Positions 1 to 45,013 of a stretch of 45,013 nucleotides of DNA are shown in pieces. The position numbers were made by a program, and so were the translations under genes. The stretch comes from Chitinophaga pinensis. GTDB taxonomy: Bacteria > Bacteroidota > Bacteroidia > Flavobacteriales_D > Crocinitomicaceae. The notes beneath the pieces are model-generated. The model did no database searches. It saw nothing but the letters and a program-made list of their open reading frames with translations, and had not been told where the DNA came from. Position 1 is the first letter of the stretch; each line of letters starts with the position of its first letter. The DNA lies in assembly GCA_943327315.2 (NCBI GenBank), contig CALPWQ020000007.1, forward strand, positions 1-45,013, read 5' to 3'.

Positions 1-4
1 AAAA

Positions 5-70
5 GACCCCATCGGGGTCATATATCTGTTGAAATTGATGTTGAGATTGGATCACGACCCCATCGGGGTC
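5..70. repeat. Paired GACCCC-ATC-GGGGTC palindromes (copies 1 and 2)
   Basis: Two identical 15-nt palindromes (6-bp arms, 3-nt centre) lie at 5-19 and 56-70, 51 bp apart start to start. The same pair, with 52-bp spacing, recurs at 37732-37798. Such short GC-rich interspersed palindromes in an AT-richer genome resemble REP-type elements. No transposase gene is near, so the REP label is inference. Confidence 0.8.
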
Positions 71-97
71 GAACATTTGGTTTCATGGAGTTGATTA

Positions 98-166
98 AGA
101 TATTACTCGCTACGCTCGTTGGAGATATTACTCGCTACGCTCGTTGGAGATATTACTCGCTACGCT
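98..166. repeat. 25-bp tandem repeat with ctcgctacgctcg core
   Basis: Two full copies (98-122 and 123-147) and a partial third (148-166) of a 25-bp unit. Each contains the near-palindromic core CTCGCTACGCTCG. A variant of that core (CTCGCTGCGCTCG) lies at 268-279 inside the loop of the neighbouring hairpin, so the two structures share a sequence family. No coding potential is seen. Confidence 0.8.
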
Positions 167-253
167 CACGGGTTTGATTCTTCGCTCTCGCACCCGCTCT
201 CACTCTGATTCCTCTGGGATTATTGCATGAGCCCAACCGATCGACGTGCAATG

Positions 254-376
254 GATAAAAGCACTACTCGCTGCGCTCGTTGGTGCTTTTTTAGTTCAAC
301 TGCTCACTCAAGCTCCTGCGTCGCTTGGTTCGCGGTTGAACTAAAAAAGCACCGTCCTACGAACAGTGCTTTTATC
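254..376. repeat. Large nested inverted repeat next to tRNA-Lys
   Basis: The arm at 254-300 is inversely repeated at 335-376. The outermost 12 bp and the innermost 19 bp match perfectly; the segments between them differ. Each arm is itself a terminator-like hairpin: AAAAGCAC...GTGCTTTTTT reads on the plus strand in the left arm (257-292) and on the minus strand in the right arm. The 34-nt centre (301-334) is unique. The element looks like a MITE-like or duplicated-terminator structure; that reading is inference. Confidence 0.75.
343..373 (-). terminator. Intrinsic terminator of tRNA-Lys
   Basis: Read on the minus strand, this is a 13-bp stem (361-373 with 345-357, two G-U pairs), a 3-nt loop and a T run. 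It begins 7 nt past the tRNA discriminator base, so it is well placed to end the tRNA transcript. It is also the right arm of the larger inverted repeat. Confidence 0.75.
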
Positions 377-380
377 AGAG

Positions 381-453
381 TGATCCGGCTGGGATTCGAA
401 CCCAGGACCCATACATTAAAAGTGTATTGCTCTACCAGCTGAGCTACCGAATC
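381..453 (-). tRNA. tRNA-Lys (anticodon TTT)
   Basis: The minus strand folds as a 73-nt tRNA. The acceptor stem GATTCGG/CCGGATC (one G-T pair) is followed by discriminator A at 381. The D arm holds AGCTCAGCTGGTAGAGC, the anticodon loop is CTTTTAA (416-422, anticodon TTT at 418-420), and the T arm holds GGTTCGAATCC. The 3' CCA is not encoded and must be added enzymatically. It stands alone between a promoter-like sequence (470-500) and an intrinsic terminator (343-373). Confidence 0.97.
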
Positions 454-469
454 ATCGCTTTCGCGGGTG

Positions 470-500
470 CAAAGATAGTCGTATAATTTAGTTTATCAAG
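470..500 (-). promoter_or_regulatory. Promoter of tRNA-Lys
   Basis: On the minus strand a -33-like CTTG (500-497) is separated by 19 bp from TATCTTTG (477-470), a perfect match to the Bacteroidota -7 consensus TAnnTTTG. It lies 16 nt upstream of the mature tRNA 5' end. Confidence 0.75.
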
Positions 501-586
501 CGATAATCACTTTTTTTTGACTTTAAGCAGTGATTCATCGAACTCTTTTCCTATCCTTTGACTTCAAAATCTTTGCGGCGAGATGC

Positions 587-802
587 TTACGCGTCTTTCC
601 ACTTGATTTGAAATTCGATTTCGTTTTCTCCATCACCGCGCTCGTGCTCAATCGTAAATTCGGCTCTGTCGGGCACATAAATCGCCTCTCCAGCAATTGA
701 AATGCGGAAATTCTCTCCTTGCTCGATGCTATCCGCCAAACGACGCAATTTGTCAACGAATTCCTCCTTCGTGTAACTCTTTTCAATATCTCTTTCTGAC
801 AT
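587..802 (-). CDS. amphi-Trp domain-containing protein
   Basis: A 71-residue acidic cytoplasmic protein. The pattern YTKEEFVDKLRRLADSIEQG, then FRISIAGEAIYVPD, then alternating polar/hydrophobic strands ending in IEFQIKW, matches the small amphi-Trp family: one N-terminal helix followed by amphipathic beta-strands closing on a conserved Trp. The biochemical role of the family is not established. It is monocistronic, with a promoter-like sequence directly upstream (816-846). Family assignment is from pattern recognition. Confidence 0.82.
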   Translation of the reverse strand: MSERDIEKSYTKEEFVDKLRRLADSIEQGENFRISIAGEAIYVPDRAEFTIEHERGDGENEIEFQIKWKDA

Positions 803-815
803 AACTTTTTTTTTG

Positions 816-846
816 TAAAAATAGCAATTTGTTGGGCGTGTGCAAA
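816..846 (-). promoter_or_regulatory. Promoter of the amphi-Trp gene
   Basis: On the minus strand TTTG (846-843), a 19-bp spacer, then TATTTTTA (823-816). This fits the Bacteroidota -33/-7 layout with one mismatch in the -7 box. The start codon is 14 nt downstream. Confidence 0.6.
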
Positions 847-881
847 TTAGATCAATCCAATGAAAATCGTATTTTTAACTC

Positions 882-1391
882 ATGGAAAGAATTATTCTCA
901 TTGGTTATATGGGGTCGGGGAAAACCCTACTCGGTAAAGCGCTTGCTGAATCGCTCAACATTCGGTTTATCAACTCAGATTCAGATATTGAGCAACAAAC
1001 CGGAATGAGTATAGGTCAGATTTTTGAACAATACGGGGAAGATTATTTCAGGGATTTGGAACAAGAATACTTGAAAAATTTTGATACTCAGGAATCCTTT
1101 GTCTTAGCCACTGGTGGAGGAACGCCCTGTTACAACGATCAAATGACTGTGCTGAATGCTTTAGGTACTACAGTTTATCTTCATTGCAGCAATGAGACGC
1201 TGTTTTCGCGATTGAAAAACGAGCGCGAACACCGCCCACTCATTGCTGGCTTGAGTGATGATGAATTGCGCGAAGCGATTCAATACCGCATGATTCAGCG
1301 AGAGGAAATTTACCAAAAGGCCCAAATTATTCTTCCGGAAAATGAGCACACTGTTGTGGGACTTAGTCGTCATCTTCACCAAAAAAACTAA
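882..1391 (+). CDS. aroK: Shikimate kinase
   Basis: Phosphorylates shikimate to shikimate 3-phosphate with ATP in the chorismate pathway (cytoplasm). At 169 residues it is the normal length for AroK. Visible motifs: Walker A GYMGSGKT (residues 8-15), the shikimate-binding DSD and FRDLE segments, the ATGGGTP loop in the middle, and the lid region NEREHRPLI. A -7-like TATTTTTA lies at 870-877, just before the start, implying a very short leader. Its 3' end overlaps the convergent membrane protein gene by 29 bp. Confidence 0.96.
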   Translation: MERIILIGYMGSGKTLLGKALAESLNIRFINSDSDIEQQTGMSIGQIFEQYGEDYFRDLEQEYLKNFDTQESFVLATGGGTPCYNDQMTVLNALGTTVYLHCSNETLFSRLKNEREHRPLIAGLSDDELREAIQYRMIQREEIYQKAQIILPENEHTVVGLSRHLHQKN

Positions 1392-1935
1392 GTCCTTCTC
1401 CAGATTGTTCTTTCTTTAAAATGAAGTAATGGAGGGTGGACATGACAAAAATCACAATGAGGGAGATTTTGTCAAACGTACTCGTGTCGGTTCTGAAGTA
1501 ATCGTATCCCAAATAAAAAAACAACATACCGACGTAGATGACCACCCCAGCAATCAAAAGCGGGAAATAGCTTGTTTTCTTTCGCCAAAGCAGTGCCAAA
1601 GAACTGAGAACAATGAGCCAACACATAATGCTAAGGACAAAAAGAGTAGTCAGTCTTGAGGTAAATTCTTCAGCGGAAAAACCCAGTTTTGCCCCCCTTT
1701 CGGCGAATATGGTGTCGATGGCAACATGACGATGCACGTGAATCAAATGTTGAAAGGTCAATGCAACATATCCAACGGTATTCCAAACCAGAAAAAGTGA
1801 AGCAAGTGTTACCAGTATGTAAAAGGTGATTTTAGTATAAGCATCGGGCTCATTTTCGCCCAATAGGATGCGCAATAGCCAATTTTCTCGGCTTTGTTTT
1901 GCCCTTTGTCCTGAACTTGTTTGTGTGCGTGCCAT
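1363..1935 (-). CDS. Conserved hypothetical four-TM membrane protein
   Basis: A 190-residue inner-membrane protein of unknown function. The basic N-terminus (MARTQTSSGQRAKQSRENW) is followed by about four hydrophobic segments (roughly residues 37-60, 93-114, 124-146 and 157-173) and an acidic tail ending FFGEDDD. No catalytic motif was recognised. The gene is divergent from the transglutaminase-like gene (44 bp between starts) and its 3' end runs 29 bp into aroK on the opposite strand. Confidence 0.8.
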   Translation of the reverse strand: MARTQTSSGQRAKQSRENWLLRILLGENEPDAYTKITFYILVTLASLFLVWNTVGYVALTFQHLIHVHRHVAIDTIFAERGAKLGFSAEEFTSRLTTLFVLSIMCWLIVLSSLALLWRKKTSYFPLLIAGVVIYVGMLFFYLGYDYFRTDTSTFDKISLIVIFVMSTLHYFILKKEQSGEGLSFFGEDDD

Positions 1936-1979
1936 CCTTTGGTTAAAATTGCAGAAAATTTATTAGACTTCGCACTATA

Positions 1980-2621
1980 ATGGACGCATACCTGAAGGAT
2001 ACATTTTTTCTGGATTATACTCATGAACACTTTGATGCATTTCTAGCCCACGTCGATCCTACCTTACCTGAATCTGAACTGGCTGTGGCTTTGTATTACA
2101 ATGTGCGTGATGCCTTTCTCTACGACCCTTACCACCTTGATTTGACGAATGAGGGCTTGAAAGCATCAAATGTACTCGGTAAAAAACGCGCTTGGTGCGT
2201 GGAAAAATCAACTGTTCTTGTAGCATGTGCGCGACGTTTTGGTATTCCCTCAAGATTGGGGTATGCCATCGTTACCAATCACATTGGCGTTGAAAAATTA
2301 ACGTCCTACTTGCGGCGTGATGAAATCGTATTTCATGGTTTTGTAGAGCTTTTTGTGAATGGCTCTTGGGTAAAATGTACCCCTGCTTTTGATCAGCGTA
2401 TTTGTGCCCTTAGTAAAGTGTCGCCATTGGATTGGGACGGCAAATCAGATTCGTTATTTCAAGAGTTTGATCAGGGAAGGAAATTTATGGAGTATGTCCA
2501 TTTTTATGGGATCTTCGATGATGTGCCGATTCAATTGATGAATGAGGAGATGCAGAAATATTATCCGCATCTCTTTGAATCGGAGTTCAATACGCGTGAA
2601 TTTTCATTCAAACATCTATAG
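1980..2621 (+). CDS. Transglutaminase-like domain protein
   Basis: A 213-residue protein with the transglutaminase/protease-like core. The putative triad is Cys in RAWCVEKS (about residue 72), His in VFHGFVELF (about 120) and Asp in TPAFDQR (about 139), in the correct order and spacing. There is no signal peptide, so it is probably cytoplasmic. In bacteria the family mostly acts as peptidases or amidases on unknown substrates. It stands alone between a divergent and a convergent gene, giving no context for a substrate. Confidence 0.8.
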   Translation: MDAYLKDTFFLDYTHEHFDAFLAHVDPTLPESELAVALYYNVRDAFLYDPYHLDLTNEGLKASNVLGKKRAWCVEKSTVLVACARRFGIPSRLGYAIVTNHIGVEKLTSYLRRDEIVFHGFVELFVNGSWVKCTPAFDQRICALSKVSPLDWDGKSDSLFQEFDQGRKFMEYVHFYGIFDDVPIQLMNEEMQKYYPHLFESEFNTREFSFKHL

Positions 2622-2627
2622 CTAAAC

Positions 2628-3476
2628 CTACTTCACAAGCACCACTAAATATTTCGACACTTTCCAAAATTCATGTGGGTCCTTGATGCGAATTTTTGTG
2701 TTTTTCCCAAAGGGCACAAGTGTGTAGGAATCGGATGGGTGGTCGGTGATGAATTGTGGTTTCGATCCTTCAACAAAGATTTCATTGTCCTCTCGCATAT
2801 CAATTTTCGAAAAGTATTTCTCATTAAAATCTCCAGCAATACGGACGCTTTTGGCAATGCCTATGAATCCTTTTTTATGCTCAATCACTTGATTTTTAAT
2901 GAGTTCCTTTTCCGTTCCGTAGGAATAATATGCGGTGTTGATCTCGTCTTTAAGTGTTTCTGCCAAGTCATCTTTTTGACGATAAGCATCAAAAAGTCGA
3001 GAATAGGAATGGTTCATTGAACTTAATTCTTGTTGAAATTCAGCAATTTGGAATTCTTTGGCATCCATGGTTTGAATTAAATCATGCATCATCGTTTCCA
3101 ATTCACTGATTTTTTTGTCTTTCACATTCAGCTGCTTCGTCAATTGAGTTGCTTTTTTAGTGTTTTCGATCCGTAAAAAGTTGATGTAGTTGATTTGACT
3201 TAAGATCCATTCCCTATCGCTTTCTGTTTGTTCAGGATCACTTGCGCGTACACGGATTTCTTGCTGCTTTAGTTCGATTGCCTCCAAATTGGATCTAATT
3301 TGATTGTAGAATTCCAAGGAAGTGTTCAGCATTAAATCTTTTTCTTCATTCTCTTTTTCCAGTTGAGCAATTCGATTTCGAAGGCTTGAATCATCTGTTT
3401 TTGAAGATGGGGTAGATTTTTGCTCACAAGAAACGAGGAGCATTAGCAAAATGGTGAGGGAAAAGGAGTGGTTCAT
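2628..3476 (-). CDS. Coiled-coil lipoprotein, Cbp1-like family
   Basis: A 282-residue predicted SPII lipoprotein: the N-terminal hydrophobic stretch ends in lipobox LVSC (Cys at residue 17). Residues about 30-170 are a long heptad-like coiled coil. The C-terminal third (YYSYGTEKELI, KGFIGIAKS, DFNEKYFSKID, SDSYTLV) matches the Bacteroidota group annotated as Cbp1-type collagen-binding adhesins. That name rests on a distant relative and binding is not shown here. A surface or periplasmic location is likely. It converges on the transglutaminase-like gene with a 6-bp gap. Confidence 0.75.
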   Translation of the reverse strand: MNHSFSLTILLMLLVSCEQKSTPSSKTDDSSLRNRIAQLEKENEEKDLMLNTSLEFYNQIRSNLEAIELKQQEIRVRASDPEQTESDREWILSQINYINFLRIENTKKATQLTKQLNVKDKKISELETMMHDLIQTMDAKEFQIAEFQQELSSMNHSYSRLFDAYRQKDDLAETLKDEINTAYYSYGTEKELIKNQVIEHKKGFIGIAKSVRIAGDFNEKYFSKIDMREDNEIFVEGSKPQFITDHPSDSYTLVPFGKNTKIRIKDPHEFWKVSKYLVVLVK

Positions 3477-3521
3477 GTCTTTTGAATTTCAAGTAAATAT
3501 AGCCCTTTTCATCGCAAATTG

Positions 3522-3529
3522 TATCTTTG
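3522..3529 (+). promoter_or_regulatory. -7 element before the M61 peptidase gene
   Basis: TATCTTTG exactly matches the TAnnTTTG consensus, 17 nt before the start codon. No convincing -33 box was found. Confidence 0.5.
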
Positions 3530-3546
3530 ACATGTAAATTAAAATC

Positions 3547-5334
3547 ATGAGACAAATCCTATTTATTTGCGTCACTTTTTTGTTGACAAACACGACATTG
3601 GCACAAGCAGTTCACTATGAATTGCGGATGCCAAATCCACAAAATCATTATTTTCAGGTCGTCATGGAATTGTCGGATTTTAAGGAATCTGAAGTACACA
3701 TTAAAATGCCAGTTTGGGCGCCAGGATCTTATTTGGTGCGTGAATTTTCCCGCCATGTTGATCTGGTCTATGCGACGGATGAAACAGGAAAGAAATGGCG
3801 TTTAGAAAAGGACGCAAAAAATGCGTGGGTACTGAAAACAGGAAAGGCCAAGAAAATTCGAGTATCCTACGAGGTATATTCGTTCGAATTGTCTGTTCGA
3901 ACAAGCTTTTTGGACTTGACACATGGCTATGTGAGTGGCAGCGGAATGTTTATGTATGTCGATGGACATATGGGCCATTCGGGTGAATTGACAATTTTTC
4001 CTTATACAGCGTTTCATACCATTAGCACGGCCTTGCCAAGAAAGGGGGAAGGGGTAACGGCGGATGGTTCAGAGAGATTTGTGTTTAATAATTACGATCA
4101 TCTTGTCGATTGTCCCATTGAAATTGGAAATCAGGAGGTGTTTGAGTTTATGGCAGCAGGTGTTAAACATACCGTTGCGATGTATGGCATTGCCAATTAT
4201 TCGGTTTTCGAATTGCAAGAAGACATGGCAAAAATTGTGGAGGCCGCTACGGATGTTTTTGGTCAAAATCCAAACAAGGAATACACCTTCATTATTCACA
4301 ATGTTGTGGATGGTCAAGGTGGTTTAGAACACTGCAATTCGACCACGCTTAGCGTAAATCGTTGGACGTACCAAGGCAAGGCATATCTCGATTTTTTAAA
4401 CTTGGTGGCACATGAATATTTTCATCTGTGGAATGTGAAACGTATCCGTCCAATTGAACTCGGCCCTTTTAATTACGATGAGGAGAATTATACGACCTTG
4501 CTGTGGGTAATGGAGGGCTTTACGTCGTATTATGACGAACTTTTGATGCGAAGAGCAGGCTACATCACTGAAAATGAATACCTATCAAAGCTGGAATCTA
4601 CTGTGAATTATGTCGAAGGTTCTGTGGGTGCAAGGGTTCAGGCTGTAGCGCATGCAAGCTTCGATGCGTGGATTAAAGCGTATCGTCCAAACGAGAACAG
4701 TTCAAACACGACGATGACCTATTATTCCCGCGGAGCGATGCTTGCGGCGGTTATAGACGCCATGATTATCGATAAATATTACGGCAAGAAATGCTTGGAT
4801 CATTTTATGCGTGTTTTGTACGACAAGTATTATACAAAGTTGAAACGTGGATTTTCTGATAACGAGTTTCAGTCGGAGCTGTCGGCATTTTTAGATCTTG
4901 ACATGACCGATTTCTTCAACCGCCATGTGTACGGTACTGAAATGGTTCCGTTTGAAAAGTACTTCGGTCCTGCAGGTGTGGATGTTGGCTTTCGAAAAAT
5001 TACCACACCATCGTTCGGTGCGGGCTTAAAACAAGATGGTAGCCGCTTGTCGGTGCGGTCGGTGCGCAGTGGTTCGGCAGCTGAAAATGCCGGATTGAGC
5101 GTGAACGATGAAATCATTGGCTACAATGGCTTCCGAGTAGATCAAAGTTCGCTTGAGTCGTTCTTATCGTCCTTGGAGGTAGGAGAAAACATGAAATTAT
5201 TGATTTCGCGCGACCAAATTCTTTTGGAGTTAACTGTTGTGATGACGGAGTTTGAACGACCTCAATTCTCCTTTAAAGGTTCCACTCAGGTGGATCGTGA
5301 AAAGTTGCGTAAATACTGGTTTAGATCGATTTAA
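3547..5334 (+). CDS. M61 family metallopeptidase with PDZ domain
   Basis: A 595-residue secreted zinc aminopeptidase of the M61 (glycyl aminopeptidase) family. It has an Sec signal peptide (residues 1-19, ending TLAQA), then the N-terminal beta domain with PVWAPGSYLVREFSRH. The catalytic domain carries GGLEHCNST, zinc motif HEYFH (residues 289-293) followed by LWNVKRIRP, and MEGFTSYY, which supplies the third zinc ligand Glu. A C-terminal PDZ domain (about 490-565) carries SGSAAENAGLSVNDEI. It probably cleaves N-terminal residues of short peptides in the periplasm. The Asp-box protein gene starts 1 nt after its stop, so the two are probably co-transcribed. Confidence 0.93.
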   Translation: MRQILFICVTFLLTNTTLAQAVHYELRMPNPQNHYFQVVMELSDFKESEVHIKMPVWAPGSYLVREFSRHVDLVYATDETGKKWRLEKDAKNAWVLKTGKAKKIRVSYEVYSFELSVRTSFLDLTHGYVSGSGMFMYVDGHMGHSGELTIFPYTAFHTISTALPRKGEGVTADGSERFVFNNYDHLVDCPIEIGNQEVFEFMAAGVKHTVAMYGIANYSVFELQEDMAKIVEAATDVFGQNPNKEYTFIIHNVVDGQGGLEHCNSTTLSVNRWTYQGKAYLDFLNLVAHEYFHLWNVKRIRPIELGPFNYDEENYTTLLWVMEGFTSYYDELLMRRAGYITENEYLSKLESTVNYVEGSVGARVQAVAHASFDAWIKAYRPNENSSNTTMTYYSRGAMLAAVIDAMIIDKYYGKKCLDHFMRVLYDKYYTKLKRGFSDNEFQSELSAFLDLDMTDFFNRHVYGTEMVPFEKYFGPAGVDVGFRKITTPSFGAGLKQDGSRLSVRSVRSGSAAENAGLSVNDEIIGYNGFRVDQSSLESFLSSLEVGENMKLLISRDQILLELTVVMTEFERPQFSFKGSTQVDREKLRKYWFRSI

Positions 5335-5335
5335 T

Positions 5336-6634
5336 ATGAAGCAACTCCTCTTTTTACTCGGGTTTATTCCATTTTTATCTTTTGCACAATCGCAATTCCC
5401 GAATGTTCAACTGAAAAATACAGGGGTGACAAATGTCATCAGCGGCTTATGTGAACCTGCGATCGCCATTGACCCCAAGAATTCTTCGATTATGGCGGCT
5501 GGCAGCATTATGAATGCCTATTATTATTCCACGGATGCAGGAATCACATGGAAAAGTTCCTCAATGTCTAGCAAATATGGGGTATGGGGCGATCCAGTTC
5601 TTTTGTTTGACACCACAGGTAGGATCTATTACTTTCACCTCAGTAACTACAAAAAAGCATCTTGGATTGATCGCATCGTTTGTCAGTCGGCAGAATCAGT
5701 AAGCGGTAAATTCAATCAAGGTTCTTTCCCGAAACCAAATGGCACCAAAGCGCAGGACAAACATTGGGTAGCACTCGATCCCCAGACAAATGACATTTTC
5801 ATGACCTGGACACAATTCGATGCGTATGATTCCCGTGAACCAAGAGATTCTTCCCGCATTATGTTCTCGAAATCTTCCGATCAAGGAAAAACATGGAGTG
5901 ACCCTCTGCGCATTTCTAAATTTGCAGGGGATTGTCAAGATGGCGATTATACGGTTGAAGGCGCTGTTCCAGCCGTTGGACCAAACGGTGAAATTTATGT
6001 GACCTGGACAGGTCCTAAAGGTCTTGTTTTTCAACGGTCATTGGACAGGGGTAGAACGTGGCTCCCAGAAGAGCAAATTTTACATGTTCATCATGGTGGA
6101 TGGGAAATGACCATTCCTGGAATGTACAGAGCCAATGGGCTTCCAATCCTCCAATGTGATTTGAGTCATGGACCCAATCGAGGAAATTTGTACCTGAATT
6201 GGTGCGATCAAAAAAATGGATACAACAACACGGACGTTTGGTTGTCAGTATCTGAGGATGACGGTAAGTCCTGGTCTGATCCAAGAAAAGTCAATCAGGA
6301 TACAACAAAAACGCATCAGTTTTTTACATGGATGTGTGTGGACCAGTCGAATGGCAATCTCTATTTTGTATACTACGACCGCCGCCATTATAAGGACAAT
6401 CAAACAGATGTTTATCTCTCTGTTTCTAGGGACGGGGGGATGACATTTACCGATCACCGGATCTCAGATGAATCATTTATTCCAGATCAGGAAGTGTTCT
6501 TTGGTGATTATTTGAACATCGCAGCGGTCAACGGCACCATCAGACCCATTTGGCCTCGTATGGATTATGGAAAAATAACCTTGTGGATTGCCTTGATTCA
6601 GGAAGAAGAATTGCTTAAGTCAAGCGGGAAATAA
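5336..6634 (+). CDS. Secreted Asp-box (BNR/sialidase-fold) protein
   Basis: A 432-residue protein with a signal peptide (MKQLLFLLGFIPFLSFAQ). It carries five Asp-box repeats of the form SxDxGxTW/F: STDAGITW, SSDQGKTW, SLDRGRTW, SEDDGKSW and SRDGGMTF. These indicate a six-bladed beta-propeller of the sialidase/BNR type. The F/YRIP arginine motif of true sialidases was not seen, so sialidase activity is doubtful; a glycan-binding or other hydrolase role is possible. The start at 5336 is preferred over an upstream in-frame ATG because it opens directly on the signal peptide and sits 1 nt past the M61 stop. It has no T9SS C-terminal domain. Its 3' end overlaps the convergent Cupin_5 gene by 20 bp. 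Confidence 0.85.
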   Translation: MKQLLFLLGFIPFLSFAQSQFPNVQLKNTGVTNVISGLCEPAIAIDPKNSSIMAAGSIMNAYYYSTDAGITWKSSSMSSKYGVWGDPVLLFDTTGRIYYFHLSNYKKASWIDRIVCQSAESVSGKFNQGSFPKPNGTKAQDKHWVALDPQTNDIFMTWTQFDAYDSREPRDSSRIMFSKSSDQGKTWSDPLRISKFAGDCQDGDYTVEGAVPAVGPNGEIYVTWTGPKGLVFQRSLDRGRTWLPEEQILHVHHGGWEMTIPGMYRANGLPILQCDLSHGPNRGNLYLNWCDQKNGYNNTDVWLSVSEDDGKSWSDPRKVNQDTTKTHQFFTWMCVDQSNGNLYFVYYDRRHYKDNQTDVYLSVSRDGGMTFTDHRISDESFIPDQEVFFGDYLNIAAVNGTIRPIWPRMDYGKITLWIALIQEEELLKSSGK

Positions 6635-7088
6635 TCGCCTCGTGCTCAGGGTATAGCGGCAATAATTCTTCTTTTTTGAAAAGTTCAAAGTCGCGAAAGT
6701 CGAATCCAGGTGCCACAGTGCAAGACACAAGTGCATAAGAATCCTTTTCTACAATGGCGGACCCAAAGATCTTTCCTGATGGGACCATCAGTTGCGGTAC
6801 TTGTCCTTTTGAAAGGTCTGAACCAAGTAGATGTTCGGTATGTCCGTTCTCGTCTAATGTATGTACAACTAGTGGACTTCCCGAGTGATGAAACCAAAGC
6901 TCATCCCCAATGATGCGGTGAAAACGAGAAACATCTGCGGAAGTCAATAAGAAGTAAATGGCGGTCATCAAATTTCGATCCCCATTGGGAGTAGTTCCAG
7001 GTGAACGAAAAGTTTCTTTGTAATACCCACCTTCTGGGTGAGGAAGAAGTTCCAAATGATCAATGAGCTCTTGTAGTGCTAGATTCAT
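6615..7088 (-). CDS. Cupin_5 (DUF985) family protein
   Basis: A 157-residue cytoplasmic protein of the DUF985/Cupin_5 family: LELLPHPEGGYYKETFRS, TAIYFLL, FHRIIGDELWFHHSG, VPSGKIFGS, and the C-terminal VAPGFDFRDFELF are the family's conserved blocks. The His/Glu set in FHRIIGDELWFHH is placed to bind a metal. The function is not defined experimentally for most members. It is the last gene of a minus-strand run with the beta-barrel protein (12-bp gap) and nitroreductase genes. Confidence 0.88.
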   Translation of the reverse strand: MNLALQELIDHLELLPHPEGGYYKETFRSPGTTPNGDRNLMTAIYFLLTSADVSRFHRIIGDELWFHHSGSPLVVHTLDENGHTEHLLGSDLSKGQVPQLMVPSGKIFGSAIVEKDSYALVSCTVAPGFDFRDFELFKKEELLPLYPEHEAIISRLT

Positions 7089-7100
7089 GCCTGAAGGATG

Positions 7101-7925
7101 TTAAAGTATTGGTCCATGAGTAAATTGGGTCCCGCGATTTCTGATGTTTGGAAAGAAATATTTTACATCAATCGAGAGATAACTACCGTCAACATTGCCA
7201 GATACGGTAGTCTTAATGCCTTGGTATTTGTATTGCGCAATGAGCTGAAAAAGAGGAGCGAGTGGCACTCTAGCTGATCCCCCAATGTAGAAAAACCCAG
7301 ATTTCTTGGTGCGGTACTCAACCCCAATGTTAGCATTGATATCAAATCCTGCTTTGCGCATGACGAATCCCGTGTGGTAAAACAAATTCGATCCTCCTGG
7401 CTTGGTCAAAATACCGACATCCGTTGGTTTAAAGGTTAACGCAAATCCCAAAGAAGCATTCATGTAGAATTGTTTCCCCATTTGGATATAAACCAATGCA
7501 TTGAGGGGAACATCGTACGAAATGAAGGTCAAATGATTGGTGGCATAAATGTTCGAATCGGGAACTTCCATGGAGACATTGAATTCGCGCTGTGTGTAGT
7601 TGATTCCTGTTTCAAAGGCCAAAAGCTTGGTTAGTCCCGCACGCACGGTTGCACCAAACGAATACCCTATGCTTTGTTGAAGGGTTGTCGAAAATCCATT
7701 TTTACCTAAGGTGAGTTCGGATTGACCAATAAATTGAGTGGGGAATAATGTGCGCACTTGAACTCCGAAGTAGGAGGGAAAGCGTTCTTTTTTGTCTAGT
7801 TCTTCATCAAATTCATCTTGTGCCTGCAGAAAATTCCCATTCACCATCAGCATCGTCAACAACAGAATTGCTGAAATTTTCTTCAGAGCGAAAAGGCTTA
7901 TGCATGAATTTATGGAGATGGTCAT
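7101..7925 (-). CDS. Outer-membrane beta-barrel protein (PorT-like)
   Basis: A 274-residue protein with a signal sequence (hydrophobic core ISAILLLTMLMVNG, cleavage likely after LQAQ), an acidic linker DEFDEELDKKER, and then alternating amphipathic strands such as AFETGINYTQREF, FYMNASLGFAL and GFFYIGGSARV. This is typical of Bacteroidota OmpW/PorT-like barrels. The basic stretch ahead of the hydrophobic core is somewhat long, and a shorter start is not available. It lies between nitroreductase and Cupin_5 genes with short gaps. Specific function unknown. Confidence 0.78.
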   Translation of the reverse strand: MTISINSCISLFALKKISAILLLTMLMVNGNFLQAQDEFDEELDKKERFPSYFGVQVRTLFPTQFIGQSELTLGKNGFSTTLQQSIGYSFGATVRAGLTKLLAFETGINYTQREFNVSMEVPDSNIYATNHLTFISYDVPLNALVYIQMGKQFYMNASLGFALTFKPTDVGILTKPGGSNLFYHTGFVMRKAGFDINANIGVEYRTKKSGFFYIGGSARVPLAPLFQLIAQYKYQGIKTTVSGNVDGSYLSIDVKYFFPNIRNRGTQFTHGPIL

Positions 7926-7941
7926 TCTGCTAAAATAGTGT

Positions 7942-8529
7942 CTATTTAACGATCCATTCGGTAATATATTCTAATGGTTTGCGGTGCGCCTTGGGCCATT
8001 CAATTTCTGGATATCCAATGTAGAATAGGCCGAGGCACTTGTCTTTTTCGCCAAGGCCAAGAAATTCGTTTGTTAAGGGGTGATAAATAAGTTTTGGCGT
8101 TGACCAAAATCCACCAAGTCCATAGGCGGTGCATGTGAGGTGCATGTTTTGGACTGAACAAGCAACTGCTTCAATTTCTTCAATTTCTAGAATTTTCTCT
8201 TCCGCTTGACGTTCCATGCAAACAGCAACCACCACTGAGGATAGCAATGGTCTTTTTAACATTTTGGCCAGCTTCATGTCGTTTTGCTTGTCTTCAGGTG
8301 TTATGGCCAAATATGTTTTACCCAAAAATCCTGAAAGGGTGTTCAATCCCTCTTCGGTAAAAACTTTGAAGCGCCAAGGTTGCGTATTTCCATGCGTTGG
8401 TGCCCAAAGGGCATTGTTCAAGATGACTTCAATCTGCTCTCGATGTACTTTTCTGCTGCTGAATTGTTCGGGGTAAATTGTCCTTCTTGAACGAATTAAC
8501 TCATTTATTTCGGATAGATTGAATCGCAT
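7942..8529 (-). CDS. Nitroreductase family oxidoreductase
   Basis: A 195-residue FMN-dependent NAD(P)H oxidoreductase of the nitroreductase family. The N-terminal motif SEINELIRSRRTIYPEQFSSR gives the FMN-phosphate-binding Arg/Ser set, WAPTHGNTQPWRFKVF the flavin contact, and GLGGFWSTP the second flavin-binding segment. The start at 8529 (MRFNLSEI) is preferred over an in-frame ATG at 8562, because family members begin a few residues before the SRRT motif. Physiological substrate unknown. Probable first gene of a run with the beta-barrel and Cupin_5 genes. Confidence 0.92.
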   Translation of the reverse strand: MRFNLSEINELIRSRRTIYPEQFSSRKVHREQIEVILNNALWAPTHGNTQPWRFKVFTEEGLNTLSGFLGKTYLAITPEDKQNDMKLAKMLKRPLLSSVVVAVCMERQAEEKILEIEEIEAVACSVQNMHLTCTAYGLGGFWSTPKLIYHPLTNEFLGLGEKDKCLGLFYIGYPEIEWPKAHRKPLEYITEWIVK

Positions 8530-8578
8530 AATTTTTGTGCTGAATGCCCTAAAATTAACCATTTTCTATGGAACGAAT

Positions 8579-8586
8579 TATCTTTG
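8579..8586 (+). promoter_or_regulatory. -7 element before the rhomboid gene
   Basis: TATCTTTG, a perfect TAnnTTTG match, lies 17 nt before the rhomboid start codon in the divergent space with the nitroreductase gene. Confidence 0.5.
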
Positions 8587-8603
8587 CGTCAAAGCAATAA
8601 ACA

Positions 8604-9149
8604 ATGAAGATTACATTTAACGCGCCTTTCACCATCTACTTTGCCATTTTGGCACTTCTCATATTCCTCATCTCCGGAGGAAATAATGACTTGAATGATG
8701 CGTTGGTCCTGCAAGGAACGATGCAACTAGGCCAGTGGGAATGGTATGTGGGATTGATTGCTTACCCGCTATCACATGCTAATTTTCAGCACTTATTGGG
8801 CAATTTTTCAATCATTTTATTGCTCGGTCCCATCTTAGAAAATAAATATGGTTGGAAACGACTGTTCACATTCTCGTTGATCACATGTTTGCTTACGGCC
8901 ATTCTTCACATCGCCTTTTGGGATATCGGTTTACTCGGTGCAAGTGGTATTGCATTTATGTTCATCATTTTGTCTTCATTAATGCACATCAAAGAGAATG
9001 AAATACCGATCACTTTCATTCTTGTTACTCTGCTGTACCTAGGACAAGAAGTTCTAGCGTCATTTCAGGATGACAAGATTTCGCATTTCGCTCACATTGC
9101 TGGAGGAGTAACTGGAATTTATTTTGGCTATTTCTGGAAGAAAGCTTAA
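8604..9149 (+). CDS. Rhomboid family intramembrane serine protease
   Basis: A 181-residue protein with six hydrophobic segments and the rhomboid signature. SHANFQHLLGN (residues 57-67) is the conserved HxxxN region, GLLGASGIAF carries catalytic Ser114, and ISHFAHIAGG carries catalytic His164. It is short, six-TM and without extra domains, like minimal bacterial rhomboids. It would cleave single-pass membrane proteins within the bilayer; the substrate is unknown. Its 3' end overlaps the convergent thioredoxin-like gene by 4 bp. Confidence 0.93.
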   Translation: MKITFNAPFTIYFAILALLIFLISGGNNDLNDALVLQGTMQLGQWEWYVGLIAYPLSHANFQHLLGNFSIILLLGPILENKYGWKRLFTFSLITCLLTAILHIAFWDIGLLGASGIAFMFIILSSLMHIKENEIPITFILVTLLYLGQEVLASFQDDKISHFAHIAGGVTGIYFGYFWKKA

Positions 9150-10591
9150 CGGCGTTCTTCATCCATCTTCTTTGCCTTGCGAATGGAAAAGAAAATGTGA
9201 TCAATGGTTTCATATTGACCATTTGGCAGCGGACCAAGTGCCGGAGCTGAAACAACATAACCAAATCCGTCAATCAGGATGTACTGGGGGAGGGATTCAA
9301 TCTTGTAATTTTTCCAAAACACATTCGATGCTTCCACGCTAATTTTTGTCCATGGAATTGTGTTTATGGTTGATTCCATAAGTTTAGCATCATATTCGCC
9401 TGTTGGATAAATCGTTAAAAATTGAATATCGTCCTTATAGCGTTCATAAATTTGTAAAAGGGGACCGATTTCGTTGGTGCATTTGGTGCTTTTAGGATCG
9501 ATAAAATGCAGGTACAAGTGTTTGCCTGTGAAGGAAGATAAAGTCAGTAAGCTGCCGTCAAGTGGGCGCAAAGCAAAATCAGGTGCTTTTCCACCCGTTG
9601 TCAGTTCAGTGAGACGGGTCAATATGTTTTTTGCAATATTGGTGTTACCAGCAAACAAGCAACGCTTCGATAAACTATCTAGAATGGTGATGATATTGGT
9701 TTGTGGCAAATCCTTGGCGTAAAATTCTTCGGACAGCATTTTTATCATGACCATTTCTCGAATGCGCAAGTTGATGAGTGTATAATCTGTGCCTAAGGCA
9801 CGCATAACGAGTGCAGGACTGCTTTTTAACACCGCGGAATACACCAAGGCATTTGTTTCGCTTGAAAGTCGTGGCATCATCTTATCGTAGAAAGAATTGA
9901 TGTACTCCATATACGCATCATTTTTGTACGATACAGGAGCATTTTTTATGTAAAAGTCGTGTTTTTCAAAGCGATTCCTTTCGGCGACAAATTGGATGTT
10001 ATCCAAGGAGGCAATGGAAAATTTTACATACGTTTTGAAAAAACTACATGTATCCTTGGCGTACACACGTTCGGCATTCAATTTAAATTCTTCTATTTTC
10101 TTTCCAAATTCCAATGGTTTGGCACTTTTCAAATAGTAAATTGAGCTCATATATTCATCCGACCACCGCTGAAATTGAAGGATTTTGTAATTGATATCTG
10201 TGCTGTCCATTCCAAAGAAACTCAGCTCGATTAGATTTCCATTTGGTCGATAGGCCTCATAGGGGTCTTTGTCGGGGACGAAAATATCGTAAGTCGCATT
10301 GGGTTGGATATACATGAAGCTGCGGTTTTTCGCAGCTCGAACAATCACTTTTTGAATATCATCCACGAAGAAACTAATGCTGAATGTGCTGTCGTTGGCA
10401 ACTGTTGCTGCTCCAAGTGGGCTTTCTTTCATGCTGAAGTAATCTTCAATCTGCATGATTGAAATTGTTTGTCCCACATATTTTGGGGCGTAACCACTTA
10501 CCGTAACCATGCTTTTGGCCGACGCTTTCACTTGACTGAATGATGGGTGTGCCATCAAGATCATCAAAAGGAGTAAAGCTCTATGGTTCAT
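9146..10591 (-). CDS. Secreted thioredoxin-like protein with SxxC in place of CxxC
   Basis: A 481-residue exported protein (signal peptide ending HPSFSQ). The N-terminal half resembles the carbohydrate-binding-like/DUF4369 regions of Bacteroidota TlpA relatives. The C-terminal third is a TlpA/AhpC-type thioredoxin fold: GGKAPDFALRPLDGSLLTLS, KHLYLHFIDP, and a late LPQYILIDGFGYV that carries the cis-Pro. Where active members have WCxxC this protein has S368-T-K-C371, so the nucleophilic Cys is replaced by Ser. Conventional disulfide reduction is therefore unlikely. The start lies 48 bp past the coaD stop on the same strand, so it may be read through from that operon. Confidence 0.82.
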   Translation of the reverse strand: MNHRALLLLMILMAHPSFSQVKASAKSMVTVSGYAPKYVGQTISIMQIEDYFSMKESPLGAATVANDSTFSISFFVDDIQKVIVRAAKNRSFMYIQPNATYDIFVPDKDPYEAYRPNGNLIELSFFGMDSTDINYKILQFQRWSDEYMSSIYYLKSAKPLEFGKKIEEFKLNAERVYAKDTCSFFKTYVKFSIASLDNIQFVAERNRFEKHDFYIKNAPVSYKNDAYMEYINSFYDKMMPRLSSETNALVYSAVLKSSPALVMRALGTDYTLINLRIREMVMIKMLSEEFYAKDLPQTNIITILDSLSKRCLFAGNTNIAKNILTRLTELTTGGKAPDFALRPLDGSLLTLSSFTGKHLYLHFIDPKSTKCTNEIGPLLQIYERYKDDIQFLTIYPTGEYDAKLMESTINTIPWTKISVEASNVFWKNYKIESLPQYILIDGFGYVVSAPALGPLPNGQYETIDHIFFSIRKAKKMDEERR

Positions 10592-10639
10592 CGCGTATAT
10601 TTTTTGTGAGCGCGCATGCTCATTTACTATGCCAAAGAA

Positions 10640-11101
10640 TTAAACGAGAAGCGCAGCATTGGTTACAAAGTGAGAAATATCTCCATGATTTCGGTAGATC
10701 TCTCTGACAATCGTTGCGTTCACCGCAGAATATGCTTGATCGGTAAGGAAGAATACGGTATCTATACCACTCAACATGCCATTCATATGCGCGATTGACC
10801 GCTCGTACTCAAAGTCTTTTGAATCGCGCAGGCCACGGATGATATGACTAGCGCCAATTTCTTTCGCGAAATTGACGGTCAGCACCTGATAAGAGGCCAC
10901 TCGGACATTTGGATGCTCTTTGAATAAGGATTCGATGTGTCGTATGCGTTGCTCGAGTTGAAAACAATACGTTTTGGAGCTATTTACTCCAATACCAATG
11001 ATTACCTCGTCAAAAAGATCAAGTGCTTGTAGAACAATAACTTCATGCCCTTTTGTAAAAGGATCAAATGATCCAGGGAAGAGCCCAATTTTTTTCATCA
11101 T
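10640..11101 (-). CDS. coaD: Phosphopantetheine adenylyltransferase
   Basis: Transfers AMP from ATP to 4'-phosphopantetheine, the penultimate step of coenzyme A synthesis. At 153 residues it has the usual length for CoaD. Motifs: GLFPGSFDPFTKGH (the nucleotidyltransferase T/HxGH site), RQL-type loop FQLEQRIRHIE, IIRGLRDSKDFEYE, and NATIVREI near the C-terminus (SSTxVR in most members, here NATIVR). Two adjacent ATGs (11101, 11098) are possible starts. It follows rsmD by 9 bp. Confidence 0.96.
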   Translation of the reverse strand: MMKKIGLFPGSFDPFTKGHEVIVLQALDLFDEVIIGIGVNSSKTYCFQLEQRIRHIESLFKEHPNVRVASYQVLTVNFAKEIGASHIIRGLRDSKDFEYERSIAHMNGMLSGIDTVFFLTDQAYSAVNATIVREIYRNHGDISHFVTNAALLV

Positions 11102-11110
11102 TCCTCTAAT

Positions 11111-11653
11111 TTAAGAAGTCCTTTTGATAAAACTGAAGTAAACATTGCCATAGTTTCGGGTAAATTGATAACCTAGCGTGTTACTCAGATTGGTTTCTTT
11201 GCCGTGTTCAACGATTAAAGTTCCATTTTCATTCAGGATCTCACGTTCGATTATTTTTTCAATGAGCTGCACATATCCATCGTATTTGTAGGGTGGATCT
11301 ACAAAAATCAAGTCGTAATGTCGTTCTGTTCGTCCGACAAATTGTTGAATATCTGCACGAATGGTTTGCATGTGATCACCAATGCCAAATTCAGCCGCCG
11401 TTTTTCGTATAAAGGCCACACAACGGTCATTCGAATCCACAGCGGTCACATTTCCTGCTTCTCGAGAAAGAAACTCAAAGGAGATATTCCCTGTTCCTGC
11501 GCAGAGGTCGAGTATTTCTAGGTCAAACAAGCTCATTTGGTGTTCGAGCATGTTGAATAAGCCTTCTTTTGCGAAATCAGTTGTTGGACGAGAAGGGAAA
11601 TTTTTCGGTGCTGAAAAACGTCTTGCCTTGAGTATTCCGCTAACTATACGCAC
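11111..11653 (-). CDS. rsmD: 16S rRNA (guanine(966)-N2)-methyltransferase RsmD
   Basis: A 180-residue SAM-dependent N2-guanine methyltransferase acting on 16S rRNA in the 30S subunit. Visible: the N-terminal MRIVSGILKARRF and SRPTTDFAKEGLFNML segments, the SAM-binding motif DLCAGTGNISFE, the acidic VDSND, and the catalytic DPPY (FVDPPYKYDGY). Its start overlaps the DUF3822 gene end by 10 bp and coaD follows after 9 bp, an arrangement typical of Bacteroidota. Confidence 0.95.
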   Translation of the reverse strand: MRIVSGILKARRFSAPKNFPSRPTTDFAKEGLFNMLEHQMSLFDLEILDLCAGTGNISFEFLSREAGNVTAVDSNDRCVAFIRKTAAEFGIGDHMQTIRADIQQFVGRTERHYDLIFVDPPYKYDGYVQLIEKIIEREILNENGTLIVEHGKETNLSNTLGYQFTRNYGNVYFSFIKRTS

Positions 11654-12399
11654 AATAAAATAGATTTCTGAATGAGTTCGTCCGAATAGGAGATTTCTGT
11701 AGCTTGCAATGAAGCAATTTTGTTCAAGTTCAAGATAACTTCGTTACAAGTGCCATAGTCTATGCCCACTCCATTGCAGATTTCTATGCGCAGTTGTTCT
11801 TCCATTAACTCTTTTTGTTGAAGAACGAATAAGGTGTGATAGACGATGTCTTCTGGGGAGTTCTGATCGAATTGCGAATAGAAGAGTAGTTTATTTTCCT
11901 TTACTAAAGTCAATAAAAAATAGCCGGGATAAATAAGTAAGTTGGCTTTTAAGCGAAATGCTTGATGTGAAAGAATTCCTCTTAACAGGTGGGTGCCTTC
12001 GTGTTGGATGATTGATCGAGGGAAATTGAGCACAAAAAAACTCTTTACCCAGCTTGGCAAGTAAAATAAATTCACAATTCCGTGCTCTGGGATACGGTTG
12101 TAATCGATTGTGCCTGAGTCTAGAGGTTTTCCAAAACACAAGCGATACAAGTCATCAGGTGTTGATTCGGAAAACACATTGGATGGAATCAGGGTTGATT
12201 TCTGTGCGGACCACGACACCAGGTGTTCATCAAAATGGGCCAATTTAAGTCCCGTTTTATCAAAAAAGTCGCGTAATTGTTCCTTTATACGATGTTCTTG
12301 TCGGTCCGTAAAATTCTCTTCAACAACTTTTTGCTGGTCGTTTTCTATAAAGATAGTCCGGATACTTAGATCCGATAATTCAATGGATAAAACTTTCAC
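11644..12399 (-). CDS. DUF3822 family protein
   Basis: A 251-residue cytoplasmic protein of unknown function in the Bacteroidota-specific DUF3822 family. It is recognised by overall pattern (LSIELSDLSIR start, GIVNLFYLPSWVKSFF in the middle, ICNGVGIDYG late) and above all by its position immediately upstream of rsmD and coaD. No catalytic motif is obvious. Overlap with rsmD (10 bp) and a 9-bp gap to the upstream membrane protein gene indicate one transcript. Confidence 0.85.
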   Translation of the reverse strand: MKVLSIELSDLSIRTIFIENDQQKVVEENFTDRQEHRIKEQLRDFFDKTGLKLAHFDEHLVSWSAQKSTLIPSNVFSESTPDDLYRLCFGKPLDSGTIDYNRIPEHGIVNLFYLPSWVKSFFVLNFPRSIIQHEGTHLLRGILSHQAFRLKANLLIYPGYFLLTLVKENKLLFYSQFDQNSPEDIVYHTLFVLQQKELMEEQLRIEICNGVGIDYGTCNEVILNLNKIASLQATEISYSDELIQKSILLCV

Positions 12400-12408
12400 A
12401 GGGGTAGA

Positions 12409-13305
12409 TTATTCATCCTCCCAAGATCCCGCAGTCTCATTGGTTGTAATCTTTCCAAAGAATAAAGACTCGGCTTTCGTTCCTTCAATTTTAGCAAATG
12501 GCATAACACCAGAAACATTGATGGCTGGGAAGTAATCCTCACCAACTTTCACTGAATCTTTCACGCTCAACTTCCACATTTTTTTACCACCTGTAAAAGG
12601 GATGTATGGAAGGGAATCAGCGCTGAATTTACCAAAACCAGCGACTTTGCGGCTATCTGAGTAAGACTTGTTCTTGAACTTTGTTTCGATCAATGAAACT
12701 TGAATGGTATCGCGTCTAAAACCTTTCAAGTCTTCCGGACAAATAGGAGATTTTGAAAGCCGGTATGCTTCGTTTTCTGACATGTTGTTGTCAATTGCCC
12801 TGTTGTCTTTGTATAAGAAATCACGCTCATCGGTGGTAATCAATCGTGCAGGAATGTTTCCTTCAGCAACAACGTAAGGAACTGTTCCGTTCTTTACGAA
12901 TTCCACTAAAGTTTCCCAATCTTTCGCATACGTTCCATTTACTTCAGAATACGCTTTCTGAGCATAACGAATATCCGTAAGGTTTTGAATGGCTTTGCCA
13001 CGACAAAGATTGTAATTAGCTGTATATGTCGCTGTATCATCAACACTTTTCCAAGAAAGATACAAGGTTACCATTGCGATAATACCCGCAGCAACTCCAA
13101 TGATGTACAAAATGTTAGACTTCAAATTACCCCAACTGTAAAGCAAACTTAGAATACTGCCCAAGAACATCAAGACAGCTGAGACCATGAACATATTGTC
13201 TTGTTTTTGCTGCACGCCAGCAAAAATTAGAAGGAAACCCAAAATAAGAAATAAAACCGGAACCGATAATTTCTTCATTAAAAGTGATGCATTGCCAGTA
13301 TTCAT
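12409..13305 (-). CDS. Conserved membrane-anchored hypothetical protein
   Basis: A 298-residue protein with three hydrophobic segments near the N-terminus (about residues 12-30, 38-56 and 64-84), then a soluble region of about 210 residues. NLTDIRYAQKAYSEVNGTYAKDWETLVEFV resembles the part of pilin-like proteins that follows the N-terminal helix, but no prepilin cleavage motif is present. No function was recognised. An alternative start is 13278 (MKKLSVPV). It heads a four-gene run with DUF3822, rsmD and coaD; TAGTTTTG (13340-13333) is a -7 candidate. Confidence 0.75.
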   Translation of the reverse strand: MNTGNASLLMKKLSVPVLFLILGFLLIFAGVQQKQDNMFMVSAVLMFLGSILSLLYSWGNLKSNILYIIGVAAGIIAMVTLYLSWKSVDDTATYTANYNLCRGKAIQNLTDIRYAQKAYSEVNGTYAKDWETLVEFVKNGTVPYVVAEGNIPARLITTDERDFLYKDNRAIDNNMSENEAYRLSKSPICPEDLKGFRRDTIQVSLIETKFKNKSYSDSRKVAGFGKFSADSLPYIPFTGGKKMWKLSVKDSVKVGEDYFPAINVSGVMPFAKIEGTKAESLFFGKITTNETAGSWEDE

Positions 13306-13420
13306 ATTGCGTAATTTTCGTTTTAAGCTTCACAAAACTACAATTTTTTACCTATCCACCTTCATGGAATCAGGTTTTTTTTAATCATTAACAATCTCAT
13401 AAATGAGAGCGATTTATCTC

Positions 13421-13428
13421 TACTTTCG
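13421..13428 (+). promoter_or_regulatory. -7-like element that decides the helicase start
   Basis: TACTTTCG (one mismatch to TAnnTTTG) lies 22 nt before the ATG at 13451. An in-frame ATG at 13403 lies upstream of this element and would be outside the transcript, which favours 13451. Confidence 0.4.
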
Positions 13429-13450
13429 TATAGTGAATGAAAATGGCGAA

Positions 13451-14860
13451 ATGTCGGAATTTAGAAGGCGCATTGGCGCTTTTTTTGGTCTGGAACCAAC
13501 CCCGGATCAAGGTGTATTATTCGCTCATCTTGAGGCGTTTATGCGTATCAAGCATCCATATCCATTGTTTGTGCTTCGCGGTTATGCAGGAACAGGTAAA
13601 ACAAGTGTTCTTGGAGCTTTTGTGAAAACACTGGAGCATTTTAAATTGAAATCAAAACTCTTAGCGCCTACAGGTCGTGCAGCAAAAGTTTTTGCGTCAA
13701 AATCACAAAAGGATGCACTTACCATTCACAAGCAGATCTATCGAAGAAAGGATGGGGGGGACGATTATTCGAAAATGGAACTTTCTCCAAACCTTCATAG
13801 AAACACGGTATTTATTGTAGATGAGGCTTCCATGATCGGTGATCATTCATTGCTTTCTGATGGAACCATTGGTTCACGTGATTTGTTGGATGACCTCTTC
13901 GAATACGTCTATGCTGGAGCGGGTTGTCGCTTGATTGTATTGGGTGATGTGGGACAGTTACCACCGGTCGGAAGCGATCAATCCCCCGCATTGGATGCAC
14001 CGTATTTAAAACAGAACTATCCTCGATTGTCTGTCGTGGAGTATTCATTGACTAAGGTGCTTCGACAAGAACAAGCATCTTCGATTTTGGCAAATGCCAC
14101 ACTTCTCCGGAGTATTTCTGAAGGCAAACCTCATTTTGAATGTATTCCAGGTGGTGACTTGATTCGCTTGCCAGGGGATGAGTTACAAGATCAATTGGAA
14201 CGTTCGTACGATGATGCGGGTTCGGAAGAGACCATCATCATAACACGGTCAAACAAACGGGCCAACTTGTACAATAATCAAATCCGTGCGCGCATTTTGT
14301 GGTACGAGGAGCAGCTTTGTTCCGGAGATTCATTGATGGCGGTAAAGAACAATTACTTCTGGGTCGATGAACAGTCGAGTATGGGTTTCATTGCCAACGG
14401 TGAAATGATGAAAGTGGTTCGTGTTCGCGGTTATGAAACAATGTACGGGTTTGAGTTTGCTAAAATTATTGTTCGTTTTACAGATTTTTCAACTGTGGAT
14501 GAAATGGAGTTGCTCGTACTGACTGAAGCACTTCAAACAGAGGGGCCTTCACTGACAAGATCAAGAATGAAGGAACTCTTTTTTGCTGTTGAACAAGATT
14601 ACATGCACGAGAAAAATAAAAGAAAACGCTATCAACTGATTCTAAAGGACCCATACTTTAATGCACTTCAAGTCAAATATGCCTATGCCGTAACCTGCCA
14701 TAAATCACAAGGAGGACAATGGGCACATGTGTTTATTGATCAAGGATATGTGGATGAGGAATCGATCAATACAGAATACTATCGATGGCTTTATACCGCA
14801 TTAACCCGGGCCTCTGAAAAAGCTTTTCTAGTCAATTTTCCAGACGAGTATTTTACCTAA
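13451..14860 (+). CDS. RecD-like superfamily 1 DNA helicase
   Basis: A 469-residue ATP-dependent helicase. Motif I (Walker A) is LRGYAGTGKTS, then LAPTGRAAKVF (Ia), IVDEASMI (motif II, DEAS), LGDVGQLPPVGS (III), and C-terminal AYAVTCHKSQGGQWAHVFID with YTALTRASE (motifs V and VI), the UvrD_C_2 fold of RecD/Dda helicases. It lacks the long N-terminal region of RecD2 and has no recB/recC neighbours, so it is a compact stand-alone enzyme of probable DNA repair or replication role. An in-frame start 16 codons earlier exists. It converges on the orphan protein gene with a 9-bp gap. Confidence 0.9.
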   Translation: MSEFRRRIGAFFGLEPTPDQGVLFAHLEAFMRIKHPYPLFVLRGYAGTGKTSVLGAFVKTLEHFKLKSKLLAPTGRAAKVFASKSQKDALTIHKQIYRRKDGGDDYSKMELSPNLHRNTVFIVDEASMIGDHSLLSDGTIGSRDLLDDLFEYVYAGAGCRLIVLGDVGQLPPVGSDQSPALDAPYLKQNYPRLSVVEYSLTKVLRQEQASSILANATLLRSISEGKPHFECIPGGDLIRLPGDELQDQLERSYDDAGSEETIIITRSNKRANLYNNQIRARILWYEEQLCSGDSLMAVKNNYFWVDEQSSMGFIANGEMMKVVRVRGYETMYGFEFAKIIVRFTDFSTVDEMELLVLTEALQTEGPSLTRSRMKELFFAVEQDYMHEKNKRKRYQLILKDPYFNALQVKYAYAVTCHKSQGGQWAHVFIDQGYVDEESINTEYYRWLYTALTRASEKAFLVNFPDEYFT

Positions 14861-14869
14861 ACACCTACA

Positions 14870-17143
14870 TTAAAGAGGGATGTCACTCAGCTTAAAGGAT
14901 GTTGGTCCAACGGAAATGCGTGCACGTGACCACTCTTTATTGAATCTATCAATGACGATGCGCGCTTTTTCACGGTCCAAATAAGTCCCTGCCAAGACAT
15001 TGATTTCCTCTTTCATTTTTCGCATGATGTTGGCCGTACGGTAGGCGCTTAACAGGTCATTTTTCGACAAGCCATAGGCGCTCAGGGCCTTCTGCATCTC
15101 TGGGGTTATAAGCTCAATATTGGAATTTCTTGGGTCAGTATAGGAGTTTACTTCTAAGCGAATTTCTCTTTCTAAGAAAACATATACTTCTGACCTGCGC
15201 AGGCGAAGCATCTCTGGGTCGTCGTGTTGAAATTGCTTTGCGGCTTCAAGCGCCTCAGCCGGATGATTGGCTTTTATAACGCGCAAACCATTCCATTCAC
15301 CAACACCCTGACCTCTTGCAACAATCGAAAAGGGCCTGTCTTTATCCAATAACCCCTCAAAAAATAGCATCAGTGCTACACTATCCTGATTCGTTAAAAG
15401 CTTGCGATTCAAATCCCATTTGTCTGAGCTGAATTGGTTCATGAGCTCAACTTGCAAACGGGCATCATACAAAGGTTCAGCATCCGTCACATTGATGTGT
15501 AGCATCACTTCATCGGCTTGTTCTGATAAACAAGTCTCTGGAATGGCAATCAAACGCAATTCAAAGTCTTCTTCTTGTTGTTTAGGTGGGAAGATGAATT
15601 CCTGGGTGTACATGTCAAAAGTGCTGGAATCAGAGAAAGTGTACAGTCCTTCATTTTCAGTGTAAGTTGCCCAATTTAGTCCCATCAACTGCTTGAAAGC
15701 ACTAAGTCGCGATTGGTATTTCTCCATTAACGCAAGGGCTTCTGCACGTTGGAGCTCAAGGTCCGCGATCTTCTTTTTATACGCTTCATAAAGTGTATAC
15801 AAGTAGACGATGTCATTTTGAGATTTTCCCTTTTGTTTTTTGCCACCGTCTACAGTGGTGTCTGGAATTTTATCGTCTTGAGTGTGGTTCTTTTGTTGTC
15901 TTTTTTTCTCCTTTCGGACTTTACGCGATGGTTTATTTTTGGTTATAATTGGACGTAAGGTAAGATCAGAAAAGTTCTTTTCATTGATTTCAATCTTTAA
16001 TTCTACTTCGTCTTTTTTCTTTTGGTTGTAATCAATCCAATAGTCGAAACCACGTTTCCCGAAAATCATATCATGAAGCTTGGCGATGCGGTTAAATTCC
16101 AAATCATTGATGATGCTTTGAAAGGTCGCGCCTTCAGAAAAGGTCGAGTCGGGCGACAAAAAGCGTGTGTCTCCGGCCCCAAATAGATGGTAGGAAATGC
16201 CATTTCGTTCGATAACAACCGTTGTTTGTTTTTTTGAATTGTAGCCCCAAACATCCAAATGAACATTGGTTTCTCGGCCATTGCCAATTGTCTTCAAATC
16301 TGTTGTTGTAGCCAATAGCGAAATGATTTCCTGGTCTTTTTTAGGTGCTGCAGGTGTCACTTGAAGTTGGTAAGGAAAAAGTCCAACGGCTTTTGGTAAT
16401 CCTTTGTTCCAACGGCCTTTTTCATCTTTTTCTCGTTCTTCCAATAATCCAGTGGTCGAACTTCCATCTCCCGCGGCGACCAGTACGTTTTGATAGGTAT
16501 CGGCAACACCCCCAAGGAGTCTGAAAATTTCTAGTGATCTGTCTTGAACATAGGCATTGATCGCTTTATTCATGGCTGACAAGGTTACCCATTGATCATT
16601 TGTGTTCAGAAAACGAAAGGTTTCAACCATGGCCGTTTTGTCGTCCAAGGATAAGCTTGGGTTTAAAACATTATACAATTTTGGGTGTGGGTAGGCAATG
16701 CCGTCTTCTACTTTAAGTGCAGAAGGGGGAAGTGCGGCTACAAGTATATTTTCAAAACGCTTGAACTTGTCTTTGAATGGAATCAATTCATCGTCACTCC
16801 CGCGCTTGGCCTGAAGCATGCAGTTCAACTCCCAAATGGCCATTTTATTTGCGGCCTCTGCCAATATTCCTTTGGGCGACTTGGCGATTTCTTCTCGGCG
16901 AATGATCAATAAATCAGGTTGATTCATGATGACGATTTCAACAGAATCGTAATTGATGTCCTTATTGGCAAAGCGTATGTCAGGACCTTTATAGTCGAAA
17001 TATCGCCCAATGTTATTCTCTAAAATCGGACTTTTTCGCACCACATGAAAGAGATAAGCGCGCTCCTCGGCTGTCAATCCCTCGTTGACTTGTGCTTGAA
17101 TGAATAGAGGCAAAAAGAAAACCAAGAGTATGTAATGCTTCAT
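14870..17143 (-). CDS. Large exported orphan protein
   Basis: A 757-residue protein of unrecognised family. The start at 17143 is chosen because it opens on a clean signal peptide (MKHYILLVFFLPLFIQAQ); an in-frame ATG 27 codons earlier adds an unlikely leader. Visible regions: a mixed N-terminal domain (to about 390), a Lys/Arg-rich linker (about 405-445, NKPSRKVRKEKKRQQKNH), a coiled-coil stretch (about 458-490, LYEAYKKKIADLELQRAEAL), then a beta-rich region and a helical C-terminus. No T9SS sorting domain or lipobox was seen, so it is probably periplasmic. It is monocistronic. Confidence 0.8.
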   Translation of the reverse strand: MKHYILLVFFLPLFIQAQVNEGLTAEERAYLFHVVRKSPILENNIGRYFDYKGPDIRFANKDINYDSVEIVIMNQPDLLIIRREEIAKSPKGILAEAANKMAIWELNCMLQAKRGSDDELIPFKDKFKRFENILVAALPPSALKVEDGIAYPHPKLYNVLNPSLSLDDKTAMVETFRFLNTNDQWVTLSAMNKAINAYVQDRSLEIFRLLGGVADTYQNVLVAAGDGSSTTGLLEEREKDEKGRWNKGLPKAVGLFPYQLQVTPAAPKKDQEIISLLATTTDLKTIGNGRETNVHLDVWGYNSKKQTTVVIERNGISYHLFGAGDTRFLSPDSTFSEGATFQSIINDLEFNRIAKLHDMIFGKRGFDYWIDYNQKKKDEVELKIEINEKNFSDLTLRPIITKNKPSRKVRKEKKRQQKNHTQDDKIPDTTVDGGKKQKGKSQNDIVYLYTLYEAYKKKIADLELQRAEALALMEKYQSRLSAFKQLMGLNWATYTENEGLYTFSDSSTFDMYTQEFIFPPKQQEEDFELRLIAIPETCLSEQADEVMLHINVTDAEPLYDARLQVELMNQFSSDKWDLNRKLLTNQDSVALMLFFEGLLDKDRPFSIVARGQGVGEWNGLRVIKANHPAEALEAAKQFQHDDPEMLRLRRSEVYVFLEREIRLEVNSYTDPRNSNIELITPEMQKALSAYGLSKNDLLSAYRTANIMRKMKEEINVLAGTYLDREKARIVIDRFNKEWSRARISVGPTSFKLSDIPL

Positions 17144-17204
17144 AAAATCCTGTTTGTGGGAATAAGCGTGTTGTTGTACAAATGTAACATGCGAAAACGA
17201 AAGG

Positions 17205-17237
17205 GCATAAAAAAAGGCCACCAATCGATGACCTTTT
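17205..17237 (-). terminator. Intrinsic terminator after the T9SS cargo gene
   Basis: On the minus strand there is a 9-bp stem (17237-17229 with 17220-17212, one G-T pair), an 8-nt loop and a run of T. It begins 18 nt past the stop codon at 17256 and separates this gene from the orphan protein gene at 17143. Confidence 0.75.
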
Positions 17238-17255
17238 GAATTTTATCTCTGCAGA

Positions 17256-18296
17256 TTAACGGATAGAAAGCGCCATTGGGTGACTTCCTGCTGCGTCGTG
17301 CACCAAAACAGTATACATCCCTTTCTCTAGGGCTTCTGTAGAAATTTCAGTGTCATTCAAAACATTTGCTTGGGTAAGTACTTTTTTACCGCTTAAGTCA
17401 ATGATCTCAATGCACGCAACCCCTGTGATTCCCGAGAATCGGATATTTCCTTCACTTGGATTTGGGAACATGTTTAAATTGCTCAACGAATTGTTTTCCA
17501 AGCCAACAAAGGCAGTTGGAAGCACAGAACTCAACACGATGGTTTGTTTGTTCAATGGAGTTGTACCTCCTTGCGCTTGAATGATCACTCTGGTATACAT
17601 GAAAACAGGCAATGAACTGTTGGCAAGGTCATAGTATTCGTATTGATTGCGAATGAGTTCAATCGGCAAAATGTTTCCTAAAAAATTCACACTAGCAAAA
17701 ATGGAGTCAGTGGTGCGGTACCGCAATACATTACTGATGCTTGTTCCACCCGGCAAAAGCAAAGTTCCTTGTCCGTCAACAGTAGTAAAAATAGTACCGG
17801 TACACACTGGATTTTGTGGTTGTCCAGCATAAGTAAATGAAAGTGTCCCGTCAAACGTATCTGTTAAACTATTCCCAATAGCATAGGGATAGGTCATCAT
17901 TTTTTCGTTGTTGACACTAAAATCAGCCGTTAAGACACCCAATGTTGGTTCTTCATAGACAAATCCTTGAGAAGTACGTTCGCTAGACGTTGAATTGAAG
18001 AAGTTGGTAATGGCATTTTGAACTTTAAGCCCTTTTATTGAGGTCGTGAAAATGGTGTTGAAGGTAGATGTCGTTGCATCAATTACCTGTAAATCCCTTG
18101 TTTGACCGTAATAACCAAGTAGTTGACTGTAATCCCACGTCACGCCGGCTCCTGTAATAGGGGCATAACTGGAAACGGAAGAGTCACAGAAGAACATCAA
18201 GCTGTTTTGTCCAACATTGGCCTCATTGGACTGGGTGAATTGTGCCTTTGCAGAAACACCGAAAATGCACGATAAGAGTAGAAATGTGTATTTCAT
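17256..18296 (-). CDS. T9SS type A sorting domain-containing protein
   Basis: A 346-residue secreted protein. The start at 18296 gives a standard signal peptide (MKYTFLLLSCIFGVSAKAQ). The N-terminal 250 residues are beta-rich, Thr/Ser/Asn-rich and not assigned. The C-terminal 75 residues are a classic type A sorting domain: NLNMFPNPSEGNIRFSG, then IEIIDLSGKKVL, then LEKGMYTVLV. It should be exported by Sec, then carried across the outer membrane by the type IX system with removal of the domain. No T9SS machinery gene is in this window. It ends at an intrinsic terminator. Confidence 0.93.
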   Translation of the reverse strand: MKYTFLLLSCIFGVSAKAQFTQSNEANVGQNSLMFFCDSSVSSYAPITGAGVTWDYSQLLGYYGQTRDLQVIDATTSTFNTIFTTSIKGLKVQNAITNFFNSTSSERTSQGFVYEEPTLGVLTADFSVNNEKMMTYPYAIGNSLTDTFDGTLSFTYAGQPQNPVCTGTIFTTVDGQGTLLLPGGTSISNVLRYRTTDSIFASVNFLGNILPIELIRNQYEYYDLANSSLPVFMYTRVIIQAQGGTTPLNKQTIVLSSVLPTAFVGLENNSLSNLNMFPNPSEGNIRFSGITGVACIEIIDLSGKKVLTQANVLNDTEISTEALEKGMYTVLVHDAAGSHPMALSIR

Positions 18297-18547
18297 AGGA
18301 TTAGGTTTAATTTTTATCAAACTTACGAAATTTTATAAGTAATTGACAAGGGACGTAGGGACAAAGAACACTTCTTCGCTCTTTGAGCTTCGAAGGACAA
18401 AGGACGAAATTGGAGTTACGAGTTACGAGTTTTTGAATGCTTGAAATTCTTGGATTCCCGGTAAAATCTGAGTGGGACCGAAAATAGAGCGAATAACTCG
18501 TAATTTTTTTAAGTCATTCGTCATTCCCGAAGGGACCAAATTCCAAA
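18297..18547. other. Non-coding spacer with degenerate repeats
   Basis: About 250 bp without a plausible gene. It holds short 'gttacgagtt' type repeats (about 18415-18432) of the same family as those after ffh, and repeated ggac/aggacaaaggac motifs (about 18350-18402). The upstream end should contain the promoter of the T9SS cargo gene, but no clear TAnnTTTG box was found. Confidence 0.55.
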
Positions 18548-20248
18548 TCAGTTCATTCTATCCAGTGACTTTTCTTCGAGGGCCAAGCGACTGCGTTTAT
18601 AGCCATACAAGAAATAAATGACAAGTCCGATTCCGAACCACACGACGAACCAAAACCAATTGGGGGCGCTCATTCCTGTGAGTAAGTACAGGCACGTTGA
18701 AAGTCCGAGCAGTGGAATAAGTGACCACTTTTTCAACACAGCAAAAACGGCTAAAATTGGAAGAATGATCCAAAAGATGATGGATGAAATTTGAAATGTC
18801 AAGTTTTCTTTGGGTTTACTAAAGTCAACTAAATCTTGGAAATAACCGGGAAAAACGAAGTAGGCGACAGAAAAAGCTCCAATGACCAAAGCAGGAAAGA
18901 TGAGTTGTGAGTCAATGTGAGGCAAGTGAAATTTCCCTGCTATTTTTTCCTTTCTTGGGAGTAGCAATACACCCCCACAGACCAGTACAAAGGCAAATAA
19001 AGTTCCGATGCTGGTAAAGTCAAGGACAAAGTTTCGTTCTGTGAACAGAATTGGAACACCTACGACCAATCCAGTAACGATGGTGGCAAAAGACGGTGTT
19101 TTGTGCTTCGGGTGTATGGTCTGAAATTTCTTCGGTAAAAGTCCATCGCGGCTCATGGTCATCCAGATACGCGGTTGTCCGAGTTGAAAGACGAGAATGA
19201 CACTGGTCATCGCGGCAACAGCACAAATGGAGATGAAGAAGCCCATCCAGCCCACATGATGCAAGGAGAACACTTCCGCCAATGGGTCGCCAACATTCAA
19301 TGATTTGTAGTTGACCATGCCTGTGAGCACGAGTGAAAGCAAGATATAAATCACCGTGCAAATGACCAATGAATAAATCATGCCTTTTGGTAAATCACGC
19401 TGAGGATCTTTGCTTTCTTCAGCCATGGTAGATACGGCATCAAAACCGATGTAGGCAAAAAACACAGATGCAACTCCTGCCATGACTCCTGAAAATCCAT
19501 TTGGCATGAAGGAATGTCCTTCACCGATTTCACTTTTCGGAAACCAATTGGCGGGATCAATGTAAAATGCTCCAACGAGGATGACCATCAAGACGACAAT
19601 AAGTTTGATGAATACCATGACGTTCGAAATGTTTCTACTTTCTTTGACTCCGACATACACCAGCCATGTAATCAAAAAGTTAATGAGCAGGGCAGGGAAA
19701 TCGAAGATCAGGCGCAAGGAACCAAGCATCGGCGCATTTTTCCATGCTGCTTTGGCTTCGGCTGAATCTGCTAAGGTTTTCTTTGCCTCAGCGTATGAAA
19801 TGGTCATCCAATCGGGCATGTGAAGGTGAAAATTCTCCAGCAAATTGGTGAAATAGTCCGACCATGAAAAGGCAACATATATGTTTCCAATGGAGTATTC
19901 GAGAAGTAAGGCCCAACCAATGACCCAAGCAATCATTTCTCCAAATGAAGCATACGCATAGGTATAGGCACTTCCGCTCACGGGGATGCGGCTGGCGAAT
20001 TCGCTGTAGCACAATGCGGTAAATCCGCAGGCAATCCCACAAATGACAAACAAAACAACCACGCCAGGTCCTCCTGAAGCACATGCCGTACCCATGGAAC
20101 TGAAACTCCCCGCGCCAATGATGGCGGCAATCCCCATAAAGGTAAGGTCCCATTTCCCAAGGACCTTGTTGAGTCCAACGGAATGTCCCTGGTCGTTTGC
20201 AGCATCCTGGGTAATTCGTTCGATGCTTTTTCTACGAAAAATTGACAT
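18548..20248 (-). CDS. APC superfamily amino acid permease
   Basis: A 566-residue inner-membrane transporter with about 14 hydrophobic segments. It resembles the cationic amino acid transporter (CAT/YfnA) branch of the APC superfamily: GLNKVLGKWDLTFMGIAAIIGAGSF (first helix), GFTALCYSEFASRIPVSGSAYTYAYASFGE, and FFAYIGFDAVSTMAEE. The first-helix signature is GAGSF rather than the usual GxGIF. The start at 20248 (MSIFRRKSIERI) is chosen because the longer reading frame would run into ffh and has no similarity. TATCTTTG at 20276-20269 is a matching -7 box. Confidence 0.92.
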   Translation of the reverse strand: MSIFRRKSIERITQDAANDQGHSVGLNKVLGKWDLTFMGIAAIIGAGSFSSMGTACASGGPGVVVLFVICGIACGFTALCYSEFASRIPVSGSAYTYAYASFGEMIAWVIGWALLLEYSIGNIYVAFSWSDYFTNLLENFHLHMPDWMTISYAEAKKTLADSAEAKAAWKNAPMLGSLRLIFDFPALLINFLITWLVYVGVKESRNISNVMVFIKLIVVLMVILVGAFYIDPANWFPKSEIGEGHSFMPNGFSGVMAGVASVFFAYIGFDAVSTMAEESKDPQRDLPKGMIYSLVICTVIYILLSLVLTGMVNYKSLNVGDPLAEVFSLHHVGWMGFFISICAVAAMTSVILVFQLGQPRIWMTMSRDGLLPKKFQTIHPKHKTPSFATIVTGLVVGVPILFTERNFVLDFTSIGTLFAFVLVCGGVLLLPRKEKIAGKFHLPHIDSQLIFPALVIGAFSVAYFVFPGYFQDLVDFSKPKENLTFQISSIIFWIILPILAVFAVLKKWSLIPLLGLSTCLYLLTGMSAPNWFWFVVWFGIGLVIYFLYGYKRSRLALEEKSLDRMN

Positions 20249-20331
20249 AAGCAGTGTTAAGTGTTCTCCAAAGATAAACATGCAGGCTTGAAATGAAAGA
20301 AATAAGTAGAAAACTGTTTCTGTTAATTCGG

Positions 20332-20363
20332 TTTGACAACGGACAATCATTTTCTTACCTTTG
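20332..20363 (+). promoter_or_regulatory. ffh promoter
   Basis: TTTG (20332-20335), a 20-bp spacer and TACCTTTG (20356-20363) match both Bacteroidota sigma-factor boxes. The start codon is 21 nt downstream. This is one of the clearest promoters in the window. Confidence 0.8.
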
Positions 20364-20384
20364 CACCCGTAAAATCCGAATCCA

Positions 20385-21725
20385 ATGTTTGAAAATCTAA
20401 CGGACAAATTTGAACGCGCGTTCAAGGTATTAAAAGGGCAGGGGCAGATCACTGAGATCAATGTTGCAGAAACACTGAAGGAAGTGCGTCGTGCCTTGCT
20501 TGATGCCGATGTGAATTTTAAAACGGCGAAAGATTTTACCACAACGGTCAAAGAAAAAGCCCTTGGACGAAATGTGCTTACCGCAGTTTCTCCAGGCCAG
20601 TTGATGATTAAAATCTGTCATGAGGAGCTCGTTGAACTCATGGGTGGCAATGAGGCTGAAATCAATGTGAAAGGGAATCCAGGAATCGTCTTGATGTCTG
20701 GACTCCAAGGTTCTGGAAAAACGACGTTTTCGGGTAAACTTGCAAACTACCTCAAAACAAAAAAGGGGAAAAATGTATTGCTCGTGGCGTGTGATGTGTA
20801 TCGTCCAGCGGCGATTGATCAGTTGCACGTGCTTGGTGAACAACTCGGAATAGAGGTGTTTTCAAACAAAGAAGAAAAAGATCCAGTGCGCATTGCTCAA
20901 GCTGCGGTTCAGCATGCACGCAGCAAAGGATTCAATGTTGTGATTGTCGATACGGCTGGTCGTTTGGCGATTGATGAACAAATGATGGATGAAATTGTGC
21001 GTGTAAAACAAGCAATTCAGCCTACGGAAACCTTGTTCGTAGTCGATGCAATGACGGGGCAAGATGCCGTGAATACAGCAAAAGCATTCAACGATCGAAT
21101 TAATTTTGACGGAGTTGTTCTCACAAAATTGGATGGGGATACACGCGGTGGTGCTGCGATTTCGATCAAAGCAATCGTTGAAAAACCAATCAAGTTTGTC
21201 GGTACAGGTGAGAAGATGGATGCGCTCGATGTGTTCTATCCAAAACGAATGGCGGACAGAATCCTCGGTATGGGGGATGTTGTGTCATTGGTTGAACGCG
21301 CTCAAGAACAATTTGATGAGGAGGAAGCGAAAAAATTGCAACGCCGCATTCAAAAAGACCAGTTTGACTTCAATGATTTCCTTGGTCAGTTGCAGCAAAT
21401 CAAGAAAATGGGGAATGTCAAAGACCTCATGGGAATGATTCCAGGTATGGGTAAAGCGATGAAGGACGTTGATATTGAAGACGATGCATTCAAACACATT
21501 GAAGCCATTATCTTATCGATGACCCCAAAAGAGCGTTCAAATCCTGGACTCATCAATGTGCAGCGAAAAAACCGCTTGGCAGCAGGAAGCGGAACAACGA
21601 TTCAAGAAGTGAACAAACTCATGAAACAGTTTGAAGACACGAAGAAAATGATGAAGCTCATGAGTAACCCGAAAAACATGATGAGCATGATGAAGCAAAT
21701 GAAAGGTGGTATGCCGGGAATGTGA
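20385..21725 (+). CDS. ffh: Signal recognition particle protein Ffh (SRP54)
   Basis: The GTPase subunit of the signal recognition particle, delivering nascent membrane proteins to FtsY. 446 residues with the standard order: N-domain helices, G-domain with GLQGSGKTTFSGKLA (G1), DVYRPAAIDQL, VDTAGR (G3) and LTKLDGDTRGGAA (G4), then the Met-rich M domain (from about 330) with FNDFLGQLQQIKKMG and a C-terminus rich in MMKLMSNPKNMMSMMKQ. It has its own promoter and ends in front of a repeat array. Confidence 0.98.
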   Translation: MFENLTDKFERAFKVLKGQGQITEINVAETLKEVRRALLDADVNFKTAKDFTTTVKEKALGRNVLTAVSPGQLMIKICHEELVELMGGNEAEINVKGNPGIVLMSGLQGSGKTTFSGKLANYLKTKKGKNVLLVACDVYRPAAIDQLHVLGEQLGIEVFSNKEEKDPVRIAQAAVQHARSKGFNVVIVDTAGRLAIDEQMMDEIVRVKQAIQPTETLFVVDAMTGQDAVNTAKAFNDRINFDGVVLTKLDGDTRGGAAISIKAIVEKPIKFVGTGEKMDALDVFYPKRMADRILGMGDVVSLVERAQEQFDEEEAKKLQRRIQKDQFDFNDFLGQLQQIKKMGNVKDLMGMIPGMGKAMKDVDIEDDAFKHIEAIILSMTPKERSNPGLINVQRKNRLAAGSGTTIQEVNKLMKQFEDTKKMMKLMSNPKNMMSMMKQMKGGMPGM

Positions 21726-21735
21726 TTAGTTACTA

Positions 21736-21845
21736 ATTACGAATTACGAGTTACGATTTTGGTGACTGAGGTTCTCGAAGCCACCAGCGAGTTACGAATT
21801 ACGAGTTACGATTTTGGTGACTGAGGTTCTCGAAGCCACCAGCGA
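21736..21845. repeat. 55-bp tandem duplication
   Basis: Two nearly identical 55-bp units (21736-21790 and 21791-21845; only the first base differs) followed by a decayed partial copy. Each contains 'gaattacgagttacg' and 'ggtgactgaggttctcgaag'. It lies just past the ffh stop. No coding potential is seen. Confidence 0.85.
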
Positions 21846-21889
21846 GTTAGGGATTACGAATTACGTGTTACGAGTTAGGAATTATTGGT

Positions 21890-22026
21890 CATTAGTAACT
21901 AGTCATTAGTAACTAGTCATTAGTAACTAGTCATTGGTAACTAGTCATTAGTAACTAGTCATTAGTAACTAGTCATTAGTAACTAGTCATTAGCAACTAG
22001 TCATTAGTAACTAGTCATTCGTAACT
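21890..22026. repeat. 14-bp tandem repeat array (CATTAGTAACTAGT)n
   Basis: Nine full copies plus one partial copy of a 14-bp unit run from 21890 to directly next to the lpxH stop codon (22027-22029 on the opposite strand). Copies 4 and 8 carry single substitutions; the last one is diverged. Each unit holds the palindrome ACTAGT. There are no spacers, so it is not a CRISPR array. Copy number is likely to vary between strains (inference). Confidence 0.9.
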
Positions 22027-22818
22027 CTAACTATCAAGTCCCTCAGGAAATGCATACTCCGCAATAGCGCCATCCCTCCAGCACTTAAAGGTAAGTTCCC
22101 CATCAAATCGGGCAAAGGTTCTGTAATTGATCCAATCGCCCAAATTGAGGTAACTTGAATTTTCAGCAACACTCAAACGCAAGGGAAGGTGTCGATGACC
22201 AAAAATATAGTGGTCGAAATGTTCCTTTTTGTTGATCTCCTTGCAGTATTGGTACAACCATTCATTTTCTTTGCCGAGAAATGTTTTGTCCTCGGCGATA
22301 CTTGATGCACGGCTCGTTTTTGAAAAATAGGAAGCGATAGAAATGCCGAAATTAGGGTGCAGTCGCGCGAACATCCATTGAGAGATCCGGTTATCAAACA
22401 CTTTCTTAATAAACTTATATCCGCGGTCTCCTGGTCCTAATCCATCGCCATGACCGATATACAGTTTCTTGCCGTTGATTTCTCGCGTTATTGGTGAACG
22501 GTGAAGTTGAAATCCCAGTTCTTTGGGCAGATAGTCAAAGATCCACATGTCGTGGTTGCCTGTAAACACATGAATAGGAATGCCTGAATCTGTGATTTCC
22601 GCAATTTTTCCTTGAAGACGCACGAAGCCCTTAGGAATGGCATATTTGTATTCAAACCAAAAGTCGAAAATGTCGCCAACAAGAAAAATCTCTGTGGCAT
22701 CTTTACGGACATAATCAAGCCATGAGACCACTGCTTTTTCGCGCTCCAAACTCGTTTCATACGTGGGCACTCCCAAGTGGAAGTCGGAGGCAAAATATAT
22801 GACTTGAGGTGAATTCAA
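22027..22818 (-). CDS. lpxH: UDP-2,3-diacylglucosamine diphosphatase (LpxH-like)
   Basis: Hydrolyses UDP-2,3-diacylglucosamine to lipid X in lipid A synthesis, at the inner face of the membrane. 263 residues of calcineurin-like fold with all metal motifs: SDFHLG (D12, H14), VGDIFDFW (D49), TGNHD (N88, H89), GHGDG (H123) and FGHRH. It is the last gene of a long run; gatB, the TlpA-like proteins and lpxK are upstream. It could also be the LpxH2 subtype, which sequence inspection cannot separate. Confidence 0.92.
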   Translation of the reverse strand: MNSPQVIYFASDFHLGVPTYETSLEREKAVVSWLDYVRKDATEIFLVGDIFDFWFEYKYAIPKGFVRLQGKIAEITDSGIPIHVFTGNHDMWIFDYLPKELGFQLHRSPITREINGKKLYIGHGDGLGPGDRGYKFIKKVFDNRISQWMFARLHPNFGISIASYFSKTSRASSIAEDKTFLGKENEWLYQYCKEINKKEHFDHYIFGHRHLPLRLSVAENSSYLNLGDWINYRTFARFDGELTFKCWRDGAIAEYAFPEGLDS

Positions 22819-22827
22819 TGGAACGAC

Positions 22828-23940
22828 TTAATGTCCAAAGATGCGTTTTAGTTCTGCTTCTAAGGCTTCACCGCGCAAGTTTGTTTTGATAATGTTCCCT
22901 TCGGCATCAATAAGCACTGTAAATGGAATTCCTTTGACGTCGTACATGGCTGCCGCCTTGCTTTGCCATTGGTTGAGGTCACTGACGTGATTGGACCAAA
23001 TTAATTGATCCTTCTCAATAGCAGCCAACCATGCCGCTTTGTCTTTATCGAGAGAAACGCTCATTACCGTAAATCCATCATTTTTATACATCTCATATAA
23101 GTGAACGACATTTGGGTTCTCTTTGCGGCAAGGACCACACCAGGAAGCCCAAAAGTCAAGTAAAACGACTTTACCGCGCAAATCCGACAATTTCATGGTG
23201 GTTTTGCCATCTGTTTTCAATTCCTCAAAATCAGGCGCAGCTTTTCCAGGAGCAAGCTTGTTCGCTGCTTCTTTTTGCTTTTTCATGTTGAGGTATTGTT
23301 TATAAAATTCGCGCACTGAAGGCGATTCGCTGAATGAACTGTTGATTTGTTGAATGATGGATTCATAGGTCGCAAAGTCATTTTCAGGATTGATTAGACC
23401 AAGCACGGGCAGGAGCGCGGGTGAGTTTGGGTTCTTAGAAATGAAATTCTGCAAGTTACTTTGAAAGTTGTAAAAATCTGTATTGATGGATGCTGCAATT
23501 TCGGCTTCTTGCGCAGGATTTTGCTGAATCAAACGAACAACAGAATCACGTTTGTATTCCCAAGCTGTTTTTACTTTGATGAACTCATTCATATTGGCAC
23601 TCTCATCAGATCCCACAATGTTGCAGTAAGCGAAGATGTTTGCTCCATCGCCATACATTTTAATGTCGGCATTGTCGCGCAAGATGAGGTTGACATGAGC
23701 TGCACCTACACGAATCACATAAAAATCTGGATTCGGCAAGGTTCCCGTGATCACAAAGTCACCTTTGCGGGTCATTTTTACTTTTTGGTAGTCGACATAA
23801 TGCGTCCCGAAGAATTGAGAAAGCATAATGGTATCCACTGGAGAATTGAAAATATTGCCAGAGATAGTTACGTTAATGGGTTTCTGTGCAAACGAAATGC
23901 TTGCACTAAAAATGAGTAGAATTCCAAATACCTGTTTCAT
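22828..23940 (-). CDS. TlpA-like thiol-disulfide oxidoreductase (DUF4369 type)
   Basis: A 370-residue exported protein (signal peptide ending ISFAQ). The N-terminal domain (about 20-110, VTISGNIFNSPVDTIMLSQF) is DUF4369-like, a helical middle follows, and the C-terminal thioredoxin fold carries WASWCGPCRKENPNVV with active-site C268 and C271 and late cis-Pro in GIPFTVLID. It would reduce disulfides in periplasmic proteins. It is a paralogue of the next upstream gene (6-bp gap), and lpxH follows after 9 bp. Confidence 0.92.
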   Translation of the reverse strand: MKQVFGILLIFSASISFAQKPINVTISGNIFNSPVDTIMLSQFFGTHYVDYQKVKMTRKGDFVITGTLPNPDFYVIRVGAAHVNLILRDNADIKMYGDGANIFAYCNIVGSDESANMNEFIKVKTAWEYKRDSVVRLIQQNPAQEAEIAASINTDFYNFQSNLQNFISKNPNSPALLPVLGLINPENDFATYESIIQQINSSFSESPSVREFYKQYLNMKKQKEAANKLAPGKAAPDFEELKTDGKTTMKLSDLRGKVVLLDFWASWCGPCRKENPNVVHLYEMYKNDGFTVMSVSLDKDKAAWLAAIEKDQLIWSNHVSDLNQWQSKAAAMYDVKGIPFTVLIDAEGNIIKTNLRGEALEAELKRIFGH

Positions 23941-23946
23941 ATTTTT

Positions 23947-25110
23947 TTATTTTGCGAGCGCCTCTTTCAATTTCTGTTCCAATTCCATTCCGCGAAGGCC
24001 AGTGGCGATAACTTTTCCTGCACGATCAATGAGCACTGTGTATGGTATGCCATCAAATTTATACAATTGAATGACTGGTGTGCTCCATCCCAACAAATCA
24101 CTTACATGCGTTGGCCAAATCAATCCATCTTGTGCAATTGCCTTTTTCCACGCCGCGGCATCTTCGTCCAATGAAACGGAATATACAGTAAAGCCCTTGT
24201 CCTTAAATTGCTTGTAGAGTCGAACAACATTCGGATTTTCAGCGCGACAAGGTCTGCACCAAGATGCCCAAAAATCGATCAAAACTACCTTTCCGCGGAG
24301 TGAGGAGAGTTTAATGGGTTTCCCATTCGGATCTTTCAATTCTATATCTGGAGCAGTCAATTCACCACCCGTCGTAGACATATATTCGCTGTAAGCGCGC
24401 TCAATTTGAAGCACCTGATTTTCCATTGTTAGTGCCATTGGTGAATCACCATAACGTTTTTTGTAGGCATCCGCTACTGTTTTGAGCACATCCAATGAGG
24501 CAGGATTCCAGTTGTCAAAACCTAATGTGGGAGAGGCGGATGTTGAAAGCACGATGTTGAATGCATTGTCTGGATCTTTCGTCATTTGTTCTAAGGCCCA
24601 AGTGTCTACAGGGATTTTTTTAGCATTAAAAATGGTCATCATCTCCTCTTCTGAAAGCGTTGATTTCTGTGCCTCCAATTTCTGCTGAGCGATCATCAAC
24701 TCGGCATACAAAGCCATGTAGGTATTCAAAGGTTTTGCCCATTCCGTTCCGGAAACATTTGGTTTAGTTGTAAATTCACCAAAGGTGGTTGTCACGTTCA
24801 CATGGTCATTTTTCGACAAGGTAAAAGGAATCATTTTTTCGGAAGATTCTCCCAAACGCAATTGATAAATACCTAGGCCAGGTACATTCCCCTTCATTCG
24901 AAATGAACCATTCGCATTAATTGTTGCTTTGGCCACTTCGATGGTTCCTTGCTGGCTCAATGCTTCAAGATATATGGTCATGCCTTCTGCGCCTTGGATA
25001 GTTCCTGCGACAGAGAAATTGTCTTTCAGTTTTTCGGGCTCATTGGCATCGTTGGATTGACCGCAAGATGCAGCTACAAAAAGCAAGATGAAGGCAAAGA
25101 GGAATTTCAT
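23947..25110 (-). CDS. TlpA-like lipoprotein thiol-disulfide oxidoreductase
   Basis: A 387-residue predicted lipoprotein (lipobox VAASC, Cys at residue 16). It has the same layout as its downstream paralogue: DUF4369-like N-terminal domain (VAGTIQGAEGMTIYLEALS), helical linker, thioredoxin domain with WASWCRPCRAENPNVV (C285, C288) and GIPYTVLID. Lipidation would anchor it in a membrane while the paralogue is soluble, so the pair may serve two locations. It starts directly after gatB (1 bp). Confidence 0.92.
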   Translation of the reverse strand: MKFLFAFILLFVAASCGQSNDANEPEKLKDNFSVAGTIQGAEGMTIYLEALSQQGTIEVAKATINANGSFRMKGNVPGLGIYQLRLGESSEKMIPFTLSKNDHVNVTTTFGEFTTKPNVSGTEWAKPLNTYMALYAELMIAQQKLEAQKSTLSEEEMMTIFNAKKIPVDTWALEQMTKDPDNAFNIVLSTSASPTLGFDNWNPASLDVLKTVADAYKKRYGDSPMALTMENQVLQIERAYSEYMSTTGGELTAPDIELKDPNGKPIKLSSLRGKVVLIDFWASWCRPCRAENPNVVRLYKQFKDKGFTVYSVSLDEDAAAWKKAIAQDGLIWPTHVSDLLGWSTPVIQLYKFDGIPYTVLIDRAGKVIATGLRGMELEQKLKEALAK

Positions 25111-25111
25111 A

Positions 25112-26569
25112 TCAATGTTCTAAAGTTTGACGCATCAATGCATTTGCTGCCTTTGGATCGGCTTTGCCTTTTGACACTTTCATCAATTGCCCCATAAAAA
25201 AACCAATCAGTTGCTTTTCACCAGCTCGGTAACGTTCTGTTTCTGTCGGATTAAGACGGATGACCTCATGAATGAATCCGAGTATAGCATCTTCATTTGA
25301 ATCTTGGATAAGGTTGAGTTCTTCCGCAATCAACAACGGCGTTTTTTCCGCATGTTTCATCATCACTGGGAATATTTTCTGAGAGGCAACCGATGGGGAG
25401 ACCTTACCTTCATCAATAAGCGCGATCAATTCGGCAATCCTCAATGCAGGAAGAGGGAAGTCTTCTATGTCAACACCAAACTCATTCAGGTATGATTTCA
25501 CATCACCAATAATCCAGTTTGCAGCTGCTTTGTAATTGCTTGTTAAGGCGATCACTTCTTCGTAAAAAAGAGCAGTGCCTTTTTGATCTGTCAAAATTCC
25601 GGCATCGTATTCAGACAAGCCAAGTGTTGACGTGTATTTGATGTGCAAATCTCTGGGAAGTGCGGGCATTTCCTTTCGTATTGTATTGATTTGAACTTCG
25701 TCAACAATCAAGGGTTGTAAATCGGGTTCAGGGAAATAACGGTAGTCATTGGCTGCTTCTTTTGAGCGCATTGACATCGTGGTATTCTTTAATGCATCGT
25801 AGGAACGTGTTTCTTGGTAGAGTGTTTCTCCGTTTTCTAGCGCAGTAATTTGTCGAACAATTTCAAACTCAATGGCGCGCTGCACATTGCGGATGGAGTT
25901 CATGTTTTTCACTTCGATCTTGGTGCCAAACTCTGGATTTCCTTTGATGCGCACTGAAATATTGGCGTCACAGCGAAGAGAACCTTCCTCCATGTTGCCA
26001 TCGCAGATTTCGAGGTAACGCACCAATTTGCGCACTTCGGTCAAATACGTGTATGCCTCCTGCGAACTGCGAATGTCGGGTTCAGACACAACCTCCAAAA
26101 GCGGAACTCCAGCTCGATTTAAATCGACCAATGTGTCAAATACATCTACATCATGGATGCTTTTCCCAGCATCTTCCTCCATATGTATGCGTGTCAAACC
26201 AATTTCTTTTTCTTCGCCATTTTCCAATTTAATGTGAATGACTCCACCTGTACAAATTGGGGTTTTATCTTGCGTAATTTGATACCCTTTTGGAAGATCG
26301 GGATAGAAATAGTTTTTTCGCGCAAAATATTGTTCTTCAGCGATATTACATCCACATGCTAAGCCAAGTTTGATGGCGTACTCAATGGTTTTCTTGTTCA
26401 TCTTTGGAAGAGTTCCTGGATGCCCTAGTGTAATCACGCTAACATTTGAATTGGGCTGAGAACCGTATTCATTGATGTCGTTGGAATACGCCTTGGATTT
26501 CGTGAGCATCTGTGCATGCACCTCCAGGCCTATGACAACTTCGTACTTGTCGCGAATGGATGACTCCAT
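25112..26569 (-). CDS. gatB: Asp-tRNA(Asn)/Glu-tRNA(Gln) amidotransferase subunit B
   Basis: Converts mischarged Glu-tRNA(Gln) or Asp-tRNA(Asn) to the correct amide using ammonia from GatA. 485 residues, full length. Motifs: YEVVIGLEVHAQMLTKSKAY at the N-terminus, LGHPGTLPKMN, RKNYFYPDLPKGYQITQ, EVKNMNSIRNVQRAIEFEI and DYRYFPEPDLQPL, then a C-terminal YqeY-like tail with IGFFMGQLMKVSKGKADP. gatA and gatC are not in the window. Confidence 0.97.
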   Translation of the reverse strand: MESSIRDKYEVVIGLEVHAQMLTKSKAYSNDINEYGSQPNSNVSVITLGHPGTLPKMNKKTIEYAIKLGLACGCNIAEEQYFARKNYFYPDLPKGYQITQDKTPICTGGVIHIKLENGEEKEIGLTRIHMEEDAGKSIHDVDVFDTLVDLNRAGVPLLEVVSEPDIRSSQEAYTYLTEVRKLVRYLEICDGNMEEGSLRCDANISVRIKGNPEFGTKIEVKNMNSIRNVQRAIEFEIVRQITALENGETLYQETRSYDALKNTTMSMRSKEAANDYRYFPEPDLQPLIVDEVQINTIRKEMPALPRDLHIKYTSTLGLSEYDAGILTDQKGTALFYEEVIALTSNYKAAANWIIGDVKSYLNEFGVDIEDFPLPALRIAELIALIDEGKVSPSVASQKIFPVMMKHAEKTPLLIAEELNLIQDSNEDAILGFIHEVIRLNPTETERYRAGEKQLIGFFMGQLMKVSKGKADPKAANALMRQTLEH

Positions 26570-26571
26570 GA

Positions 26572-27384
26572 TTATATTCTAGAGATTAATTCTTTCATGA
26601 TGATGGTCATCTTTGGCTCTTGACGACTTGCCACGTCGATGACATCTTGAAGACTCACTTTGTGAATTTTTCCAGGTACGCCAAGATCCGTAATAATGGA
26701 AATTGCAAAGCACGGAATTTCCATGTGTCTTGCAACGATTACCTCTGGAACAGTAGACATTCCAACGGCATCAGCGCCAATCGCGCGAACGTAATTGTAT
26801 TCAGCGGGTGTTTCAAGTGTTGGGCCAGTCAAACCTGCATAGGTGCCTACGGAAACACGAATGTTATTTTCTTTCGCAATGTCTTTGGCCAATGCAATCA
26901 TCTCGTGGTCATATGGTTCGCTCATGTCTGGGAAACGTGGACCTAATTCATCAAAATTCTTACCGATGAGTGGATGTGCAGGAAAAAGGTTGATGTGGTC
27001 ATCCTGAATCATGATTTCACCCACTTCGAAGTCCGGATTTACACCTCCAGAAGCATTCGAGACAAACAAACGTTCAATTCCCATCAACTTCATGACACGC
27101 ACAGGAAAAGTAACCTGTTGCATGGTATATCCTTCATAGAAATGAAATCGACCTTGCATGGCCATTACTTTCTTTCCGCCTAACTCGCCAAAAATTAATT
27201 TGCCGGAGTGGCTCTCCACCGTTGAAACTGGGAAATTTGGAATGGTGTCGTAAGAAATCTCATCAATGATTGAAATTTCCTTTACGAGGCCACCCAAACC
27301 AGTTCCTAAAATGATGCCGATTGTCGGTTCTACTGATGTTTTTGATTTGATAAAATCAACAGACTCTTTAAATTGTGTCAACAT
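26572..27384 (-). CDS. punA: Purine-nucleoside phosphorylase (class I, trimeric type)
   Basis: Phosphorolysis of inosine or guanosine to the free base and ribose 1-phosphate (purine salvage). 270 residues. Motifs: IILGTGLGGL (phosphate loop), HSGKLIFGELGG, GRFHFYEGY, NASGGVNPDFEVG, the PAEY segment and VGMSTVPEVIVARH. Length and motifs indicate the PNP-I family rather than DeoD. It overlaps the lpxK gene by 17 bp and is followed by gatB after 2 bp. Confidence 0.94.
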   Translation of the reverse strand: MLTQFKESVDFIKSKTSVEPTIGIILGTGLGGLVKEISIIDEISYDTIPNFPVSTVESHSGKLIFGELGGKKVMAMQGRFHFYEGYTMQQVTFPVRVMKLMGIERLFVSNASGGVNPDFEVGEIMIQDDHINLFPAHPLIGKNFDELGPRFPDMSEPYDHEMIALAKDIAKENNIRVSVGTYAGLTGPTLETPAEYNYVRAIGADAVGMSTVPEVIVARHMEIPCFAISIITDLGVPGKIHKVSLQDVIDVASRQEPKMTIIMKELISRI

Positions 27385-28405
27385 AGTTATTCAATTGTTC
27401 TAAAAATTCATCTTTACGATCAATAGAAACAGATATTGGTTGATAAAACCAAGGGTAGTTCTTCATCGTTGCTTCCGTAGATAAATCAGTCAATTTCACC
27501 AAATCTTTTTCCGTGGTGACAATAGCTGTTTCATCAGATGCAAAAGTATCAAATTTTTGGTGAACCTTGAATAGGTCGTTGTCGGTATATGGGTGATGGT
27601 CGGAAAATGAAAGGTGAATCACTTCGAAAGCACCGCTGAAATGAGCAATGAGCGATGTTGCATCTGCAATGGCAGTGACGAGTAGCAAACGTTTGACGCT
27701 TGAAAATTCAAATTCCTTACCGATGCAAACGGGAGTGGAATACGCAATGGAAGCAAAGTAAATGGGAATTTTTGGAGTATTTATTTTATGTGTAATTTGC
27801 TGTTTATCGGCGACGCTTAGTGCCGTCGGACATTTTGTGATAACAATCGCATGTGCACGGTTTTTACCATTTTTGGATTCACGCAAGCGTCCCGTGGGCA
27901 GGGGTAAATCCGCGTAAAAAGGCCTTCTGTAATCCGTTAAAATCAGTGTAAATCCAGCAGTGACTGCACGGTGCTGAAGCGCGTCATCCAATAAAATCAA
28001 ATCAGTAGATGGATAAATAGCTGTAATTTTTTTTACGCCATAGGCACGCTTTTCACATACAAAAACGCGCGTATTTTCCAGTTTTTTTTTGGCATACATC
28101 GCTGATTCATCGCCAGCAATTTGAGCAGAAGTTTCGGGATCAATTTCTATGAATCCTCTTGACTTTCTGCCATAACCTCGACTCAAAATGGCTATGTGTC
28201 TCGTTTTTGAAAAATGTTCAGCCAAAAACAAGGTCATTGGTGTCTTTCCAGTCCCACCTACACTTAGGTTGCCAATGCAAACGGACTTAATAGCAATCTT
28301 ATGTGATTTGAAAATCCCGACAGAATAACAGAAGTTTCGAAGACTGACCGCTACCCAATACATGAGTGAAAAGGGGAGGAGCAAGTACTTCAGCACTTTC
28401 TTCAT
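27368..28405 (-). CDS. lpxK: Tetraacyldisaccharide 4'-kinase
   Basis: Phosphorylates the 4' position of the lipid A precursor tetraacyldisaccharide 1-phosphate at the inner membrane. 345 residues. Hydrophobic N-terminal segment (YLLLPFSLMYWVAVSL), P-loop NLSVGGTGKTPM, SRGYGRKSRGF, GDESAMYA, and LILLDDALQHRAV (DD-x-x-QH motif). It lies in one transcript with DUF4956 upstream (11-bp gap) and shares the run with lpxH further down. Confidence 0.95.
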   Translation of the reverse strand: MKKVLKYLLLPFSLMYWVAVSLRNFCYSVGIFKSHKIAIKSVCIGNLSVGGTGKTPMTLFLAEHFSKTRHIAILSRGYGRKSRGFIEIDPETSAQIAGDESAMYAKKKLENTRVFVCEKRAYGVKKITAIYPSTDLILLDDALQHRAVTAGFTLILTDYRRPFYADLPLPTGRLRESKNGKNRAHAIVITKCPTALSVADKQQITHKINTPKIPIYFASIAYSTPVCIGKEFEFSSVKRLLLVTAIADATSLIAHFSGAFEVIHLSFSDHHPYTDNDLFKVHQKFDTFASDETAIVTTEKDLVKLTDLSTEATMKNYPWFYQPISVSIDRKDEFLEQLNNYVDTI

Positions 28406-28416
28406 GCAGGATTGAT

Positions 28417-29079
28417 TTAGTTTGCCGAATAATCTGAAAATTCTTGGTCATCCGCAAAATAGAAAATTCGAACTTGAGCCGTGTCTGTGAGGAAGTCAAT
28501 TTTTCCAATTTCGAAACGATTGATGGCTATTCCAGTTCGCTTTTCTAAGTCTGCTTTCATTTCATCGTACTGTTCTGGACGGATCAAATCAATACGCTCG
28601 TAATTGATTGTTTTGCGTGTCTCATGTTTTACCAACCATAAGTTCTCAAGAATATAGGTTAACAACATAACGGAAACGTTGATAATCGCCATTTCAGCAA
28701 TGCTAATTTGCTTCGAAGCCAAAGAGTTTACAACACTCACGCCGATGATCAAGAAGAGATAGGTCATTTCTTTGATTTCAATGGCATCGGTGCGGTAGCG
28801 GATAATTCCAAAGATGGCAAACAAACCGAGTCCCATTCCTGTGTCGATGTCAAGTTTCTTTAATCCAAAACACAAGAAAAATGTAATGGTACCAATCAGG
28901 TAATAGGTAAATAAGTAGTCTTTTCGTCGCGTCTTTTCATAGTAGAAGTATCGAATTAAAATGGTCAAAACAATCATGTTTACTGCCAAGCGAAGCAGCA
29001 AAACATAGGCGTCATCGCTAAAAAGTGTTAGACCAAGTACTTCAGTTTTGGAGAGAGGGAGTAAGAAATTAGGCAGCAT
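28417..29079 (-). CDS. DUF4956 domain-containing membrane protein
   Basis: A 220-residue protein with about four membrane segments in its first 140 residues (for example LLLRLAVNMIVLTILI, LFTYYLIGTITFFLCFG, YLFLIIGVSVVNSLA). The motif GMGLGLFAIFGIIRYRTDAIEIKEMTYLF is diagnostic for DUF4956. A cytoplasmic C-terminal alpha/beta domain follows (ERIDLIRPEQYDEMKADLEKRTG). It overlaps the VTC-domain gene by 11 bp; the two families are commonly neighbours, suggesting one membrane module. Function unproven. Confidence 0.9.
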   Translation of the reverse strand: MLPNFLLPLSKTEVLGLTLFSDDAYVLLLRLAVNMIVLTILIRYFYYEKTRRKDYLFTYYLIGTITFFLCFGLKKLDIDTGMGLGLFAIFGIIRYRTDAIEIKEMTYLFLIIGVSVVNSLASKQISIAEMAIINVSVMLLTYILENLWLVKHETRKTINYERIDLIRPEQYDEMKADLEKRTGIAINRFEIGKIDFLTDTAQVRIFYFADDQEFSDYSAN

Positions 29080-29833
29080 CAGTATTTATTTTTTTTAGGG
29101 TTAAAAGTTTTTTCTTAAAACGGTTAAATTTCAATCGGCTTCCGCCATACAATTCAATGGATCCAATACAATATTTACTCAATCGGTACGGACGAATATT
29201 TATTGTTTTCATCAATGCAAAGAAAGCAGAATTTCTGTTTACCGTTTCCTGTTTGAGTTCGGCGATTATAACATTGTCAAATTTCTCGGTTTTTTCTTCC
29301 CAACGAAACATGAGGTCGAAATCTAAAGTCAATCGTTCATTTTCAATTTTATTCACCAAGGTTATTCGGTGAAAAGAATTCCACATGACTGCCTTCAAAT
29401 CGACATCCTTTGGAATGATGCTCTTAATGAAATCAATGTGCTGGGCTTCCATATGATCTGGTATGCTTTCCACCCGAATGCGTTTTTTGTTGGTGCGTCC
29501 TTTGAATTTGTGCTTGATTTCTAAAAAGGTCAAATTCGATTCAACATATTTTCTAAACCTCACTTTGAACCGATTGGTTCGGCCATTGTGATGGTCTTGG
29601 AAAAATGAAAATCGATCATCGTCAAAGTACAAACTCTCGTAAAACGGAGTTCTCGTATCTTCGATTTCTAAAATTTTATAGGTAGCAGATAATTCAGGAA
29701 GAAACTTAATAAATTCGTTTAATGAGAATGCAAATTTGGTATCTACTCGATTCATCAACTTCACACGATCCATTTCGGAGAGTGTAATTGGCTCAAAGCC
29801 AAGAAGTATATCATGAATAGCAGGGTTTAGCAT
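29069..29833 (-). CDS. VTC domain (polyphosphate polymerase-like) protein
   Basis: A 254-residue protein of the VTC-domain family, in the same superfamily as the catalytic tunnel of yeast Vtc4. The expected blocks are in order: LMNRVDTKFAF, ESLYFDDDRF, RFKVRFRKY, LEIKHKFKGRTNKKRI, RLTLDFDLMF, VIIAELKQET and RLSKYCIGSIEL, giving basic residues and Glu pointing into a tunnel. Bacterial members are annotated as polyphosphate polymerase-like but few are tested. It is the first gene of the eight-gene minus-strand run and has TAACTTTG 5 nt before its start. Confidence 0.9.
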   Translation of the reverse strand: MLNPAIHDILLGFEPITLSEMDRVKLMNRVDTKFAFSLNEFIKFLPELSATYKILEIEDTRTPFYESLYFDDDRFSFFQDHHNGRTNRFKVRFRKYVESNLTFLEIKHKFKGRTNKKRIRVESIPDHMEAQHIDFIKSIIPKDVDLKAVMWNSFHRITLVNKIENERLTLDFDLMFRWEEKTEKFDNVIIAELKQETVNRNSAFFALMKTINIRPYRLSKYCIGSIELYGGSRLKFNRFKKKLLTLKKINTDAA

Positions 29834-29838
29834 ATAGG

Positions 29839-29846
29839 CAAAGTTA
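29839..29846 (-). promoter_or_regulatory. -7 element of the VTC-lpxH operon
   Basis: TAACTTTG on the minus strand, a perfect TAnnTTTG match, ends 5 nt before the VTC start codon. This would put the transcription start at or within about 2 nt of the ATG, a nearly leaderless mRNA. The -33 box is weak. Confidence 0.55.
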
Positions 29847-29925
29847 AGAAATTATTAATCTTCTTAACCCTTTGATGTCGTTTCCTTTTAAATCAGTCGA
29901 AAATATGTGGTTTTTAATCAATGAT

Positions 29926-29933
29926 TATCTTTG
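29926..29933 (+). promoter_or_regulatory. -7 element of purT
   Basis: TATCTTTG ends 4 nt before the ATG at 29938, divergent from the VTC promoter about 80 bp away. It supports the shorter start and implies a leaderless or nearly leaderless transcript. Confidence 0.55.
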
Positions 29934-29937
29934 TCGC

Positions 29938-31098
29938 ATGAGAAAAAAGATACTGCTGTTGGGTTCAGGTGAACTTGGAAAAGAATTTGTGATTTCATGT
30001 CAACGACTTGGTCAGTATGTGATTGCTGTTGACAGCTACGAAGGAGCGCCAGCGATGCACGTTGCCAATGCCTTTGAAGTGATCAATATGTTGGATGGTG
30101 ATGCCTTAGACCGCATCGTAGAAAAACACCAACCGCATCTCATTGTTCCTGAAATTGAGGCCATTAGAACAGAGCGTTTTTATGACTATGAAGCGGCTGG
30201 GATCCAAGTGGTGCCAAGCGCCAAAGCCGCAAATTTTACGATGAACAGAAAAGCAATTCGAGATTTAGCGGCCATTGAAGTTGGTGTTCGTACAGCGCCT
30301 TATCGCTACGCAACAAGCCTTGAAGCCTTGAAGAAAGGTGTTGAATTTACGGGGATGCCCTGCGTTGTAAAACCCTTGATGTCAAGTTCTGGAAAGGGAC
30401 AATCGGTCATCCGCAAAGAAGAAGATATTGAGAAAGCATGGAACTATGCCATGGAAGGTTCGCGAGGAGATTTGAAGGAGGTGATTGTGGAAGGGTTTAT
30501 TGATTTTGAGTATGAAATAACGCTTCTTACGGTAACTCAAAAAAATGGTGAAACGCTTTTTTGCCCACCCATCGGACATCGCCAAGAACGAGGGGATTAT
30601 CAAGAAAGCTGGCAGCCGCAAGTCATGAATCCTAAACATTTGGAGGAAGCCAAATCAATGGCAGCACGGGTGACTTTAGCACTTGGTGGAGCTGGCATTT
30701 GGGGGGTTGAGTTTTTCATCACGAAGGAAGGCGCCTATTTTTCTGAACTTTCGCCCCGTCCGCATGACACAGGAATGGTGACTTTAGCGGGAACACAAAA
30801 TTTTTCTGAATTTGAGTTGCATACGCGCGCTGTACTTGGATTGCCTATACCAGAAATCGTTGCCACGCGCAATGGCGCAAGTGCTGTGGTTTTAGCCACG
30901 AAAGAAAGCAATGAATGGCCAACTTTTAGTGGATTGGAAAAAGCAGCAAGTTATACCAATTCGGATATTAGAATTTTTGGAAAACCGAACACAAGGCCAT
31001 ATCGAAGAATGGCCGTAGCCTTGACTTATGGCACGGAATCTACAGGTGAATTGGTCAAAAAAGCCAGAGCAATAGCTGCTGAAATTAAGGTAAATTAA
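29938..31098 (+). CDS. purT: Formate-dependent phosphoribosylglycinamide formyltransferase
   Basis: ATP-grasp enzyme adding a formyl group from formate to GAR in purine synthesis. 386 residues from the start at 29938 ([17 protein letters not shown]); a longer in-frame start at 29872 adds 22 residues and lies upstream of the -7 box. Motifs: the N-terminal [30 protein letters not shown] (ATP-grasp loop), [37 protein letters not shown]. The stop overlaps the convergent GH3 gene by 4 bp. Confidence 0.97.
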
Positions 31099-32234
31099 AG
31101 CAGTCCTAGAGCGATCTTCATGCGAATTACGCGTTTAGACGCGGCATCAACTTTTTTCTTGAATGCAGCATCTGCGCGGTATTTTTTGAGAATGTCGGCA
31201 TGTGCTTTTTTCGCATCGACAGGCATCAGTACAATGTCACATCCCGCAGCAATTGCCTTTTCTTCACAATTTGGTATGCTTGCTACACCGCCCATGTTCA
31301 TCGCATCGGTTACGATCAGTCCTTTAAAGCCAAACTCTCCGCGTAGAAGTGTCGTAACGATTGTTTCTGAAGTTGTTGCGGGCATGCCTTTGGTATCGTA
31401 GGTCGGATTGTTCGTTACGCCAATGTGTGCCACCATGATGGACAATACACCATTTTTAATGAGTTCAGGATAATTGCTAATTTCTTTCAATTCACCATCA
31501 ATCATTTGCAGTGATTTGTGTGTGTCTCCACTTACGAGCCCATGACCGGGAAAGTGTTTCGCTGTAGCCAAAATATTGTGCGATTGTGTTTGCTGAATGA
31601 AGGCATCTGACCACGGGATGATGTTTGCAGGAATAGCACCAAAGCTTCTGAATCCAACGGTTTTGTTTGGGGACATGTCCACCACTGGTGAGAAGTTGTA
31701 GTTGATTCCAATGGCATTTAACTCTTTTGAAATCAAATCAGCACATTCGCGTACTTCATCAATGTTGACCATTTCATTGGCTTTCTTCACCGGAGTGGAG
31801 CCTATAATTTTCCGATTGACTAAGCTAGGTTCGGCGTCTGCACTATAGAGGAAAGGCAGGTTGCCAAGCGTGTCGTTCATTTGCTCAAAATTTTTGATCC
31901 ATGCAGTGAACTCTTCTTTGGTTCCATTGAGCATCAATACACCGCCGATGATGCGTTGACGAATGTGTGCTATAATCGTAGCTTCTGTCTGACCTAAACG
32001 ACCCACTGCGGGCATGATGAGTTGTGCCACAATCGCCGTGTCGTCAAGTTGTGAAAATACGCGTTCTACCTCGGCATCAAGATCCTTGTTGTCTGTCAGG
32101 AAATCACTGAGTTTAAATTCTTTCTGAACTTCGGGCTGAATGCGTTTTTCAGTTTTTTTCTCTGAATTCGATGTTTGTGCACAGCTGTAAAAAAGCGTAA
32201 CAAGGAGGCTTGGTAAAATGATATATTTTCTCAT
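31095..32234 (-). CDS. GH3 family beta-N-acetylhexosaminidase-like lipoprotein
   Basis: A 379-residue glycoside hydrolase family 3 protein of the NagZ type. N-terminal lipobox LFYSC (Cys at residue 18) indicates a lipoprotein, unlike cytoplasmic NagZ. Motifs: [19 protein letters not shown], with the Asp-His dyad used by NagZ enzymes as the acid/base, and [12 protein letters not shown], with nucleophile D310. It probably removes beta-linked GlcNAc from peptidoglycan or other glycans outside the cytoplasm. Its start overlaps the YdjM-like gene stop by 4 bp, so they are co-transcribed. Confidence 0.9.
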
Positions 32235-33247
32235 GGATGAAAGATCTTGTTAAAATAGAGGTCAAAGTTAAAGTCCTTCAAGGCACGAGAAGGCACGAAC
32301 CTTGTTGTTTTTTGCACAATCCCATTGTCAACAACCATTTTGAAACCCATGATAGGGGTAGTTTTTGCGCCTCCCGTAATTTTTGAAACACAGCCAAAAC
32401 GCAAGTCATAAAAATAAAACGCATTTCCTTCTAAGCTTGTTGTATAGTAGCCATCGGAGATAAATTTGAGCTGCTTGGAATAATTCTTATCTGGCCATTT
32501 CAATTGGTGCAATTCTTTTTGATGTTTTGGAATGGTGTCCACCTCTTTCGGATTAAAGTCGTAGAAAATGGATTTGTAGGCGACGTAATAATTCGCATCA
32601 TCTTCAGCGAGCATCATCCAATAAAAACTGGTGAATGGCATTGGAGCCACCATGGCGTTTCTCGTTTTTAAATGACTTTCGGTAAAATAGTTGTTCGCAT
32701 TTGCCAAAATAATCAACTTTGTGATTACCCCGAAAAGCAGGTAACTTGTTGAATAAATGAGTCCACCGTTATTCCATTTTCGGCGGGAGATACTCTCTCG
32801 TGTTTTTGCCATGGCAATGATCAGGCAAATCATAAATGGCAAAGTGTACATTGGATCAATGATGAATACCGTGTTGAATTTAATGCGCAGGTCGAATGGC
32901 CAAAAAAACGATGTCCCATAATTCGTAAACATATCCAACATAGGGTGAGTAATAATCCCCCAGAAGAAGAGGCTAATCCACATTTTTCGTTCGTATTTTT
33001 CCTTGTAAAGTTTATGAACAAGCCAACCGAGTAGTGGGGCCATAAGGCAGGCAAAAAGAATGGAATGGGAAAGCCCACGATGCACTAAAGCACCATCAAT
33101 GGGGTGGTATAAGCCACTGAAAATGACATCTAAATCGGGAATTGTTCCAGCAATAGCCCCCCATAGTGGTGCTTTGTTGCCAATTTTTCGTCCTGCGACG
33201 GCCTCGGCCACTGCAGCACCGAGGACAATTTGAGTAAGTGAGTCCAT
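32231..33247 (-). CDS. YdjM/DUF457 family membrane-bound metal-dependent hydrolase
   Basis: A 338-residue membrane protein. The N-terminus MDSLTQIVLGAAVAEA, then GAIAGTIPDLDVIF, VHRGLSHSILFA and GIITHPMLDMFTNYGT are the conserved His/Asp blocks of the DUF457 (YdjM, LexA-binding inner-membrane hydrolase) family. About four or five hydrophobic segments are visible. The C-terminal region (about 200-338) is soluble and beta-rich. Substrate unknown. It is translationally coupled (ATGA) to the GH3 lipoprotein gene. Confidence 0.88.
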   Translation of the reverse strand: MDSLTQIVLGAAVAEAVAGRKIGNKAPLWGAIAGTIPDLDVIFSGLYHPIDGALVHRGLSHSILFACLMAPLLGWLVHKLYKEKYERKMWISLFFWGIITHPMLDMFTNYGTSFFWPFDLRIKFNTVFIIDPMYTLPFMICLIIAMAKTRESISRRKWNNGGLIYSTSYLLFGVITKLIILANANNYFTESHLKTRNAMVAPMPFTSFYWMMLAEDDANYYVAYKSIFYDFNPKEVDTIPKHQKELHQLKWPDKNYSKQLKFISDGYYTTSLEGNAFYFYDLRFGCVSKITGGAKTTPIMGFKMVVDNGIVQKTTRFVPSRALKDFNFDLYFNKIFHP

Positions 33248-33309
33248 AATCTATACCCTTCAAAATTATAGTTAAAAACAATGGGGCAAGCAATTGTTCA
33301 ATTTTGTAT

Positions 33310-33330
33310 CTTCAGTTACCTAAACTGAAG
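33310..33330. promoter_or_regulatory. Perfect palindrome directly before radC
   Basis: CTTCAGTT-accta-AACTGAAG: 8-bp arms and a 5-nt loop, ending 2 nt before the radC ATG (33333). A weak -7-like TATCTTCA (33307-33314) overlaps the left arm. It could be an operator, or a hairpin in the leader affecting ribosome access. Function is inferred from position only. Confidence 0.5.
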
Positions 33331-33332
33331 TT

Positions 33333-34022
33333 ATGAGAAACCACCTATCCATCAAGTCGTGGGCTGAAGATGACCGTCCGCGCGAAAAAATGTTAAGCAA
33401 AGGAAGATCAGCACTTTCTGACTCTGAGTTGCTGGCCATTTTAATTGCAACTGGATCAACAAATAAATCAGCGTTGGATTTAGCCAAAGAATGCCTCACC
33501 TTGGCTGGAAATGACCTCGCAAAATTATCACGGCTCACCGTGAACGAGCTCTGCAAGATAAATGGCATTGGCCCAGCGAAAGCAGTCACATTAGTGGCAT
33601 CTTTGGAGTTGGGCAGACGAAGAAAAGACAAGGCCGTGGACAAAAAAATGCGCATTGTTTCTTCCCAAATTGTGTATGACCACATGCGGCAATATTTACA
33701 AGATTTGTCCCACGAAGAATTTTATGCCATCTTGTTGAATCGCGCCAATGAGGAAATTCGTACTGTTCAAATTTCTTCTGGGGGCTTATCAGGAACCGTT
33801 GCCGATGGAAAAATGATTTTTAAAGCGGCGATAGAAAACAGTGCACATGGAATGATCCTCGTGCATAACCATCCGAGTGGACAGCTTTTTCCGAGCGATA
33901 GCGACAAAAGTTTGACGCGCAAAATGGTTCAATTTGGAAGCTTTATCGATTTGCCCATCTTGGATCACCTCATTTTCGCCGATAATGGTTATTTTAGCTT
34001 CGCTGATCAAGGAATACTTTGA
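33333..34022 (+). CDS. radC: RadC/JAB domain DNA repair-associated protein
   Basis: A 229-residue protein with the N-terminal helix-hairpin-helix region (LCKINGIGPAKAVTLVASLELGR at about 70-92) and a C-terminal JAMM/MPN+ metalloprotease fold with HNHPSGQLFPSDSD (H178, H180, D191). The family is named for DNA repair but its biochemical role is unsettled. It opens a plus-strand run in which wecB follows after 18 bp. Confidence 0.95.
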   Translation: MRNHLSIKSWAEDDRPREKMLSKGRSALSDSELLAILIATGSTNKSALDLAKECLTLAGNDLAKLSRLTVNELCKINGIGPAKAVTLVASLELGRRRKDKAVDKKMRIVSSQIVYDHMRQYLQDLSHEEFYAILLNRANEEIRTVQISSGGLSGTVADGKMIFKAAIENSAHGMILVHNHPSGQLFPSDSDKSLTRKMVQFGSFIDLPILDHLIFADNGYFSFADQGIL

Positions 34023-34040
34023 TTGAATCAATTTTAACTC

Positions 34041-35186
34041 ATGAAACGCATTATAACTATTGTCGGTGCACGTCCTCAAATCATTAAATCATCAGCGATA
34101 AGTCGCGCTGTGAAAGGTCCATTCAAGAATCTACTTGAAGAGATTATTGTGCATACGGGTCAGCATTATGATGACAACATGTCGGATGTCTTTTTTAATG
34201 AATTGGATATCCCATTGCCCCATTACAACTTGAATGTTGGCAGTGCTTCACACGGTGTGCAAACGGCGCGAATGATTGAAGGATTGGAAACAATTTTCGT
34301 GAAAGAAAAACCGTCGGCCGTTTTGGTCTATGGCGACACCAATTCTACCATTGCCGCAGCGCTAGCCGCAATAAAAATACATATCCCGGTTGTACATGTT
34401 GAAGCAGGCTTAAGAAGTTTCAATAAATCCATGCCTGAAGAAGTGAATCGCATCGCTTGTGATCACATGTCAACATTGCTCTTTACACCAACTGTGACGG
34501 GCCTAGAGAACCTGAAGCGTGAGGGCTTTAGGTTTGATCACAATGAAAAAGCAAGTGCAGATCACCCCAAAATATACCATTGTGGGGATGTGATGTACGA
34601 CAACAGTCTTCACTTTTCTGATTTGTCATCTAGTTCGTCCACACTTTTGAAGTCCTTGAACCTAGAAAGTAAATCATTTGTTCTAGTGACTGTTCATCGG
34701 GATTCCAACACAGATATCTCATCGAATCTTCAGGGTATTTTCAAGGCACTCATTCAATTGAGTGAAAAGTATAAGCAAACAATTGTTCTTCCGCTGCATC
34801 CAAGAACAAGACATATGTTGGAGAAACAACTGACTCCTGAATTGTATCAATCGGTCATTGGCAATGATGAGATTAAAATCATTCCACCTGCAGGTTTCTT
34901 GGATATCATTGCCTTGGAAAAAAGCGCTTCGTTGATCATCACGGATAGCGGAGGACTTCAAAAGGAGGCATTCTTCTTCAAGAAGCCATGCATTATTTTA
35001 AGAGAGCAAACAGAGTGGATTGAAATCGTTGAAAACGGGAATGCTTTATTGACCGGTGCCTCAGAAGAAAAAATTCTCGATGCCTATGTCCAATTGACCA
35101 CCTATAATGACCAAAGTTTCCCGGAATTTTATGGCGACGGCAAAGCTGCAGAGTTTATTTGCCAAAAAATCATTGAAGAACTTTAG
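34041..35186 (+). CDS. wecB: UDP-N-acetylglucosamine 2-epimerase (non-hydrolysing)
   Basis: Interconverts UDP-GlcNAc and UDP-ManNAc for surface polysaccharide synthesis (cytoplasm). 381 residues. Motifs: TIVGARPQIIKSSAISRA, HTGQHYDDNMSDVFF, VYGDTNSTIAA, HVEAGLRSFNKSMPEEVNR, VTVHRDSN and IITDSGGLQKEAF. The polysaccharide deacetylase gene begins 1 nt after its stop, an arrangement that ties the two to one glycan pathway. No wecC-like dehydrogenase or glycosyltransferase is nearby. Confidence 0.96.
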   Translation: MKRIITIVGARPQIIKSSAISRAVKGPFKNLLEEIIVHTGQHYDDNMSDVFFNELDIPLPHYNLNVGSASHGVQTARMIEGLETIFVKEKPSAVLVYGDTNSTIAAALAAIKIHIPVVHVEAGLRSFNKSMPEEVNRIACDHMSTLLFTPTVTGLENLKREGFRFDHNEKASADHPKIYHCGDVMYDNSLHFSDLSSSSSTLLKSLNLESKSFVLVTVHRDSNTDISSNLQGIFKALIQLSEKYKQTIVLPLHPRTRHMLEKQLTPELYQSVIGNDEIKIIPPAGFLDIIALEKSASLIITDSGGLQKEAFFFKKPCIILREQTEWIEIVENGNALLTGASEEKILDAYVQLTTYNDQSFPEFYGDGKAAEFICQKIIEEL

Positions 35187-35187
35187 G

Positions 35188-36474
35188 ATGCTGATTTATG
35201 TTGATGAAATATCGGAACGTTTAATCTACACCTTGGATTTTGTTTTTAAGGAACGTGGGTTAAGCTATTCCTTAACGAACGACGGTCAACATTTTATTTC
35301 TTCCTTATCAGCGAAAATCAACTATTCTGAACGCTATTTTTCAAATGTACTCCAGGTTAAGCCCTCAACCGTTCTCTTTGATGAGGAGGTGCTTATTTAT
35401 GAAATAGGCAATGGCACCTTTGAAGACGAAGAGTGTCTAACCTTCAACAAAGTCATTGATCCATTGGCTTCCATTTTTTATGTGATTACCCGAATGGAAG
35501 AGTCCACGAGTACCTTTGAAGATCGACATGGCCGATTTCCTTTGGAGCGAAGTGTTTTGCATCGTTTTGGATGGATTGAGAAGGCGATGTGTGATCGCTG
35601 GGCAGTGGATTTCCTGCGATTTCTTGACCGAAAGGAGCTCATTTCGTTTAGGAATCGTTCAACTGACGTTGAAATTATTCCAACCTTCGATATTGATAAT
35701 GTGTTTGCCTATCAATGGAAAAATGGGCTTAGAAAATGGGTTTCAAGTGCTAGAGACATCATAAAAGGAGATCGACGCCGAATTTTAGAACGTAGAGATG
35801 TCATAAAAGGAGCCAAAAAAGATCCCTACGATACATTTGAAGATATTCTTGCTGTTCGCAAAGCTGGATTCGCCGTTCGTATGTTTTGGTTGTTGGGCGA
35901 TTATGCAAAATTTGACCGAAATGTTTCGCACAAAGATCCACGCCATCAAGCCTTGATCAAAACAATGTCTGAATCCTGTATTGTAGGCATACACCCAAGC
36001 TATAAATCGAATAGCTATGAATATTATCTGCATGAAGAAAAGGAACGCTTGGAGGAAATCATTTTGCAAACAGTTGAACATTCTCGTCAACATTTTTTAA
36101 AGCTTAAAATTTCAGTGACTTACCCGATTTTGATTGAACAGGGAATCCGACACGATTATACCATGGGATTTGCCGAAAATGTTGGATTCAGAGCCGGCAC
36201 AGCAAGGCCATTCCATTGGTTTGACCTAAAGAAAAATAAAGCCACCGAGCTGATTGTGCATCCTTTTGCCTATATGGACGGTACCTTAAATGAATACATG
36301 AAGTTGTCACCACAAGATGCGAAAGAAACCATACTCAAACTCTACAAGGAAATTCAAAAATTCGGTGGAGATTTTTTATGTGTTTGGCACAACGAAACAA
36401 TCGGCGACTATGGGATTTGGGAAGGTTGGCGTGAAGTTTTGAATTATACATTATCTCTAAACGAACAAAAATGA
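35188..36474 (+). CDS. Polysaccharide deacetylase-like protein
   Basis: A 428-residue protein without a signal peptide. The start at 35188 is preferred because it follows the wecB stop directly; the longer frame would overlap wecB by 80 bp. The N-terminal region (about 1-120) resembles the domain found ahead of deacetylases in Bacteroidota polysaccharide loci. The NodB-like core follows, with IPTFDIDNVFAY (motif 1, Asp), GIHPSYKS (motif 2, His) and late ICH-type FLCVWHNETIGD. It is expected to remove N- or O-acetyl groups from a sugar or glycan intermediate. DUF423 overlaps its end by 4 bp. Confidence 0.85.
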   Translation: MLIYVDEISERLIYTLDFVFKERGLSYSLTNDGQHFISSLSAKINYSERYFSNVLQVKPSTVLFDEEVLIYEIGNGTFEDEECLTFNKVIDPLASIFYVITRMEESTSTFEDRHGRFPLERSVLHRFGWIEKAMCDRWAVDFLRFLDRKELISFRNRSTDVEIIPTFDIDNVFAYQWKNGLRKWVSSARDIIKGDRRRILERRDVIKGAKKDPYDTFEDILAVRKAGFAVRMFWLLGDYAKFDRNVSHKDPRHQALIKTMSESCIVGIHPSYKSNSYEYYLHEEKERLEEIILQTVEHSRQHFLKLKISVTYPILIEQGIRHDYTMGFAENVGFRAGTARPFHWFDLKKNKATELIVHPFAYMDGTLNEYMKLSPQDAKETILKLYKEIQKFGGDFLCVWHNETIGDYGIWEGWREVLNYTLSLNEQK

Positions 36475-36869
36475 ATCGAACAATCGCATTGACGGGAACT
36501 ATTCTGCTTCTCATTTCCATTTTGTTAGGCGCTTTTGGCGCGCATGCTCTGAAGGAAATTTTAACGGAAGAACAACTTGTTTCCTTTGAAACGGGTGTGC
36601 GCTATCAAATGATTCACGGTCTCGGCTTATTGATTCTTGGCTTGAATGCGGACCGGCATCAATTTCAACTTAAAGCGATTTTTCGGCTTTTATTGATCGG
36701 GGTGCTCTTGTTTTCTGTCTCCATTTATTTTCTTGCTATGCAAGATGTGTTGGGCATGAAACTTAAGTTTTTAGGTCCGATCACACCACTTGGTGGATTG
36801 CTTATGATGCTTGGCTGGGGTATTTACGGGGTTCAACTTTTCCGATCAACATCTAGTCATGGACAATAA
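36471..36869 (+). CDS. DUF423 (YgdD-like) membrane protein
   Basis: A 132-residue inner-membrane protein with four hydrophobic segments and the DUF423 pattern: ALTGTILLLISILLGAFGAHALK, FETGVRYQMIHGLGLL and GPITPLGGLLMMLGW. Function unknown. It overlaps the deacetylase by ATGA and the MBL gene by 11 bp, so it is inside one operon. Confidence 0.92.
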   Translation: MNRTIALTGTILLLISILLGAFGAHALKEILTEEQLVSFETGVRYQMIHGLGLLILGLNADRHQFQLKAIFRLLLIGVLLFSVSIYFLAMQDVLGMKLKFLGPITPLGGLLMMLGWGIYGVQLFRSTSSHGQ

Positions 36870-37638
36870 GTTTACTGTCACAATCTTAGGTTCGGGCACC
36901 TCTCAGGGTGTTCCCGTCATTGCCTGTGAGTGCCATGTGTGTTCAAGCCAAGAACCAAAGGACCAGCGTCTTCGCGCATCCATACTCATCAACTGGCACG
37001 GACATAATTTTGTGATTGACACGGGACCAGATTTCAGACAGCAAATTTTAAAGTCGAAGATTAAAAGTCTCAGAGCACTCTTGTATACCCACGAACATAA
37101 GGACCATTTGGCAGGCATGGACGATGTACGCGCTTTCAATCACCGCGAAGAACGTGACATGGAAATTTTCTGTACACATCGAGTCGCAGAAGCATTAAAA
37201 AGAGAGTATAGTTATGTCTTTTCAGGTGAGAGGTATCCTGGAATCCCATCGGTCAATATTCAGTTGATAGAAAATAGAACCTTTCGCCTCCCCGATGGGC
37301 CAATCGTCACACCCATTGAAGTGATGCATTATAAGATGCCAGTGTTTGGATACCGAATAGGCGACTTTACCTATATCACGGATGCAAAAACGATATCTCC
37401 AGAGGAACGAAATAAAGTGCGCGGTACGAAAGTATTGATTGTAAATGCACTGCATCGATCTGAACACATTTCACATTTCAATTTGGAGGAAGCTTTGGAA
37501 TTCATCAATGACATACAGCCAGAAATGACCTATTTGACGCACATTTCACATTTATTTGGTACTCATGAGGAAATCATGGCTTCTTTGCCACCGAATGTTT
37601 TTGTCGCCTTTGATGGGCTAGAATTGGCGGTGGAATGA
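36859..37638 (+). CDS. Metallo-beta-lactamase fold hydrolase (PhnP-like)
   Basis: A 259-residue cytoplasmic metal-dependent hydrolase. N-terminal TILGSGTSQGVPVIACECHVC with clustered Cys resembles the PhnP/RNase Z-like phosphodiesterase branch. FVIDTGPDFRQQ, THEHKDHLAGMDDVRAF (HxHxDH), and the late ALHRSEHISHFN and LTHISH supply further metal ligands. The start at 36859 gives the conserved beta-strand TVTILGSG immediately. Substrate unknown; a cyclic phosphodiester is a family-based guess. It is the last gene of the radC run and ends at a repeat island. Confidence 0.9.
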   Translation: MDNKFTVTILGSGTSQGVPVIACECHVCSSQEPKDQRLRASILINWHGHNFVIDTGPDFRQQILKSKIKSLRALLYTHEHKDHLAGMDDVRAFNHREERDMEIFCTHRVAEALKREYSYVFSGERYPGIPSVNIQLIENRTFRLPDGPIVTPIEVMHYKMPVFGYRIGDFTYITDAKTISPEERNKVRGTKVLIVNALHRSEHISHFNLEEALEFINDIQPEMTYLTHISHLFGTHEEIMASLPPNVFVAFDGLELAVE

Positions 37639-37661
37639 GGATTAAGAATGAAAAATTAAGA

Positions 37662-37953
37662 ATTACGAATCATTGTTGTCCTACTAAATCCATTTTCATG
37701 TTTTATCCAATCGATCTAACCTTGGTTTTCTGACCCCGTCGGGGTCAAACCTCTGTAACCATAGGCCCTCCCGAAAAACCCATGACCCCATCGGGGTCAA
37801 ACATTTTAAATACTAAATAACTAAATCACATAAAATAAAAACCACCATTACTTTAAATTCACTTCTTAAAACCAATGATTTCAATGGGTTCAAGAAGAGC
37901 AGAAAATTTTTATCGGACAACAGTGATTACGAATCATTGTTGTCCTACTAAAT
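37662..37953. repeat. 28-bp direct repeats bounding a 236-bp insert
   Basis: Identical 28-bp copies at 37662-37689 and 37926-37953 flank the segment that holds the paired palindromes. The right copy is also the right part of an inverted repeat (37915-37928 with 37932-37945, 14-bp stem, one G-T pair, 3-nt loop). Confidence 0.85.
37732..37798. repeat. Paired GACCCC-(G/A)TC-GGGGTC palindromes (copies 3 and 4)
   Basis: 15-nt palindromes at 37732-37746 (centre GTC) and 37784-37798 (centre ATC), 52 bp apart. Copy 4 is followed by aaacattt and copy 2 at 56-70 by gaacattt, so the second member of each pair shares flanking sequence. This suggests that a two-palindrome unit was dispersed. Confidence 0.85.
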
Positions 37954-37980
37954 AAGAATGAAAAATGAAGAATGAAGGAT

Positions 37981-38017
37981 GAAAAGTTCCGAGAGGATTT
38001 TCAATTCTCGGGCGAAC
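37981..38017 (-). terminator. Possible terminator after the phosphodiester glycosidase gene
   Basis: On the minus strand GTTC-(3-nt bulge)-CGAGA pairs with TCTCG-GAAC, followed by TTTTC. It starts 19 nt past the stop at 38036. The bulge makes this only a moderate candidate. Confidence 0.4.
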
Positions 38018-38035
38018 CCTTCATCACATGTTACT

Positions 38036-38896
38036 CTACTTTTTTAATTTCATTCCTATAACATTTGGCAATGACCAGAAGTTCATATTGTTATCAGTGG
38101 CATAGGTGTTAGAGACGTAACTTCCAACCTTCTCAACAACGCGATTGCCCGTACGAATGTATAAACTTGTTTCAGGTCCACCTTCAATGTAAATGGCATT
38201 TGTGAGTCCATAGGGCATTCCGATCATAAAGCGAATCATCTCATTGTGGGTGTAGGGAGATCGTGAATAGATATAATAGATATTGCCTAATGCATCTGCA
38301 GCGGCCACCATCATACTGCACGATTGGTATCGTTTATTCCAGCCCATTCCGGTGCCATTGCAATCGATCATACGAAGTCCTTGAGCGTAGCAATGGTAAT
38401 CGTCTTTCACGGTATGCCACGGGTCACATTGAAGATCAATGATGCAAAAATCATGGGCACTGCTGTCTTTGGCATTCAAGGCGATCATGGAATTGTAGTT
38501 TTCGCGGAGAAGTGCATTGTTGTGATGCCCATAATTCTTCATGAAGCCACGATTGATTAATCCGTTGGAAAGTTCGTACATTCCTGCATTAAGAACCACA
38601 TTTAGGTCAAAGGTATCGGCCCATTCACAAACAGATCTCGGACGTCCATATTCTGTTGCAGTAAGCAATGAAAATTCCATTTTAGCTGGAGTAATGCGAA
38701 CAATGGTAATTTTTGAATCCCCCAAAATTGATTTCTGTGGGGCATCAACAACACAATACAAAAGGCCATCGGCCAATGTGTCCCATTCGTAGGGTGCTTT
38801 TCCAAAATAAGAGCTGTCCACTGCAGCTTGCGCGTAGCTTGCATGTGCTATGAAAATGAAGCACAACAGGCCTAATGTGTTTTTAATTAATTTCAT
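38036..38896 (-). CDS. Phosphodiester glycosidase (NAGPA/DUF2233) family protein
   Basis: A 286-residue exported protein. The start at 38896 opens on a signal peptide (MKLIKNTLGLLCFIFIAHASYAQ); a longer frame starts 16 codons earlier inside the upstream gene. The core has LNAGMYELSNGLINRGFMKNYG, RMIDCNGTGMG, GLTNAIYIEGGPETSLYI, the pattern of the NAGPA domain, which includes the human enzyme removing GlcNAc from GlcNAc-1-P-6-Man. It probably cleaves a sugar phosphodiester or related linkage in the envelope. The start overlaps the muramidase-like gene by 14 bp. Confidence 0.87.
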   Translation of the reverse strand: MKLIKNTLGLLCFIFIAHASYAQAAVDSSYFGKAPYEWDTLADGLLYCVVDAPQKSILGDSKITIVRITPAKMEFSLLTATEYGRPRSVCEWADTFDLNVVLNAGMYELSNGLINRGFMKNYGHHNNALLRENYNSMIALNAKDSSAHDFCIIDLQCDPWHTVKDDYHCYAQGLRMIDCNGTGMGWNKRYQSCSMMVAAADALGNIYYIYSRSPYTHNEMIRFMIGMPYGLTNAIYIEGGPETSLYIRTGNRVVEKVGSYVSNTYATDNNMNFWSLPNVIGMKLKK

Positions 38897-40004
38897 TCCA
38901 ATCAAATTTCTTCTTTTCATACGGAAAAACCTCCAATAATTCACCTGAATAATAAAATTGATAGGCTACCGCACCAAACGTGTATGCTTTGTCTTTAATG
39001 CGTATGGTTGAGCCTCCAACGCGGGGATTCTTTTTCGGTACAGACTGAATGTAGCCCACGTTGAACAAGGTAGCTAGAATTTCCGGACGATTTTCAATTG
39101 GAAATCCCGCCCGTTCCCATTGAACCTTCACTTGTTTCAAAAATAAAGCGGCGTACATGTACGAGTAAAAATGGTTCCTGAACGAGGTCAATCGGCTTAT
39201 GCGCTCTGAGGCAGGGTCACCCGATGAAAAGTCCAATAGAGATTCATATTTTTTCCCTAAGTAGTAGTCGCTTTGGGGATCTCTTAAGTATTTCTCGATG
39301 TTTTGTGCCGTATGCTCTTTTATTCCAGTAACCCCAAAAGAGAATTGCGATTCTACGGATAAGATCTTCAAGGGACCAATCCATTGTTTATACGCTTCGC
39401 GGTTTGAGTTGAACAAGCGGATTTGTTCACCAACTAGACACGAAACAATCAATCTCCCTTCAACACCCGTAACGGAAGCAACAGAATCAATGAGGGCTCT
39501 GTCTTTCACCACGGCCTCCTTGAAGACGCCCCATTCGGCGATATTCATCCATTCAAAAGCACTTTTGTGCGTGTATTGGCGTTTGAAATTTCGGCGGCTT
39601 GAGCGGTGCTTCTTCACATCTGCCATGTAGCGTTTGTCTTTTTTTAGTTCGATGTCGACCGCATCGATCATGCGCATGATTTCATGTTCATCCATTCCTT
39701 TTTTATACGCCGCTAAAATGTATTCAGCATTTTTGGGATAATACGAATTGAGAATGAGTATACGGTGAAGGGCATCGTGATGGCGAAAGGTTACCTTGGA
39801 GATATCTTCTTTAAACGATTGATTGTATTGGCTATTGATGCCGGAGAAGTACCGGTTATTTGCATCTACAGAACCACCTTCATCTGTCAAACGAAGCATG
39901 ATGGCAGCATAACTTGCGGTCAGAAAAAAACCAATCAACGCGAAGCTGACTAAAAAGAAATAGAACGGTATTTTAAACCACTTGCTACGAAATATTTTCC
40001 TCAT
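38883..40004 (-). CDS. Membrane-anchored lysozyme-fold-like protein
   Basis: A 373-residue protein with one N-terminal membrane anchor (FYFFLVSFALIGFFLTASYA) and a large extracytoplasmic region. GVEGRLIVSCLVGEQIRLF, VESQFSFGVTGIKEHTAQNIEKYL and ATLFNVGY follow the order of lytic transglycosylase motifs (catalytic Glu, S-x-G-x-x-Q-like, then the N-x-G segment). The Glu in GEQIR would be catalytic. The resemblance, closest to DUF1402-like proteins, is weak and read by eye. Co-transcription with the NAGPA-type gene points to a glycan-processing role. Confidence 0.6.
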   Translation of the reverse strand: MRKIFRSKWFKIPFYFFLVSFALIGFFLTASYAAIMLRLTDEGGSVDANNRYFSGINSQYNQSFKEDISKVTFRHHDALHRILILNSYYPKNAEYILAAYKKGMDEHEIMRMIDAVDIELKKDKRYMADVKKHRSSRRNFKRQYTHKSAFEWMNIAEWGVFKEAVVKDRALIDSVASVTGVEGRLIVSCLVGEQIRLFNSNREAYKQWIGPLKILSVESQFSFGVTGIKEHTAQNIEKYLRDPQSDYYLGKKYESLLDFSSGDPASERISRLTSFRNHFYSYMYAALFLKQVKVQWERAGFPIENRPEILATLFNVGYIQSVPKKNPRVGGSTIRIKDKAYTFGAVAYQFYYSGELLEVFPYEKKKFDWNEIN

Positions 40005-40096
40005 AGGGAGATGTCAATCATTGGATTGCGAAAATAGAAATTCTAGGTCGGCAAACACGTAAACTTTCAGGAAAACGCTCGTTAAAAGTTTCTTTT

Positions 40097-40104
40097 TACA
40101 TTTG
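40097..40104 (+). promoter_or_regulatory. -7 element of fabI
   Basis: TACATTTG, a perfect TAnnTTTG match, 17 nt before the fabI start. No strong -33 box was found. Confidence 0.5.
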
Positions 40105-40121
40105 TCTAAATAATAAGAACG

Positions 40122-40937
40122 ATGGCAAACAATTTACTAGAAGGAAAAAGAGGGATAATTTTCGGCGCATTGAACAGTCAATCGATTGCTTGGCATGTAG
40201 CAGAGAAAGCTCATGAGCAAGGTGCTCGCTTTGTTTTGACAAACGCACCAATTGCAATGCGCATGGGTGAAATCAATGGACTTGCTGAAAAGACAGGTTC
40301 GAAAGTTATTCCTGCAGATGCGACAAGTGTGGAAGATTTGGAAAAATTGATTAGCGAATCCATGGAAATCCTTGGAGGAAAAATAGATTTTATCTTGCAT
40401 TCAATTGGCATGTCTGTGAATGTCCGAAAGGGAAATCATTATACAAATGAAAATTATGATTACACGATGAAAGGCTTGGATGTTTCCGCACTTTCTTTCC
40501 ATAAGGTCATGCAAACAGCGAAGAAATTGGATGCCATGAACGATTGGGGTTCGATTGTCGCTTTGACCTATATTGCTGCACAACGTGTTTTTCCTGATTA
40601 CAATGATATGGCTGACAATAAAGCCTATTTGGAATCAATAGCGCGAAGTTTCGGGTACCATTTCGGTGTGGATAAAAAGGTGCGTGTAAACACAATCTCT
40701 CAGTCGCCAACAATGACAACAGCTGGGAGTGGAGTGAAAGGGTTCTCTGAATTCATTTCTTTTTCTGACATGATGTCGCCTCTTGGCAACGCCGATGCAA
40801 GTGCTTGTGCGGATTATTGCGTGACCTTGTTCTCAGACTTGACGCGTTATGTGACAATGCAGAACCTATTCCACGATGGTGGATTCTCAAATACGGGAGT
40901 AACCCAACAAGTCATCGAACGATTCTCAGAAGAATAA
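40122..40937 (+). CDS. fabI: Enoyl-[acyl-carrier-protein] reductase FabI
   Basis: NADH-dependent reduction of enoyl-ACP in fatty acid elongation (cytoplasm). 271 residues, typical for FabI. Motifs: GIIFGALNSQSIAWHVA (nucleotide-binding loop of the FabI type), ILHSIGMS, ALTYIAAQRVFPDYNDMADNKAYLES with the catalytic Tyr-x6-Lys, and NTISQSPTMTTAGSG. It ends at an intrinsic terminator. Tyr-x6-Lys identifies FabI rather than FabL/FabV. Confidence 0.97.
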   Translation: MANNLLEGKRGIIFGALNSQSIAWHVAEKAHEQGARFVLTNAPIAMRMGEINGLAEKTGSKVIPADATSVEDLEKLISESMEILGGKIDFILHSIGMSVNVRKGNHYTNENYDYTMKGLDVSALSFHKVMQTAKKLDAMNDWGSIVALTYIAAQRVFPDYNDMADNKAYLESIARSFGYHFGVDKKVRVNTISQSPTMTTAGSGVKGFSEFISFSDMMSPLGNADASACADYCVTLFSDLTRYVTMQNLFHDGGFSNTGVTQQVIERFSEE

Positions 40938-40941
40938 TCTT

Positions 40942-40978
40942 GAAAATGCAGTCTTAGGGCTGCATTTTCTGTTTTATT
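40942..40978 (+). terminator. Intrinsic terminator after fabI
   Basis: A perfect 10-bp stem (40942-40951 with 40960-40969), an 8-nt loop and a T-rich tail (tgttttattt). It begins 4 nt past the fabI stop codon. Confidence 0.85.
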
Positions 40979-41019
40979 TCGAAACTTGTTTCGTTAGGAT
41001 TATACTCAAAAAAAAATCA

Positions 41020-41637
41020 ATGAAGTCGATCATCACATGTTTCATGTGCTTCACAAGTGTATGGGCACAACAACTACCAGTTCGCAATGGACCTGGCGGA
41101 CTCTTTAGTTTAGGAGTTCGCACAACCTTGAGTGGGTTTAATGGTACCAATGCGCTCGCATCGGGCACAGGCTTCGGGATTGGTGGGCAATTCAGAATAC
41201 AGCCTGCAGCATCGGTGAATACAGATTGGTTTTTTGATTACATCACAGAGAATGCGGGTGATTTTGCCAATCGAACGGATTATCACATTGGGTGGAGCGT
41301 GTTGTATTATCCTTTAAAAAACGAAATGCCATTCGCTCGGCCGTATATTTTAGCTGGACATTGTTTCGATTATACCAAACTTCAAGAAAATGCCAACCGC
41401 AACAATTACATGGAGCGCTGGAGTTCAGCAATTCAGGGTGGAATCGGTGTTCATCTCAAGCTCACGGAACGACTCGACCTTTCTTTGGTCGGCCAGTATA
41501 TGATCCATTTGGGAACAGACATTCACGAAGAATATGTGAATGGTCAAGTGATTTTTCACGAGGAGATAGGGGGGACACTTGAGGGACATTTGCTCTTTAA
41601 TGCAAGTATCAATTATAAAATTGCAGACTTATGGTAA
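41020..41637 (+). CDS. Predicted beta-barrel outer-membrane protein A
   Basis: A 205-residue exported protein (signal peptide MKSIITCFMCFTSVWAQ). Alternating strands (GGLFSLGVRTTLSGF, GFGIGGQFRIQPA, YHIGWSVLYYPL, RLDLSLVGQYMIHL) and a terminal strand ending in an aromatic residue (Trp) suggest a small eight-stranded barrel. No family name is certain. It overlaps the next gene by 7 bp, so both are made together; the two share layout but little obvious sequence. Confidence 0.72.
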   Translation: MKSIITCFMCFTSVWAQQLPVRNGPGGLFSLGVRTTLSGFNGTNALASGTGFGIGGQFRIQPAASVNTDWFFDYITENAGDFANRTDYHIGWSVLYYPLKNEMPFARPYILAGHCFDYTKLQENANRNNYMERWSSAIQGGIGVHLKLTERLDLSLVGQYMIHLGTDIHEEYVNGQVIFHEEIGGTLEGHLLFNASINYKIADLW

Positions 41638-42215
41638 GAGGATTCGTAATTGCTGCATGCATGTTTGTGGTGGGTACTTCATTTTCTCAAGATCTCATTG
41701 GTCCAGGCTTGATTAAAGCCACGGGGAGTATAACTCCAGGGCTTATGGTTGATCAGCCCATGCGAAACGTCTATTTTTCAGGTTTTTCTGAAGTGTACAC
41801 GAGCCGCAAGTTGAGTTTCAGGGGTGATGTGTTGTGGTATGTGGATGGTCAGTCGAAGGCAACGCTTGGTTCATGGCGCTACGGACGGAATCTGAGTGTT
41901 TATTTCGGAGCGTTTTACCACTTTAACAAAAAGAACTGGGACATGCACATCGGATTTCAGCCAGGCATGGCCGTAATAAAACCGTCTGGAAGTGTTCAAG
42001 CAAATCCATTGGTGAAACCGTGTCCATCAGCTGCTTTGCATGTGGGCTCCACCTTTTTTGTGTGGAAGTACTTTAATTTCTTCGCTGATGTGGCGTATAC
42101 ACACACGTATTACCGCGGCTTGAATTCGGGTTCGGCCTATCTTGGTGAGGTCTTATTCACGGCAGGATTAGGATTTAACCTCAATATATTTCAAACTAAA
42201 ATCTTTCAGCACTAA
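41631..42215 (+). CDS. Predicted beta-barrel outer-membrane protein B
   Basis: A 194-residue exported protein (signal peptide ending GTSFSQ). Strands such as LSFRGDVLWYVDG, LSVYFGAFYHFN, WDMHIGFQPGMAV and VLFTAGLGFNLNIF again fit a small barrel. Unknown function. Its stop is immediately adjacent (zero gap) to the stop of the convergent M14 peptidase gene. Confidence 0.7.
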   Translation: MVRGFVIAACMFVVGTSFSQDLIGPGLIKATGSITPGLMVDQPMRNVYFSGFSEVYTSRKLSFRGDVLWYVDGQSKATLGSWRYGRNLSVYFGAFYHFNKKNWDMHIGFQPGMAVIKPSGSVQANPLVKPCPSAALHVGSTFFVWKYFNFFADVAYTHTYYRGLNSGSAYLGEVLFTAGLGFNLNIFQTKIFQH

Positions 42216-44681
42216 TTACTGATTGCTCAAGAAAATGGCATTCGCCATGAAGAGTTTCCCATTTTCCCAGAATCCACGGAACAATGGATTATCGATCATG
42301 TAAATGATACAGCCATTTCCAATGTTCTCTTGACCAATAACTAGGGTTTTTGGCTGATTTTTCAATGCCTCACACCCTGCAAATCCAGCGATAAGTTCTG
42401 GTTTTTCCGGAAGTGTTACCACGTTGGCGGCATCACTAAAACAGTCATACCCGTCCGCACTTAATTTTAGTGTGAAATAATCGCCGGTATACCCAAATGC
42501 CAAAGGATTTGTGTGATCCACCGTGCAGCGGAAGATGGCTCCTGTAATTGTTTGTTTGATGTATTCTCGTTCTTGTTCGTTGTATTTGATGTGTGGGTGT
42601 TCGTGCACTTCTTCGGCATCACCTTCCTTGCTTTCATCAATGCTTTTCACTTTCAATGCGTATCCTTGATCTGTTGTGAAACCCGCTGCAGATGCGCCAA
42701 TAGCAATGACTTTTCCACCATTCGAAATCCAAGTGTGAAGGGTTGTTTTTGTGGCCTCATCCATGAAAATTGACGCATCGCCTTCAGGGATGATCAGCAC
42801 GTTGAATTGTGCGAGTTGCTGAGCATCCAATAGATTGGGGTGAATCTGCGTGATTGGGAAGTTCAATTCTTTTTCGAAAAAATACCAGGTTTCGCCTGCA
42901 CTTAAGGAAGATGTTGCATCTCCAAAAAGCATAGCGACTTTCGGAGTGTGAATCAATTTCACATAGGAGGAACCCAAGTCATTTCCTTGATCAACCATTC
43001 CTGTGTGCGTTGATGTCAAGTATTTCTGGTGGGCATTTGCAATTGAAATCAATGTTTCACTAAATGATTTTGTTGAATTGTCTCCTTTAGCGATAATCAG
43101 CGTACCGCGGGCATATTCTTTCCCCTTCAGTGTAAATGGATTTTCAGCAAATCGCACGCGAATACCCTGTTGTAAGATATCTGTGAGGAATCGTGCATCA
43201 CGCATGCTGTTCCAATCGGTCATGTAGGCATAGGCATCCTGATCTGCGGTGTTTGGTGCGAATACCGGTGTTGCTTTGATGCCTTGTATTTTGGTTTCTG
43301 ATGCAATTGCCTCAAGTCCGTATGCGTATGGAAGTGACCATGCGGTAATGTCATATGTCAATGAATCAGACAATGCTGTTTTCGGTTCAAAAAGCACATT
43401 GACCAATGTTCCTTTCGGTTGATCTGTATGAATGATGAGGTGATTCATGCCTGGTATCATCGATCCTTGGTCATTCTTCACATAATCAAATCCTTTTACT
43501 GTGGCATTTCCTGTACCAAATGAATAGATGATGTTGTGCGCATCCAATAGTTTCCTCAGGGAAAGAACATGGTCAGAATTCCCGCCGACGACGTAGCTTT
43601 TGTATTTGTAATTTTTCTTAGTTACAAAGTCATTGAACGAATGTATCAATTCGGACGATTTCATGGAGGAATACTGAACAGTTGAAATTCCTGTCGTATG
43701 GTGATGGGCAATGCGGTCAGAAAGTTTCAAGGTATCTCCATCGTTGGTCTGAATGGCTAAGCCTGCGCGTCCATTTCCCGCTTGCTCATAGGTCATGCCC
43801 ACGGCACCACTGAAGGTAGGGTAGGTGTCACCATAACTTGGGTAAAGAAGATCAAAAATTTCCCGAGTAAAGTAAAACCATCCTTGTTTGTCAAAATAGG
43901 TGGCATGATTTCTACCAAGTCCATTTTGGAATTCACGCTGCCAGTCGGTAATTACTTCATGGTAAGGTTCAGCTGCCGGTGCAAAGTAATAAGGGTCATT
44001 GATGCCTTGCTCGTGAAAATCGACATGCACGTGAGGTAACCATTGGTTGTATAATTTGATGCGTTGTTGTGATTCTACTTGTGTCAACCACGCCCAGTCT
44101 CTGTTCAAATCGAACATGTAGTGATTCGGTCTGCCGCTTGGCCATGGCTCATCATGCTCTGCCGCAGATGGATCTGGGTTAGGTGTGAAATTTGCAACCT
44201 GGTTGTACCAATGTACATAGCGATCACGGCCATCTGGATTGATGCATGGATCCATGATGACAAGTGTGTTTTTTAGCCAATCTTGATGTTGAGTCAGGAG
44301 CTCATGTGCTGTTTTCATTGCTGCTTCTGTCCCTGAACTTTCGTTGCCATGAACGTTGTAACTCATCCATACGATGGCAATGTTCTCATTCTTCTCGAGT
44401 GAACTATGGGCTTTTTTAATTTCTTCGATTCGTTTGAGGTTCTCCGGAGTGGAAATATAAGCCACCACCAATGGTCTGTTTTCATTTGTCCGACCATACT
44501 CTTCAAGAATAAGTCCTCCATTCGAATTCAATTCCAACTGTTCGAAATAAGCCACTACAGCATGGTGGTCATTGAAATGGTCGCCGAGAGGGAAGCCTAA
44601 AAATGCTTCAGGACTTTTGAGTTGTGCCGTTGATAATTGGCCAAATAGAATGGCAGTGAAGAGAACAATAAGTGTACGCAT
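42216..44681 (-). CDS. M14 family zinc carboxypeptidase
   Basis: An 821-residue secreted metallopeptidase. Signal peptide MRTLIVLFTAILFGQLSTAQ from the start at 44681; an in-frame ATG four codons earlier is less likely. The catalytic domain (about 20-350) has YNVHGNESSGTEA (zinc His and Glu), MDPCINPDGRDRYV and HVDFHEQG (third zinc His). The C-terminal half holds a glutamine-amidotransferase-like alpha/beta fold (FNVLIIPEGDASIF, WISNGGKVIAIGASAAGF), an arrangement known in large Bacteroidota M14 proteins. TAGTTTTG (44708-44701) is the -7 candidate. Confidence 0.92.
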   Translation of the reverse strand: MRTLIVLFTAILFGQLSTAQLKSPEAFLGFPLGDHFNDHHAVVAYFEQLELNSNGGLILEEYGRTNENRPLVVAYISTPENLKRIEEIKKAHSSLEKNENIAIVWMSYNVHGNESSGTEAAMKTAHELLTQHQDWLKNTLVIMDPCINPDGRDRYVHWYNQVANFTPNPDPSAAEHDEPWPSGRPNHYMFDLNRDWAWLTQVESQQRIKLYNQWLPHVHVDFHEQGINDPYYFAPAAEPYHEVITDWQREFQNGLGRNHATYFDKQGWFYFTREIFDLLYPSYGDTYPTFSGAVGMTYEQAGNGRAGLAIQTNDGDTLKLSDRIAHHHTTGISTVQYSSMKSSELIHSFNDFVTKKNYKYKSYVVGGNSDHVLSLRKLLDAHNIIYSFGTGNATVKGFDYVKNDQGSMIPGMNHLIIHTDQPKGTLVNVLFEPKTALSDSLTYDITAWSLPYAYGLEAIASETKIQGIKATPVFAPNTADQDAYAYMTDWNSMRDARFLTDILQQGIRVRFAENPFTLKGKEYARGTLIIAKGDNSTKSFSETLISIANAHQKYLTSTHTGMVDQGNDLGSSYVKLIHTPKVAMLFGDATSSLSAGETWYFFEKELNFPITQIHPNLLDAQQLAQFNVLIIPEGDASIFMDEATKTTLHTWISNGGKVIAIGASAAGFTTDQGYALKVKSIDESKEGDAEEVHEHPHIKYNEQEREYIKQTITGAIFRCTVDHTNPLAFGYTGDYFTLKLSADGYDCFSDAANVVTLPEKPELIAGFAGCEALKNQPKTLVIGQENIGNGCIIYMIDNPLFRGFWENGKLFMANAIFLSNQ

Positions 44682-44700
44682 AGGAATCAGCATTGGGCAT

Positions 44701-44708
44701 CAAAACTA
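44701..44708 (-). promoter_or_regulatory. -7 element of the M14 peptidase gene
   Basis: TAGTTTTG on the minus strand (TAnnTTTG). It lies 19 nt before the preferred start at 44681 and 7 nt before the alternative at 44693, which favours the shorter protein. The -33 box is not clear. Confidence 0.45.
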
Positions 44709-44739
44709 CTGATTCTAGCGAAATAGGCGTCGGTAAGGG

Positions 44740-45013
44740 CTAAATTATTCCCCTCGATCGCAGGAACTCATCCAATGCTTCGATGTCGCCGTACAATACT
44801 TCACGTGCTTTGCTTCCTTGGAAAGGACCAATTATACCCATTCCTTCAAGTTGATCTACGATGCGACCAGCACGGTTGTATCCAAGCTTAAGTTTTCGTT
44901 GCAACAAGCTTGCTGAGCCCTGTTGATTGATCACGACAATACGCGCGGCATCCGCAAACATGTTGTCGATTTCGTTCATGTCTATATCACTTCCACCATC
45001 ACCACCTTCGCCT
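44740..45013 (-). CDS. ftsK: DNA translocase FtsK, C-terminal part
   Basis: The frame is open to the window edge, so only the last 91 codons or so are present. NMFADAARIVVINQQGSASL, LQRKLKLGYNRAGRIVDQLE and GMGIIGPFQGSKAREVL are the winged-helix gamma domain of FtsK/SpoIIIE, which reads KOPS-type polar sequences and activates XerCD. An acidic, Gly-rich linker (GEGGDGGSDID) precedes it. It ends 58 bp before the M14 gene start on the same strand. Confidence 0.95.
   Translation of the reverse strand, partial: GEGGDGGSDIDMNEIDNMFADAARIVVINQQGSASLLQRKLKLGYNRAGRIVDQLEGMGIIGPFQGSKAREVLYGDIEALDEFLRSRGII

Follow-up and report, generated by a model that had tools for sequence, protein, structure and literature searches.

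REP-like direct pairs of palindromes in a Bacteroidota genome and a candidate partner among IS200-like Y1 transposases

Palindrome pairs in the window

The window analysed here is the whole of contig C7 (45,013 nucleotides), from a 3.04-Mb assembly of 178 contigs (G000). It contains four copies of a 15-nt palindrome, GACCCC(A/G)TCGGGGTC, starting at 5, 56, 37732 and 37784, where the initial annotation had placed them; they form two pairs with spacings of 51 and 52 bp. The 15-mer did not occur in 100 dinucleotide shuffles and the reversed pattern was absent from the whole genome, which rules out a chance origin of these palindromes. The features of the two units are as follows.

5..19, plus strand: palindrome 1 of unit 1, GACCCCATCGGGGTC, a hairpin with a 6-bp stem and a 3-nt loop
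25..31, plus strand: tag of unit 1, the heptamer TCTGTTG, which fits the relaxed form TYTRTWR and lies 5 nt past the palindrome
56..70, plus strand: palindrome 2 of unit 1; GAACATTT follows from 71
37670..37926, plus strand: multicopy MITE-like repeat of 257 bp carrying unit 2, with imperfect TIRs and ends set by eye
37732..37746, plus strand: palindrome 1 of unit 2, GACCCCGTCGGGGTC
37752..37758, plus strand: heptamer tag of unit 2, TCTGTAA, 5 nt past the palindrome
37784..37798, plus strand: palindrome 2 of unit 2; AAACATTT follows from 37799; terminator-like on the minus strand

The shared AACATTT noticed after the second palindromes directly follows them in both units. The relaxed heptamer tag is confined, within the 45 kb of the window, to the two pairs, neither of which has the strict form TTTRTAR. 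The tag of unit 1 stands at the same offset as TTTRTAR at the Y1-linked hairpins described below.

Copies and pairing in the genome

The 15-mer has 57 exact copies in G000, mainly intergenic. They form 32 clusters, two of which lie inside predicted ORFs, both short; among the 15 clusters with ORFs on both sides, seven places are convergent, five tandem and three divergent. Half of the clusters (16/32) are no more than 500 bp away from a contig end, so these repeats are places where the assembly tends to break. The near-constant spacing first seen in the window holds throughout the genome: all 20 exact neighbours less than 100 bp apart are direct, head-to-tail repeats, spaced by 51 (7 cases), 52 (10), 53 (2) or 55 bp (1), and opposite-facing exact neighbours begin only at 106 bp.

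When one mismatch per palindrome was allowed, with loops restricted to ATC, GTC, TTC or ATA in the first member and ATC or ATA in the second, 27 pairs were obtained, containing 47 of the 57 exact copies; downstream of palindrome 1, A3, G9 and T10 are invariant in all 27 pairs. The other ten exact copies, sorted by reading, comprise five whose partner was maybe lost at a contig end (C3:55554, C53:21003, C79, C103 and C105:25), one with a long-loop partner (C140), one whose long-loop partner is broken (C9) and three singles (C3:55292, C17 and C53:20897). The commonest 3' neighbours of the 57 exact copies are AAAC (24) and GAAC (15), while GTAG, GTGG, CGTC or their reverse complements adjoin them, on either side, three times. 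Rfam searches of eight own-genome loci, with E up to 1, returned only tRNAs and sub-threshold hits, so that a known RNA family is ruled out there.

The MITE-like repeat around unit 2

The TIRs of the repeat carrying unit 2 (TCATTGTTGTCC.../...GGACAACAGTGA) were recognised by eye around this one carrier. This 257-bp copy is missing from the orthologous place in genomes G024, G010 and G015, and the G004 ortholog of the window repeat has one palindrome where the window has two. By reading, 16 of the 27 pairs share the spacer type of the repeat, nine of them with both carrier flanks and seven with one (in one case cut by a contig end), and part of the spread of the copies may thus be hitch-hiking on the MITE-like repeat.

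Y1 genes and palindromes in the genome and the genus

The initial annotation had suggested looking for a REP-associated Y1 transposase gene bordered by this palindrome. The only Y1 gene detected in G000 is not bordered in this way: its contig, C97, contains no palindrome with up to one mismatch in its 12.2 kb. In the stretches examined around its orthologs in G024, G010 and G015, a generic hairpin search found other hairpins only, and the C97 gene falls outside the hairpin-associated Y1 clade of the tree. A profile search for Y1 remnants in five genomes gave nothing besides the known genes.

Occurrence within the genus is patchy, with GACCCCNTCGGGGTC present in 5 of 25 genomes, own included. 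The same-genus genome G002 has 13 RACCCYNNNRGGGTY palindromes (control, 1), four of which make up two pairs, spaced by 51 and 52 bp, that flank its Y1 gene on both sides. Six palindromes were found in G004 (91% complete), and seven of an AACCC type, some about 51 bp apart, in G008 (94% complete), both without a Y1 match. Empty sites were sought at pairs outside the MITE-like repeat. At locus L039, the orthologs in G024, G004, G015 and G010 are without the pairs; at L040, the pair is missing from the G010 and G004 stretches and was not seen in the G024 stretch, and G015 has one palindrome. Comparison of these empty sites gave no clean unit boundary because the spacers were too diverged, and at L053 it returned mostly repeat matches.

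Hairpins at Y1 loci of relatives

Y1 loci of relatives were taken as the best 80 of 583 by Y1 protein similarity, ignoring palindromes, and are hence a non-random sample. At these best 80 of 583 loci, 33 copies of GACCCCNNNGGGGTC lie within 700 bp of the gene versus nine farther away (0.309 versus 0.029 per kb, about 11-fold), and hairpins within 700 bp number 160, versus 13-26 in ten Markov-1 shuffles. In the same best 80 of 583, 50 hairpin pairs 46-57 bp apart occur near Y1, versus none in shuffles, and the spacing of neighbouring hairpins peaks at 50-54 bp (41 cases; next-highest 5-bp bin, 8). Expressed per kb of non-coding DNA (40.0 kb near, 23.2 kb far), the near/far contrast over these best 80 of 583 is only about 2-fold for hairpins and 1.5-fold for pairs, and 36 of the 80 lack any 15-mer hairpin up to 900 bp away.

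Palindromes of this type flank Y1 genes in relatives; at L171 (Profundicola), L172 (a Flavobacterium MAG) and L179 (a Chitinophagaceae MAG) the very same 15-mer, in one orientation or the other, lies beside Y1. In 20 genomes (L187 left out), 54 of 149 palindromes lie within 1 kb of Y1, a biased rate, since these genomes were picked for hairpins at Y1 loci. Paired hairpins occur in 15 of the 23 rows of one Y1 subclade (support 89/68) versus 2 of the 60 rows of its sister clade (100/98); the long-branch rows G002, G019 and G040 are placed unsurely in this tree, G002 and G040b were assigned to the paired-hairpin group by inspection and not by the automatic flag, and the genus matches L148 and L150 were left out.

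A heptamer, first spotted by eye in a few Y1 loci, was then counted over all 142 hairpins of the best 80 of 583: 48 of the 50 occurrences of TTTRTAR within 30 nt of a hairpin are at offset 5, in 24 loci. The offset is also 5 in 17 of 17 occurrences in own-genome loci. The hairpin-N5-TTTRTAR layout, absent from five shuffles, is found 47 times in 24 loci within 900 bp of Y1 versus 14 times in four loci farther away (best 80 of 583). In that sample of the best 80 of 583, an inward tag is lacking from 18 of the 44 Y1-proximal hairpin pairs with a spacing of 45-57 bp, and neither TTTGTAAC nor TGTAAC, the own-genome form, showed enrichment. The heptamer was not seen by eye at the Y1-linked pairs of genus genomes G002 and G040.

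Class of the linked transposases

The linked Y1 proteins come from Bacteroidota, have about 145-155 aa and carry a Y---Q--HH motif. In alignment A2 both HUH histidines, WQ, Y116, Q120, H123 and H124 are invariant in 12 of 12 sequences, and D55 is present in at least 90%. The NCBIfam IS200 model places six of six Y1 proteins above its cut-off, and the REP_Tyr_transpos model gives 26-34 bits for four of them, against a cut-off of 80, with two not listed. Judged from these sequences, the partner is likely a TnpA-Y1 enzyme of subclass 1.2, IS200-like, and not a classical RAYT (TnpA-REP class 2). Motif, length and occurrence in Bacteroidota agree with subclass 1.2 as described in a 2018 survey (PMC6006769), which gives these proteins as low-copy, generally without typical IS200 end structures, and with "no" under REP, whereas one subclade here has flanking hairpin arrays. 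In a literature search, with subscription journals mostly outside it, none of the papers listed tied subclass 1.2 to palindromes.

Discussion

The REP/BIME-like reading of the initial annotation is retained for the multicopy, intergenic and paired nature of the palindromes and their near-constant spacing; the refuting outcome, with palindromes mostly single and randomly spaced and a transposase missing from genome and relatives alike, did not arise. Like REP, BIME and REPIN elements with their RAYTs, they are short hairpins, and in relatives they cluster beside a Y1 HUH gene in a REPtron-like manner. Strict BIME/REP membership is not supported, as the pairs are direct instead of inverted, lack a GT[AG]G foot and have a 6-7-bp stem, a 3-nt loop and a heptamer 5 nt off the hairpin, and the partner would be IS200-like of subclass 1.2 instead of TnpA-REP class 2.

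The two ends (LE and RE) of IS200/IS605 elements of the IS608 type are hairpins of the same orientation on one strand, and the pairs described here resemble miniature elements of this kind, except that they have no transposase gene between the hairpins. Such end hairpins are described in PMC6006769. Small palindromic repeats tagged by CGTC or GTAG also form dimers, the CGTC ones in Bacteroidetes too; according to PMC3733652, their head-to-tail dimers are absent, under-represented or negligible and CGTC repeats have no transposase association, whereas here the pairs are head-to-tail and neither tag regularly adjoins the palindrome.

We consider it probable, at roughly two chances in three, that these pairs are non-autonomous single-strand elements of a REP-like kind, mobilised in trans by a subclass-1.2 Y1 enzyme. 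The unit, of about 66-70 bp, would consist of palindrome 1, the heptamer 5 nt downstream (TYTRTWR in the own genome, TTTRTAR elsewhere), some 24-28 nt, and palindrome 2 in the same orientation, and most likely serves as a minimal IS200/IS605-type substrate. Both palindromes could extrude as hairpins on one single strand, for example the lagging-strand template, where the Y1 HUH transposase would recognise hairpin and heptamer and then cut and rejoin the strand, giving copies, losses and tandem arrays at steps of about 51 bp. The own genome would have, or once have had, a cognate enzyme. This reading draws on the 27 direct pairs of the own genome, the clustering and spacing of plain and tagged hairpins at the Y1 loci, the G002 pairs and the contrast between the two Y1 clades. 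Against it weigh the unflanked C97 gene and its place in the tree, the palindromes of G004 and G008 without a Y1 match, the 36 loci without a nearby 15-mer hairpin among the best 80 of 583, the modest near/far contrast once non-coding DNA is the measure, the untagged hairpin pairs near Y1 and in G002 and G040, the lack of clean boundaries at L039 and L040, the relaxed instead of strict heptamer in the window and the missing enrichment of the own-genome form at the Y1 loci.

An immobile pair, carried as a passenger of the TIR-bounded 257-bp repeat by a DDE-type transposase, would account for the 16 pairs with the carrier spacer, each with one or both flanks, and for the absence of the copy holding the second window pair from G024, G010 and G015. 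We regard it as unlikely, since the 11 other pairs keep spacing and layout despite diverged spacers, the mosaics L042, L043 and L048 join left and right halves at the palindromes, and this layout is found again beside Y1 genes of distant Bacteroidota.

A conserved RNA or transcription signal, with paired hairpins terminating transcription in both directions or stabilising mRNA at the ends of operons, would suit the seven convergent places among 15, unit 2 of the window included, whose palindrome 2 is terminator-like on the minus strand (one hit versus 0.4 in shuffles, 37600-38100 scanned). The T-run of unit 2 stems from the MITE-type spacer, however, and by eye the 11 other spacers have none; with the five tandem and three divergent places, the Rfam result and a linkage to Y1 genes that it leaves unexplained, this function is quite improbable. 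Still less credible is binding of an architectural or regulatory protein to two dyads five helical turns apart, which matches the constant 51-52 bp (about five turns of B-DNA) but sits poorly with the patchy genus occurrence, the concentration of copies at Y1 genes in relatives and the single palindrome of the G004 repeat.

Beyond the pair itself, the evidence tips slightly towards a separate, Bacteroidota-wide REP-like system, in which hairpins of variable stem, with TTTATAG or a related heptamer exactly 5 nt off the foot, form direct pairs, or triples with inward-facing outer tags, at about 51 bp and are dispersed by subclass-1.2 Y1 enzymes. If so, the code for recognition or cleavage would lie in the heptamer and stay constant, whereas the stem would vary and co-evolve with the enzyme. 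A hairpin partnership of subclass 1.2 is not recorded in the 2018 survey, whose description leaves the role of these enzymes open, and the candidate substrate (hairpin, 5 nt, heptamer, spacing of about 51 bp) makes that role directly testable. If this holds true, REP-type elements would extend from class-2 enzymes to the IS200-like branch, with a different layout.

Palindrome pairs in the window and the genome

The initial annotation placed four palindromes, GACCCC-(A/G)TC-GGGGTC, in the window, at 5 and 56 (unit 1) and at 37732 and 37784 (unit 2). All four are there, with none expected by chance, and AACATTT indeed follows the second palindrome of both units. Unit 1 begins at base 5 because the window is the whole contig. 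The 3.04 Mb assembly (178 contigs) contains 57 exact copies of the 15-mer, versus 0 for a reversed control, and copies less than 100 bp apart are spaced by 51, 52, 53 or 55 bp, always as direct repeats (20/20), in agreement with the proposed pairing. Allowing one mismatch gave 27 pairs that take in 47 of the 57 exact copies. Half of the copy clusters (16/32) lie less than 500 bp from a contig end.

In the 27 aligned pairs, mostly RAAYCTTTGTAAC comes after palindrome 1; a variable stretch and A(T/C) then lead to palindrome 2, which is followed by mostly RAAC. Positions A3, G9 and T10 after palindrome 1, within the mostly-RAAYCTTTGTAAC stretch, and A2 and A3 of RAAC are invariant. As read by eye from the alignment, 16 spacers belong to one common type and 11 are diverged with the spacing unchanged. 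Folded as ssDNA, each window unit forms two hairpins (z of -2.6 and -2.3 against shuffles). A variant of palindrome 2 with a long loop, ~18 bp longer, recurs in the own genome (L037, L057) and in the congeneric G024 (L100, L102, L107, L112); locus L034 has a broken form of it.

The carrier repeat of unit 2

Unit 2 lies within a longer repeat:
37670-37926: MITE-like carrier repeat of 257 bp, containing unit 2, with imperfect TIRs TCATTGTTGTCC
37662-37689 and 37926-37953: 28-bp direct repeat flanking the carrier and taking in a TIR end

The carrier is missing from the orthologous place in the congeneric genomes G024, G010 and G015, and in G004 it is present with a single palindrome in place of two; it is therefore a mobile or losable repeat. 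The 52-bp step between its palindromes is likewise a gain in one line or a loss in the other. One similar copy of the 28-bp repeat is retained in G024, and recombinational loss there is therefore as possible as insertion in the own genome. Mosaic copies joined at the palindromes were found at L042, L043 and L048.

The window has other repeats. At 21839-22040, copies of a 14-bp unit (TAGTCATTAGTAAC-like) stand in tandem and adjoin two 55-bp repeats, and 25-bp tandem repeats with a 22-bp inverted repeat (98-186 and 254-376) adjoin a tRNA-Lys (380-453); contig C148 holds pieces similar to the latter.

Y1 transposases in the genus

A single match to Y1, the tyrosine HUH transposase, was found in the own genome, a protein of 144 aa whose alignment shows the HUH and tyrosine residues. 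It scores above the cut-off of the IS200 model, and the profile of the genus Y1 proteins matches solved transposases, including that of ISHp608. It carries the Y---Q--HH motif, which the 2018 survey (PMC6006769) gives for TnpA-Y1 subclass 1.2, with REP listed as 'no'. The palindrome does not flank this gene.

Some Y1 match occurs in 17 of 26 genus genomes. The palindrome is borne by five of 25, own included (G000, G004, G010, G015 and G024), and own-type Y1 was detected in four of these five; this co-occurrence is weak evidence because the carriers are also nearest relatives. Genome G002 has 13 palindromes of a related family (control 1), among them two pairs, spaced by 51 and 52 bp, on either side of its Y1 gene. 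Genome G008 has seven palindromes of that related kind yet no Y1 match, which counts against the Y1 link.

Other hairpins accompany Y1 genes in the genus. Repeated CCGCAGGAT/ATCCTGCGG hairpins occur at L141 (G022) and L149 (G003); the L141 protein (191 aa, YIHNNP motif) is subclass 2.6-like, a subclass flanked by atypical structures according to the same survey. A different palindrome, TGACTTCTCTGAAGTCA, forms arrays in both orientations downstream of another Y1 gene (L136/G007, L145/G005, L146/G021).

Hairpins and a heptamer around Y1 genes of relatives

The GTDB species collection was scanned with the genus Y1 alignment, and the best 80 of at least 583 relatives by protein similarity were kept. 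At these loci, GACCCCNNNGGGGTC had 33 copies within 700 bp of Y1 versus 9 farther (0.309 versus 0.029 per kb). Within 700 bp there were 160 hairpins, versus 13-26 in shuffles, and 50 pairs 46-57 bp apart, versus 0; neighbour spacing showed a sharp peak at 50-54 bp. Masking predicted coding DNA shrinks the near/far contrast to 3.0 versus 1.4 hairpins and 0.92 versus 0.60 pairs per kb. A pair was present at 17/80 loci in the near zone and at 3/80 in the far zone (Fisher p 0.0013), the far zone having less non-coding DNA. A 15-mer hairpin lies within 900 bp of Y1 in 44 of the 80 loci and in none of the other 36; the identical 15-mer, in either orientation, is beside Y1 in L171, L172 and L179.

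TTTATAG was often seen by eye after Y1-linked hairpins. Within 30 nt of 142 hairpins (up to 900 bp from the best 80 Y1 genes), TTTRTAR occurred 50 times, in 48 cases at exactly 5 nt from the hairpin foot, across 24 loci and many different stems; at own-genome loci the 5-nt offset was seen in 17/17. Within 900 bp of Y1, 24 loci had 47 tagged hairpins in all, versus 14 in 4 loci farther off and 0 in shuffles (n=5). Neither window unit has the strict heptamer (0/2), and they are the only hairpins in the window with the relaxed form (TYTRTWR), at the same 5-nt offset:
Unit 1: TCTGTTG
Unit 2: TCTGTAA

Near Y1 there were 44 hairpin pairs with a spacing of 45-57 bp; the tag was on the left member in 15, on the right member facing left in 11, and absent in 18. 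Outer tags both point inward round a centre hairpin in 5 of 16 listed triples:
Within 900 bp of Y1: L171, L177, L187, L194
Farther from Y1: L178

Each window unit may represent the left two-thirds of a triple of this kind. Loci of other Y1 subclades (L196, L207, L216, L224, L237, L247) have TGCTCC/GGAGCA, GGCTCC, AGCTCC or TATCCC/GGGATA hairpins, with a heptamer of the same type at offset 5.

Relation to REP/BIME elements

In one Y1 subclade, direct pairs were found in 15 of the 23 rows, versus 2 of 60 in its sister clade, the 23-row fork having only moderate support (89/68). In this midpoint-rooted tree, own-type Y1 falls outside the pair-marked subclade, on a long branch. The enzyme that serves the own genome may have been lost, may be missing from the assembly, or may be own-type Y1, divergent as it is.

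The REP-like (BIME-like) reading of the initial annotation holds in that the paired element is real and REP-like; as REP/BIME is defined, it falls outside that family, differing in foot, pair orientation and enzyme class. In the literature searched, we found no earlier report of the linkage to subclass 1.2 or of the fixed heptamer. The element family is, as far as sequence comparison indicates, linked to subclass-1.2 enzymes, and the paired element probably works in a similar way to REP/BIME.
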